From Liolophura sinensis (taxonomy: Eukaryota > Mollusca > Polyplacophora > Chitonida > Chitonidae): 64,000 nucleotides of DNA. Positions 1 through 64,000 of the stretch are shown piece after piece. Both the position numbers and the translations under genes were made by a program. The stretch's first letter is position 1; each line of letters begins with the position of its first letter. Under the pieces are notes generated by a model that searched no databases, was not told where the DNA came from, and worked only from the letters and a program-made list of their open reading frames with translations. Where the stretch lies: contig NC_088299.1 of NCBI RefSeq assembly GCF_032854445.1, forward strand, positions 14,873,608 to 14,937,607, written 5' to 3'.

Positions 1-500
1 CGGTATTATCCATGCAGCTGTATATACATGTACGTGCACATGACCCATGCACTCGTGCTTGATAGCTTAATGGATACAGAGTCATGGTTGTAATAAATCA
101 GAAAGAGAGTCCTTATTCCCTCAATGCTGATCCATATTAATCTACATATAGCCCGAGTACATTAACTGTTGGTGGAGGAATATTGGGATACTCCATACGG
201 CGCGGATTTGACCAGCTAGAGATACATGAAAGTGGATTGCTTATTCGAGCTGTTGTCTATCCTAAAACATTGGTCAACTGCGCTGGCCTCTGACTACAGG
301 CACTCCTCCACCACCAGTGGGTACTCAGTGTACTCGGACTAATTTTATCTATCTATTACCACAGTACCCCATTATACTGTATCAGGACTGTCTCATTGCA
401 AAAGAGACACTGCCTCAATTAAAAATTTGTCAAGACACAAAATCAAAATTTGGTCATAAAACTTTAAACCCGTCACACCTATCCTGTAAGCTATTAGAGC
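1..500. other. Intergenic, nothing recognised
   Basis: AT-rich DNA with no exon-like open frame flanked by splice sites. The short open frame near 317-508 has no recognisable domain, and I take it as chance. Confidence 0.5.
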
Positions 501-504
501 TACA

Positions 505-655
505 TTAAGATACTTGAATTACTAATCATCAGCTCGGGAAGGTGGTTGGTTTACTCCGGACACCCTCCGTGGGGACCTATAAACTGACGTCGTGTATTAA
601 GCGAAACATTTTTGGGCACGGCGTTAAAAACCAATCAAATAAACAAATAAATATT
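505..655 (+). repeat. SINE 3' part (GGCGTTAAAAACCAATCAAATAAA tail)
   Basis: The stretch ends in a tail like CACGGCGTTAAAAACCAATC followed by (AAATA)n. This is the tail type of the abundant SINE family in this window (compare 19.7 kb and 39.97 kb). The body is diverged and the tRNA-like head is not clear. Confidence 0.55.
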
Positions 656-1140
656 AATAATGTATGGTATCCCCTCATTTGACAAAAATCATATTGATTA
701 TTTTTATCGGCTGTTGATCGGATTACTTAGACAAATGCGCTTATCACCAAATTGGAAATGAAATAGAGGTATTATGCACATAGTGGCACTAGGCATATAG
801 AGGCACTGAAAAACATAGAGGTACGAAGCATATCCACGTAGATCGGCACGAATCGACTTGACATACCGTGTGTACCAAACCAAAAGAACAATTCGCCCCT
901 ATTGTATATCACCAGCATGTCATGGACAGGTAGCATAGAACAGACAGACAACTTTTATTGGTATTTAACGAACTGCGCTGAAAAATGAACTACAACACGT
1001 AATATGTAGAGAGTTGCTCATTACGACAGTCTATGCAAATAAAGACTTGGAGTACATGATATACCGGGATACTGAAGGCAAAAAATTATCTGTAAAAACA
1101 TTGGCGCAGTTGTGTAGAATGTACTGACTATCGTAAACTT
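656..1140. other. Intergenic, nothing recognised
   Basis: No coding exon, RNA gene or clear repeat structure was seen. Confidence 0.5.
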
Positions 1141-1142
1141 TC

Positions 1143-1520
1143 CATGTTGGTCTAGCGGTCTCTAAGGTCTCTGGTTCAAACCCCAACAGGGCTGCCCAGT
1201 CACAGTTGGGTGGGGCTGGTTTAAGTGCTTGGAGATTCCATATAGTTGGTTCACTGCACATGTCATGAAGACGAGACAATTTGAAAAAGGGAGTGGATTT
1301 GAGAACAATGCACTGGCTGTCTATCACCGGGTAAATGGGAATTTCCCCAGTGGTGGAAGCTCAGTCTATGGCCCCAAAGGTCGTTGGTTTGAAGTCCCAC
1401 AAGGGTCACATTTGTATCATATGAACATTGTCTATTCAGCTGCCTGACAGAAGTAATTCAGTGGATCACTGGGAAACATCAGTCATTTTAGGCTTAATTA
1501 TAAACTTGTTCCATGAACCA
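1143..1520 (+). repeat. tRNA-derived SINE-like element
   Basis: The 5' part contains TTGGTCTAGCGGT (A-box-like) followed 22 bases on by GGTTCAAACCCC, a good pol III B box. A second B-box-like GGTTTGAAGTCCC lies near 1387. This is typical of a tRNA-derived SINE head, perhaps two nested heads. Right edge and target-site duplication were not resolved. The open frames over it are by-products. Confidence 0.5.
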
Positions 1521-2738
1521 CCTCCCACCCAACACACCTGTCATCATTCTGTAAATGGTTTTGCCGATCCTGAAACGGATCATTGCCGAATACATGTACC
1601 ATTCCACTTGGTCAACATGCACACCGCAATAATGTGATAAATAAACAATTAGTAGCAGCTAAATGCATTTGTTATCAATTATTCATTGAATCAAACACCC
1701 TCTGCTTACCCACATGAAACAATGAACTCATCCTGTAACAAGCACACAACCATCACCAGCCAATCTTCACCCCCTATACAGGTGACAGGTTTGTCCGATA
1801 ATAGCTTCCAGGTAGAAAAAATGACCATTAGACTGATTGCCCTTCCGATGAACACATACATGTGTGTGAAGTGGGAGTGCTGTTCATGGCTCCTGACCTG
1901 GAAGCGTACATGCATTAAAGTAAAAAGAAAAAGGCTCTTGTCAGACAAGGACTCATAAAGGTCAGAAACGACTTCAATAAGGTAAGCTAGCTTTTCGTTA
2001 AACACTGAGGCCGATTCCAAGAAGCTTTTTGACTTGTCAAAGCTTAATTCTTCGATATAATACAAAGTTTACTGCCCATTTAGCTCAGAATTTTATATGT
2101 CAGAACTTACAACAATCTGTTTTTCCATACATTTTTACCTCATGTGATCTTAAAGTAAGGGTTTAATTTAAATTTAAAATTTTGGCTCGAGTCCAACATG
2201 ACTTTTCGCATGAAACTGGACCGTGGAATGAGAAACGAATTTTTCCATTAATAGTGTTTTGCTGTTTGATTTAGTTCTGCTAACTATAATGAGACAGAAT
2301 ACATGTAGAAATCTTTCCTGAACATAATTTTTTTTCTGATCACAGGCTCCCTCGTAAAAATTGAAAAGATATTAAAAACGGAGTTCTAAACAGTACGGAT
2401 TGTGTATGTTCCTGACTCTATAGATTTGGAATAAGGCTGAAACGAGTCGTGTTCGTTAATACCGATGGTGTGATGTTTATGGATACGGTTGAACTGATCC
2501 GCTCATTTTATGTGTTGTTTTGGCTGAACTTCTGTGGATGAGATAACATAAAAAGGATATCACATTGCTACTGCCAGAACAAGAATACATTTCTAAAAAT
2601 TTCTTGAGAAAAGATCAATTGATGTCGTGTCCAGGGTGTAAAAGTCGAATCGAAAGCCCAATCGTATATTAAATACATGCAGAATCAACTTCAAAACGTA
2701 CTTGAAAATCAACTTTTGCGTCTGTGCTTTTGTCTGTA
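1521..2738. other. Upstream region / probable 5' intron of the GPCR gene
   Basis: No coding exon is recognisable. The stretch ends in a pyrimidine-rich run and TGTAG at 2735-2739, which fits a 3' splice site just ahead of the GPCR coding exon. A 5' non-coding exon may therefore lie in this stretch or further upstream. Confidence 0.4.
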
Positions 2739-2739
2739 G
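2723..2739 (+). promoter_or_regulatory. Candidate splice acceptor before GPCR exon
   Basis: A TGTGCTTTTGTCTGTAG tract (pyrimidine-rich, ending in AG) sits about 40 bases before the GPCR start codon. It suggests that the coding exon starts at 2740 and that the 5' UTR is spliced. Confidence 0.45.
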
Positions 2740-2780
2740 TCAAAGTTTCAAAAAAGTTCATAATCAGGCTTGGCCAAAGA

Positions 2781-3827
2781 ATGAACTTCTCAAACATCAC
2801 CAATGTTAATGATGGGTTTCTCGGTAACAGTGACCTTTATGGCGGTTTGAATAACAGCGTGTTGGGGAACTTCACACAGACCACGGAACCATGTGAGGAC
2901 GTCTGGTGCGTCATACAAACAATATGCATCGTTATTATTACCGTCCTAATCATCCTGACTAACTTAATGGACATTGCTGTCATCTACCTCAGTTTTGACA
3001 CCTTCGATGCGCCTGAATACTTCATGCTGTCGTTGGCTTTTGCTGACCTCGGCGTGGGAATACTGGTCACGCCATTTTCCATTCTCCCGTCGTACTACCA
3101 GAGATGGTTGTACGGTTTGGAGTGGTGTTCAGTGACTGCTACCGTGGCAGCCATATTGTGCAGTGTATCAATTTACTCTCTGATGCTGATCAGCGTTGAT
3201 CGATACCTGAACATCATGTACCCACTTCACTCCCTAAGGCTCATCACAAAATCCCGATGCATGGCTGCTATCGCAGTGACGTGGATCTTAAGCCTCGTGG
3301 TGCACGTCGTCAACAAAATAGTGGTGAACAAGTACTACTTCGATGACAGGTCTTATATCTGCTCCATAGACTTTCCAAATCAGCCAACCTTCACCATAAC
3401 TCTCACAGCAACCGTTGTGGCACCGCCTATGGTTATAATTTGTTTTGTTTACGTCCGGATATTCTGCATTGCCACACGCCATCGTGCCAAACTCAACGAG
3501 TTGAGACAGTTATCTTCTCAGGCGCCACAGGCAAGTGCTACAGTTTCTATGCGCTTAACATCTGCGTGGAAAAGTGTTAAAATGTATGTCTTCATCATCG
3601 GTGGATTCTGCTTCGCCTGGATTCCATACTCATTGTTAAACCTGGTACTTTGCACCACTGATTTACAGGTCCCTAAACTTCTTGGCTTCATTATTTTGTG
3701 GAACGCAATGGCCAACTCCTTCTGGAACACCATTATCTACTTTCTCATGCACAAAAAGTACAGAGAAGGTTGTAACAAGATTTTGGAATACGTAACATCC
3801 AGACACAGGATCACAGATCATCGCTGA
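2781..3827 (+). CDS. Class A (rhodopsin-family) G protein-coupled receptor, orphan, GPR21/GPR52- or amine-like
   Basis: Seven-transmembrane receptor of 348 residues with no intron in the coding region. The open frame extends upstream to a GTG at 2724, but the first ATG (2781, A at -3) is the sensible start. The N-terminus is extracellular with sequons NFS (2), NIT (5), NNS (24) and NFT (30). Conserved positions seen: Asn61 (TM1), LAFAD 85-89 (TM2), Trp109 and Cys116 (TM3 disulphide), an intact DRY at 140-142, Trp168 (TM4), Cys194 in the second extracellular loop, CFAWIPY in TM6 (toggle Trp and Pro), and N-T-I-I-Y in TM7 where NPxxY is usual, so the TM7 proline is replaced by Thr. The SVDRY context and the NSFWNTIIY end of TM7 recall GPR21/GPR52, with trace-amine or serotonin-type receptors as alternatives. 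No Asp is seen at the usual amine-binding TM3 position. Ligand unknown. Confidence 0.9.
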   Translation: MNFSNITNVNDGFLGNSDLYGGLNNSVLGNFTQTTEPCEDVWCVIQTICIVIITVLIILTNLMDIAVIYLSFDTFDAPEYFMLSLAFADLGVGILVTPFSILPSYYQRWLYGLEWCSVTATVAAILCSVSIYSLMLISVDRYLNIMYPLHSLRLITKSRCMAAIAVTWILSLVVHVVNKIVVNKYYFDDRSYICSIDFPNQPTFTITLTATVVAPPMVIICFVYVRIFCIATRHRAKLNELRQLSSQAPQASATVSMRLTSAWKSVKMYVFIIGGFCFAWIPYSLLNLVLCTTDLQVPKLLGFIILWNAMANSFWNTIIYFLMHKKYREGCNKILEYVTSRHRITDHR

Positions 3828-4429
3828 TGGTCACTAAATCTGACGTCACTCTTTATATTTATGGTCTAAGTGGTTATCGGTTAGGTGTGATCATTTGCAA
3901 ATAATCACACTGTCGTCGCTGCTCTGGTTTCGCCGCATTTTTTTAAAAAACTAATTCTGCTTAAGCCATTGTGCTGAGGTAAATTGACAAAATAGCTTCA
4001 CTATCTATGCTGTATTTTTTTTTTTATATTTATAGTGGGACTGAGTAAAAGTTAGTATACTTAATTCTCGGATCTTCCACATAATGTTACATGTATGTTT
4101 TTTCTTTTTTTTTGAACTCTCACAGGTTAGGAGACAATATTACATGGACGTACATGTACAATTAGTGACGACCTAATTAAAGTCAGCTGTGAAGATGACA
4201 AGGTTTTTTGCTTGTGCAGTTCAGTTAAAAGCAAAGACCATTGGAAACCTTGTGGACAATCGCACATATACGACAATGGTATGGTGACGTATGCCGCTTT
4301 GTGAAACTGAGCCGTGGGCATTCCGCTTTTCTCGACCAATAAACCTGACCGCCGCCATAAAAGTCAAAGTTCTTGAGTGTGGCGTAAAAAAAAAGACAAT
4401 TAAATTAACGAGAGGGTTAAGGTATCATG
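3828..4429. other. GPCR 3' UTR / downstream flank
   Basis: No coding exon. The stretch contains T-rich runs (about 4012-4024 and 4100-4112) and probably the receptor's 3' UTR. Confidence 0.4.
4338..4343 (+). promoter_or_regulatory. Candidate poly(A) signal AATAAA for the GPCR
   Basis: First AATAAA hexamer I see downstream of the GPCR stop codon, about 510 bases after it. Another lies near 4859. Neither is proven. Confidence 0.25.
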
Positions 4430-4632
4430 TAATTGTACACGTAAAAACGGTAAATTCACAAGACAATATTTAAGGTATGGCATGAAAAACTCTGATAATG
4501 GACACGCAGTTTGGACGAAAATGGTGGAAGGTAGCATGTAACTGTACACATAAAAACGGTAAGCTCACAAGACAATATTTAAGGTATGGCATGAATACTC
4601 TGATCATAGACACGCAGTTCGTACGAGTATGT
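4428..4632. repeat. Imperfect tandem duplication, about 108-bp unit, two copies
   Basis: A unit starting GTAATTGTACACGTAAAAAC at about 4430 recurs from about 4538 as GTAACTGTACACATAAAAAC. Both copies share a CACAAGACAATATTTAAGG core and GACACGCAGTT near the end. Confidence 0.75.
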
Positions 4633-6500
4633 ATAGCCTAATCACGGGATGATTGAAACCCACCGTAATTATTGTACATGTTCAGATTTTTTTACTGTTG
4701 TTTAACACCATATGCCGAAAAATTAATCACTTATGGCTGGAGAAAATCAGAAAGTACTGCCTATCAAAAATTATATATACCCCAGCATTATATGCACTTA
4801 AAATATACTTGTACTTGACAGTCTTAAAGTCACCGCCGACTGATGTGAAAGGGTTTGGTTAATAAACTGAGAGGCTAATCAAACTGTACATTGGATGTTG
4901 TTCTTTTGTTTTTTAAAATACTTTGCCATGCAATGCACTTAATACCCCTCGGTCACAAGTGATAGATAGTATGTAAACAGCGTTATGGAGGCTCTAGTCC
5001 AGCGACCTTGAAGTCAAGGTCAGTTAAAGGCAAGAGTTAGTGTTCTTCTACATGACTGGTGCACGTGTCGTATAAGTTTGTTGAAAATGATTAAAGACTT
5101 CAAGAGGTATCTTGTTTACAAAACTGTCATTAAATATATCTTAAATGAACTCAACAAACTTGGGCAAATTTGGCCAAAATGACCGGAGACGAATAGGGTT
5201 ACTCAGAATGCCTGTGAGCACATGTGGTATAAGTTTGATAAAAATGGCTACCAACATTCGAAAGATATCGCTATAGCTATACCACTAGGTCAATTTTAGC
5301 CATAACAATGCTAACTGAATTTTATAAGATAAAAAATAAGATTTGGAACACCACGGCTTATTTGTTTTCATGCTGATGGAGAGCTATATGCTGGTCAAGA
5401 AACCCTTAAAGACAAAACCCACACAAGAAAACGCCCTGTCAAAAAGAAAATCGGATTCATCGGACTTTCAAGAAAACCCATTTATATCACACATTGCGCA
5501 GAATAACTCTGATGTTGGTTTGCGAACAGGTGTAAATATCCAGCCGTCTAACCTGTCAAACAATAATACTCTCATTTGCATCTGCTTAGAATATTGAATG
5601 AAATCCCTTTGAAGCAGTGTTTGGTTGCATTGTTGTATCTATGTATCCACCAAAACTTGAAAGTGTATACAGGTACGCAAAACCAAGACACAGTCATACC
5701 TATTTAAATAATAGGTATAATGAAATGGCAATCTGATTTCCAAAAAAAAAAAAAAAACAAAAAAAAAAAAACAGACACATGTGCGGAGCGGTTCATCTAT
5801 CTCTGTATCTACCAAAAGTTCAACCAGCTCATTCAAAACACTTGGAGATATGACCTGGACACGGATATAGACGAACAGATGCATACTCAAAACATATGAA
5901 AATCTTGCTACTGGAGCACACAGGAAGCGAGGAGAGACTTCTCAAACCTTTACTTCCAATGTCGAACCAAAGAAACAAATTCAGAAAGATTTAAAACCTC
6001 TAACTTGTTGCTGTTGACACCAACCAGCCCATTAGACTTCACCCATCTAGCTGCAGATCGCATTTTACTTTCATAATGCCCCGACCACCCGCATCCATCC
6101 CACCTTCCCATTAAAAAAAAAGTGCCCGATTTGGAGTATTTCCCAAGTTTTAATCTTCCAAACGAAAGCCTAACCTATTTGATGATAGTAGAATGCACAG
6201 TTTCACTACGTTATAACCCATTCACAATGTCACCTCCCTTACAATTCCAATAGCTGAAATTTTATGGCCTTTATCTGCGTGGCTTGTCATGTGTTCAACT
6301 GGGATTGTAAACATCATCGCTATTTTAGGTAATTTGTGTTTAAAGAGGCTGAATACCGAAGAGTTTTGGCAAATGTCTATTATTATTATATGGATAAATA
6401 TAGGATTTATAGGATACAAGTCACTTTGTATGTAGGAAATGCTATGTTGCATAGAAATTATCATGTAAATCTAGACTATCAGTACTATAATTAATGTCGA
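4633..6500. other. Intergenic, decayed repeats only
   Basis: Around 5040-5300 two diverged units share GTATAAGTTTG(T/A)TGAAAATG-like text, a decayed repeat. An A-rich run lies at 5743-5771. No coding exon was recognised. Confidence 0.45.
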
Positions 6501-7505
6501 ACTCTGCTGTATTGCCAAGGGATTAAGAGGGTAGCCCAGGGAAGCCGGACTGTCCTGCTCAATCCAAGCCCAATGTCGAGCGTATCCACGCTCATCAGGA
6601 ATTCAAACTTGCCTGGGGTACGCCGGGACAACAAGGGCTCATCCAATCAATGAACACGTTAGTTCTGAGAATTGTTATTGACCACGGTGAGTCTCCTTCA
6701 AAAGGAACTCACACTCGGAGCAAATCAATTCTACTTCTTCACTGATTGGAAACCTTGTGTTGTTTAGGTAAGTATCCAGGGGCAAGTTGTAACAATGTTA
6801 ACAGTCCATATGAATAGCGAGCTTACTACCATTGTAACACTACCTTAAGAATGTATGTGAATGTATGATTATAAAGAATGTTATGTAAATGAATATATGT
6901 ACATGTGCGTTATCTTGATTATAAGAAATGTTCACATATATAAATAATAAAAGAATTCTACTTCGTCACTGATTGGAAACCTTGTGTTGTTTAGTATTTC
7001 CAGACCATTGTGAGAACCAATGAAGAATTAAAGGAACGACATAAATTGTCTCATAACACTATATTCCCTAATCATAACTAAATGGGTAAAAACATGAATT
7101 ATTGCCTTTCAGTGAATATCACGTACTTGATCCTGAGTTCAAAAAAGTTAGTTAAAGTTGCGGCGCGCTTTATACATTTTAGAAACTTTCTTACCAATTT
7201 CGAATGGTAATACGTTGACAGATGAGGCTGTTATTTGTGAAAGGTAATTATTTGGGATAGTATAAAATGACAGCAAAAATTCAATTGGATTCGCGCTGAT
7301 CGATTTTCGCGAACAATCTTTGGTATAGCCGCTTTAAAGAATCCTAATTTTGATCAAATCAAGGGACTCGTATTGAAGGAAGGACACAGACAATGCTGCT
7401 TCACTGAACAGACGTGCTCAAGACAACATGATGATCAGTTCTTGGCCACAGTGTGAATTTAATATCTGTCTAGATTAGTCTTTTGTTATTTATTTTATTC
7501 TAGTT
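6501..7505. repeat. Non-coding stretch with a 40-bp direct repeat
   Basis: Nearly identical 40-bp blocks (ATTCTACTTC(T/G)TCACTGATTGG onward to CTTGTGTTGTTTAG) occur at about 6729 and 6956, separated by roughly 190 bases. They may be remnants of a mobile element or a local duplication. No coding function was seen. Confidence 0.55.
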
Positions 7506-7980
7506 AGTAGTATAAAAGGGGCCGAACGTGTTGTATTGTGGAGGCATTTGTTGAGGCATTTGCATATCGTTCGAGTCCGCGCTGCACAACGCATGAGCGA
7601 GCGTGGTGCGCGACGTCACGCGTGGCGAGGATGGGTGACGGCGTGGTCTTAGCGCCTGAATTTCGTTGACATCCGCGCTGCGCAACAACCAATGAGCGAG
7701 GAGCGTGATGCATGACGGATCAATGAACGATGCAGTCGTGTCGTTGAGCCCGCGCTCAGAGCGAGCGCAGCTTCCTCAGCTCCTTTGCCTCCAAACGGAA
7801 CTATGGGTGACCATGCGGGCTTGTAGAGCGTGACGTCACGCACGAGGCACGTTCAGAGTTGAATTTTGTTGACGTCCAAGCTGCACAACCCATGAGCAGG
7901 GCGTGTGACAAACCATGCTCCGCAACCCACGCGGGCGAGGGGCGGGAGGCGCGCTTAAAGCAAGGCGCGTGATGTCTGTC
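7506..7980. promoter_or_regulatory. GC/CpG-rich island with TATA box and CRE palindrome
   Basis: An abrupt GC-rich block in AT-rich DNA. TAGTATAAAAGGGG at about 7508-7521 is a textbook TATA box on the + strand. GCGTGACGTCACGC at 7828-7841 is a perfect 14-bp palindrome around the CREB/ATF site TGACGTCA, and CGACGTCACG at 7611-7620 is a second CRE-like core. A module like CCGCGCTGCACAACGCATGAGC recurs in degenerate form near 7576, 7670 and 7868. No coding exon follows. It may be an orphan promoter or the promoter part of a decayed mobile element. Confidence 0.5.
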
Positions 7981-8011
7981 AGTTTTTTGTGTACATATTT
8001 ATGTTTTTATT

Positions 8012-8160
8012 GGATTATTATGTTAGACGCCACACTCCAGGACATATATATGGGTGGAGGAAACAGATTGCGAGGGGTAAACCACTAATGTCCTTTCCTA
8101 TGGCGAGTTGACGAAGGAAATCATGGTGCCCACAGTAAACCTTCATCATCATCCAGGTAC
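8012..8160 (-). repeat. SINE-related body fragment
   Basis: Carries GGGTAAACCACTAATGTCC-type text shared with fragments near 14.2, 20.9, 22.2, 30.8 and 41.3 kb (consensus GTAAACCACTGACCTTTGGCAAGTAACTGACAAAC). This is an old dispersed element. Confidence 0.45.
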
Positions 8161-8199
8161 ATGTATACAGGTATGAGACAAACCTCCGAACTGCAAGCC

Positions 8200-8465
8200 A
8201 CAGCTCAAACAGCGAGAGCTGGAGTAGGTCCTGCCATCTCTTTGGTCAGCAGACGATCGGCTGAGGTGAGAACAAAGTTTTCGGCCCTGGGATCACGAAG
8301 CCATCTTAGACTCAGCTTAAAATTCCAAATTACGTTAAAATCATATGCAACAAGGTCAAAATACTGCTTGACAACGTACATTCTGAGTATGTTATTGTAC
8401 AACAAATTTCAGCTAAATAATGTAAAGGAACAAACCAAATTTGATGATTGAAATTGCATCACGTG
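8200..8465. repeat. Dispersed repeat shared with 46.7-46.9 kb
   Basis: GGGATCACGAAGCCATCTTAGACT ... CAAGGTCAAAATACTGCTTGACAACGTACATTCTG matches a block at about 46765-46920 in order and spacing. Family unknown, non-coding. Confidence 0.6.
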
Positions 8466-8639
8466 ACCTGTTAAAAATGTTAGGCAACTATTTTAGATCA
8501 CATTTGCTATAACTTGTCAATTGAAAACAGTTTTACAATGTTATTTAAAGGAGATGAAGAAAAAAGGGGCTGAATGTTTTTGAACTAAACAAATTCCTGA
8601 AGGAAACATGTCTTTTTGTGCCTCTGGAACATGGTGAGA

Positions 8640-8790
8640 GAGGCGATCCTTAAATTAATTGTCAACAAAAGTTGCCTAACTTTTGGACAAGTTACATGAT
8701 ACAGTCTGTACTGTTTTCGCCTTCAGTGACAAAGAGTGCCGATTCAAAACTGTTCCATTTGGAACTTTCTCTTCGCTCTTGCATGCAATT
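8640..8790. repeat. Dispersed repeat shared with 19.75-19.87 kb
   Basis: GTCAACAAAAGTTGCCTAAC ... CAAGTTACATGATACAGTC ... TTCAGTGACAAAGAGT aligns with the block just below SCAP exon 16. Diverged copies of one mobile family, type unknown. Confidence 0.55.
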
Positions 8791-9725
8791 GAGAGATTCT
8801 GACCACATCACTGTCATGTCTGGAATTATTTTGCAAGAAAACACACAATTGCTCTTCAATGGAATAATAAACACCTGACATCTGAAGTTGAGAAAATAAA
8901 CAAATATTTTAATATTTTCCAACTTTTCCAACTGAATATTATTGGTGAATAGTTTAGGCAATTGGGAAATACACAGCTACACCAGTAATTGTAAACTGTA
9001 GTCTTGATGTGATATGCTGTGCTAGCCTGGACAAGTGTGGGGAGACAGAGCTGGAGAGTTGTGTATGTTACACAGTACATCAGTGTATCTACTTGTGTTC
9101 AAGTACAGGTACTTTTAACCTTAATGTTACAGACAAATGCAGATAAATTTGCATTTCTATTTACAGACATTCGGAGGTACATTTGCTATGGTGTTATAGA
9201 CAAATGAAGATGTTTCATTTCTCATCCTGTAACAGACAATTGAGGGCACATAAACTTTCTTCCTTATTAAGAAAGCTAGCATATTTAAAGCATTAAAATA
9301 GGATGGACAAAAAAATAAATAAAAATAAAATAGGCAGGTTACAAAATCACATGATCTGGGAATAATAAATAAACGCAAGCTTAAAGCCTGTTGATCACAT
9401 GTATCTTCTATTTTCAGTATCTAAACCAATTAAACTTTTCAATGTGATGCTTTTTTCCTTCGGACAGACAATCTGCACCCTCACAATCCACTAATTCAAC
9501 AAATGTATCATATTGTCCTGACAGGTAATAGGTAACAGGTCATGAGGTTCAAAGCAACACAAATCACACTCAATATACAATATACAAAGAATACAAACTT
9601 TCCTAAAATGAGTAACAAATTTGTATGAATGACTCCTGCTCTCTTATATACACCCTCCCAGTCCCTAAATAAGGATCAAATTCACATGAATGAGTTTTAA
9701 TCTGTCACATATGCTCCCAGCAATG
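8791..9725. other. Intergenic, nothing recognised
   Basis: AT-rich with no exon-like structure. It may include distal SCAP 3' UTR sequence, but I see no decisive poly(A) site. Confidence 0.4.
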
Positions 9726-9727
9726 GC

Positions 9728-9895
9728 AGCATCTATTTATTTATTTACTTATTTATTCGATTGGAGTCTTATGCTATACTGAAGATTATTTCACTTGTAC
9801 TACAGCCAGAATTATAGAGCAGAAAAGCAGGCAGAACCTGGGCAGAACCCGGGCCAAACCCAGCACCATCTGCAAGTTGCTGACAATCGTGGTAA
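9728..9895 (-). repeat. Diverged SINE-A copy, 3' part
   Basis: The TTTATTTATTTACTTATTTATTCGATTGG tail in reverse orientation is followed by diverged text up to CATCTGCAAGTTGCTGAC, matching the reverse complement of the full SINE at 19.5 kb. Confidence 0.6.
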
Positions 9896-11219
9896 CATCA
9901 GGTTCCAAAGATCATGCTGGTTTTCGCTTTAATACAATTTTAAACATTACAGAGCTATCACTATATCTAATTAACAGTATGTGTGGAGTGTAAACATACG
10001 AAAACTCCAGTACATGCTTATGTACACATTGATGAGAATGATCATAAACAATAACATTATATGGCTGTACTTTGTACACAACAACTTACTCATAAATATA
10101 TAAATTATATAAAAGCATACTTTAAAACTTACTGCTGCAATAACTCCAATATGAACAGTTACAGCAATGTGTGTGGTACCAAACTTTTCATTGTGGCAAT
10201 GAGTAAAAAAAAAAAAACACTGCTTGATTCAGGTGGATGTCAAAATCTCTAACATCTCAAAAATATCACACTTCGTTCCTGAAATATACATAAATCAATA
10301 GTACAGCATTTTGGCCCGTGTCACAGAAGTGTTGACTGACTTATAGAGTGCGTTACTGACGTGATTCAAAATAACAGATAAAGAATCAGCAATTCAACCT
10401 TTTCAACCATCTCTGTAGCCAATATTTTGAAACACTCTGAGAGAACTATGAGTGTAGAGCAATAATTTGCAGTTTTATGAAGCTTGTCACAAACAAATTT
10501 TGTGTCACTTTAAAAACAATTGAATGCATAAATTCCACTGGGAAAACAAATTTTGTGTCACTTTAAAAACAATTGAATGCATAAATTCCACTGAAGAAAG
10601 TGCTTTACCGGTTGAAAAGGTTGAAGATTTACAGCATATGAATACCTGGCTTTAATTTTTGTGTGGATTTCTTACACTGATGTCACTGAAGCCAAATGCT
10701 TTAACTCTATGGTTGGCTTTATGGGCCACATTAGTATTTACTGACCGTCTTTCTCTCCTGGGAAAACATTCTGGAGATGGAACTTCATTTGTGCAACGTA
10801 CACCAGTATAATATGAGCTTTTCTTCTATCAAAAAAAAAATTTTTTTCGTCAAGAAAAAGATAATGACCTCACTGGCTAATCCATAAAGCATACAATAGA
10901 CTTCTAACATTTAAATGCATTCAACTGTGAGTAAAAAAAAAAAAAATTAGAAAAAAATTAGAAAACCCATATATAAATGTACATGTAGTTTTCAGAGGAT
11001 TGTTTGCACAGATTTCCCAGTTTCATTTTTGGGGTCTCTTCCAATTAATTAAGGCTCTACCTGAGGTGATTTAAATATTGTATTACCTTAGGAAACCTGC
11101 AACTGGTACAATGAAACACAATATGACATCAGAGAATAAAGACATACCCAGACATGTACATTTACACACATGGGGACATTACATAATGGTGACAGATGGA
11201 CTGGTGTGGATAAATACTG
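9896..11219 (-). other. Downstream flank, possibly SCAP 3' UTR
   Basis: Sequence following the SCAP stop codon (reading the - strand). It contains a 53-bp tandem duplication and an inverted-repeat element (separate entry). ATTAAA hexamers on the - strand occur near 10652 and 9692, and AATAAA in the T-rich SINE tail near 9733. The transcript end cannot be fixed. Confidence 0.35.
10391..10628. mobile_element. MITE-like element with 16-bp inverted ends
   Basis: TTCAACCTTTTCAACC at 10393-10408 is the perfect reverse complement of GGTTGAAAAGGTTGAA at 10610-10625. Inside, a 53-bp segment (ACAAATTTTGTGTCACTTTA ... AATTCCACTG) is tandemly duplicated from about 10491. A shorter relative with imperfect ends is at about 32553-32757. 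No clear target-site duplication, so the mobile-element call is tentative. Confidence 0.45.
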
Positions 11220-11441
11220 TTACTGTGCTGTTTTTTCTAACACTGTGGGAAACTGGATGACATGGATTTGGCTGCCGTAGTCACAAATGACACAGGTGTT
11301 GCTAACAGCTGAGGTATTGCCGACAACAGGGGAGGTGCCAATGACCTTAAGGAAGTTGACAGAGTAAGGTCGCCCCGGGGAGCCGATGTTTACCTTCTTC
11401 ACCATCTCACCTGTAGTGACATCCCATAGACAGACACAACC
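11220..11441 (-). CDS. SCAP: SCAP coding exon 24 (C-terminus, stop)
   Basis: Residues 1261-1333. [20 protein letters not shown] ... [20 protein letters not shown] then KTAQ and TAA. Matches GCVSFWDLNYGDLL ... [20 protein letters not shown] at the SCAP C-terminus. Acceptor TTGACAG. Confidence 0.97.
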   Translation of the reverse strand, partial: GCVCLWDVTTGEMVKKVNIGSPGRPYSVNFLKVIGTSPVVGNTSAVSNTCVICDYGSQIHVIQFPTVLEKTAQ

Positions 11442-14400
11442 CTGTCAAGAACACAGTTAACAGTAGATATGTGTAAAGAGTTTATAGGGGTAGGAGCCAC
11501 AATGGCCTGACCTCAGTGATAAACCAACAACTGCCATCAGGAATTTTCCAGGGTCTTCATAAAAATACAATTTATTTATTTGATTGGTGTTTTATGTAGT
11601 ACTCAAGAATATTTCACTTGTACAAAGGTTGCCAACATTATGGTGAGAGGAAACTGGACAGTGTTTTGGGGTAACCCACTACTATCCGCAGGTTGCTGGA
11701 AGACCTTCCTATGCTGAAGGATCTTCCTATGTATAACCCGAAAAGAAGCCCAACAGCCTTCTTCTTTAGGGGTACAATGAAAGACAAGGTTGTTTCAGCT
11801 CAGCTATCAGCGGCAAAGTGGAGTGTGATTAGATACTTATTATTACAAAAAGAGCTATTGGTGACTGTGCTTCATAGACCAAGCTCACTATTGTAGTCAT
11901 CCTGATTCATATCTAATGCCAACTTATAAAAAGAGCTATTGGTGACTGTGCTTCATAGACCAAGCTCACTATTGTAGTCATCCTGATTCATATCTGATGC
12001 CAACTTATAAAAAGAGCTATTGGTGACTGTACTTCATAGACCAAGCTCACTATTGTAGTCATCCTGATTCATATCTAATGCCAACTTATAAAAAGAGCTA
12101 TTGGTGACTGTGCTTCATAGACCAAGCTCACTATTGCAGTCATCCTGATTCATATCTAATGCCAACTTATAAAAAGAGCTATTGGTGACTGTGCTTCATA
12201 GACCAAGCTCACTATTGCAGTCATCCTGATTCATATCTAATGCCAACTTATAAAAAGAGCTATTGGTGACTGTGCTTCATAGACCAAGCTCACTATTGCA
12301 GTCATCCTGATTCATATCTAATGCCAACTTATAAAAAGAGCTATTGGTGACTGTGCTTCATAGACCAAGCTCACTATTGCAGTCATCCTGATTCATATCT
12401 GATGCCAACTTATAAAAAGAGCTATTGGTGACTGTGCTTCATAGACCAAGCTCACTATTGCAGTCATCCTGATTCATATCTAATGCCAACTTATAAAAAG
12501 AGCTATTGGTGACTGTGCTTCATAGACCAAGCTCACTATTGTAGTCATCCTGATTCATATCTAATGCCAACTTATAAAAAGAGCTATTGGTGACTGTGCT
12601 TCATAGACCAAGCTCACTATTGTAGTCATCCCGATTCATCTCTAATGCCAACTTATAAAAAGAGCTATTGGTGACTGTGCTTCATAGACCAAGCTCACTA
12701 TTGTAGTCATCCTGATTCATATCTAATGCCAACTTATAAAAAGAGCTATTGGTGACTGTGCTTCATAGACCAAGCTCACTATTGTAGTCATCCCGATTCA
12801 TCTCTAATGCCAACTTATAAAAAGAGCTATTGGTGACTGTGCTTCATAGACCAAGCTCACTATTGTAGTCATCCTGATTCATATCTAATGCCAACTTATA
12901 AAAAGAGCTATTGGTGACTGTGCTTCATAGACCAAGCTCACTATTGTAGTCATCCCGATTCATATCTAATGCCAACTTATAAAAAGAGCTATTGGTAACT
13001 ATGCTCCATAGACCAAGCTCACTATTGCAGTCATCCTGATTCATATCTAATGGCAACTTATAAAAATTCCCGAACTTAAATTACAGATGAATGGGTATCG
13101 CAATAATCAGATAGTAAATATACCCTTAAAATGACAAATAAATAGCTTAATTACTGAACATTTACTATCGTTGTCTTATGTCTATGTGTCATGATAACGC
13201 TCTAGTATTACAGGTGTAATTCATCCAGCTTACCTGACCTCCTGTCACTAGTTTGTTAGGGAACAGCATTGCTAAGCTTGTGAATCCATAGAGATCCTGA
13301 AAACATTAGAATAATAAAACATGCCATTTTTTAAATTCAGGTGAATCTATATGTGTTCACAGAGAAGAGGACTGGTATAAATGACTTGACATATTATCAC
13401 CATGTATCACCTTTAATCAGTGTACTAAAACAATTCATAGATCCGCAAAGGTTGCCCCAAATACACCATGAGGGAACTGTTCATACTTTCTCTGAAAACA
13501 TTTTATTTAGGCCTTGTGTATGGCATACTCAAGGATTTTTACCTTATGAAATGGCCGTCAGATTTAAGGGGGAAAAAGAGAAAAACTTCCAGACATAAAG
13601 CTGCAGCTGAAACAGCAAGAGCTGGATTTCAACCTGCAAAGGTCAAAGGTCTGATAGTCACTGCAAGCCAGTGCTTCAACCATTTGATCCAAAGAGGAAC
13701 CTGTAATATTTATATATTTATTTCATTGTGTAATCCCATAATGAAGAATTTTTCACTTTATGGGTGGAAAAGATAGATGTGTCCGCAATAAACCACTGAC
13801 CTAAGTTACCCCTAGTAATAAAGCCTTGTCACTTGTACTCACATTATGAATGGTGTGGATGAGCTGGCCATGATTCCTCTCCCAGATACACAGGATGTCG
13901 TCCTGGTCAGAGCTGATGACAAACTGGTCAGTAGCGGTCAGCAGGGTGACCACACTGCCCAATCCCCTCATCTTGTGGACACACGCCCCTGCCACCAGGT
14001 CCCATAAGCGTACTGTCCCGTCCGCGGAGCCGCTAGCTGCGGCATAGGGATGACTCTATGAACAGCAAACATGTACAGTAAAAGAGCACACATATACACT
14101 AGCTACATAACTACTCTGGTGAAAAATTATAGAAGGAATACATGTCCATTTAATTCATTCATTTATTTATGTCATTGCTGTTTTCACTTACACAATGTCA
14201 TTTTTACGCATTGAGGAAACCGATGTCACTAAACCACTGATCTTTGGCAAATTACTGATGAACTTTCCCATATGTGACATACAAATATGGACATGATATT
14301 CGTGAACTTTTGGTTGTGTAAACAACTGAAAGACAAGCATCTCTCAAAACCACTCTGCCACTACCCACTTACGATCTTGCTCATGGAGACTTGATATCAT

Positions 14401-17400
14401 ACAGCTTCGGAAGGGCTTCCTTAATTGTCTTTCTGGATTCTACTGCTGGCACATGGCTGTCATCTGACATCATCCATCCTGCTATGATGCTATGATGAAA
14501 TAATAATGTACCCCGGCAGGTGAGATGTCTTACCTTATCTAGACGCAGAGTTGTTATACTACCCATATGACCATGGAGGGTATACAGACAGGCACAGTCT
14601 TATACCTGGTACACCTGTGAAAATGTACCCCGGCAGGTGAGATGTCTTACCTTATCTAGATGCAGAGCTGTTACACTACCCATATGACCATGGAGGGTAT
14701 ACAGACAGGCACAGTCTTACACATGGTACACCTGTGAAAATGTACCCCGGCAGGTGAGATGTCTTACCTTATCTAGATGCAGAGCTGTTACACTACCCAT
14801 ATGACCATGGAGGGTATACAGACAAGCACAGTCTTCTACACGGAACACCTGTCCAAAAGAAGATTACATACACATTAAATAATCAAGGCAATAAACATTA
14901 CTGGATTTCTTCAATCCTGTCTGATATCGTACTTTTTCTGAAAACAGACGCAGGGAATCTCAACAAGCTTCCACGTCCCAGGCTGTTCAAAGCTAAACAT
15001 ATTAATGGCTGAGCACCCATATGTACATCACTGGAAAGTGTATGAGCAAATTTCCATTCATTTCTTAATCAAATTGGTTCAAATGACAGAGACTATGTTT
15101 ACCTTGAGTGTGTGATCTGAGCTAGCAGACACCACACGACCTCCCACACTTTGGAGGGAGTTGATGGGCTGCTGGTGAGCAGGTACTCTCTCTATTAGGT
15201 TATAATGGATGATTTCCTCCCAGTGTTTTGAGGAGGGGAAGGCATCAGCTTGTCTCACGTGACCTGAAATCAAGAATTGATTCCCAAAATACAATATAGA
15301 TTTCTAGATATACTATTCTTGAAATATGCTGGTTTTCGAGTTTTAACTCTTCTTTTTCTTTTCTCACTTAATGTTCTCACTATCCTATCAAAAACCCCAA
15401 CTGCCTTGTATTTTCACCTTGTTCTCCCCACGATATGGCTGATATTGCCGATGTGGCGTTAAGCCATAATCATTCATTCATTCGTTCATTCTAAATACAA
15501 GAGAGAAAAAAAAATTGTCAGTTGATGCCAAAGTCAATATTTTATTTGCATGTACAACTGTTTTTTGACAATGCATCATGACAATCAACATGTATGGTCA
15601 ACACAATGTACATTGGTAAAAGCTTTCTCAAGTGATTGTCCATCCTAGGCCAAGTTTAACTATCAAAGAAAAAAAAAGCTCATTAAGGATGGTCATACTG
15701 TTTTATGCACATATATGAAGACCAACACCAGCCGTCCTCTTAGTGACATCAAAACCAGAGTCAAAGTTTATAGGCTATCAGTCAAAAAGTTCAGGTTATT
15801 GTCTTGAAGAAGTTTAATGACCGAGAAAAACAGATGGTGGCCTTGGTGACCGTTTTGTTTCAGGTACCTGGGTGAAAACCCATTGCAGTCATTATCTCAG
15901 AGATACAATCTCACTTCCCATGACTGTTGTCATGTAGGCATGACTGCTCTAATTAGGGTCTACACAAAATTCAAACAACAGATTCAGAGAATGCAGGTAG
16001 CTCACCTGACTGAGCATTTCTTAAAACTGCATAATGTTCAAGTCATGTAATACGTTTGAATACTGACCTCTAAACCAAAATAAAGTAGAACGGTTAACAT
16101 CGTCATACAGATATTATTCTCTAATTAGACAGTGCTAAATCTTGCCTTTAAATCAACAAGAAAGGCCAAAATTATTATGCTGTCACAACTGTGATTATGG
16201 ATTACAGAGTAGTGAATTCCTATTTTATGTTGGTAGAGCGTCCGCTTCGGGACTGGTAGATCCAGGATCAATCCGTGATCGAGTCACACCTAAGACTTTA
16301 AGAGAGGAAGTTGTAACTTCCTTGCTTGGCGTTCAGGATGAAGGGGATAGTGCAACGACTGGTTGGCCCCTATCAGTATAATGGCTCGGGCGGGGCGGCT
16401 TACTTGCCTTCGGTAAGTCATCTCAGTGAAGCAGCAGTAAATAAAAGAGCGGTGGAAATTCGTCCTGCAACAAGGTGGCACATTACACGTACATGCACCC
16501 TAATGATTCCATCGTCGTCACATGACTGAAAAATTGTTGAATACGACGTTAAACCCCAAGCACTCACTCACTCACTCCTATTTTATGGAGTAAATCATTG
16601 CAGTGGTAAAAAGATACTGTGGGGAGTTTGTGCACAAATTTACCGCAGAGGTCTTGGGTATGCAAATTGCAAACGACATTTGGCAATCCATGGACAATGA
16701 GAGACAACAGCAACCGTGTGAATGGCTGGAAGGAAGTGTTGAGCTATGAGGTAAAAAACGTCCTGGTCTTTGATAGGCAATTCACTACCAATGATTGGCT
16801 ATCTGCATACATGTACTATGGATGGCCACTTCAACCCTATGATTGGCCAAAAACTTTAACCAAATTGGACACAGTCTCTGCCATGGACAGCAACTGACCC
16901 CTGCTCTCACTGTATCTCTAAAAAGCTAAAATGGCAAAACCCGTCATCACGTTGGCTAACACCTCTCTCTTATTCTGTGAACCTCTGTGAAACTTATTCT
17001 GTAATAAAATCATAGAGTAAGATAAAAATGACATACCCCTAAAACAGTGCATATGTGTTAATCTATACGTTCGCTTTACATCACTGCCATCACCAGCAAA
17101 TTCTGAACAACGCCAAGGTCTCTGGGATCAAGGCGATGAGGGAGAAAGTGACATCAGAGAACAACAATAACCAGTTTAAAGTTTGTTTTCTATTTCTACT
17201 TAATACACATGCCTTCTCTTTGTCTGAAGTAAGCATGACATAATTCTAACGGTCACCTGGAACAATTCTATTGATGAACGCTAATCACCAGTGGTAATGC
17301 TAAGCCTAAACAATCTCATCTGCACAGCACAGGCTTCAAAGGTCAAGCTCGTCTAGTGGTGGCAGTGATGTACAGTGAGCTTAGAGAACGGCACATGGGC

Positions 17401-20400
17401 TGTAAACAATAAGGCAAAATGTAATAACTCCTAGCTTTATTTCAGGTTTTTATGCACTCAGATAATCTCTATTACCTCTGTTGTGTAATGCTGCTACCTG
17501 CTGAGTGTGAGATTTGGTTGGATTCTGAAAGGTTTCCAGCTCCAAGAAATCAATTTCTCCGTTCAACCTGGCTGCTGTCACCCTGAAAACAAAGCAATGG
17601 CCATGAAATATCCCTATAAACAGTGATTTGAGAACTTTCTTTGATACAAAACTTGTACTACATTAGGAGTAACATATTATTTGTAATTTAGGAAATCTGC
17701 ATGCAAGTCTATCTTTCAAAACAAAAAAAATATATAAAAGGATGCTCGACATGATAATGCTGAAATATTGCCGACATGGTATTAAACCAAACTCATTCAC
17801 TTTATTAAAGGATGCCACTGTTTAGCGAGAAATTAAAGCACCAATATAGCTACATGTACAAGTATAGCTCTCCTCTTGCTTTCAAGCTTTTTGATTTATT
17901 TATTTATTCATTTGACTGGTGTTTTAAGCCACTTTCAATGACTTTCATGTTCTGTCCAGACTCCTAGAGCAGAATATGAGTAATATGACTCTGTCTTGCA
18001 GGTGAACTAAAACTCAAAAGTAACATTCACTATGTAACAAGTGCTGTTTTTCACTTGGTTCAAATAGATTTGTCTTATTGAGCGCCTACTCCCAACCCTC
18101 TCACCCACCTGTGCCCCCCCCCCCCTCCCCGAGCATTCTCACCTGTTGCCATTAACACAGATACAAGTGACACCATCCTTACAGTCATCATACAGGTATC
18201 TCAGCACACCTGTCAGGCTATCCCAAAACTGTCCACAGAGAAAAACATTATTAGTCACACAATCAACATAATGATGATTTATTTATTTCACTGGTGTTTA
18301 ATGCCGAATCTTTCATGTGTATTATAGCAGTCATAGTTTAAGGGTGGTGGAAACTGGAGTGCCCAGAGGAGACCACCATCTTTAGTCATGTGTCTGACAA
18401 ACTCCCTGAGCCAGGTAGAAGCCAATCAGTTGTGGCAAGAATATGTTTATCAGTTTACAACTCTTATCTGATTTTTTTTTTATTTGCTCGACAGGGGGCT
18501 TACATCATCCTCAAAAATATTTTCACCCTTACTGCAATAGTGACTTTCATGTCAGATGTTGCATAAATATTGATATTCTGAGGATTTTATCTACTAATAC
18601 AGCAAGGCTACAATATAGGCAAATTGCCCTCAAGTGGCAATGTCATGGGTCACTTGAACATCACCCTATTGTCATAATGACCCAACTTTAAAGTTACGTA
18701 CAGGAACGTTACCCAATTGTTTTTATTTACTTATTTCACCAGACTCAAACAATATTTCAATCAGGGGAGATTTGTTAATTTTTTTAATTATTTATTTCAC
18801 TGGTTTCAAGAATATGTCACTTATACGACAGCTGCCGACATTATGGCAAGAGGAAACTGAGCAGCGCAAGGAGGTAAAGCAATGTCCATCTGCAGGTTGA
18901 TGGAAGACCTTCCCACGTACAACCTCAGATGAAGTCAGCATGTAACCAGAGCAGAAGTGTAGCGCTAACCTCAATCCTGCCATTGCCACACCCACAAATG
19001 ATAATGTTGTCCTGACAGGCCATGCACCAGACTGCAGGAGTCAGCCAGTCATCCCCACCACGCTCATTTCCCGGGGCTGGGTCGTAGGTTCCCATAGCAC
19101 TCCCTGAAAAGCAAAAGCCAACATCTGATCAAGTCCCACAAAAACAACATAGATTCCTTGGAAGTATTAACAGTGCTGTATGAATGACATACAATCTCCA
19201 TTATAGTTTTCATAAACACTCTCGACTTAATGGCAGCATCTTCATTTTTCAGATAGTTTGCTAAAACAAAAAATATCAAAAAAAAAAAAGCAAGTCTTTG
19301 ACAACAAAATTATACCTAACTAATGAGTCAGAGTATTAAAGCACATACATATAAGTCGTCCAAATCGAAAGTCCCATTTCTCTTGGCATAATACAAAGTT
19401 TGTGGACGAAACAACTCAACAGATTCAGGATCTCTGAATTTAACTCAAAGGAATAACATCAACATGTACAGGTACGTCTCTTGGGGCCTCCGTGGCTCAG
19501 TTTGTTAGCGCACTAGCACAGCATAACAACCCAGGAGTCTCTCACCAATGCGGTCGCTGTGAGTTCAAGTCCAGCTCATGCTGGCTTCCTCTCCAGTCGT
19601 AAGTGGGAAGGTCTGGCAGCAACCTGTGGATGGTCGTGGGTTTCCCCCGGGCTCTGCCCGGTTTCCTCCCACCATAATGCTGGCCGCCGTCGTATAAGTG
19701 AAATATTCTTGAGTACAGCGTAAAACACCAGTCAATGGTACAGGTGATCAGAAACATAATGTCAACAAAGGTTGACTAACATTTTTCACAAGTCACATGA
19801 CAAAGTAAGACTGTTTTTACCTTTAATGACAGAAGAGTTTGAACTCGAAACTCTCCTATTACAAACCACATCATTCTGAACCTCAACACACCTGTGCTCC
19901 AGCTGCGGTTACGTCCCTCGTCGTCAGGTCTATCCGCACCCATGCTCTCTGACATGCCCGTCAAGCGTCTGCGCGAAGTCACGTCACATCTCTCCATGTC
20001 CTTGTCCTGTTGGCTACTCACGAACAAGTTTGAGCCCGTGAAGGACAGAGAGTATTCAGGTGACCACGGCGTGTCAGCCAAGACACCGCCTCTGAAGGAA
20101 CTGGCTCCTGGGGGACCTGCGTGTAGCTTCCTAGTGAAATCGTCTTCATGAAACTCAGCGTACAAGTCTGCATCACTGTCCTCCACATTGCGGCCCACAC
20201 ATGGTTTACGCTTCATGGGTGGAGTCACACTGCCATGGCAACAGAAACATATTACTGTCTGACACATACAACTGTATAAACAGCCTAAACACACCTAAAG
20301 GGCTAATTTTTTTTTAACACCAAAGCAGGGTTTGAATTTCTCAGATCAACCGTTAAATATCTTAATAAGCATGATAAGCCATTCAAATTGTTACAAACGC

Positions 20401-23400
20401 AATTTGTCATGGATCTGTTGTCACAGCTGTCATGCTTGGGACAAAATTAGAATACACCACACCACAATTTCCTGCTTTGGTCACAATAATACACAATATT
20501 ACAGTATTTCAGCTCAACGAAAGCTACCTCTACAATACTTTACTGTTCATGGTTAACTTTTCGATTTCAAAACCGTTGGCTTTGTGGACATACCCTTGTC
20601 TCTGTATGTGTGTGAGACATTCACCAGAATTGGAGTCCCACACCCTCAGTTGTCCTCCCAGACAACAGCTGACTATCAAGGGGCCATCTGTAGCTAAACA
20701 CTCAATGTCCTGCAAATGTGAAGGTGACTGAATGAAGCTATTATTTCACTGAGAGGCTCCGACTGTGCGCCTTCCATACATCCGACAATTTGATTGGGTT
20801 TTGATGGAATGATGTTTTACCACAGTACTGAAGTATATTTCACTTTCATGATGGTGGCGAGTTTCACTGGTCGGCGGAAACTAGGCAGCCTGGAGAAAAC
20901 CATCAGCTTTTGGCAAGTAACTGACAAACTTTCTGACATGTTATACACAGATTTTCATTGTTAAAATGAGCTCAATATACATGCCAGTTTGGTTGAAGGA
21001 TATTGATTTTAACAGAATTCATGACAATAATCCCATCTAATATTAGCACTGTGTAGCACTTATTGTCACAGCTGGAAAATTCCTATTCCTTTTGTGGGAA
21101 TGAACCTTGAATATCTCAGGACATACAGGTCCCTCAAGATTTATAGACATGCATTTCAACTGCGTGACCTTGACCTGCTTAACTTTAAGTGTTTTGTAAC
21201 ACAACTCTTCTCCACTGGAACAAGCATTTTCGACTGAAGCAGGAAATTTCGGCTTTACTACACACAAAGGGCAAATGTAGCTAAAAAAAGAGAGATTTGG
21301 TACACAGCTCAATTCTGTAAAGGGCTATTTGAATCAAGGGAGATAAATCTGTGGCAGATGTAGTTACAACTATCTAACCATTACAAAGTTTTAAACTGAC
21401 ATAAGGTATTTGGTTGTCCAAAATGATGATCTATATGTAAGTGATTTCTGTTCGGTTTCACTGCTTTTCTATTTCACCTTGACAATGGAGAGCAAGCAAA
21501 TGTCTGATTACATAGTGCACATCATGCTTCTTACAGTCATCAGAGTACATAAGATTTTGTGGGACTACCTACCAAAGCATGGCCCTTGAGGATCAAGGGG
21601 AGAGAATCCTTGATCTGCCGGAAGTACTTTCCCTTCACCCTTTTGGCTTTCTTAGACCAGGAGCTGCGCCACTTGTCGTAGTTCCTTGAGCAGCAGCACT
21701 TATAGAGAATAACGAGGAAGTAGACAAGGAGGAGAAGGCTGAGGATAGCAAGGACGACCGTGATTGTGAACTCCTTCAGACTCTGAGGGTAGAACAACTT
21801 CAGGCTGGGTGCAGGGCCTCCTGGCACAATAGGACGGTTCCCTGCGGATTGATTGACAGTTGACTGGCCAGGTTGTGTCTTCTCCTGGTCCCTCCTCTGA
21901 GTGCCTGTGGTGACATCACTATTGGCTTGCTCTTCTGACATGGGTGGTCGCACTTTGATGACCTCCTGGGGGCTGACTTTGATGGACAGGTGCAGGGATG
22001 GCAAAATGCTGATATGTCTGCACATAACAAAACACAATATATTTACGACATGCTATTCTGGGTTCCAAATCAACATGGGTGAGTCTTTGATATTAATGAT
22101 TGCTGAATCCTTTAATTCAAGCCTACTTATGGATACTACTTGGCTTATTAATTAATTGTTGTTTAATGTCAGACATAAGAATATTTCCCTTATTTGTCGA
22201 TGGTGAGTTTATCAAGGGAGCACAGGGAGTGCTCGGAGTAAACCACCAGCCTTTGACAAGTAACTAACAAATTTTTTTCTCTTACAGATAGTCACGGCAA
22301 GAGCGAGTTCAATACATATACCACTTGTGATTTGTGACTACCAAGTGACTTGTCACCAAGGCCACCAGAACAGAGGATGAGGAACCTGTAAAAGATTAGT
22401 GCAACTTCCTAAAGGTAAACATCTCAAGCCTGTAGCCTTAAACTGCTCCATAGAATTAATAACCCACGGACTCTACAGAAAGTTAGCTGGAATGTACAGC
22501 AAAAGTTTCTCTACGAGGAAAGCATCCTGTCTGGTTCAGATTGTTCTTCCAGAACTAAAAGTTTCCCCACAAGCAGTATACATTCAGTACCTTCCTGAGA
22601 GACTTATGTTGTAATATCCCAGCAGTGTCCGCCAGTGTTTGAAGGACAGATGGCGCCACAGTTCAAGGTCACTGTGTTCTGTACTCTGTTCCTCTTCTTT
22701 TGGCACACTGTGTAGGTGTTCTGCTTCATGAGGCCACTGTGCCACTGTTGGTCCCGCCCCTCCAGGCCCCACCCCTACTGGCCCTGCCCCAACTGGCCCG
22801 CCTCCTCCAGGTCCTGCCCCTTTAAGCACCGACTCCAGGCTACTGGCTGGCCCGGGTATAGGCTGCACTGTCAAACTCTCAGAGGCAGCAGCCAGTTTTT
22901 CCACCAATCCCGTCTTGTACATGATCAAGGCAATCCAAATAACTGTGCACACCTGTAAGGCAAACAGGTAACAAAATATTTGCAATGGCTGTGACATAGC
23001 AAAAGTCAATGTGAACTGACCAAGCTCCTCTTGATTTGCAGACAGTTTCTTCTTAACAAGATCATATACAAAACTTACCATAATGGCTCTTTGGAAAATC
23101 CTAGTCCGTGCCCAGAAATACAGAAATCTTAGTCGTCGAGGCAGGATGGTCGGGGAGGGAAGAAAGCCTCATCTGCCTCGGGGGAGGGCGGGGTTCCTAC
23201 TAAGCTGATAGTGTCTAGCCCTGGGGCTGACTTAGAACGCTGTAGGCGGATTGGTGGATCTGGAGAGGGAGGGGTCAATCTCGTCATCACTGGGCAGCGG
23301 ATGAGTGGCTCAATGGCAGGAAAAGATAACTCCTCTGAAGACATCTCCTGTTGGATGCTTTGTTTGTGAAGATCGGACAGCTACAACAAATGGCCATATA

Positions 23401-26400
23401 TTACTCCTAAAAAAAATATTCTGCTACAAGCATTCATAGCTTTTGCAAACTTAGGAATCCTGCCACGCATTCGTAGCTGTTGCAAACTTAGGAATCCTGC
23501 CACGCATTCGTAGCTGTTGCAAACTATGAAATCCTGACTAGCATTCATAGCTTTTGGCAAACTATGAAATCCTGACTAGCATTCATAGCTTTTGCAAAGT
23601 ATGGAATCCTGACTAGCAATCATAGCTTTTGCAAACTTAGGAATCCTGCCACGCATTAGTAGCTGTTGCAAACTATGAAATCCTGACTAGCATTCATAGC
23701 TTTTGGCAAACTATGAAATCCTGACTAGCATTCATAGCTTTTGCAAAGTATGGAATCCTGACTAGCATGCATAGCTTTTGCAAACTATGAAATCCTGACT
23801 AGCATTCATAGCTTTTGGCAAACTATGAAATCCTGATTAGCATTCATAGCTTTTGCAAAGTATGGAATCCTGACTCGCATTCATAGCTTTGGCAAACAAT
23901 AGAATCCTGTAAACTCCATGTACTGATTTGTCTTAGACCATTATAGATCAGAAAAACAATCAAATTATTACATAATGGGCAAAAATCACTCTAAAAATAA
24001 AAAAAAATGTCCAAAAACTCACATTTAATTTAAATAGCTTCTATAACCCAGCCTAAAGGTGTAAAGAGATGAGAATTTATTTGTTTGCACAATTATGATG
24101 ATTCTATCCCTATGGTGAGATACTACACGTCATACTGGACTGACTACAGAGACCTACCTCCATTCTGCGGATATCCACAGATAACACTGTAGCGAAGAAG
24201 ACAATCTGCAGGAAGAAGTCTGACAGGAGTCCAACCACAGCAAACAAACAGAATTCCTGACAAAAGAGAGAGGCAAAAGTCCAACTATGACAAACAAACA
24301 GAATCCATGGAAAGTCCATGAGGACAAACAAAACAGGATTAATGGAAAAGTCCAGAAATGACAACCAACAGAATTCCTGGAAAAAGAGGCAAAAGTTCAA
24401 CTGTGACAAACAAAACAAAATTCACAGAAAAGTCTACAATGACAAGAACAAACAGAACACTTGACAAAAAAAATATTTATTTGTGTCCTATCTGGCAATG
24501 ATGAAGAATCATATAAAGAATTCTGCTTCAAATCACCACCAAAAAGTAATGAACTGGTGTTTTGCCCAAGGCCAAGATTCTGACAGAATTTTGTCTAAAT
24601 CTGTGGTGAACTGTCTATGAACTAACAGACAGATATGGTATAGACAAGCCTTGGCAAAAAACATACCTAAATAACCATAAATTTTGTCCACGACTAACTT
24701 GCTAATTTTTCCTGATTCTGAGAGTTCTATTGTTTCAGAAAGGTTGTTTTGAAGTTTGCTTGGAACATGGGATGATATTCTACAGGAAAATTTTTTAGCA
24801 CAAAAAATAATATTTTGTGACATTAATTAGCCACTAAAAAAGCACTTTTGTGGGTGAAATTTGAGGTCATTTAGGGTAACCTTCCTGGAGGCAGTAAAAT
24901 GACCATGCTAATCTGACATTCTCTATGCTCGCTCTTGTTGACAAATTGCCTTCAGGTGGCTTTCAAAAAATATAAAGTGCATGTACCTGTATACTGATTG
25001 GCTGATGAAGTATTTTGATTGACAGCAACATTGGGTTAATGTGTGCTGGAGGCTGGTCAATTCAAAAACTTTGAATACTAATATATTCATCTGACTGGAC
25101 AATAGTTAACACAGAGAATGCTGGTACACATAAGGCATTGTTAGCTCTGGATTAAATTCAAGTACGATAATGACAAAGGAAGCAAGAGGTACTTACTGAA
25201 AATTACAGCTGGATTCAGACTCAGAACTCACCAGTAGCTAAACCGAGAACTCACCTGTAGCTAAACCGAGAACCCACCTGTAGCTAAACCGAGAACTCAC
25301 CTGTAGCTAAACCAAGAACTCACCTGTAGCTAAACTGAGAACCCACCTGTAGTTAAACCAAGAACTCACCTGTAGCTAAACAGAGAACCCACCTGTAGCT
25401 AAACCGAGAACTCACCTGTAGCTACACCGAGAACTCACCTGTAGCTAAACCAAAAACCCACCTGTAGCTAGACGGAGAACTCACCTGTAGCTAAACCAAG
25501 AACGCACCTGTAGCTAAACCGAGAACCCACCTGTAGCTAAACCGAGAACTCATCTGTAGCTAAACCGAGAACCCACCTGTAGCTAAACCAAGAACCCACC
25601 TGTAGCTAAACCGAGAACTCACCTGTAGCTAAACCAAAAACCCACCTGTAGCTAGACCGAGAACTCACCTGTAGCTAGACCGAGAACGCACCTGTAGCTA
25701 AACCAAGAACCCACCTGTAGCTAAACAGAGAACCCACCTGTAGCTAAACCAAAAACCCACCAGTAGCTAGACCGAGAACTCACCTGTAGCTAAACCAATA
25801 ACGCACCTGTAGCTAAACCAAGAACCCACCTGTAGCTAAACTGAGAACTCACCTGTAGCTAAACCGAGAACGCACCTGTAGCTAAACCAAGAACCCACCT
25901 GTAGCTAAACCGAGAACCCACCTGTAGCTAAACCGAGAACTCATCTGTAGCTAAACCGAGAACTCATCTGGAGCTAAACCGAGAACTCACCTGTAGCTAA
26001 ACCGAGAACTCATCTGTAGCTAAACCGAGAACCCACCTGTAGCTAGACCGAGAACTCACCTGTAGCTAAACCGAGAACCTACCTGTAGCTAAACCAAGAA
26101 CTCACCTGTATGACAGGAACAAAGGCTAAGAAGCAGACAGTATAATGAGTAGCTCAGCCACCAGGTGATGGATCAGATATAGAAGCTGCCTGTAGCTAGA
26201 CACAGAACTCACCTGTATGACAGGAACAAAGGTGAAAAAGCCGACAAGGATAATGAGCAGCTCAGCCACCAGGCGAGGGATCAGATATACAAGTTACCTG
26301 TAGCCAGACACAGAACTCACCTGTATGGCAGGAACAAAGGTGAAAAAGCCGACAAGGATAATGAGCAGCTCAGCCACCAGGTGATGGATCAGATATAGAA

Positions 26401-29400
26401 GTTACCTGTAGCCAGACACAGAACTCACCTGTATGGCAGGAACAAAGGTGAAAAAGCCGACAAGGACAATGAGCAGCTCAGCCACCAGGTGATGGATCAG
26501 ATATACAAGTTACCTGTAGCCAGACACAGAACTCACTTGTATGACAGGAACAAAGGTGAAAAAGGCAACAAGGATAATGAGTAGCTCAGCCACCAGGTGA
26601 TGGATCAGATATAGAAGTTACCTGAAGCTAGACACAGAACTCACCTGTATGGCAGGAACAAAGGTGAAAAAGCCGACAAGGATAATGAGCAGCTCAGCCA
26701 CCAGGTTCTTGGTTATGGACCAGCCTTCCTTACTCAGGCCTGCAACATTGTAACCACCGTTAAGGAATTAGAAAAGCCAATCATACAGCATACAGGTAGC
26801 TGTTTGATGTGTCAGAGATTCATACACATAGATTTTACAAACCGATATTTGGTTCATAAAATAAACTCAACTTTGGCGTTGGAAACTGAATATTTTCCAC
26901 CAAAAAATTTTAATGACAGAAATAACTACACAATTTAGTTGCTATAAACTGAATGTTGAAAATAAACATAAGAAAACTGCATTCATAGATCCATCCATTC
27001 TAAAACAAGTTAACATTTCTCAGGTGATTCATACAGCAAGCAAGTACATGTAGCTGTTTGATTTATCTATTCATCTACTTGACTGGTGTTTTATGCCATA
27101 CTTAAGAATAAGTAGCTATTACCATTGCACACATGTTGTTTGTACATGTCGTATGTGGATAAACTTGGAACAAAGGAAGGTAGATCGACGGTCAAGTTTG
27201 ACCACCAAAGGGTAATCAGTGCATGAGGACCTCATAATATGTGAATTTTTATCAAATCAGTCAAGTAGTTTTAGGTTTGCTTTTTATGCTGTACTTAACA
27301 ATTTCTTTGTCATATGATTTATTTATTTATTTGATTGGTGCTTTACGCCGTACTCAAGAATATTTCACTTATACGACGGCGGCCAGCATTATGCTGGGTG
27401 GAAACCGGGCACAGCCCGGGGGAAACCCACGACCATCCGCAGGTTGCTAGCAGACCTTCCCACTTACGGCCGGAGAGGAAGCCAGCATGAGCTGGACTTG
27501 AACTCACAACGACCGCATCGGTGAGAGGCTCCTGGGTCATTACGCTGCGCTAGCGCGCTAACCGACTGAGCCACGGAGGCCCCTTTCTTTGTCATATGAT
27601 GATGAGGAGTCATTATGTATATGTACATATGCTGTGTCATCTTGTGGACGCGCGAGTCTATGTCGTCAAAGTGCTGCTGTCACTGGACTATCATGCCAAA
27701 GACACCAGGCATGACACCCCACCCAGTCACACTACACCAACATTACTGATGTCTTTGATATGACCTGACCCGGACAAGATGTATTCAGGTCTCGAGAAAC
27801 CCTTAAAGGCAAAGAAAACACTGAACTGAAGTGCGTATCAAATGAAATACCATTAAACTACGAAAGTAGTTCCATTTTTTTTTTTCAGCATTTTTCAAAA
27901 GGTGTAAAATTGTTTTAAAGTGTCAGAATCTACAATGCTGTGTAGTGACCAAGAGGGTATCAATGATGTCATATCCATATTTTTTCCCTGAAATAGTTCG
28001 TTTCAAGGTCCATTCAGTAAGTGCATTCATAGATCTACATGTATATGCATTTACAACGATGACACCAAGCGGTGTATGTCTGTTGAGTGGCAAAGACCTA
28101 ATTTGACGTCACTGGTCCCAATATAGTCAGATAAGGTATCTGTAAAATCCAAAGTAGAATCCAAATGCATATTTCTGGGTGGAAAAAATTAAAAAAAAAA
28201 AACAAAAAAACACCAACTATTTTTGTAGACAGTTTTTCATATGCTTTCATCTTACATACACTTCATGTTAGTGTTTTCTATGCCTTAAACAAGTCTTGTT
28301 GCAAACTTTCATTCAAATATGATAAATCATTCTGCAGATATTGAATTGAACAGAAGTGTGCCCCATGTAGGCCAGTACCAAAACAAAATGTCTTGCTCCG
28401 TTCAGTACAGGTTGGTGGGGAGGTGGGAATGCGTGGATGGGGATTTGGGAATGGGTGGGGTGGGGTGTATGTAAATACTATAAATAAATTAATATTAACA
28501 AAATAAATATGTAATTCTGTCCCTTCTCTGGGTTCCCTACCTTGGGCCACCCTGTACTTGACATCCAGGTGGACTGGGGTAGAGACCACGGACTTGGTCA
28601 GCACTAACACATTCTCCAGGCCTATAATCATCACCAGATAGGGGAAAATCTCACTGAAATTAAACGTCATCAGGTTGTGATTTTTTTTTTCCATGCAAAA
28701 TCAGAAAAGTGCTTTTCTTTCTTGATTTTTTAAAAATATTTGATTGGTGTTTTATGCCGTACTCAAGAATATTTCACTTATACGACTGTGGCCAGCACTA
28801 TGGTGGGGGAGGGAGGATTTCTGTTTTCAAACATTCTACAGACAACAGACAACATTGCAATCATTCAAAATGTGAATAACTGTAAAATCAGAGTGTCAAT
28901 TCGTACATAACTGAGTGAAAGACTTCATATCATTTCCCAAAATTATAGAAGCAGAGTTTGACTGAGTCAGCAGTACACGGGTTGAGAATAGTGTTTGTTC
29001 AGACCTGCGACAAGTCATTATGGGGGGGGGGGAGGGGCATTCTTTAAATATAAGCTTCAGAAAGATCCTATAGAATAGATCATACCTGTAACATTTCCCT
29101 GATTTAGAGGTGTTACTGAAATGAATTCACAGAGAAAGTTGCCACCTAACATCAGGCAATTGTTGTGGAGAAAGTTGTAGAGAAAGAGATTGGGCCTTCC
29201 CAGGTGAAGACTTATCATACATGTAGGTTTGAAAGAAATTCCCTACTCAATTTCTGTAACCAACTGAATAACCAACTGTCTTACCCTCCATTGAGCGTGG
29301 GTGTCAGGCCAAACAGTGTACAGATGCTGACAGACATGAGCAGCGAGGCAATCAGTGTAGCCACAGCACTGATAGCTAGACCCCACTTGGACTTCACCAT

Positions 29401-32400
29401 CTCTATCTTACCTGAAACAGGTAACACCACAGGTCAAAAGCAACAACAACAGCAACGTGTTCTCTGCATTCCCCTTTGTCACTTACAAGTGTGAAAATCG
29501 TTCAATGAAACATTTCACTTTACACATTCATTCATTAAGAGTGACAGAGTACTACTTTAGTGTATTTTACTATTATACTCAAAACATACATGTACCCACA
29601 GACAGATAACACACTCATAACTCATAACATACTCTCAGACAGATAACATGGTCATACTCACAACAGACAGCCTACATGTACCCACAGACAGATAACATAC
29701 TCACAACCTGCATGTACTCTCAGACAGATAACATGGTCATACTCACAATAGACGTGTACTCACAGACGGATAACATACTCACAACCTGTATGTACTCACA
29801 GACAGATAACATGGTCATACTCACAAGAGACGTGTACTCACAGACAGATAACATGGTTGTACCCACAGCCTGCATGTACCCACAGACAGATAACATACTC
29901 ACAACCTGCATGTACTCACAGACAGATAACATGGTCATACCCACAGCCTACATGTACTCACAGACAGATAACATACTCACAGCTAATAATGTACTCACAG
30001 ACAGATAACATACTCACAGCTATTAATGTACTCACAGACAGATAACATACTCACAGCTAATAATGTACTCACAGACAGATAACATACTCACGGCCTACAT
30101 GTACTCACAGAAAGATAACATACTCACGGCCTACATGTACTCACAGACAGATAACATACTCACAGCTAATAATGTACTCACAGACAGAGAAGTAGATGTA
30201 AAGAAGGAGGACAAAGTAGATGACCAGCAAGGGAGTGTACTCCACAAAGTAGTTAATGTCCTTGTAGTGGATGTGGACTAGGTGCTGGATGTCCGTGTTA
30301 TTGACCGTGTCAGAGGTCAATGGGAACAGCTTCTCCAGCTTCTCACGCAATGACCGGGTAAACCTGTCACAAATACAGTCGGTCATACTTAATTAGTGTG
30401 TGTCTCAAATTACAGAGATGGTAGACAGGCTGTTTTAGGGTGCTGGGTCCAGTTGTTTGAAGGTGTACTAACCAATATTGGTAGTGAGTTGTATTTTCCT
30501 TTTTAAATCTTAGCCGAACTCAACAGCCAGTGTAGTTGTCTAAAGTCAAAGTAGAACAGCAGCAGTTTTAGTTCATGTTAATATATTGTTACACAATGTT
30601 TTTTTTTTAGTCTAAGTACAAAATTGACGCCTTGACATAGGTTAAATCTGGATTCTCTAAAGATGTTCCACAATCACTATTGTGATATACATTCAAAAAA
30701 TAGTATCAATAGATTCTCAAAGTTTACCACAGGTCTACAGTCTGATATTTTCAACAACGAACACTTATATATGTATATACATTTAAAATGGCAGTCATTT
30801 TTATGGATGTATGAAACCAGGTGTTCGCGGTAAACCACTAACCCTTGGGAAGTGACTGACAAACTTTTCCAGGCATGAAGTCCATTTTGAGCATAATACA
30901 ATACAATATTCAACGCTGAAAGACAAGTATTTTCAAGAACTGATCCCAAGAAAAATTATCTTTCAAGGTCTTGAAAATCTTGAATGAGAACAACCTTGAG
31001 CAGAAGACCAGTGGGAACCCTTAATGAAACTACCTTCTTGATAAATTAAGATGTGAAGTATACAAAGCCAATGTGCTCTTGTCAATTACAATGATCCAGG
31101 GATAAGAGAAACTATTGCAATGACCAACCTGGACAATCATTTATTTATTTATTTGATTGGTGTTTTACACCCTACTCAAGAATATTGCACTTATACGACG
31201 GCGACCAGCATTATGGTGGGTGGAAACTGGGCACAGGTGACAAACCTTCCCACGTATGGCCGAAGAGGAAGCCAGCATGAGCTGGACTTGAACTCACAGC
31301 GACTGCATACAGGGGCAATCATGACAAACAAAGTGATGGAAATTAGAGTTACATAGAGTGTACTTCAGTTAACTTGCCATCACGCATCTGGTTGAAAACT
31401 TGATCTCACCTCTCACTGAAGTTCCTATACATTATTGTGAAGGCGAATGTGATGGTACGTCTTCGATTTCTCAAAAAGTATCCAGACATGCCCGTTTTCT
31501 TCCATGGGACACCAATCAGTAAGTCTAAAATGACCATTCAAGTTCACAAGGTGAGTTTACATTAATTCTCATTTCTTACGTTACAACTTCTTTTTTACAG
31601 ATACGCATATTTCAGGATACGTACACGTGCAATTTAGTAAACAAAATTTTCTCCGTACATCCAAAAAAATTAATAAATACCAACTAGTCAAAAAACTTTT
31701 TGTCAAGATCACATAGAGTTCCGATGTGGCAACTGTCGAACCCAGATGAGTGACACAGCCAGCTATCTCATTCTGTCGAATACTGTGCCCCAAGAGAACC
31801 CCTAGGTATGATCTGATACGTACCTTGCAATGTCGGAGAGGTTTCCAGAGGTTGGCCATAAGCAGTCTTAATTGTCTTCACTTCTGAGGAATCCAAAATG
31901 AACCTGACAATGGAAAAAGAGTCAATCAGGAGGTTAGCCACACAATGCATCAATCAAAAGCCTACTAGTGGTTCATATGTAGTGAGTACATCAGATAAAT
32001 GCTGGGTGACTCTTATACCAAAGTGAGCTAGAAGCATGTCAGAAGTCTTCTATGTGAGCATTAGAAGAGAGCTAAAGGAATGTCAGAAGCCTGCTACAAG
32101 TGTGCTGTTGGCGAGCTAGTGACATGTCAGAAGTCTGCCACGAGAACTTTAGAAAAGAGCTAAAGGAATATGAGAAGCCTACAAAAGTTCTGATGGTGAG
32201 CTAGTGGCATGTCAGAAGTCTGCTACAAGAGTGTTGGTGGTGTGTTAGTGGGATGTCAGAAGTCTGCTACAAGTGTGTTGGTGGTGTGTTAGTGGCATGT
32301 CAGAAGTCTGCTACAAGTGTGTTGGTAGTGTGTTAGTGGCATGTCAGGGCGGTGTACAATCTACCATATTGGATATGAATGTAAAAAAGACAATCTACAC

Positions 32401-35400
32401 AAAAGAACGGATAATCTATGGGTGTAGATCAACATCAGAAATGTCACAAAAGACATTACATGTACTACAACCATATGAAAAAATTTCGTGTTTGTTTTTT
32501 TTTTCGTATGGCACCAAGAATAGGACCAATTTTAGCCAATGCCATGTACTGTGATTCTTCAGCCTTTTCACATCTTTCCAAAGAGTTTATTAAAGCATAT
32601 TCTGAAGGCATTATTCTGTGTAGACTATTAAATTTATACTTTTTGTCAAGCCCTTAAATTGGCCAATCCAACCAAAGAAGTTTTGTCTCCAAATATTAAA
32701 AATACGCATAAATTCCACAGAAAGTTGTTCTTTCATATGCAAAAAGGTTGAAGAATTAGGGTAAACTATATAATCTATATAGGTTTAAGTGGCCATGGTA
32801 ATTATGAGATGATAACAGCTCACTTCTTGAAATCTCCATGCCAGAAATTTGCAGGGGAGACAACTAGGCAGTTATACTCTGGAAGTATCCCTCTCAGTTT
32901 TTTATGTGTCACCAGTTCTCCTACTCGTAGACAAAGGTCTGCCATGGATATATCCTTCTGCCTGTGATGGAAAACAAGCCACAATGCGTTGTCACAAAAA
33001 GGTTGCTAACCTGTTCACTTACAATTTCAGTGAAATCTATGAAAACCCATAAAGTCAGACATGATAGAAAGCCCTCAGAACAATTAAAAAACTATCAGGT
33101 TATAGATGTAAAGTTCTGGGTACAATTTTTCAGAACATAAAACACTGATGACAATATAACAATACTGGTATACATGCTAGTAAGTTTTCTGTGTCCAAGA
33201 GGTCTTTTTACTCAGGTAACTCTGTATAGGCCAATACATGCATGCGTGTAAAAGCTAGATGAAAACTATGAAAAACAAGCTAATTCAGGGAATTTATCTC
33301 CCACTCTTTTCAAAGTGAGTTTTCTTCAAAATGACAGACACTGAATTTTCTTCAAAAGTTTCACACTAGACTTGCTTGGAAACACTGAAGTAACAACTTG
33401 GCACATAACAAGCATTTAAAAGTAGACTGAGCTTAACCTGTTGGTGCTTACCCATCAGTGAACTTGAAGGTATTAATAGCCTCGAGAATTGCAAATGCCT
33501 TAGACAGAGGTCCTCGTAAAGCATCCGTCACCTGCATGTCCTCACTCTCCCACGGAGACACAGTGGCTTTGACAATGATTTGCTGGATATAGGCTACAGG
33601 ATGAGTCAAGTACTGAAACAACAAGAACAGTCTCATATATGTAGCTGTTTCTGTAACTTAAATATTGTGGCATGTAGGTACAATGTAGTGACATGGATGT
33701 TATCATGGAAAGGTTATCAGCCCAAGTGTGCTTATCCGTTCAGCATAAAGGGGAGTTAACTCCTGTAGCAGCCTCACTATTTTTCACCAATTCTAGCTTT
33801 CAAACAGTCAGCAATAACATCAAATGGCTCTCTTAATGCTGTGGTCGCACACATGGACATTTAATTATCAGGTGAACCAAATCTTTCAGCGATTTCTAAA
33901 ACATACATTTGACACTGATGCTTTGTCCACATTTGCACAGTGTACAAAAATATGTCGAGAAATTGGATCTAGATTTATTCAATTCTACTGTGACGACCCG
34001 GTTTCATATCACCAGAATATTTCACTTACATGAAACAATGAGTAAAACACCGATCAAAAAAATGCTTTGAATTGAAATGCTTTTTTTCCTGTAGCTTTTA
34101 AAGTTTAGATCTCTCCCTATCACCAGCTTGAAATACAGTTCATGCCATACAAGCTCGCTCCTTTCAAAGTGAATTTTCTTCAAAATAATAGAATGTGACA
34201 TTAACGCAAGTCTCTATCTAATAACATGCAGAATTAACCCTGAGGCATTATTTCACCTTTACATGAATTTAACACTCATGGTCTAACAGAACCTTAGATT
34301 TTGAAAAGTGTGCTATTTTAAACCCTACTCATCACACACACACTTCTTGTTTAATGCCTCTACATGCAAACCTGCCTTACCCATCGCTGTTTGACAATAT
34401 CATCTTTTCCTCTCTCAGTCTGGGCTTGGACAACCGGTACAGAATACTCAGCTATTGGGGTGTTCACTTCAACTGGAGCATTTCCAGGTAATGGCAGGTT
34501 AGTCAGAGGGTAACTACATGGAACCAAACATTCACATCATTTATTATGGTAAGTATTGGTAGATTGAATTCCAAATACTTCTGTCTACCCAGGTAATCTG
34601 CATGTTGTGCAAAACATTTTATTCAGGGCGTTTGAATAAGGTTTTCTCAATAATACAGTAATACACACAGGATTAATAGACCATCAAATCATCTTTCCAA
34701 TTTTCCTCCTAGAACATTCAATTACACATACACTTTGAATCGAGAACAAGTTTACTGAGCCAGAGAAAACAAATGAATTAAGCAGCTTCTATTCATTTAT
34801 CTATTTTCATCATTTGAATGGAGTTTTACATTGTACTCAAAAATATTCACTTTAATAAAGAAGCAGTGATTGACAAGTCGCTGCCAAATCAGATGCCAGG
34901 ATCATCTCAAAATGTTGTCAGTACTGATATTTTCTAACTGTTCTATGTTCTAAATATAGAACGGAGCCCTTTGTAACAAAAGGGGGTACTAGGCCTTTTC
35001 TTTTTTTTTTTTTGCAGAAGGGAAGAACACACAAATGTAGAACCCTGTTCAAATGAATGATCACAAACTTCCTGAACACTGATTAGAACACAGCACTAAA
35101 TAATGTCACTCAGTCTTTGGCAATTCTCAAAATAAATATTCTTTGATCTTTACAATAAAACTAACATGTAAACATCAGATAAGCATTTTTAGGAAAACAA
35201 TTTAAGTCAACAGTTTGTGCTAGCGTTTTCAGGTCCTGTACAGAAGGGGCGAGCATGTGAAAATATAACCAAAATCCTGCCCAGCTGATACTTTTGATGG
35301 AGTGAAGTGGAACCTCATGACCTAGTAAAATAAAACTTAACACTGAGAAATCTGTTTCACTTTTCCTAATTTTAATTAAACTTTGTGAGAGTCTTCCTTC

Positions 35401-37728
35401 ATGTGAAGGATCAAACATTTATTCTGTCCTTAATACATCATTCAATGTACCTGCCTTTCTAAAGGTATGAAGAGTATTAAGCACCCAAGTGAGCCTCAGC
35501 TCAGATCACCAGCTTTGACCTAATTTACACTGTCTAAAACATTTGTAAATGAGGAGGAGGAGAGCCTAAATCATGTTGCCTTACATTAAGATTAAAGGAT
35601 GGAACATATCAGCTTTGTTTTTGTATGTGAACTTTCCTGTATCTAAAATACACCCTTTCTACTGTCACTACAATTGTTTCCACTTGACAACAATGTATCA
35701 GTAAACAGATACATTTTCTACCCACCAAAGCATCTGGCAGTTGTGGTATCAGTGACAGTTCAGGAAATTATACCAATATATTCCCAGCTACATGCTCCCT
35801 AGCATAGAGTTTTGACCGGGAGAAAAGCTATCCACACACCTGACCTGTCTAACATTTTTAGTAATTTTTGGATCTCCTGAATGGCATTTTTCCATGCCAA
35901 CAGAAGAGGCTCATGTGGGTGCCTCTGATGGTGTGAAATGGGATTAACACAAAACATAAAAAGGGCTCTGTTGGGGATTCTTTGATAACCTTTAGGTTTA
36001 AAACAAAAATCTTCCATTTTGATCTTGTTACAGCAGGTATTATGATGTAGTAAGGTCTCAATTTGTCACCGTAATTATACCAGTCCATGACTGAATTGAT
36101 TTAATTCACAACTAATAAACTTGGGGATCTACTTAAGTGGGCTACAGGTTGTCCTTGGAGGAATAGGCCTGTGTCCACGTTTCGTCAGTGTTTATAAACA
36201 TTTCATGCTGGGTATAACCAGAACCACAATTCTCACCAATTCAATTTCGCAAAGTTAGGTGTGTTTTTAAGGTATAGTATGTGTCTTTTTAGGAATTTTG
36301 TCATCGTAAGACGCTAACAGCTGCGATGTTTACAAGATTTCCTTGAACATTTTACAATTATTATCTCACAAAAGGAGTAATTAATTTAAAATTTCGACTC
36401 CCTCTGGAAACACAAGAACACTAGTCATCATTTCATTAAGGTAATGACAAATATGGCATCCACATGGATACAGGTGAAAACACTTCACAAATAGGTCTAT
36501 CTTGATCTAGGGGTAACGGATCCGGCATACGCGTCCAAACGCTGTAAGACCGGCTTTGCTCAACAGCAGGAGAGGAAATAATATATCTCACGAGAGCGCT
36601 CTTCACCTGTTAACAGAGTGACATTTCAAATGATCGGCGACAAAAAAAAAACAAAAAAACAAGTAATTGAATGAAATAAAAAATTTGGCACCTCTAAAAA
36701 CACAAAAAAAGGATTTCAGTTGGGGTTTTTTTGAAGGGTTTTTTGTGTAACATCAAACATATAATATATTTTAAATTTGGCCCTATAGAATTATTAAGAC
36801 ATAGTAATATTAATTTGTCCCACCACAATAAACGTATGAATTATTAGCTGCCCTTGGCAGCTCAGTCGGTAGAGTTTCCACTTCGGAGCAATGAGGTTCA
36901 ATCCACTGAACTATTTATACGAGTGATGTAAAACATAAACAAAGAATATCAAATATAATTTAATGATTAATATTTTAATTAACACTATTTCCTTGTTTGC
37001 ATCAATCAAACAATATTTTTAAAAACAGTAGATATTTTTCCTTCAAATGGAATAAAACTTGACACTTTTAAAATGAAGAAAACATATGGCTTGTAAAATG
37101 TTGGATCCATCTATATGTAGAAGGGTTGTGGATATAAGTAACAGAGAGTAAAACATGAGGTAGTTATTTCTCATGAGGTTGTAATCTGATGGTGAAGTTA
37201 ATATGTGGGTTTAGGGGCTACCAAACACCTTCCTAGAGGTTGACATCCCAAGACTGCCAAGAAGAAAGCTGTGGCTGATGTAAGACCAGCAGCAGAGATT
37301 GCGCTGGTATGATCGTCACACTGGCGGAAGTGCCTGGCACGAACATGTACTCAAAACCAAACTTTCAGACAGAACTGATACAGATGTTCTGCCCTCCACA
37401 AATTTCACAAGAAGTGTCTTGTTCAGAGTTCGGTTTTACTGCAATATATTCAGTGTTTCTGCTGCTTATAGCATGCTTCAATTTTAAACTCCGTATTCAG
37501 TATGGTGAATCTCTTAACTATCGTTTAACTGTTGTTAAGGTTGACGCCTATGAACCCCTGAAAGGTCAATAAGAGTAGCTATTTGTTCTAGGTGACTTAC
37601 CAGGCTAAGAGAGCCATGCCGATGACACAACAGATGATGGAGAGTGGGTGGCTGGCACAGAAAAGCCCATGAGTGTAGTAGATTTGAGCCACCCTGTCCT
37701 GTAGAGCTTTTAATCGTCGGGAATACAT
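11220..37728 (-). CDS. SCAP: SREBP cleavage-activating protein (SCAP), whole gene, 24 coding exons
   Basis: SCAP is a polytopic ER membrane protein that binds SREBP through its C-terminal WD40 domain and carries it in COPII vesicles to the Golgi when sterols are low. Insig retains it when sterols are high. I rebuilt the gene exon by exon from protein similarity, and all introns are GT-AG with matching phases. Predicted protein is about 1333 residues (human 1279). Order: TM1 (about 20-42), large lumenal loop 1, sterol-sensing domain (about 290-460), cytosolic and lumenal loops, last TM (about 760-785), WD40 repeats to the C-terminus. Conserved: the YIYFS tyrosine (about 307; Tyr298 in mammals), KSKWGL (Leu315), SVDIRR Asp (about 452; Asp443), and the COPII motif as MELSDL instead of MELADL (456-461). 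Exon 12 is one base short, breaking the frame. Many junctions are tandemly amplified. Confidence 0.97.
11565..11730 (-). repeat. Diverged SINE-A fragment in last SCAP intron
   Basis: ATTTATTTGATTGGTGTTTTATG then ACTCAAGAATATTTCACTTG and ATCCGCAGGTTGCTGGAAGACC, the reverse complement of the SINE-A 3' part, truncated at its head end. Confidence 0.75.
11846..13070. repeat. 81-bp minisatellite, 15 copies, last SCAP intron
   Basis: AGAGCTATTGGTGACTGTGC recurs exactly every 81 bases from 11851 to 12985. Copies differ at few sites (TTGTAG or TTGCAG; CATATCTAATG or CATCTCTAATG), and neighbouring copies share variants, which shows block-wise expansion. All six frames are closed, so it is not coding. 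Confidence 0.97.
13234..13296 (-). CDS. SCAP: SCAP coding exon 23
   Basis: Residues 1240-1260. [20 protein letters not shown] then Q, matching [21 protein letters not shown]. Only 63 nt, acceptor TTTTCAG, donor GTAAGC, phase 0. Confidence 0.95.
13595..13810. repeat. Decayed dispersed repeats between SCAP exons 22 and 23
   Basis: GCAGCTGAAACAGCAAGAGCTGGA resembles text at about 8205. From about 13700 a T-rich SINE-like tail with AATAAACCACTGACC-type text follows. Confidence 0.4.
13843..14055 (-). CDS. SCAP: SCAP coding exon 22 (WD repeats)
   Basis: Residues 1169-1239. [35 protein letters not shown] then [17 protein letters not shown], matching LASGGQDGAICLWD ... VISSGLDDLISIWDR. Acceptor CATAG is weak; donor GTGAGT, phase 0. 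Confidence 0.95.
14155..14290 (-). repeat. SINE-related fragment
   Basis: CATTTATTTATG tail and TAAACCACTGATCTTTGGCAAATTACTGATGAAC, the body shared with fragments at 20.9, 22.2, 30.8 and 41.3 kb. Confidence 0.5.
14534..14614 (-). pseudogene. Duplicate of SCAP exon 21, copy 3, with in-frame stop
   Basis: 81 nt like exon 21, acceptor and donor intact, begins GTG TAC CAG GTA TAA. The stop is at the same codon as in copy 2, so it arose before the second duplication. Confidence 0.85.
14651..14731 (-). pseudogene. Duplicate of SCAP exon 21, copy 2, with in-frame stop
   Basis: 81 nt like exon 21 with intact acceptor (TTCACAG) and donor (GTAAGA), but begins GTG TAC CAT GTG TAA, so inclusion would end translation after four codons. 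Possible poison exon. Confidence 0.85.
14768..14848 (-). CDS. SCAP: SCAP coding exon 21 (WD repeat; authentic member of a triplicated exon)
   Basis: Residues 1142-1168. [20 protein letters not shown] then TALHLDK, matching [23 protein letters not shown]. Acceptor TTGGACAG, donor GTAAGA, 81 nt, phase 0 both sides. Two further 81-nt copies follow in the intron with in-frame stops, so only this copy can code. Confidence 0.96.
15103..15263 (-). CDS. SCAP: SCAP coding exon 20 (WD repeat)
   Basis: Residues 1088-1141. [20 protein letters not shown] then SASSDHTLK, matching [29 protein letters not shown]. Acceptor ATTTCAG, donor GTAAAC, phase 0. Confidence 0.95.
15425..15495 (+). repeat. SINE tail (GGCGTTAAGCCATAATCATTCATTC type)
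   Basis: GGCTGATATTGCCGATGTGGCGTTAAGCC followed by (CATT)n. A related tail lies at about 17745-17800. Confidence 0.55.
16230..16575 (+). mobile_element. SINE-B, full-length, tRNA-derived
   Basis: Head TTGGTAGAGCGTCCGCTTCGG (A box) and GGATCAATCC (B box). Tail TTGAATACGACGTTAAACCC then (CACT)n. Flanked by a perfect 12-bp target-site duplication TCCTATTTTATG (16218-16229 and 16576-16587). A second copy is at 47.04 kb. The open frames inside are not genes. Confidence 0.9.
17476..17582 (-). CDS. SCAP: SCAP coding exon 19 (WD repeat)
   Basis: Residues 1052-1087. [20 protein letters not shown], nearly VAARLNGSLDFFSLET. Acceptor TTTTCAG, donor GTAATA, phase 1. Confidence 0.94.
18143..18228 (-). 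CDS. SCAP: SCAP coding exon 18 (WD repeat)
   Basis: Residues 1024-1051. [20 protein letters not shown] then TCICVNGNR, equivalent to [29 protein letters not shown]. Donor GTGAGA, phase 2. Confidence 0.93.
18265..18425 (-). repeat. SINE-related fragment in SCAP intron 17
   Basis: TTATTTATTTCACTGGTGTTTAATGCCG tail in reverse orientation and GTGTCTGACAAACTCCC body text. Confidence 0.5.
18780..18955 (-). repeat. SINE-A fragment next to SCAP exon 17 donor
   Basis: TTATTTATTTCACTGGTTTCAAGAATATGTC ... CATCTGCAGGTTGATGGAAGACCTTCCCACG is the reverse complement of the SINE-A 3' half. It ends about 15 bases from the exon 17 splice donor, so most of the donor-proximal intron is SINE-derived. Confidence 0.65.
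18970..19103 (-). CDS. SCAP: SCAP coding exon 17 (WD repeat)
   Basis: Residues 979-1023. [20 protein letters not shown] then GRIE, matching [22 protein letters not shown]. Donor GTTAGC is unusual but keeps the phase. A SINE fragment ends within about 30 bases of this donor. Confidence 0.92.
19474..19737 (+). mobile_element. SINE-A, near full-length, tRNA-derived
   Basis: Head GGGGCCTCCGTGGCTCAGTTTGTTAGCGC (A box) and GTGAGTTCAAGTCC (B box), conserved centre with GGTTTCCCCCGGGC, tail CTTGAGTACAGCGTAAAACACC. Short direct repeat GTACAGGT at 19466-19473 and 19738-19745. In SCAP intron 16. Confidence 0.85.
19750..19875. repeat. Dispersed repeat shared with 8.65-8.79 kb
   Basis: GTCAACAAAGGTTGACTAAC ... 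CAAGTCACATGACAAAG ... TTTAATGACAGAAGAG, the same family as at 8.65 kb. It lies directly beside the exon 16 donor. Confidence 0.55.
19892..20229 (-). CDS. SCAP: SCAP coding exon 16 (variable linker in WD domain)
   Basis: Residues 866-978. Low-conservation, hydrophilic linker between WD repeats, as in mammalian [19 protein letters not shown] and SWSPEYSL-like Ser/Asp-rich text. Supported by an open frame of 112 codons, acceptor TGGCAG, donor GTGTGT and exact phase continuity. Confidence 0.88.
20594..20709 (-). CDS. SCAP: SCAP coding exon 15 (first WD repeat)
   Basis: Residues 828-865. [20 protein letters not shown] then [19 protein letters not shown], nearly the mammalian [20 protein letters not shown]. 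Acceptor TTTGCAG, donor GTATGT, phase 2. Confidence 0.97.
20790..20950 (-). repeat. SINE-related fragment in SCAP intron 14
   Basis: TTGATTGGGTTTTGATGGAATGATG tail-like start, then GGAAACTAGGCAGCC and GGCAAGTAACTGACAAACTTTC body text. Confidence 0.45.
21573..22017 (-). CDS. SCAP: SCAP coding exon 14 (last TM)
   Basis: Residues 679-827. [14 protein letters not shown] matches YISLLPVIPVTLRL. A variable lumenal loop, a strong TM ([20 protein letters not shown]), and a basic cytosolic stretch follow, then PLILKGHAL leading into the WD40 domain (PLVLRGHLM). Donor GTAGGT, phase 0. Confidence 0.94.
22150..22300 (-). repeat. SINE-related fragment in SCAP intron 13
   Basis: TTGTTTAATGTCAGACATAAG and AGTAAACCACCAGCCTTTGACAAGTAACTAAC, the same body type as at 20.9 kb. 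Confidence 0.45.
22591..22952 (-). CDS. SCAP: SCAP coding exon 13 (TM and Gly/Pro-rich lumenal loop)
   Basis: Residues 559-678. A TM segment ([13 protein letters not shown]), a Gly/Pro-rich low-complexity stretch built on GAGP/GVGP steps not seen in mammals, an acidic stretch, then [20 protein letters not shown] matching [20 protein letters not shown]. Donor GTACTG is weak; phase 2. Confidence 0.93.
23079..23380 (-). CDS. SCAP: SCAP coding exon 12, one base short (frameshift)
   Basis: Begins LSDLHKQS (completing MELSDL) and runs 80-odd residues in one frame through a Ser/Pro-rich cytosolic loop ([19 protein letters not shown]), then reaches a stop. The conserved block [15 protein letters not shown] (mammalian LPKRLRVVYFLARTR), ending AIM before the GTAAGT donor, is in another frame of the same exon. 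The exon is 302 nt, while flanking phases (0 and 0) require a multiple of three. A one-base loss near the run of four G at 23152-23155 explains everything: sequencing/assembly error or a real null allele. Exon homology is certain, the frame break is as read. Confidence 0.9.
23421..23911. repeat. 37-bp minisatellite, about 13 copies, SCAP intron 11
   Basis: Units like GCATTCATAGCTTTTGCAAA then CTATGAAATCCTGACTA, about every 37 bases. Variant units (CATTCGTAGCTGTTG, AAAGTATGGAATCC) recur in the same order, giving a higher-order period of roughly 110-185 bases. It starts about 45 bases from the exon 12 acceptor. Confidence 0.92.
24158..24256 (-). CDS. SCAP: SCAP coding exon 11 (end of sterol-sensing domain)
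   Basis: Residues 425-457. [20 protein letters not shown] then [10 protein letters not shown]. It carries the Asp equivalent to Asp443 and ends inside the COPII-binding MELxDL motif. Acceptor TTTGTCAG, donor GTAGGT, phase 0. The acceptor side is repeated upstream, and a copy at 24376 gives a second plausible in-frame acceptor. Confidence 0.96.
24229..24470 (-). repeat. Degenerate tandem copies of the exon 11 acceptor side
   Basis: About six units of the type GTCCAAC-ATGACAAACAAACAGAATTCCTGG (+ strand). The one nearest 24256 is the real start of exon 11. The unit near 24376 reads CTTTTTCCAG|GAATTCTG on the - strand, as good an acceptor as the authentic site. Confidence 0.8.
24471..25223. other. 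SCAP intron 10, unique part
   Basis: No exon or clear repeat was seen. Separates the exon 11 acceptor array from the 23-bp donor array. Confidence 0.5.
25224..26100 (-). repeat. 23-bp minisatellite, 38 copies, splice-signal unit
   Basis: GAACTCACCTGTAGCTAAACCGA repeats every 23 bases (874 bp). On the transcribed - strand each unit reads GGTTTAGCTACAGGTGAGTTC, a 3'-splice-like CTACAG fused to a 5'-splice consensus CAG|GTGAGT. Some units have GTGGGT or GTGCGT instead. It runs directly into the 108-bp exon 10 duplications. Confidence 0.95.
26101..26700 (-). repeat. 108-bp tandem duplication of exon 10 3' half and donor, six copies
   Basis: CTCACCTGTATG(A/G)CAGGAAC starts at 26101, 26208, 26316, 26424, 26532 and 26640. 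Only the last is the authentic exon end. Each copy carries about 55 coding bases (from CTGGTGGCTGAGCTG to CCATACAG), the GTGAGT donor, and an upstream CTGGCTACAG acceptor-like site. All but the first spacing (107) are exactly 108. Confidence 0.95.
26645..26739 (-). CDS. SCAP: SCAP coding exon 10 (sterol-sensing domain)
   Basis: Residues 393-424. [20 protein letters not shown] then [11 protein letters not shown], matching SSESWSIMKNMATELGIILI ... VPAIQ. Acceptor GTTGCAG, donor CAG|GTGAGT, phase 0. The 3' half of this exon and its donor are repeated five more times downstream in the intron. Confidence 0.96.
26740..28540. other. SCAP intron 9
   Basis: 1.8-kb intron. Holds SINE tail fragments (about 27058-27110) and the full SINE-A at 27319-27583; otherwise AT-rich with nothing recognised. 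Confidence 0.6.
27319..27583 (-). mobile_element. SINE-A, full-length, young copy
   Basis: Complete element read on the - strand: head GGGCCTCCGTGGCTCAGTCG (A box), GTTGTGAGTTCAAGTCC (B box), tail GAGTACGGCGTAAAGCACC and (AAAT)n. Perfect 17-bp target-site duplication TTTCTTTGTCATATGAT (27302-27318 and 27584-27600), so a recent insertion. Confidence 0.95.
28541..28653 (-). CDS. SCAP: SCAP coding exon 9 (sterol-sensing domain)
   Basis: Residues 355-392. [20 protein letters not shown] then [17 protein letters not shown], a diagnostic SCAP sterol-sensing-domain stretch. Acceptor AATTTCAG, donor GTAGGG, phase 1. Confidence 0.96.
28735..28808 (-). repeat. SINE-A 3' fragment in SCAP intron 8
   Basis: TTGATTGGTGTTTTATGCCG then ACTCAAGAATATTTCACTTA and TACGACTGTGGCCAGC, about 70 bases of the SINE-A tail, 5'-truncated. 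Confidence 0.85.
29285..29411 (-). CDS. SCAP: SCAP coding exon 8 (sterol-sensing domain)
   Basis: Residues 313-354. [17 protein letters not shown] and [13 protein letters not shown] are nearly identical to mammalian SCAP, including the Leu equivalent to Leu315. Acceptor TTTCAG, donor GTAAGA, phase 2. Confidence 0.96.
29590..30181 (-). repeat. 36-37-bp minisatellite carrying the exon 7 splice donor
   Basis: Units built on TGTACTCACAGACAGATAAC and ATACTCACAGC. On the - strand they read CTGTCTGTGAGTACA, identical to the authentic exon 7 donor including the last exon bases. I count 22 GTGAGT sites besides the real one. The array starts exactly at the exon boundary (30181/30182). The long open frames across it are by-products. 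Confidence 0.93.
30182..30363 (-). CDS. SCAP: SCAP coding exon 7 (enters sterol-sensing domain)
   Basis: Residues 252-312. [20 protein letters not shown] is followed by a TM segment ending YIYFSV, the motif holding mammalian Tyr298, needed for Insig-dependent retention. NNT is a likely glycosylation sequon in the lumenal part. The donor GTGAGTACATT is the authentic one next to an array of about 22 similar donors (29.59-30.18 kb). Confidence 0.95.
30690..30900 (-). repeat. SINE-related fragment in SCAP intron 6
   Basis: GGTAAACCACTAACCCTTGG then GAAGTGACTGACAAACTTTTCC, the body type shared across the window; edges not resolved. Confidence 0.4.
31139..31314 (-). mobile_element. SINE-A copy, truncated, in SCAP intron 6
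   Basis: TTTATTTATTTGATTGGTGTTTTAC ... CATGAGCTGGACTTGAACTCAC in reverse orientation, lacking the tRNA-like head and with an internal deletion of the CCCGGG part. Flanked by CAATCAT on both sides. Confidence 0.8.
31410..31524 (-). CDS. SCAP: SCAP coding exon 6
   Basis: Residues 214-251. [20 protein letters not shown] matches [20 protein letters not shown] in loop 1. Acceptor TTTTAG, donor GTGAGA, phase 2. Confidence 0.93.
31824..31903 (-). CDS. SCAP: SCAP coding exon 5
   Basis: Residues 187-213. The 80-nt exon encodes [18 protein letters not shown] and so on, the counterpart of the mammalian DIIGTIHQHEPKTLQTS segment. Acceptor TTGTCAG, donor GTACGT, phase 1. Support comes from phase continuity and position. 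Confidence 0.85.
32010..32347. repeat. Degenerate about 45-bp tandem repeat, SCAP intron 4
   Basis: CATGTCAGAAGTCTGCTACAAG followed by (T/G)TGTTGG-rich text recurs about seven times, cleanest between 32210 and 32345. Confidence 0.8.
32553..32757. mobile_element. MITE-like relative of the 10.4-kb element
   Basis: Left end ATTCTTCAGCCTTTTC and right end AAAAAGGTTGAAGAAT are imperfect reverse complements. The right part (GCATAAATTCCAC ... AAGGTTGAAGA) aligns with 10575-10627. In SCAP intron 4. Confidence 0.4.
32824..32961 (-). CDS. SCAP: SCAP coding exon 4
   Basis: Residues 141-186. [21 protein letters not shown] and [12 protein letters not shown] match EELCLQVTDL ... LLPEHGCLLLSPGNFWQND in loop 1. 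Acceptor ATCACAG, donor GTGAGC, phase 2. Confidence 0.94.
33452..33612 (-). CDS. SCAP: SCAP coding exon 3
   Basis: Residues 88-140. [18 protein letters not shown] and [14 protein letters not shown] match the conserved PVAYVQQIFVK ... PLSRAF block of lumenal loop 1. Acceptor TTTCAG, donor GTAAGC, phase 2. Confidence 0.95.
34381..34513 (-). CDS. SCAP: SCAP coding exon 2
   Basis: Residues 43-87, the start of lumenal loop 1. [15 protein letters not shown] matches the mammalian YPLLKLPLPGTGPVE. Acceptor GTAG, donor GTAAGG after a Trp codon, ends in phase 0. The intron to exon 1 (3.1 kb) is the longest of the gene. Confidence 0.93.
34514..37600. other. SCAP intron 1
   Basis: 3.1-kb first coding intron. 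It holds a diverged SINE-A tail (about 34795-34870) and a tRNA-like SINE head at 36850-36912. A moderately GC-rich patch near 36500-36610 could be regulatory. No additional exon required by the protein. Confidence 0.6.
36850..36912 (+). repeat. tRNA-like SINE head
   Basis: GGCAGCTCAGTCGGTAGAG (A box) and AGGTTCAATCC (B box) with tRNA-like spacing, but no full cloverleaf that I can draw. SINE head or tRNA pseudogene. Confidence 0.55.
37601..37728 (-). CDS. SCAP: SCAP coding exon 1 (start codon, TM1)
   Basis: Residues 1-42. It starts [20 protein letters not shown] and continues GLFCASHP and a hydrophobic TM1, matching the SCAP N-terminus (HGLLCASYP in mammals). Donor GTAAGT, phase 2. ATG at 37726-37728 is the first codon in frame with the homology. 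Confidence 0.93.
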
Positions 37729-37738
37729 CTCTGTGATT

Positions 37739-37782
37739 TCAGCGCCTTGCCATCAAACAATAGTTCTCTAACCATCCTTCAT
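37739..37782 (-). promoter_or_regulatory. Two minimal upstream ORFs in the SCAP leader
   Basis: On the - strand ATGAAGGATGGTTAG (37782-37768) and ATGGCAAGGCGCTGA (37753-37739) are each four codons plus stop, and lie 11-55 bases ahead of the SCAP ATG. If both are in the mRNA they could lower SCAP translation. The transcription start is unknown. Confidence 0.35.
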
Positions 37783-39500
37783 TTTGCTTCACAGGATCAC
37801 AACACATATCTGTAGGTACCAGTTAATGTTAGTCATGCGGATATACACACACAATGCTGTGCTTTCCCTCATACAGATGTAATGTCCTCATCTGTATTCA
37901 CTCCACAACATCACTCACTATTGTCAATGAAACTGAAACAAAGCATCATAGCACAAGCTTAAGTCTAATAAAGGAGGAATTCTGCCTTGATTAAATCAAT
38001 GAACTAAAATACTAGTCCGATCATAAAATCCATAATAATTATGTATACTAGCATACAGTCATAAACGTTTTATGAAATACCTCGACATTCAAAAACATTG
38101 TGGTATGGTAGTTTCACACTGAGGTTTCTTTTGCTAGCTGTACAGACCGCAATAAAATATTATTAGGTTGTTAAAGCCTACAATATGACATCAACAGTCA
38201 TCAATCAGTAACTAGTAAAAGTGACACCCCTGAATGTTTGAAAGACTGCTTTAAAGACTGCTTTCAATGCCGAATCAAATAACAATGGATATGTTTTGCA
38301 GAGGCGGGGGGGGGGGGGGTGTTGTTCAGTAAGATAATGCCCCACTATCTGTGGATTACCACATGGTAACCGACCATTGGGCTACTAAAACTGTAAACTT
38401 ACAGGACATCAGACCGAGTCCTAGCAACAACGCCACTGCACCCCTATGTTGGGATTACCAGCAATAACGAGCACATGTGGAAATATTACAGTGACTGCGA
38501 TTTAAATCAAAAGGCACCAAAAACTCGCAACAACATTGGCTGCCACATTGTTTACACCGTTGTTGTTGCACACAGCGGATGCAAATCTACTTTGAGATCT
38601 GATCCCAAAGTTGACGGATTACTTGTCAAATCTTTTAACCTTACCCAAAGTAAATGAAAAACCGACGGCTTAAGAATGGGAGTTAAGAAGTTATTATCCT
38701 TGTATCACACTTTTTAAAGGCTTGCTTTGATGTAGATGCTTTTCCGACCGCCTTCGCTTTCGATAGGAGCACAGCCAATGATAAATTTTTTTCCGAAAAC
38801 GGACAATTTTTTCTATATCACAGTATTTGAGAATTCATCACTTAGATTTCTATTGTTCACATTTTTCCTTCAACAGTGTAAACTCTGCTTTATGTTCCAT
38901 ATGTGGAATAATGCTTAAATGTCAGGAAAATATGATCAATTTTGTATTTAAAAAGTCCGAGTTCATATTTAAGATCTACTTGTTAGGGTTATTTATACTT
39001 GAGACGATGACGCAATAGACCAAAATACAGTACCAGATAAGAATGGGTGTGGGTTGCGCACAAAGGCTCATACCTGCATCAGGCTTTTTTTATTCTTTTA
39101 TTTCACTCATGGTAAACTCCTCAGTTATCGCAATAGTCACGATAAATCTGGTTAATGACATCTGATCACGTACAAATAAATAAATAAATAAATAAATAAA
39201 CAAATAAGCGTTTGCATTAGGGCCCATTAGGACGATAAGCTGCGGTAATCAACAATTCACGTTTATGTCCAGTGTCCAGAGTATATGTAGGCCTATAAGC
39301 ATGAGTACACGTAAGTTATATGTGTACCATATAGGCCATACTAAGCATGTATATGTCTTCACAAATGTACAGCAAGAAAGAATGAATTCTCGCTTGTTAA
39401 AATCGCACATCTTAGGCCATATTTTTACTCTCTTAGATACTAACTGTATTTTTGTTCCCAATAACCTGACATTTACGAGGTTGTATAGTATATCCCCGCT
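37783..39500. promoter_or_regulatory. SCAP upstream region / intergenic
   Basis: Expected to hold the SCAP promoter, and perhaps non-coding 5' exons. I see no TATA box or sterol-response element that I would defend. Contains a run of 12 or so G near 38307 and an (AAAT)n run at about 39175-39205. Confidence 0.35.
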
Positions 39501-39760
39501 GGTTCAGTGTTGTAAGGGTTCTCTGTGACTACCAAACCCTTGATCAATGGATCGAGTCGCTAGTTCGTATCCAGGTGTAGCTGTTTCGGCTTAATTAAGT
39601 CTGCTCGGTGGTTTCCTCCATAGATAAACTGACACCTGCATCAGTAAGCCTAGTGTAGGCCTACCAGTGACAAATACCCAAGTGAACCAGTGAAAAATAC
39701 CCTAGTGAACTAGTGACAAATACTTTATACGACATTAAACGCCAATATATCAGTTTATTA
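39500..39760 (+). repeat. SINE-like element with degenerate tRNA head
   Basis: GGTTCAGTGTTGTAAGGG-type head, GTTCGTATCCAGG B-box-like, inner 22-30-bp repeats (CCAGTGACAAATACCC), tail TACGACATTAAACGCCAATA. Confidence 0.45.
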
Positions 39761-39939
39761 AAAAGGGAATTTCAGTAGGTCGTTGTATATGTATGCAATA
39801 GGCCACTGTATATGTATGCAATATATTTTAACTCCATGATTTTATCCACGGTACCGTTGTGTATTCATGCGTGACGAAGTGCCATGTATTGGCTTATTTC
39901 AGTAATATCTCCACGTACGGTATTGTCGGTTGTGATATA

Positions 39940-39990
39940 AATACCTAAATATTCTTGAATCCGGCGTAAAACACCAATCAAAAAAAATAA
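39940..39990 (+). repeat. SINE-A tail fragment
   Basis: AAATATTCTTGAATCCGGCG then TAAAACACCAATCAAAAA, the SINE-A 3' end only. Confidence 0.75.
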
Positions 39991-41085
39991 ATTTTATACC
40001 TATAAACACATTTACACATGCAAATTACAAATATAAGTTTTTCATCATGGTCCAGCTTATTTCTCTCTCATATTGTTTTACTTATTTATCTATTTATTTA
40101 TTGATTTGGCTTTTGATTTGAATAGGCTTTGTTTATATAGGTCGAACAGGCATTACACTGGAAGCTTTCAGTTTGAACAATCAGCGATTATTTTCTGGGC
40201 AGCCTGTAGAGCATAGTGACGAGGCCTCTAAATTCGCCGGGGACACACTTTAGGCGGATTTTTTTTCGCACAGACACATTTGTTAAATTTCTGAAAATCC
40301 GTCTTTTGTATCTCAGTGCCGGCAAAGGCGTATTTAGCAGGTGATCTTGTCGGCTCAGAAATTCGCTCGTATCAAACATGTCACAAAAAATTACGCTGGC
40401 GATACCACTCTGTCTGCGTAGTGTGTCCTCTCCAGCAAATTTCACATATCAAGATTTATTACCTAAAACTTTGCTGGCCACGGCCGCAGGAAAAATTCAC
40501 TTATAGTCTATAATAGCCTATATTCAGCTATCTCTAAAATCAGTCAGATGTCTAATGGTTACCAAAATTGCCTTTTTTTAACGACGCGTAACACCACAAT
40601 CTCTACAAACTGTTTTGTTGGATTTTTATGTGATTGTAAAGAATATGTAGCTTAAGTAGTTTTTCTAATTCATAATGTTAAACTCCATCGTTTCGTCTAG
40701 ACACAAGGCCTATTGCCTCAGGGGACGTCAGTCATTCAAAAGCCAATGGCATGCTGGATATTAGGTGGAGTTCAGTATGTTTGGACAGAGCGACAACAGC
40801 TACCTAAGCTGCTATCGACATAATACACTGTTTCTGATACTGCTACATTTGAAATTGTTTACACGTTTTAGTATAATATAGTGTAATGTTACTAGTAACT
40901 TACACGTTTAAACCAAAACACTTGTTCCCACTGGAAATGTATATACATATATATTGTGTCTTCCTGTGACAGGGCGAGACCATGACGGCGCCAAAGTGTC
41001 ATGCTGAAGACGTCACAAGTGACACATTATCCGTCCTGCCTCCTTGCTGTAACCTCTCAGTGCTGACCGCCATGCAAGGCAGCCA
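39991..41085. other. Intergenic, nothing recognised
   Basis: No exon-like structure or RNA gene was seen. Confidence 0.45.
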
Positions 41086-41094
41086 TGCAGAAGT

Positions 41095-41196
41095 ACCATT
41101 TTCAAAGTCTTTGGTTAGATCCGACCTGGGTTTGATCCCGGATTTCCCGATTTCGATGTGGACTCTCTAACCATTAGGCCACGGAAGCGGTCCAGT
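41095..41196 (-). repeat. tRNA-like SINE head, - strand
   Basis: On the - strand TTCCGTGGCCTAATGGTTAG (A box) and GGGATCAAACCCAGG (B box). The arms do not pair well enough for a functional tRNA. Confidence 0.55.
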
Positions 41197-41309
41197 GCAA
41201 ATGAATGCTGTTAACAGAGAAAATTGTCTATAATTTTGACAAGAGATTTGTTAAATGTTATGTATATTTGTCCCTTGACTGACTGATTGCTGAATGGATC
41301 GTTGTTTAT

Positions 41310-41410
41310 CTCGTTGCTATTCCGCAGTGGGGTAAACCACTGAACTTTGGGAAGTTACTGATGCACCTTTCTAGGTTTGATGTACAGACTATAGGAAGCC
41401 ATATGAATGG
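41310..41410. repeat. SINE-related body fragment
   Basis: GGGGTAAACCACTGAACTTT then GGGAAGTTACTGATGCACCTTTC, the widespread body type. Confidence 0.45.
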
Positions 41411-42515
41411 AAGACAAGTAATCTTCGACGGACATTACATTGCTCAAATGGTAACGCAAGTCGTCAACATTTAATATTTTAGCTTACTGTCATTCTCACG
41501 AACAGTGAGAGCACGGAAATCTGCAAAGTTCCTGTCTCTTCGAGGCTCAGTCTAAATCTGTTGGAACATTACACTGGCAAGATCATTATAGGTTAGAGTG
41601 TTCGATATTATCTCAGCAGTTCTACTTTCGGGCTCGGAAAAGTGAATTTTTTAGTCAAATGCTAGGGCTATGGACTGGAAATCCAGAGATCGCTGCTTCA
41701 AATCCACATGGTTGGTAAACCCGGTCATACCTACAAACAGAGAGACAGAGAACTCGATCACTGCTTTCATCCTTTTATTGAGATGCGGATAACGTCGTTT
41801 TAAGCAATCTTTAAATTCGCTTTCACCATCTATATGTTAATACGAGAAAAAAGAAAGCCACTGACCCAACACTTTTTTCAGCATCTATATTGCCTCCGCC
41901 AGAGGAGTTTATACTTCTGCCGTCGTTTACTTCTCTGTTTTTGTGTTATTCTGTTGGTCTGTCTGTATTGCTGTCGGTCTATCAGCAACTTCACGGAAAA
42001 AGTTCCGAACGGATTTGATGGGAATTTTAGCGTTGGGCTAAGAACCAATCCATTACCTTTTAATGGTGATTCGACTGTGTTCCAATAGAAGATTTTTTAA
42101 GCCATCCTTCACAATTATGGGCATAAATGCAGGGTAGTAACCTCTATAGTCATGGAAGGCATTTGTATATTTTGTCATTGTGTAGGCTTGCACATTCGCA
42201 GTAACCCTCAAGCTATGCGTTATACCGTTTACAAATGACTAGCCATATCGCCAGAGTTTTCTCCCTTCTACCAATTTTTATATCACAGGCCTAAATGTAG
42301 AGACAAGGCACGCTGTATCATTAAAAAAAAACAACCCATACAAAATGTCGTAATATACTCGAGTCGAAGGTATCGCCATGCAAGATAAAAATGGAACACA
42401 TGTTAAACATAACTTTCAGTTTGGCGTTTAGCTTGGTCAGGACAAAATCCCAGCAAACACATTTCGAAGAGCTTGTGAAGGCCTCTACATATGTGTCTAA
42501 GCATGCAGCTATTTC
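41411..42515. other. Intergenic, one tRNA-like patch
   Basis: At about 41660-41720, GCTAGGGCTATGGACTGGAAA with a loose B-box GCTTCAAATCC suggests another old tRNA-derived head. Nothing else recognised. Confidence 0.35.
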
Positions 42516-42518
42516 GTC

Positions 42519-42561
42519 AGTATATAATATATATAGTATATCCGGTATATATTATATATAG
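42519..42561. repeat. AT-rich inverted repeat (cruciform-prone)
   Basis: TATATAATATATA and TATATATTATATA are exact reverse complements around a spacer with CCGG. Likely to extrude as a hairpin. Confidence 0.7.
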
Positions 42562-42984
42562 GTCTCGCAATTCGTTTTGCTAAATCCTGAAGACAAACCG
42601 TAAAAGCAAACGTAATCCCCTCATTCTAATTGTGTTATTGGGACAATGCTGTATGTAAATCATGTCAGTTCACCTTGCATGTATATACATGTATTTGGTA
42701 CTCTCAAAAAAAAAAAAAAAAAAAATTTAACAGAAAGTCTTTTGCCTGAGTGTTGCTAGAATGTATTCTGCTATTGTAGAACATTATTCTATTAAATATA
42801 CCACACACATTCTATTAATTCAACCTCAAAAACAGAATAGAAAAAAAATAGAATGTTAAAATAACAGGATATTATCTTGAGACATGACGTAGTATTATGT
42901 TTTCATAACAGAATACATTCCAGCATCACTCACTCTGTTAAACTTATTCAGTTCTGATGATAGAAAAAGAAAGTGCCGAAATGT

Positions 42985-43330
42985 CAGTTCAAACTGTGTA
43001 TTCCGTTTACCCCCCACCCCCACCCCACCCCAAAAAAAAAGAAGAGAGAGAATTTTTATTTTTTATTTTTGAGGCAGATTTTATATTTCTTAATATTCTT
43101 AATTTTTTAAATATTCCAGTGATCGGGAATATTCGGAAATGAGGTCATTAATGAATCTTGTATCATTTGTAAATATCTAAGCAAAGATATGCCCCCCCCC
43201 CCCAAAAAAAAAAGAGAGAATTTTTATTTTTGAGGCATATTTTTATATTTCTTAATAACCCATATATTTTATGCGTATTTTCTGTCAGTGGCCAGGAATA
43301 TTCGGAAATGAGGTCAATATTGAACATAGT
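42985..43330. repeat. Direct duplication, about 180-bp offset
   Basis: C-run plus A-run plus GAGAGAATTTTTATTTTTGA and later GGAATATTCGGAAATGAGGTCA occur once at about 43010-43145 and again at about 43190-43317. Confidence 0.75.
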
Positions 43331-46100
43331 GGCAGAGTGCGGGACCGCATTTCGGGCTTTCACCCCAATATTGTTGTTTTGACAGTTATCACCCTTGACG
43401 TCAGCATATTATACTTAATTTGTGTAGTTTAAAGCCATTTTTACCGTCCGGGAAGAAGGCTTAGACGCTTTTTGTTGTACTTTTATGCGTTGGGCCACAT
43501 GCTAAACTCCACACTAAGAAATAAAAACCAAAGAGCTTCATGCATTCTTTAAATTACGTACTGGTTGCTATGTATTAGTCACATGCGCGTCAAGCGTTTT
43601 GGGGAAATCGGTAGAGAGCTTGAAACACTTATACAAGTACGCACAGCAATGGACGGGGAAAACAATGGGAACTATATTCTTTATCCCATGTATACATAGT
43701 GAACTCAAGGAAACGTAAGATTATTATATGATGTGCTTGTCCTCAAACTTGTGATTAGCCATACACAAACTAACATGATGCTGTTCTACAATGTTTTATA
43801 TACCCCAGGGTTGGCAGAACATTGTGATCCTATTGCAGTTATTTACTGGATGATTACCGTGTTATTGCAAAAAGTCCGCAGGAAAAAAAAACCCCATTGC
43901 GTCCTACTTAAAAAATAAAAAAAACCTTTAAAATGACAAAACATTAAGTGGAAATCCCAAAGGTTTTCAGTCAGTCTTAATTTCCGGTCACACTGCAGGC
44001 TATATAGAATGAAAAGGTAAACTTTCAATTTTATGTGTTTAATTTATTCAACGGCTACAAAGTAAGTGAATCAGAAAATAATCACAAAACAGTCATTTAT
44101 GCAGTTTTGTGTTATATTAAGTTAGATAAATGAAAATAACGCTGTAAGTTAGTGTTTGTAGCATGCAGACAATCAAAATCTTTATCACTTACATTTGTGG
44201 ACACTCGCTTTTTCAAAGCACCCGTTTTTGTCCATCGTCAGCACACTGGTGTGGTTGTAAATAAATGTCATATAATTCATACTCCTTGTAGTGTCCGTGT
44301 CTTCAAATGGTTGTCCATCGTCCATTTTGAAAGCAGACGAAATAAATATTTTTCTTTTTCACCGATCCATCTTCCTTGTCACTTGTCTTCCTCTTTGAAT
44401 TTACACATCCCATATTTTACTATTTGTCACAAAAAATGCTCATTATGAAGAGTAAATGCAAACTGAGAGGTTTTGGCCAATCATATGTACTGGCATGTCA
44501 TGTTCTACCTTGACATGCGCATGGCGTAACGTTACCATGAGCTAAGTAAAGATACCGGTACCACTGGGTTTTTTTTCCATTTGAAAAGTTTCATGAGAAG
44601 ATCCATAATTTTTCATATATAGATGACCATGCATATAAATATTCATCCTCTAAGCAGCTATATGGCATTCCAGATTTGAATGGCATATCACGCAAATCCA
44701 GCGATATATAGTTATGATTTTATCGAGGAATAAATTTTTTTCTGTCCTCAGTTATGATAATCACGATAGAAGATATATTTTGAGGCCTACTGTTTCGTAT
44801 GGTATACAATGTGTGTGGTCGCCAATCACGTCTTGTCATTAAGGCCCCATAAATAGTGAGAGCGGTGGAATCTAAAAATTCCCTGTCAAAGGCCGGGCTT
44901 GACTCCCATTGGGATTTGTGGTTTTTAATGGTTGTGGTGGAAATGGTCATTATAGTCACCGACGTAATGTCACATTTGTTGTGTAGTCAAAGTTGTTGTA
45001 TAGGTGCCGTTTCTTTAGGCCCTATACATAAATCTATTCAATTAAATCATTGTTCAAAATTTAGGGTATCACCGTATATGTTTCCTTTGGGACTGTAAGA
45101 TAACCTCTACTAACCGCTCAAATAGATCTGTTATTGTATGATCAAATGCTTAAAAAAATGATTTTGTCGCTATAAATAACATATAACAATAAATTGTTAC
45201 TAATGAATTATTATAGTTTGACTCTTACAATTAAGGAATAACCTTATGGTGTTTGCTGAATTGCTGACGTTAATGCTGATTTTTACCGTGGTGAATCGAG
45301 TTTTACTGGTGACGCGTTTAGACGCATTCTACACTTGTACATATAGATATTACCGTTCGTGACAATTCTCTATATGCTGACAGGTATAAGAGCAACGTGC
45401 AACCAAGAGTGCATTTTTGGGGCCTGGAACCGAAGCGGACATTCATATGAGAGCATTTCTGAGGTAGTGAAAATTCACCGAAGTGCTTCCAGTTTTAGAC
45501 TGTACTGCCGGGGCGTGTTTTACCATCCCCTTAATGGTTTCCTCTATTTGGGCATGTACACCAGCTTAGAGCAGCGTTATTGTGAAGTACAATACATCGT
45601 TCATAAAATACCGGCCAAATTATGTTTTATTCACAATAAAATTTTAGTGTGGTCTGTTCGCTCTCTTTGACCTTTGACTGCATAATACAAAACGGTAGCC
45701 TTTCCACTTACTCGGCCAGGCCATGATTTAAAAAAATCTTTGTTGCCAGCTAGGTGACCGAGTCCCTAAATTATTTGGGGCAGCCTAATTTCTTTTTTTT
45801 CCGAGAAATGTGAGTCTGTCTTTCTTCAGGAGACAAACACTGCTGAACAAACCTAACAAGCAGTGCTCCGATTTACCTGAAATTAGGATTAGTATTACAT
45901 GTTTGCTTTCGGCAAAATCAGACGAAAATTCATTTCATCCACTACGTTACTATAGCAAATTCATCTTCACACCATGAATGTAGGGTCTAAAAATGTAACA
46001 ATGCCATCGTTTAAAACCTAATGTTTCCAAGCCCACGTTCGTAGATCCGTTAGACCTACCGTTTAAGACCACTAGTCAGTGTAGCTCAGTACTGGTCGGT
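43331..46100. other. Intergenic, nothing firm
   Basis: At about 44850-44915, GTGAGAGCGGTGGAATC and GGGCTTGACTCCCA look like a decayed tRNA-type SINE head. No exon recognised. Confidence 0.4.
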
Positions 46101-46116
46101 ACATCAGTGCATCGTT

Positions 46117-46207
46117 AGATCAGTTAATCCACATTCCACAATCAGTTAATCCACATTCCACGGTCAGTTAATCCACATTCCACAATCAGTTAATCCACAT
46201 TCGTTCG
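46117..46207. repeat. 22-bp tandem repeat, four copies
   Basis: CAGTTAATCCACATTCCAC(A/G)(A/G)T repeated four times, last copy ending ATTCG. Confidence 0.9.
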
Positions 46208-46639
46208 ACTAATAACCTTATCATCCTGCAGTTGCACTTCACAATAAGCACACCACTTTTCTTTCAATAAGATAGCTACAATCGGCTTAAAAAGTGAAAC
46301 ATTCGGATGTCATTATATACATATGGTTGTATGTGAAAATACTATATACAAAATTTTAAAAAACCTAAAAAGAGATTAAAGAGTGTGGATAAATTGTTAT
46401 GGCTTAACCCAACAGAGATATTACAGCCGAGTCGTGCAAATTAAAGATTGGGATTCACTGAATTGTGACGCCCCGTGCAAGCTGTTATGGGAAGTTTTTG
46501 TGGAAATGCCCTATTTTGTATATGAGCTTTGGTATATATGACCAACAAAATTAATGCTGTTTACGCAAGATGGAATTGACTTTGCATATCATCTGCTCGT
46601 CTCGCTGCCAAATTCGTCTCAATGACGCCCTCCTCCAAA

Positions 46640-46930
46640 GCAGATCGGCACATGTGTGGGGTCGAGAGTTCGAATCCAGCCGTCATTGATTTCGCCGCGG
46701 TCTTAATGTGAAGTTTGTCAGATACAAATATAGGGAAAGGCGGTGCAAAGTGAACTTTTCCTGGACACGGGATGACGAAGGTATCTTAGACTTATAAGTC
46801 AACATTTCAGATCACTTTAAACTTATTATTTCTTACGTAACAAGGTTAAAAGTATTGCTTGACAACGTAAATTCTGGGTAAAATAACGGAAAGGAACATG
46901 CCCAGTGTAAACAATTGAAATTTTCACGCA
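46640..46930 (+). repeat. tRNA-headed dispersed repeat, family of 8.2 kb
   Basis: GAGAGTTCGAATCCAGCCG is a good B box. The part 46765-46920 aligns with 8280-8425 (CATCTTAGACT ... GCTTGACAACGTA(A/C)ATTCTG). Suggests a third SINE family. Confidence 0.6.
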
Positions 46931-47040
46931 TATATCTCATATCGCTTTGTGATCCTCGGGTCTGAGTTAGGTATTAAACTCCAGGTAATTAAATAAATCA
47001 GAAGTAAGATATTCTGAATGAATATATTTCAATATTTTAA

Positions 47041-47378
47041 CACAGTTGGTCGAGCGTCCGCTTCGGGAGCGGTAGATCAAGGGTCAATCCTGGGTCGAGT
47101 CACACCTAAGACTTAAAAAGAGAAAGTTGTAACTTCCTCGCTTGGCGTTCAGCATGAAGGGGATAGTGCAACGACTGGTTGACCCGTATCAGTATAATGA
47201 TTCGGGCTGGGTCGCTTACTTTTCGGTTAGTCGTCTCAGTGAAGCAGCACTAGATAAAAAAGCGGTGGAAATCCGTCCTGAAACAAGGAGGCACATTACA
47301 TGCACTCTAAGGATTCCTTGGTCGTCATATGACTGAAAAATTGTTGAGTACGACGTTAAACCCCAAGGACTCACTCAC
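47041..47378 (+). mobile_element. SINE-B, full-length
   Basis: GTTGGTCGAGCGTCCGCTTCGG head, GGGTCAATCC B box, tail TTGAGTACGACGTTAAACCCC then (CACT)n. Probable target-site duplication TCAATATTT (47029-47037 and 47379-47387). Same family as 16.23 kb. Confidence 0.88.
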
Positions 47379-47387
47379 TCAATATTT

Positions 47388-48824
47388 CAAGTAATTACAG
47401 GTGTTTTATTTTTTGAAGAATATAATTTCAACTTTTGAGAAAGAAAATATAATATATATATAATTTAAGTATACCTGTTTAGTTAACTCTGAATACACAA
47501 ATGAAACTATCCGATGATGTCATATTTCTTAGTGATAAATGACTGTCTCAGTCAATGGATACCTGTGAAACAAGGAAGTCTGTCAAGTCGCATTCTACCA
47601 CGCCTTGGGGATTACTAAATGACCAGCTCCACACGTATATCTGTTATACGGTTAGAGATATAGAGCTGAACTGCTTTAACCCTGCAGATAAATGGATTCG
47701 TATGATTTCTGTTTATTTACTTCACTAAAACCACACTGGGTGGAATCAAACAAACACGTTTATGCAACATATCAACAATGCAAATACACACGCATGTATG
47801 GTATGTATATATAATATGGAGATATTCAGACGGCGACCATAATATCTTATCGGTCCATACAGAATATATTTCACAAGTTATCTGATAGATGATTGTCATA
47901 GTAACAAAAAAGTGCGCAGTCAAATCCATGTAACTGAATTTTCTTCATGCTTCCTTAATAAATACACATAATATCGACACCTTTGATTTATCCCATTCAC
48001 CCGAACTACAAAGAGATAAATATCTCTTAGTCTTACTTAACACCACAATACTTTGTCATATACTTTGGTAATAGCTTCTTTCTTAAATTGTGTAAGTATT
48101 TTACACTCACCAATAACAATATAAAATTCGATCCATCTCTTTTTTTTCATTTTTATTCGTTTAATGTTTCCACTGAAAGAAAATCAACACCTAAGCTTAA
48201 AAAAACATATCAAAAACGTTTCCATAGATTGTCCCGTGTGCAATAAAAAAAAAGTTGATCGCTCTTCGCTTGCTAAATATTACAAAGCTTGAATTGCCGA
48301 CACTTACAATAGTTTGTATATATATATATATAGACAATAGTGATCGAGTGTTTTTTGTATAAGTGTTTTCCTATTGTATTTCTTCACTCGAGTTCCACTG
48401 GGGAGGGAAAAGAGATTCCAACACGTTCACCAATTGGGAAAACAGAAGTGGGGATAAGCCCCCGCCTTGGAGCACGCTTTGTGAATTATACTTGTTCACT
48501 TAAACGCCCAATTAACCATTACACAATGAAGATTTATAACATCCTTACACGTATTTTGCATAACATTCTAAATGTTAAATTTTTTTTTTACAATTAATGA
48601 TCGCACAAAAAACTTGTTTTGATTTTCGATGCAGGGGCATGTGAATCAGGCAGGTCGGCATAAATGTTTATGATCTGACATGGTATTAGATTCCCTTGTG
48701 GAATCTAAGAAATCCTTCGCGCCATCTAGTTTTAATGATCACTAAACATTGATGCTATATATGCCTACTCTATAATCGCATGATTCTGATCATGAGCTAG
48801 TGTAGCAGGATGGTCAATGAAGCT
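47388..48824. other. Intergenic, nothing recognised
   Basis: AT-rich, with a (TA)n run near 48317-48331. No exon seen. Confidence 0.45.
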
Positions 48825-49005
48825 ATTATCAACGGGGTCGCTGTGAGTTCAAGTCCAGCTCATGCTGGTTTCATCTCCGGTCATGGGAAGATCTACAAGC
48901 AACTAGCGCATGCATGGTTGTGGGTTTCCCATGCGTTTTCCGTCCACTATAATGGTAGCCTCCGTGGACGTAAAATATTCTTGAGTACGGCGTCAACTAA
49001 AATAA
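48825..49005 (+). repeat. SINE-A copy, 5'-truncated
   Basis: GGGTCGCTGTGAGTTCAAGT then CCAGCTCATGCTGG ... GTGGGTTTCCCATGCG ... CTTGAGTACGGCGTCAAC. Lacks the A-box end, and the CCCGGG centre is altered. Confidence 0.8.
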
Positions 49006-51260
49006 TTAAAATAATATGCTTAATTACCTCGTTTTTTTTTTTACATTTTTGTTCAGTTATTTAACACATTTTATGTATACTGAAAGCGAAAAAAAATTCT
49101 GGAAATTGAAGCGTTTGTACTAAATGTATTTTATTCACACAGAACAAATATAATTGCTTGAATACCCATTACAACCTTGGCTCTGGCTAAACTTTTGGCC
49201 ATTTGTGCGTTAATAATGTTTTCAGCTTTGTACAATATTTTGGCCATGTATAGGCTTGATTTACCAAGCGTCAAATACGCTTTAATTTTATAGTGTATAA
49301 TATTCCAGTATTGAAAAAACATAATTTGACAGGTATATAATAAGTTGGCTAATGTCTTTCAATTACAAATTTTAAAAAAATGCATTAAATATACTTGATA
49401 GCGTTGACACTGAATATAGAAAACTGCACGTATATGCCTCCGTCATAGCATCTTGATCCATGTCCTCTTGAACCTTCCTCAAAGTCAATATACTGTATGC
49501 CTATTTTGACTATATTCAGTGCAGACGTTCACATACAGTCACATATTCAACGTTTCCACAATCACGCAATTTTGTTTTTAAAATAATGAATACGGTAAAT
49601 AAATACTAACTTCAAAGATGGATACAGTGATAGAAAGAAAAAACCCGTTATTCATTGTTCATCAAATTTTATTTGCATTCAACGCCAAAAATTTGACTGA
49701 ATATTGTACCTTTATTATTGATTATATTATACTTAACTGATTATAGAATAAGGATAAAATGATTAAAAATTAAAAAGACATCCTAGTAAGACTTTTCTTA
49801 AACCGCCATACATATTCCTTATTTGTCTCATGTAATCGTAATTTTTACAGTCTTATATTCCTGGAATATATTTTATTGTATCATAGTGGTCTGATTTATA
49901 TCCAGAATAAACTTTAGGAATCCGCGGGGGAATCGCCGCAGATTGCGAGCTATACATGTACCCGGTGATACATATTTGTGCATAGATGCTCTCGCTGCCC
50001 TCGTAGGCGATGTGAGCTGGATTCGAACTTATTATCGAGACGCATACGTCTTTGATCGGCAGGGGAAAGGGTCTCTAGCGCACTCATATTTAGCCTTTTT
50101 GGCGCCTTGGTCATGGTTAGGAATTCGTAAACTTCATTGCATTATTATAAACGGATTTATAGCACTTAGAATTAAAGGACATGATTAAATTTACAAGTCA
50201 GAATTAAAGTGAGCCAGACAGACCTATATACGTTATAGCTGCCAGATACATGTACCGGTATTCATCAAACTGAAAGCGCGTGCTTTATTTCTTGTATCGA
50301 TATTGTGTCATTACGCCAATTTAGTTGGATACCACATGTCTACACATTAGCCTAACACATAGATGTGGTGAGTCACAATAATTACAATCACATATATACA
50401 GAGAAAGAGGATTTAATCTTTAAACGGTTGGTCTGAAGTCCTATATAGACCAGCTAGGCATTTACATCAATAGTGCAGATAACTAAAACTGTACAACTGT
50501 TCGTCAATGACCAGTTCTGGACGCGCACTCATTATAAGTACGCCTGTATTATATACGCCAGGTACACGAATAACCTTGTGACTAGGGGTCCGCTTTGCGC
50601 TCAGGTATTTGATACAGCATTCCACGTACATTGACTGTCTATACATGGGGGATAAAGTTTCAATAGATCGATTGCGGATGTAGCTAAGGTCGTTAGCGGG
50701 TACAAAGGATCCCCCTTTTTAGACTCAGAAATACCCGGCGTCCTAAAGGTGGGCATGTTGAATCACGAATCCATCTCCCGTTACTTGTACTGTGGGAAAC
50801 TGGGAGAGTAACGTTGTGCACCGGTCGGCACATGGGGTGATCGAGGAAGAAGCCTGCATACACACATCGACGCGCTATATAGGTCTATAACGAATACAAT
50901 CACATCCATCCATTCTCCTCAACTTACACATTTTCTTCCTCACCGTTTGACAAAAGCCAAATTATGCGAAGACCTTTATCACCTGTAGGCCCTAATGTAA
51001 AGGTATTACGTAACAGAGTATCCTTTCAGCGCTACTGGCCTACAGGGAATATGGAAACAAATACAAACACACGGATAAAGGTAGGCACCTTTCCCTAAAT
51101 TAGTATTTGCCTACACCGCAGGCCTACCTGTACGTGTGTTTTTGTTTACAAATAAATGTCTGTGAATCAGTCATCGGAGTTGTCGGCTTTGATCAAAACA
51201 CGATAGGCCTGTACAGCCAGGCTTATCAGATTTATTTGACTGTTAGGTTCATTTTGTAAA
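49006..51260. other. Intergenic, possible distal promoter region
   Basis: A - strand B-box-like GGATTCGAACTT near 50015 suggests a decayed tRNA-type repeat (about 49930-50110). GC content rises from about 50.5 kb towards the zinc-finger gene start. Confidence 0.4.
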
Positions 51261-52005
51261 AGCGTATCAAACTGACACACAAAAACTTGTATGTGAGGGT
51301 TGACCCGTGGGGTAGTGATCAAGACCTGTTAGGGAAGTGGGGCTTTCGACGAAAGCTTGGAACGGGTTCGCGGACTTCAGAGAGTTTGAACGCAGGTACC
51401 GGCCCTCACAAAGAAAGGTAGGGCATATGCCGTGCATGCACACTACAAACAGCTCTGGATGGATAAACACCAAAGATTTGTTTCTACCATTCGGTGCTGG
51501 GGAAGACAAGAGCCCAGTTTGGCTGACTGTGTGCGAGCACTGGGCAAGCGAGCAATTTAGGCGAGTCTGATCAGATCGTTACGCTTCAGTAGTTCCATAC
51601 AAGCAGCGGCGATCTTAGCGCCATACTTATAGCATCACCAGTATGCATCGGACTGGCTGATCGGTTGTGAAGAGAAACTTGGGAGGCGTCCCGCGTAGTC
51701 AAGGAAGTTTTAGAGCGAGTTGGCACAGCTCACGCTAGGACACAGCGCCAGGAGCTCCCCAAGAGACAAACAAGCTTACATTTGAGTCGAGGGATACAGG
51801 ACATCGTTGAACGGATGTAACGGCACTGATGGCATTGTAAGACTTGTAATTGTAAAGAAGACAGGAGAAGGACGGTGGACTTGTTTTTGAAGTGGGAATG
51901 TGTCTTGCCGTCGCCATGTTTGCTATGATGTGATGCATGCTGGGCCCCGCATCACGCATGCTCCAGGCGACACAGTGAGAGAAGCAAAGCGCCGCACACG
52001 GGACG
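51261..52005 (+). promoter_or_regulatory. GC-rich 5' region of the zinc-finger gene
   Basis: Markedly richer in GC and CpG than its surroundings and directly ahead of the MSRRKQ start codon, so a plausible CpG-type promoter and 5' UTR. Transcription start not visible; no TATA box seen. Confidence 0.5.
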
Positions 52006-52045
52006 ATGTCGCGCCGTAAGCAGGCCAACCCCAAACCCCTCAAAG
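52006..52045 (+). CDS. First coding exon of a zinc-finger regulator with MSRRKQ NuRD-recruiting motif (ZNF423/ZNF521-like)
   Basis: ATG (A at -3) opens MSRRKQANPKPLK, followed after one more base by a perfect donor AAAG|GTAAGT (phase 1). The MSRRKQxxP N-terminus binds RBBP4/7 and recruits NuRD. It is known from SALL, BCL11, FOG/ZFPM and ZNF423/ZNF521 proteins. The closest from memory is ZNF521/ZNF423 (MSRRKQAKPRSLK, 10 of 13 identical), which as I recall it also has a very short first exon of this kind. FOG (MSRRKQSNPRQIK) is the second choice. No C2H2 exon was found in the remaining 12 kb, so the other exons must lie beyond the window after a long first intron. Confidence 0.72.
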
Positions 52046-55000
52046 GTAAGTTTTCCTCCAGTTTACGCCATCGTTCCTCTCCCACAGCTCTCAGAAAGTC
52101 GAGTAACTTACAGCGGCAGACACCAGCCACACTCACAGTGGCTGTTATTCCCTCAGGCCACGGGGAAGTTAGGGTGTGCGTTCCCTGCCAACCAAACGAT
52201 GATGTACATGTACTAACTTCCCACATCCGGCTGTGTTAAGCCGGCACCCACAAGGTGCCCCTCCCCACACCACCCGGCCGCCCAGCGATGTAGATTTTAC
52301 AGTATCGTCTGATATGTTAGACATAGCAGGTATATTTTCATTCTTCGCACAGAACTGTACACCTCAAAACACAAAGTGACAGGTGACGTTTATATGAACA
52401 AAGTTGTTTGATGTCTTAAGTTTCGTTTTCAGATATTTATACTAGGCCTCCGATTTGAACGTCCCTTTATGTTGTCAGAACAAGGCCACTCAATTAAATT
52501 GGCCGTTTCCGGTGTATTGTAAATTGGATACAAAACACTAGATTGGGAAATTTAGGTTACAATCTGGTGGTTGTCAGTAAATATATAGACACTAGTGTAT
52601 TGAATTTTGTAATGGTATGGAGAAGGTAGACATGAGATTTTTGGCAAAAAATCCATGTTTACTTATGAAATAAACTTTTTTGTATTTACCAAGAATAGCT
52701 CAAATCATTTCCTTTGAGCAAATATCAGACTCATACCTCACCTGGACTATTTATAGTGTTAAAATGATTGGAGGGATTGAAAGTTATAATATGACCTGCT
52801 TTATAAAGGTGAGGCTTAAAATTTGTGATAGGTATTTGGGCTATTCTAAAACAATAGAAAAAAATTCAAATGGATTTGAAATGCTGATTGAGTTTCGCCA
52901 TAAATCTCTGGTATATAGGCTCTTAATATATTGTGACGGTATACATATATATGTAGATAAAAAAAAAAAAAAAAAAAAAAACATCGGAAATTGAACACTT
53001 CATGAAATAAAAGTCCATAATGCATTATATATATCTATATATATCTATATATATCTATATATATATATGTACAGTAAATTTTTTGTCTGGGTTACATAAC
53101 AGTAAAACAGTTGATGAATTTAAACCCGTGAGTTAACATTAAGAATAAATTGCAGGAACAATATTTCTTTATCATGTTCTGAAATTGTCTTGTAAACTTC
53201 ACAGTGACCTTTAGGCATTCAAATCAGTAGGGATGTTTACCTGTATTAGAGAATTGAACACATGTGGCTATAACTTTTGCAATAGGCACAGTGCCATAAG
53301 AGTTAATGCCAGAGCTTGCTAATGGATGTTGAAACTCTGAGGTATTTATATATGTGGTATGTGATTTTTACGAGAGAGTAATTTGGCTTGTGCAGAGGTA
53401 AAGGAGAAGATTATTAAATAATCAACATTATTAATGAACTAATGATTTATGCATATTACAGACATTCTAATCAATAATTTAAACCTGTGTGCGTTGTTTA
53501 TTCATGTTGAAAAAGTAATGGTTAATAAATATATGTAATGATTCCAGCAGCAGTTGAATGTGAAAAATATTGTTAATGGCGATTGTAATATCAGTTTAGC
53601 GATTCATTTCTCATGTAGAGACCTAATTAAAAGAAATGAACATGTCAGGAAAGAAATATAAAGAAAGATGATAGTCATATAAAAAAGGACGTGGTAGTAG
53701 CAACCTTTACATTAGCCATTTTAGATTGGCTGATAATCAGAGTTTTGGAAGAAAAGAGTTTACACATTTTTCTACTCTAATTTTACATTTTGCTATTGTA
53801 ATGTACAATCTCTTGTTGTACAAATCGCATTACATTGTACCATATCTTGCAATCTGCTCTCACAATTTGGCTACTTTATCTGTTACTTGTGGTTTAGGTT
53901 AGGATGATTTCATGCTATAGTTAGTTTATAAGAGTTGTTGTATTTTATGACATGTCTGGTGTCTCTGGCATCATAGCATTGCAGTGAGGCAGCACTTTAA
54001 ATATATCACCATTGAGACTGACTTACTACAAGGTGACATCATCAAGCTTCAGTACCATTACATGTAGTAGTTTATAATTACCATAAAAGACCTAAAATTT
54101 CGCCCATAAAAGTCTATGTTTAGAGGCAAACAAATGTCCCAAAATATTACTTTTCGGTGCTGAAACGTATGATTTTCCTGTAAAATATCTCCCCTTGTTC
54201 CAAGTAAACCTCAAAACACCTGTCTAAATCAGTAAAATTCTCTGAATCAGGAAAAATGGGCAAGGTAGTCATGTTCGAAATTTATGGCCATTTACGATAG
54301 TTTTATCAGTATTTTTGTCATGTGCTGGAAAGTAAAGAACAAAACATGAGTTGTTTACTGCATTTTACCAAGGGCCTACATAGTTAGGCAGATTCCTGTC
54401 TGTAGGAGCCCTTCATGGAGTCAAAGCTTTGAGTCACTTTACACCACTTCTGACTTGTCAGAGGCTACACTGATTTGTTGAGGACCAATCACAGGAACTT
54501 CCCTCTGGGGCAGAGATTCCCCAGGGTACCCTTCTGGGGCATGCAGTAAACTGACAGAGGAAGACAGGTCTTCTGAGAATCACATGGTCATTGATGTTAA
54601 ATCTGTTGACCAAGGAGATTAGATGTCAGGTGACTGGCTGGGTGTGTAAGGCATACAGAGACCCCCAGAGGTAGAGATGTACGCAGTTACTGACTTGCTT
54701 CAGTTCTGAAGCCTACCTGTATATATGATTCACAGGTGAAAATGCTCCTCTGAAAGGATCTCTTTAAAAAACTGGACTATGATTTTAGGAGTAATATAGA
54801 TTCATGTTCATGCTATTGAAATTGAATTTACACTTGTATGTGAAGACATTGCATGCCATTCAGACCTCCTGAATAATAAAACATTTTGCAGATCTTATAG
54901 TTTATTTAATTGGAGATTAAGCTACTAAAATTTCAACTTATTTATTCATTTTTATACTAAAAAGCACTTTTTTCATTCACATGTACTGTATGATATATTC

Positions 55001-58000
55001 ATGATTGTTAGGTTATCATTGTAAGAACTATGTAATGTTACAGTTCTTCCTAAAATCAAACCTGCAGTATTTATGGATAATTTCTTTGGCCTGTCTTGTA
55101 GTACTTGTTTTGTATTTCTCTCCCTAGGCGTCTTTCTTGATGTACAAGTCTGTTGCTTGTAACTGTGGGCCAGTGCAGCGTACGTGCTAAAATCAAACTG
55201 ACCATTAGTCAACCTTTAATCCATTGCTGATGCACCAATTGTATTTATGTTGTAGCATACATGTACATATAGCTGACACAGAAAAAAATAAACTTGGATG
55301 TTAGGCCTAAACATGGAAGTTGTAGGGAAATTAGAATGAGCTGAAGGTTATGACATGCCTCATTAAGGTAGAATGCACATTGTCAGAAGTTTGCTCACAC
55401 ATGTCCAGTGCGTGTTTGTCAAGTACATGCACTCTCTTCTAAATTTGTCATCGCCACTTTTCAGCCTTTCTCTCTGTGTATGTTTGACTTGATGCATATT
55501 CATTGTTTCTTCTGTTGCATAAATGAAATGATGATAATGGCATTTGGAGGTCTGGTCTGGTATGTTTTTTTCACTTCTCTGTCATTGTCATACATAAGTA
55601 AACTTGGTGTTGTGCCCATGTACATGTACAGTGCCCAGCCATCCACGCTGTAAGTGGCCCAGGATCAGCTGATACTGCATCAGAAAATGCATAATTTATG
55701 AGTTAGCAGTAAAGAAAGTAGCAAATCTAATTGGCATAAAGGACTGTCAATTACTGTCATCAGAAAAACTGTTATTATAATTCATGTATGGGATGATTTT
55801 TGTAATAATGACTTTATGACAGGACATGCGAGCATCTGTGAAGCAGGACCTAATGATCATGAGAAGTTGTGAGAATCTTTGCTTGTGGATGTACCTCGTC
55901 GTGGGCCAGAGGACTGATCGGGTGGTCACGCGCTGTGTCAGTCACAGCGATGATTGGACGCTGCTAACTGATCACTAATCCATGTGTGTTATCAGACATC
56001 TTTATAATTCTTTCACTCTGTTAAACACTTGGTAACTAAAAATAAGATCATGAAAAGGAGACAGAAATTCCATAGAAAGATATGTGTTTAACAAATATGT
56101 TAGATGACGGTAATTTAAATGTACTTCTAATTATTATTAATTAGGTTTTTAACTTTCTTTGGGATGTTTAATTAAGCTTTTCTCCAGTCTTCTGCTGCGT
56201 CTTTGGTTTTTGATCAAGCCAATATTTAAAGTTGCTCCACATTTCCACAAAGTTTTAAATTTAGGACAAAATAATCATACAGACATATCTATACAGCACC
56301 TTGCATATAAATTATCAGCGTGTTACTGTATTTATTTGTGTACCTACCTTTGAATTTCTTAATTCTTTAGAAAAAAATTATCTTATTTTGTTAAACCTAA
56401 CAAGTTCTTTTCTGCGAAAAGTAGAAGACTTAGAAGAAACAGAAATTAACACGTTTAAGATACTGGTCGGTATGAAGATTTCTGAAACTTTTAGATTACA
56501 TTGTATGTTATTGAACAATACTACTGGATAGACAAAAAACATCTGAACGAATTGTTGTGGATAGGAGTTATGTATGTAGACAGGAGGTGGTGGTAGGTTG
56601 ATAAGGTAGCGGGTATGGGATTGCAAATTATTGAATTTTAGCATCAAAGTCTTATCCTAAGCCCATTCCCTGAGTATATGTTTATGCATATTGAAGATTT
56701 TGAATTGGCGTTGAGTACATGTACATGATGATTGTATATATTATGCAAATTTTTATGACCCCCCCCCCCCTTCGGCCATTAAGTAAGGGCCCTTAGAGAG
56801 GCTAAGTGCTGACAAATTGCCACAGATAAAGTGAGGAGTCTGATAAAAATAGAAAGATACATGATACAGGAGCGTGTTAATCACTGGTTGTCGCACGAAC
56901 AAGTCGTCACGCTCGGGCAAATTACAACAAATTAGCACCTTTTTCATTATCATTTTTTTTAAGTCCCAGGCTTCGTTTGATGCTTCACTGCTTGTCAGCT
57001 TGTAACATCTTTACTTTTGTTTGATGTTTTTGTGACTACCACTGGCATCTTCATTCCTTCTCCTTGTAAGCTGCTTAATCAGCCATTGTCTGGTTTATAG
57101 TCCGCAGGATTGGCACATGACTATATGTTTTTTTTATCACATTTTTATTTCTCTTCAAGTTATTGTTTGAGCATGTAGGTATTTAGGGGACTTAGACATG
57201 TTTTTAATATTCTTGAGTAAAGCATTAAACAGTAATCAAATTCGTAGATCTTTTTTAAATCTGTTGAAATCCCTGTGATCTTTGCACAGTAGTTTAAAAG
57301 CATTACGATATTCCACACCACATAATAATGCACACACACGTTGTAATAGTGAGGATATAATCATATAATCAATTTATTCTTGACAAGTCTTGATCTGCTA
57401 GAATGCATAAAATTTGTCAGCATTGTTTTGGACTTTTACCTACCTATTTCTGTTCTTCGCATCTTTCTCTTTGAAGTATAATGAGGTTGAGAATGATTAA
57501 ATTTCAAAATTTCTGACCTTTAAATCATTAAATACCTCAAATATTTTGTTATTGAATACATTAAAATTCTTTTCTTTTATCAGTAATTACTAGTGATCAA
57601 CGAGGAGGGGAAAAAATCTTAGAAAATGTACTCAGGCATGCTTTATCAAGATGATGATAATTGGTGTCATTAATATTATGATTAATAACGATGACACGAA
57701 CATCAAGCTTGGTGGACATTTATAGATGTTCGTGAATTGATAGTCTTTTGTTGCTGTGAGACGGAAAAACAAAAGTACACACGACACCTATAACTTCTTA
57801 ATTGTGAGTTCGTAGTTGGTGAAATGTCGTGCTTACTCTACCATGTACCAGGATTGGGTTAACTGTATTCTGATAATTATGTCATGGCTGATCTACCATA
57901 CATATACATGTATATTATATACCAGGATAGATCATACTCATATACCATGTACCAGGATCAGGTTTTACTGTATTATGATCATTATGTTACCGCTGATTTA

Positions 58001-58020
58001 TCATACACGTACTCTGGTCA
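52046..58020 (+). other. Long first intron of the zinc-finger gene, 5' part
   Basis: AT-rich and without coding exon. Contains an A-run (52960-52981), a TATATC microsatellite (about 53026-53070), a SINE tail (about 57205-57240), a diverged duplication at 57840-58020 (CCATGTACCAGGAT twice) and several less AT-rich, repeat-free patches (54360-54720, 55820-55985) that could be regulatory. Confidence 0.5.
53026..53070. repeat. Microsatellite (ATCTATAT)n
   Basis: TATATATCTA-type units repeated about four times. Confidence 0.9.
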
Positions 58021-58765
58021 ACAGTGTGTATTACATGCATCTTCCATCAAGTCCTATACTTGTATGTGATGTAGGCATGTGAACAGTATTTGTTACATGT
58101 ATGTCCCATCAAGTCCTATACTTGTATGTGATGTAGGCATGTAAACAGTATTTGTTACATGTATGTCCCATCAAGTCCTATACTTGTATGTGATGTAGGC
58201 ATGTAAACAGTATTTGTTACATGTATGTCCCATCAAGTCCTATACTTGTATGTGATGTAGGCATGTGAACAGTATTTGTTACATGTATGTCCCATCAAGT
58301 CCTATACTTGTATGTGTTGTAGGCATGTGAACAGTATTTGTTACATGTATGTCCCATCAAGTCCTATACTTGTATGTGATGTAGGCATGTAAACAGTATT
58401 TGTTACATGTATGTCCCATCAAGTCCTATACTTGTATGTGATGTAGGCATGTAAACAGTATTTGTTACATGTATGTCCCATCAAGTCCTATACTTGTATG
58501 TGATGTAGGCATGTGAACAGTATTTGTTACATGTATGTCCCATCAAGTCCTATACTTGTATGTGTTGTAGGCATGTGAACAGTATTTGTTACATGTATGT
58601 CCCATCAAGTCCTATACTTGTATGTGTTGTAGGCATGTGAACAGTATTTGTTACATGTATGTCCCATCAAGTCCTATACTTGTATGTGTTGTAGGCATGT
58701 GAACAGTATTTGTTACATGTACATGTATGTCCCATCAAGTCCTATACTTGTATGTGATGTATTTG
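58020..58765. repeat. 62-bp minisatellite, about 11 copies
   Basis: GTGAACAGTATTTGTTACAT then GTATGTCCCATCAAGTCC, exact 62-base spacing from 58079 to 58699. Variants (GTAAAC versus GTGAAC; TGTGATGT versus TGTGTTGT) recur in the same order over four units, so blocks of about 248 bases were copied. Confidence 0.95.
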
Positions 58766-59399
58766 TGTGTTCATTGTTAACACTTTCAATGTTTTCTGTG
58801 GAGATAAGAACAAACATGTGTATCAAACTGTGCATGTGCAGACATGGTATCTTTCCATTAAACAAGTTCTTGTTGGTAGGAATTTAACATTTGGCCTTCC
58901 ATTTCCACTTTGATGTACATATATTTGAGGGTTAATTACAGCTCCAGGTGCAAAATACCTTAATTCTTCTAAATTTTAGGACAAATATTTGTGTTGAAAG
59001 TAGAATGTTACATTTCTTTACATTTTGATATGAGTCTTCACTTTGTTCATTAGATGGTCTAACCATGTGAGAAGAAAGAAACACAAAATTCCTGCTACAG
59101 TTACATACATATTGGCTAAAATGAGCAGACGAAGTGTCCCAAAAATGAGAAGAAAGAGGGTAGCGGGCAGATTGCAAATGTGGCAGAAGGTACATGTAAC
59201 AGCTCAGAATTTGTCTTTGGACCTGTCACTTTTGTTATCTGAATACCTGGTGAACAGGTAGCTAATCTCAGATAAAGGCATAAAGATAGAAATTGGTATT
59301 ATACAATTTGTCTCTCACTGTGTCGTTTGATGGATGTCAAACAGCTGGTACATCTTCACTACATTTGGAAGTTGCGTGTGTAAAATTTCACCTTATGGA
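58766..59399 (+). other. Intronic, nothing recognised
   Basis: Contains a short basic open frame (59043-59261) without splice context or domain; not called as a gene. Confidence 0.4.
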
Positions 59400-59910
59400 C
59401 TGCAAGGTGGACAGCTAGCTAATCTTGGATTATTAAAGTTAGAAACTACATGTATAAATTATTTTTGTGTATCACCTGATGGACAGCTAATCTTGAATTC
59501 AGTTAGAAGCTACAGGTACAAAAGTTGTCATGTGTATCATCTGATGGACAGCAAGGTGTGCAGCCAGCTAATCTTGGATTAAGTTAGAAGCTACAGGTAC
59601 AAAAGTTGTCATGTGTATCATCTGATGGACAGCAAGGTGTGCAGCCAGGTAATTTTGGATTAAGTTAGAAGCTACAGGTACAAAAGTTGTCATGTGTATC
59701 ATCTGATGGACAGCAAGGTGTACAGCCAGCTAATCTTGGATTAAGTTAGAAGCTACAGGTACAGACGTTGTCACATTTATCACCTGATAGACAGCAAGGT
59801 GTGCAGCCAGCTAATTTTGGATTAAGTTAGAAGCTACAGGTACAAAAGTTGTCTTGTGTATCATCTGATGGACAGCAAGGTGTACAGCCAGGTGATCCTT
59901 GATAAATTTA
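59400..59910. repeat. 81-bp minisatellite, five clean copies plus decayed ones
   Basis: GTTAGAAGCTACAGGTACAA occurs at 59502, 59583, 59664, 59745 and 59826, exactly 81 apart. Earlier (from about 59400) and later (to about 59906) copies are diverged. Unrelated in sequence to the 81-bp array in SCAP. Confidence 0.93.
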
Positions 59911-60690
59911 AAAGCTACGGGTTTAAAGTTTTGATCAGGCTGGTATATTAGCTAACAGTTGTTCAGTTAGAAGTTATAAGTTGACTGAAGAATATTTTCT
60001 TTAAACTTTGGAATCAGCTACCACGTATAATCCGACCAAGCATGATAAAGATGTGCGTGTTGATGCAGTGGTTGTGTATTCATAATCCGTGTACACTTCA
60101 TAGTCTGGTACACATACATTTCCTTCACCAGAAATTGGCCATAGATTGAGCGTTTCATGCATGTGTTTTTTAATATACTGGTATATATACCTCGTCACAG
60201 TGTGTAAGAAACGTGATTTTAATGGCTGTGTTTGACTATATCGATTTAATTTATTGATGTGAAAAAGGATAGAAGTTTGTAATGACATTATCAGACTGAT
60301 TGTTGAAGTTCGTCAGTATGGGTGAGTAATGACACATGAAGTTGTTCAGAACAGACTTTTGTTATTCTGTAAGGCCAGTGTGAAAAATCAGCAAGTTTCT
60401 GAGGTAATGGAGACAAGATTTTCTGATTTCTTCTTTGTGTATTGTGGCAATCATAATGCTGTGTTCAGAGATGTCTTGCATTAAATGTGAGCAAAGATTA
60501 TAAATTTTGAAATGTGCAATACATTTTGACAAAACAGGATTCCTAAACATTAAATGTAGCATGGTGGAAGGATTAAAGATGCAATAGAATATTTTAAACA
60601 TCAATTTTACTTTCCTTGACATTGGGAATCAGTACAACGCATGGACTTCACCTACAGCTGTATTGTGATAAGCTTGCTGAGAGTAGCAGG
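59911..60690 (+). other. Intronic, nothing recognised
   Basis: AT-rich, no exon or repeat structure seen. Confidence 0.45.
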
Positions 60691-61545
60691 ACCATGATGC
60701 TATTGAATAGCTGAGCCATCATTATTTCCTCTGCAGTCAATTTATCCAATTTTCATGCGCCCTGTTTTTTACAAATCTCACATGGTTGGTAAACATGGCT
60801 GTTTGGCAGAGATGTTTTTAGAGCCCTGTCCCCTCTGTATTTTGTGATCTCGTCCCTCTGATATAGACATGGTCTATCAATAATTCAATAGAGGATGGAT
60901 GGCGCGTCTAGATGTACCGTCTGAAAGCCGCCAAGCAGCACGGACAGATGCTCGTTTGTGAATTGTATCCTTTATTGCACAAACCAGCTCGCCAATTCTT
61001 GTCTCCCTCATCCATCGAGTTCATCGACTTGTTTCTTTAGCTACGAAACTTTTGGCCACGTACGGTCGGGCCAGAACGTGCAGGTATGATGTTTGCCTAA
61101 CACATGCGAGAACAAACTCTAGTCAAAGCTACAATAACAGGATGCTGAGTTTCAATCTGCAGGATTTCGACTCCCGTATTATCTATTGTCCACTGCCTCT
61201 TTTTGAGCGCTTTGTAGAGAGATCAAGGCGAGCTGGCAGCTTGTATTGATTGGACTGTCACAGGCAGCTGTCCCGCGCGAAGAAGCCAGTTGCAGCCCCC
61301 CATCCTCCGCTCCACTCGTGCTAGCCCGCATCCTATAGATTTTCATGGAACCATAATTCACATTTGCCATGATGTGGCAGGCTGTTACTGATCATCTCTT
61401 GCTCGCGTTAATTCTCATCAACAACTCCGTCAGGATTAACTTTATCTTTACAAATTGATTACCTGGCTGAATAATGGCCATGGTCAATATGGCCATCAGA
61501 CCCATTCAGATGAGGCCTTTATCAGCAGACTATATACGCTGAGAA
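60691..61545. promoter_or_regulatory. Candidate conserved non-coding block / enhancer
   Basis: An 850-base patch with balanced base composition, no repeats and no splice-flanked open frame, inside an AT-rich intron. It contains homeodomain/CCAAT-like cores (TGATTGG, GTTAATTC), GGCCATGGTCAATATGGCC (near-palindromic) and CTTTATCAG (GATA core). Looks like constrained sequence, but conservation cannot be shown here. Confidence 0.35.
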
Positions 61546-64000
61546 TTTAGGACTTACCTGCATCTGAAGGCGGCATTGTTAGTGCGGAATTGTATGGGTG
61601 CAGGGGTATTAAATGATAGCTCAGGTCAGGTCAAGGCTTTTACATTTTTTGTTTGGAAATCATTTAATGATTAAAGAAGGTTTGAATTTTGATCACAAAT
61701 CTCAGGTATAGTAACTTAGAAGGGTTGAGATTTTTTTTTTTTTTTGCTGCCAAGTGTCCATGTTGTCACACTGTTCACTAAGTTTTTTTCTTTTTTTGAA
61801 GCCAATTTTGTATTTCTGGAGATTGTGCTTTTTTTGGGTTTTATGTCATGTACATGTAATTGTGGTGATCATATGTACAACTACAGTAAATTTGCCAGCT
61901 TCTGGTCCACTGGAGTTGATCGGAATTCAGATGCTTCACGCTTTGTTGATGACAGAATGAATTGCACAATGTTTTTATTATTACAAAACAAAAGACAATT
62001 TAATGATGATTCCAGTGAGTTATGCTAATTACTGATATGTGTATATTTTGTGAGTTTATGCATTTAGGAAATGTTAATGCTTAACATCACCAATCTCGGG
62101 CTTGTGATAACTGAGTAACAGATTTTTGTCTGTTTTATTTGTAAGTGGCCATAACCACAGATGACAGTCTGGACAGGGAGACAAGCTGTAAGTAGGTTAG
62201 CTGGATCTCGAGATGCTAACATCTGGTGTGTTCTTAAGGTCTGGCAGCTTCTCAGGATGAGATATTATTGATAAGATATCTGCTATCATCAGTTGTCTGG
62301 GATGGGATACCAACAACAGAGATACCTGAAGCCTAGTCACCCTAAAAACAGGCTAAAACAACAGGTGTGTTGTTTTCACTATACACGCTGGGATTTCATC
62401 AGCAATCTTTTGATTTGGTTCATGTAGGGTTGTATGTCAGTTGTATATGCAATTGATTGGAAATAGAAAGTTGTGAGTAGAGTTCAGTGTTCTTCACAAA
62501 GAAGTGCATATACATGTATATAGCGGAGCTCCATTTTTCTGAAAAAATAACAAAATTGTTGTGTGGTATTCACTATTGGCATTTTAAGGTTTTAGACTTC
62601 CACCGAATGCAGACTGCTAATCATGGATTCCACCAGAAAACTGTCAGTACTCCCATTGTGGTAATATCTTTAAGTGACAAATGTATTCGTACTGTATGTT
62701 AAGGAATATTATGGAATTCTTATATTATGGTGGTTGTTAAATCCCAATCCTGTCTGGGGAATCTTATACAAAGTACATGGGCTATATATCGGTTCTCAAG
62801 GTCTGAAGATGTCTTGTTTTCTGTACAATTGAGGACTCTGCCTGACCTCATAGGCTAGCTTGCCTTTGTATGATAAAGGGCCAGCTAGTGTAATGGTGAC
62901 ATAAAGCCAAACATTATTTATGACAAAACTGCCATGGAAGCCATCACCAAGGAAGTTGAGATTTAATGGTGCTTTTTTATCTGGAATACGGTAGCATATA
63001 CTAGGCCTCCGATAGCAGCAAGATTGAGGTTAAAATCGTGGGGTTTGTGCCAACCTTGGGTCAGAGTAGAGGGTCAGGCATGTGTACAGACGTAAAACTG
63101 TTCAGCGCCCCATTTGTCACCTGACACTTCCCACATCAACCAATCAGATGCTTCTTGGAAATTTGGGCAAATACCTCAGTCCTGGTGCTGTGCCTATCAG
63201 TTGACACATTGAAGACTTGATCAGGCTGCAAAAGGAAGCTAATATCATATGTACAGTATCTACATTTCTGTTACCTCCCATAAAAGGAAATATAAAAAAT
63301 ACTACTGCAGAAACTTTCAGTACCATGTACCTTTATATCCCTTTTTGCAGGGAATGATTATGTTCTCAGAAATTTGCGGCCTGTTTCACAAATTGTTCGT
63401 GCATATACCTGTAGAATTTACTATTTTTCTGAGGGGACGGGACATATCTCCATGACACCAATGGTGAGGTGTTCCTCACATGACTGAGAGACCCTGTGTG
63501 AGTTCAGTCCAGGTCTTTGACATGGGATTTGTAGATTTTCTCTGCTTTCTTTGCTCCTGGAGCCTTGTTATCGTAGGTGGTTGAGGGTGTTGAGGGAAAC
63601 ATTTGTGCAATGTTACTCTTGTTGGAAGATAAGTTGTTGAAGTTAATGGGAAGGTGGTGATATTTGTGAAGCAAGATCAATAACCATTGATATAATGGAG
63701 CTAGCTATAAATGTTGTCCAGTGAAAACAGTTGGATTGTGCCACGTGACCGTCCTGTACTTGGAGCCCGGAGAGCCATATTTTTTTCTTTCACGGTCGCA
63801 AAGGAAGACAACTTTATATGCCAAAAGCTTTGGGCGCTGTTGGGGTGGGGGAGGCGCTGCTGAGTTGATAATTTGCTCTCTACGCTTCTGTAAACATTGA
63901 CGAGGAAATGTGGACAGGGGAATAAATTTCATTATTTGTTTATGTCCAAATTTTTGCAAAACGCTAAAGTGAAGATCAAAAGCAACTTAGGAATATACAA
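61546..64000 (+). other. Intronic/unassigned to window end
   Basis: No C2H2 finger, no acceptor-flanked coding exon. A patch at 62140-62350 holds clustered GATA cores (TTGATAAGATATC). T-run at 61731-61745. Confidence 0.4.

Follow-up and report, generated by a model that had tools for sequence, protein, structure and literature searches.

Tandem arrays spanning splice junctions in a molluscan SCAP gene, and their recurrence in unrelated genes of the same genome

The window analysed here is the whole stretch of 64,000 nucleotides at C5:14873608-14937607 in a 609-Mb genome assembly of 632 contigs, and its minus strand carries a gene whose exons we modelled on the basis of open frames bounded by GT and AG, with 24 coding exons and 46 junction points as the result. 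The initial annotation had named this gene SCAP, and its exon numbering matches our model. Its identification is upheld by homology: the translated exons 1–11 match the Pfam families SCAP_N (1e-70) and sterol-sensing domain (1.4e-47), and a PDB search with the same translation returned SCAP at 2.4e-150. Exons 1–11 and the start of exon 12 lie in one frame, which breaks in exon 12 (window positions 23132-23168), the exons beyond the break being open in a frame shifted by one. A genuine variant, a mistake in the assembly or a small intron that went unrecognised could each explain this break, though a hidden intron was rejected as its cause after seven GT-AG solutions yielded no donor judged convincing. 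Coding exon 13 holds a 15-bp repeat of 3.4 copies (22749-22799), which encodes a stretch rich in Gly that also contains Ala, Val and Pro.

A Tandem Repeats Finder run on the window placed arrays at all four junction regions in which the initial annotation had described amplified splice junctions. The features of the gene, in window positions and in the direction of transcription, are as follows (a slash marks the splice site).

37728-11220, minus strand: SCAP coding region, 24 coding exons (exon model, Pfam, PDB)
32023..32347, minus strand: array in intron 4, no junction (Tandem Repeats Finder and exon model)
30182..30363, minus strand: SCAP exon 7, with its donor TCT/GTGAGTAC inside an array
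29587..30188, minus strand: exon 7 donor array, unit of about 36 bp, with 22 additional GT sites matching the real donor in strength
26645..26739, minus strand: SCAP exon 10, donor CATACAG/GTGAGTTC
26080..26706, minus strand: 108-bp units, 5.8 copies, of the exon 10 3' part and donor (Tandem Repeats Finder and exon model)
25223..26110, minus strand: 23-bp array, 38.6 units, a donor-like word in each (Tandem Repeats Finder)
24275..24384, minus strand: weak repeat, 35 bp, on the upstream side of the exon 11 acceptor, with one clear exon-start copy (Tandem Repeats Finder)
24158..24256, minus strand: SCAP exon 11 (exon model)
23429..23909, minus strand: array in intron 11, no junction (Tandem Repeats Finder and exon model)
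14768..14848, minus strand: SCAP exon 21, authentic copy (exon model)
14505..14852, minus strand: exon 21 array, 117-bp unit x 3.0, with acceptor and donor (Tandem Repeats Finder)
11843..13066, minus strand: 81-bp array, 15.1 copies, in intron 23, no junction (Tandem Repeats Finder and exon model)

The donor of exon 7 is weak, pairing with U1 at -6.9 kcal/mol vs a median of -9.1 for 23 SCAP donors, and 22 GT sites downstream of it pair at least as well, against a background of 1.79 sites of that strength per kb in un-arrayed SCAP intron. The "about 22 extra" donors claimed for this exon are therefore there when counted against its own weak donor, and none of the GT sites in the array reaches the SCAP median; 20 of the 22 sit beyond an in-frame stop at +41 nt. 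Exon 10 has a stronger donor (-12.2), and its last 60 exonic bases together with that donor stand in six copies, the final one broken by a stop, so that the five extra partial copies followed by a 38-unit array were correctly described. Between exon 10 and the end of the 23-bp array the word CAGGTG.GT occurs 36 times, and 17 further sites match the real donor's strength (un-arrayed SCAP intron has 0.05 per kb), all 17 beyond a stop at +27 nt. Exon 21 has the two extra whole copies reported for it; both keep the acceptor AG and the donor, both have a TAA in frame, identically placed, and both decoys (2/2) are preceded by a stop. That the fifth extra exon 10 copy contains a stop and both extra exon 21 copies a TAA indicates that the extra copies are free of coding-frame constraint.

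The acceptor side of exon 11 is a weaker case. One upstream exon-start copy scores 34, above the maximum of 29 reached in 500 shuffles, and three others, at 22–23, are borderline, so that one clear copy remains of the "about five extra" claimed, and, of the "at least four" junctions said to form repeat units, exons 7, 10 and 21 stand and the exon 11 acceptor is weak. The "four further arrays" said to fill other introns come to three large ones (introns 4, 11 and 23) plus small ones. Overall, 4 of the 46 SCAP junction points lie inside arrays, and the arrays themselves are plainly not chance. Intron 10 also holds a repeat of some 214 bp (~24666-24879) that is dispersed in the genome, with at least 41 other places at 74–88% identity, and two further arrays lie in the window beyond SCAP (58020-58761, 62 bp x 11.9; 59417-59922, 81 bp x 5.4). 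Minisatellite-like tandem duplications of exon–intron boundaries, 5' or 3', are described as "mirages" in the amphioxus Adh3 and globin genes (PMC3087553), and we use that term below.

Outside this gene, the genome was searched for three copies of one word spaced 10–40 bases, and each separate cluster among the first ~100 placements per word was taken as an array: 13 for the donor word AGGTGAGT, 14 for the donor word AGGTAAGT and 14 for the control word AGTGAGGT. Among the placements listed, clusters counted by eye in C1:0-30.85 Mb numbered 13, 9 and 2, respectively. Homology identified an exon at the start of seven of the 27 donor-word arrays, and by eye the first unit contains the end of that exon.

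L001: ankyrin exon (3.2e-10)
L002: SNF2 exon (7.7e-6)
L003: "Helicase-like protein" in PDB (3.3e-11), which we take to be Mot1
L007: tissue fucosidase exon (1.9e-11)
L008: Fe-hydrogenase exon (3.1e-13)
L018: Branch exon (3.5e-6)
L022: GH31 exon (2.8e-13)

A further array has a weak deoC match (L024; 0.0027, far under the cut-off) and no match in PDB. By eye, an exon-like frame ends in the first array unit of three others (L021, L025, L026) and, less certainly, lies at the array in three more (L009, L013, L019); these frames showed no homology in Pfam (L009, L013, L021), in Pfam and NCBIfam (L026) or in Pfam, NCBIfam and PDB (L019, L025). Eight arrays have no exon at their edge by eye (L004, L006, L010, L012, L015, L016, L020, L027), a likely exon ending some 46 bases upstream of the array in L006, and for five (L005, L011, L014, L017, L023) no exon was found in the parts of the upstream extension examined. 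The 14 control-word arrays were checked by eye, less intensively for exons than the donor-word arrays, and one of them (L028) was also searched: a possible ABC-type exon, its match weak and under the cut-off, ends on the opposite strand about 13 bases before the array. Another control array (L031, C1:53198113-53199972), with a 36-bp unit, lies wholly within a 529-residue open frame and is perhaps a coding minisatellite.

Two of the homology-supported arrays (L002 and L003, C1:4177452-4192814) lie about 11 kb apart and adjoin exons of apparently one SNF2/Mot1-like gene, and several mirages per gene are therefore not peculiar to SCAP. Nor is SCAP itself special, because like anatomy adjoins exons of myosins, a fucosidase, the Mot1-like protein and others: junction arrays recur in unrelated genes. 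The core of the earlier claim, that junctions have been turned into tandem-repeat units with exon edge and splice signal included, is thus confirmed and extends past the gene for which it was made. Elsewhere in the same assembly (C8:37880506-37891931) the haemocyanin beta-sandwich family PF14830, presumably a molluscan family, has eight matches in tandem (3.3e-41 to 1.4e-28), each in a long open frame. These matches mark the host as a mollusc, and an amphioxus host was rejected on their account.

A sample of genes chosen regardless of arrays came from one Pfam search for myosin heads, which gave about 20 clusters, of which 12 were analysed. The first ten were picked for dense matches and compact size, and two were added after the first test (below) had given P 0.35. 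Exon edges were set with a basic scoring script and then corrected by hand, and are approximate for that reason, and exons missed by the Pfam search are uncounted. For two muscle myosin exons the top PDB match was chain 3i5f, which we take to be squid myosin, the next-best matches being presumably vertebrate myosins for the first exon and scallop-type entries for the second. The 12 genes span 141,734 bases and 113 junction points, and 20.7% of their bases lie in arrays scoring at least 100. Of the 43 arrays at that score, six include a junction, at donors in genes B, G and P (two in P) and at acceptors in genes E (32 bp x 42.9) and D, so that 6 of the 113 junction points lie inside arrays; in gene O a donor-derived array begins 60 nt past the donor and was excluded from the six.

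The initial annotation had also proposed that junctions seed arrays preferentially, and here each array was reduced to a single unit whose position within its own gene was randomised. With this one-unit seed, 3 of 7 SCAP arrays fall at junctions vs 1.08 expected (P 0.074), a borderline excess given the arrays that the gene has, and the 12 myosin genes give 6 of 43 vs 2.60 (P 0.042). The myosin figure is the fairer of the two because SCAP was picked for its arrays, though it was reached in two steps, ten genes (3/34 vs 2.08 expected, P 0.35) and then two more. Pooled, 9 of 50 arrays lie at junctions vs 3.68 expected (P 0.008), and a bias toward junctions is therefore possible. With longer seeds, the joint P rises to 0.053 (1.5 units) and 0.15 (2 units), and that of the myosins on their own to 0.14 and 0.27, respectively.

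The share of words found in tandem triplets is a second measure, a rough one because placements cluster within arrays. Tandem placements over single occurrences amount to 1007/24391 (4.13%) for the donor word AGGTGAGT and 341/18804 (1.81%) for its reversal, to 508/26582 (1.91%) and 365/29090 (1.25%) for the donor word AGGTAAGT, to 275/40787 (0.67%) and 100/19004 (0.53%) for the acceptor word TTTTCAGG, and to 468/18276 (2.56%) and 449/19661 (2.28%) for the control word AGTGAGGT. Specifically, AGGTGAGT is enriched about 1.9-fold over three matched controls, AGGTAAGT 1.5-fold over its own reversal and the acceptor word 1.3-fold, and the share of AGGTAAGT is lower than that of AGTGAGGT, two words that differ in base content. 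Junctions are struck at the chance rate or at up to about 2.5 times that rate. Of the proposal, what stands is that junctions do become array units, in unrelated genes as well; the preference itself draws weak support, and we rejected it as a settled fact, since the statistics are borderline and vary with the assumed seed length.

The splice cores of the extra units were compared with the other positions of the same arrays, leaving out one array (L021) whose consensus lacks the motif. In six arrays that were not found by motif, GT/AG cores depart from the unit consensus in 7 of 256 cases vs 213 of 3785 at other positions, and in ten motif-found arrays in 68 of 666 vs 876 of 12636; over all 16 the figures are 75/922 and 1089/16421. 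The less-changed cores of the six arrays could reflect maintenance, but the ten motif-found arrays point the opposite way, and there is no consistent conservation of the extra cores, and none when the arrays are pooled. Concerted evolution inside arrays could mask either effect.

Starting from what the genome displays directly (how the arrays are built, that they recur in unrelated genes and how decoys affect the reading frame), we favour the reading that the SCAP junction arrays are near-neutral mirages in which the exon-side site is the one in use, and we give it a probability of roughly three in four. A tandem duplication would by chance span an exon–intron boundary and give birth to a minisatellite, which slippage or unequal exchange would then extend into the intron. 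The unit nearest the exon would retain the real exon edge, and the remaining units would leave with the intron at splicing. With about one fifth of the bases of the 12 myosin genes in minisatellites, junctions will often be struck. As a decoy nearly always brings a stop, its frequent use would cost output, and the persistence of arrays in conserved genes therefore suggests that the exon-side site is used.

Junctions, and donors above all, may instead be favoured for minisatellite birth beyond chance overlap, for example through DNA or transcript features at splice sites. The pooled excess of junction arrays (9/50 vs 3.68, P 0.008) and the tandem-triplet share of AGGTGAGT, about 1.9 times that of the matched controls, speak for such a preference, yet the joint P of 0.15 with two-unit seeds, the 3/34 vs 2.08 (P 0.35) of the first ten myosins, an acceptor word enriched just 1.3-fold and a AGGTAAGT share of 1.91% under the 2.56% of the control, albeit with unlike base content, leave it in our view doubtful. 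Just as tentative is the broader picture in which junctions, donors foremost, would be preferred about two-fold or more, a sizeable share of them would bear ladders of near-identical splice sites among which the spliceosome picks the exon-side one, and these ladders would form a reservoir for new introns and splicing variation. We hold it improbable that the donor ladders are functional decoys that capture U1, divert some splicing to stop-carrying transcripts and so tune SCAP output. The 17 sites equal to the exon 10 donor (vs 0.05 per kb in un-arrayed intron), the stop that nearly every decoy would introduce if used, the slight conservation of cores in six arrays (7/256 vs 213/3785) and the effect on splicing of the human factor VII intron 7 repeat would all suit a decoy function, but the cores of the ten other arrays are not conserved (68/666 vs 876/12636), like anatomy adjoins unrelated genes, and the amphioxus mirages are reported to leave regular splicing unaffected (PMC3087553). 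The decoy or dosage role that had been suggested for a sterol regulator thus finds no support, like anatomy lying by exons of myosins, the fucosidase, the Mot1-like protein and others, and dosage control specific to SCAP is unsupported on the same ground.

Two further explanations are less probable still. An assembler may have inflated or created the arrays, and the absence of a second haplotype of the exon 10 region from the assembly (40 of 2903 candidates scored) is in keeping with this; against it, the units vary by scattered substitutions, arrays of similar anatomy occur in many genes and the contigs are long (e.g., C1 of 96 Mb), observations that say nothing on copy number but make an artefact very unlikely. 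Least credible to us is that the repeats belong to a mobile element, or an introner-like one, whose insertion targets or creates splice sites. Splice signals do lie within the units, but the units copy each gene's own local exon sequence, and the genome search with the exon 10 region, in which 40 of 2903 candidates were scored, recovered besides the region itself four short pieces and one dispersed repeat that lies outside the array.

Read as near-neutral mirages, the arrays show in a mollusc what had been described in amphioxus, and the phylum is new within the reach of our literature search (titles and abstracts of open-licence papers, with no mirages in molluscs among the matches listed). 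Arrays enclose 6 of the 113 myosin junction points sampled and 4 of the 46 SCAP ones, which suggests that mirages can be common. Ladders in which roughly 20 to 36 similar donors follow a single exon constitute a natural test of how the spliceosome chooses among equal 5' splice sites, and the same ladders are a test of whether such arrays yield new introns. The junction arrays are a striking and true feature of this genome; the hint that junctions are favoured is modest and unsettled.

Related structures are known from other systems. In human coagulation factor VII the intron 7 donor lies within a repeat whose copy number affects splicing, and a donor inside a repeat is what the mollusc donor arrays share with it, though the human case is one locus with few copies. 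This repeat, HVR4, is a variable tandem repeat with alleles H5–H7 (PMC3166910). In an abalone TSSK1-like gene, a minisatellite in intron 3 with a 27-bp unit varies in copy number between individuals (PMC6905558); it too is molluscan and intronic, and the part of that report available to us mentions no splice site in the unit. A potato RdRp gene is reported to have gained an intron by tandem duplication across an intron–exon boundary, splice signals included (PMC4974935), which shares the boundary-spanning duplication but, as described there, is a single duplication that made a new intron and not an array. In human segmental duplications, internal tandem repeats at exon–intron boundaries, with 27 intron modifications in recent paralogs, are reported to form new introns (PMC2812944); minisatellite expansion at boundaries is, on that account, common to both, whereas the mollusc cases lie in conserved genes with no new intron seen.

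The closest parallel is with the amphioxus mirages, which are described as having many units with splice signals, as unstable in length and as a proposed source of new introns, RT-PCR having suggested that regular splicing is intact (PMC3087553), and which also occur in the troponin C and PGBD5 genes (PMC3902484). Their units measure 10–72 bp in Adh3, 60 and 108 bp in PGBD5 and 150–160 bp in globin genes (PMC3087553, PMC3902484), and those of the mollusc arrays fall within the range that these accounts give. In both, the repeat spans the boundary together with its splice signal, here at SCAP exons 7, 10 and 21 and at six myosin junctions, and both boundary types are involved, donors in SCAP and in myosins B, G and P and acceptors in myosins E and D. 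Unlike those mirages, the ones described here have as host a mollusc and not a cephalochordate, lie in many genes and reach up to about 40 units per junction.
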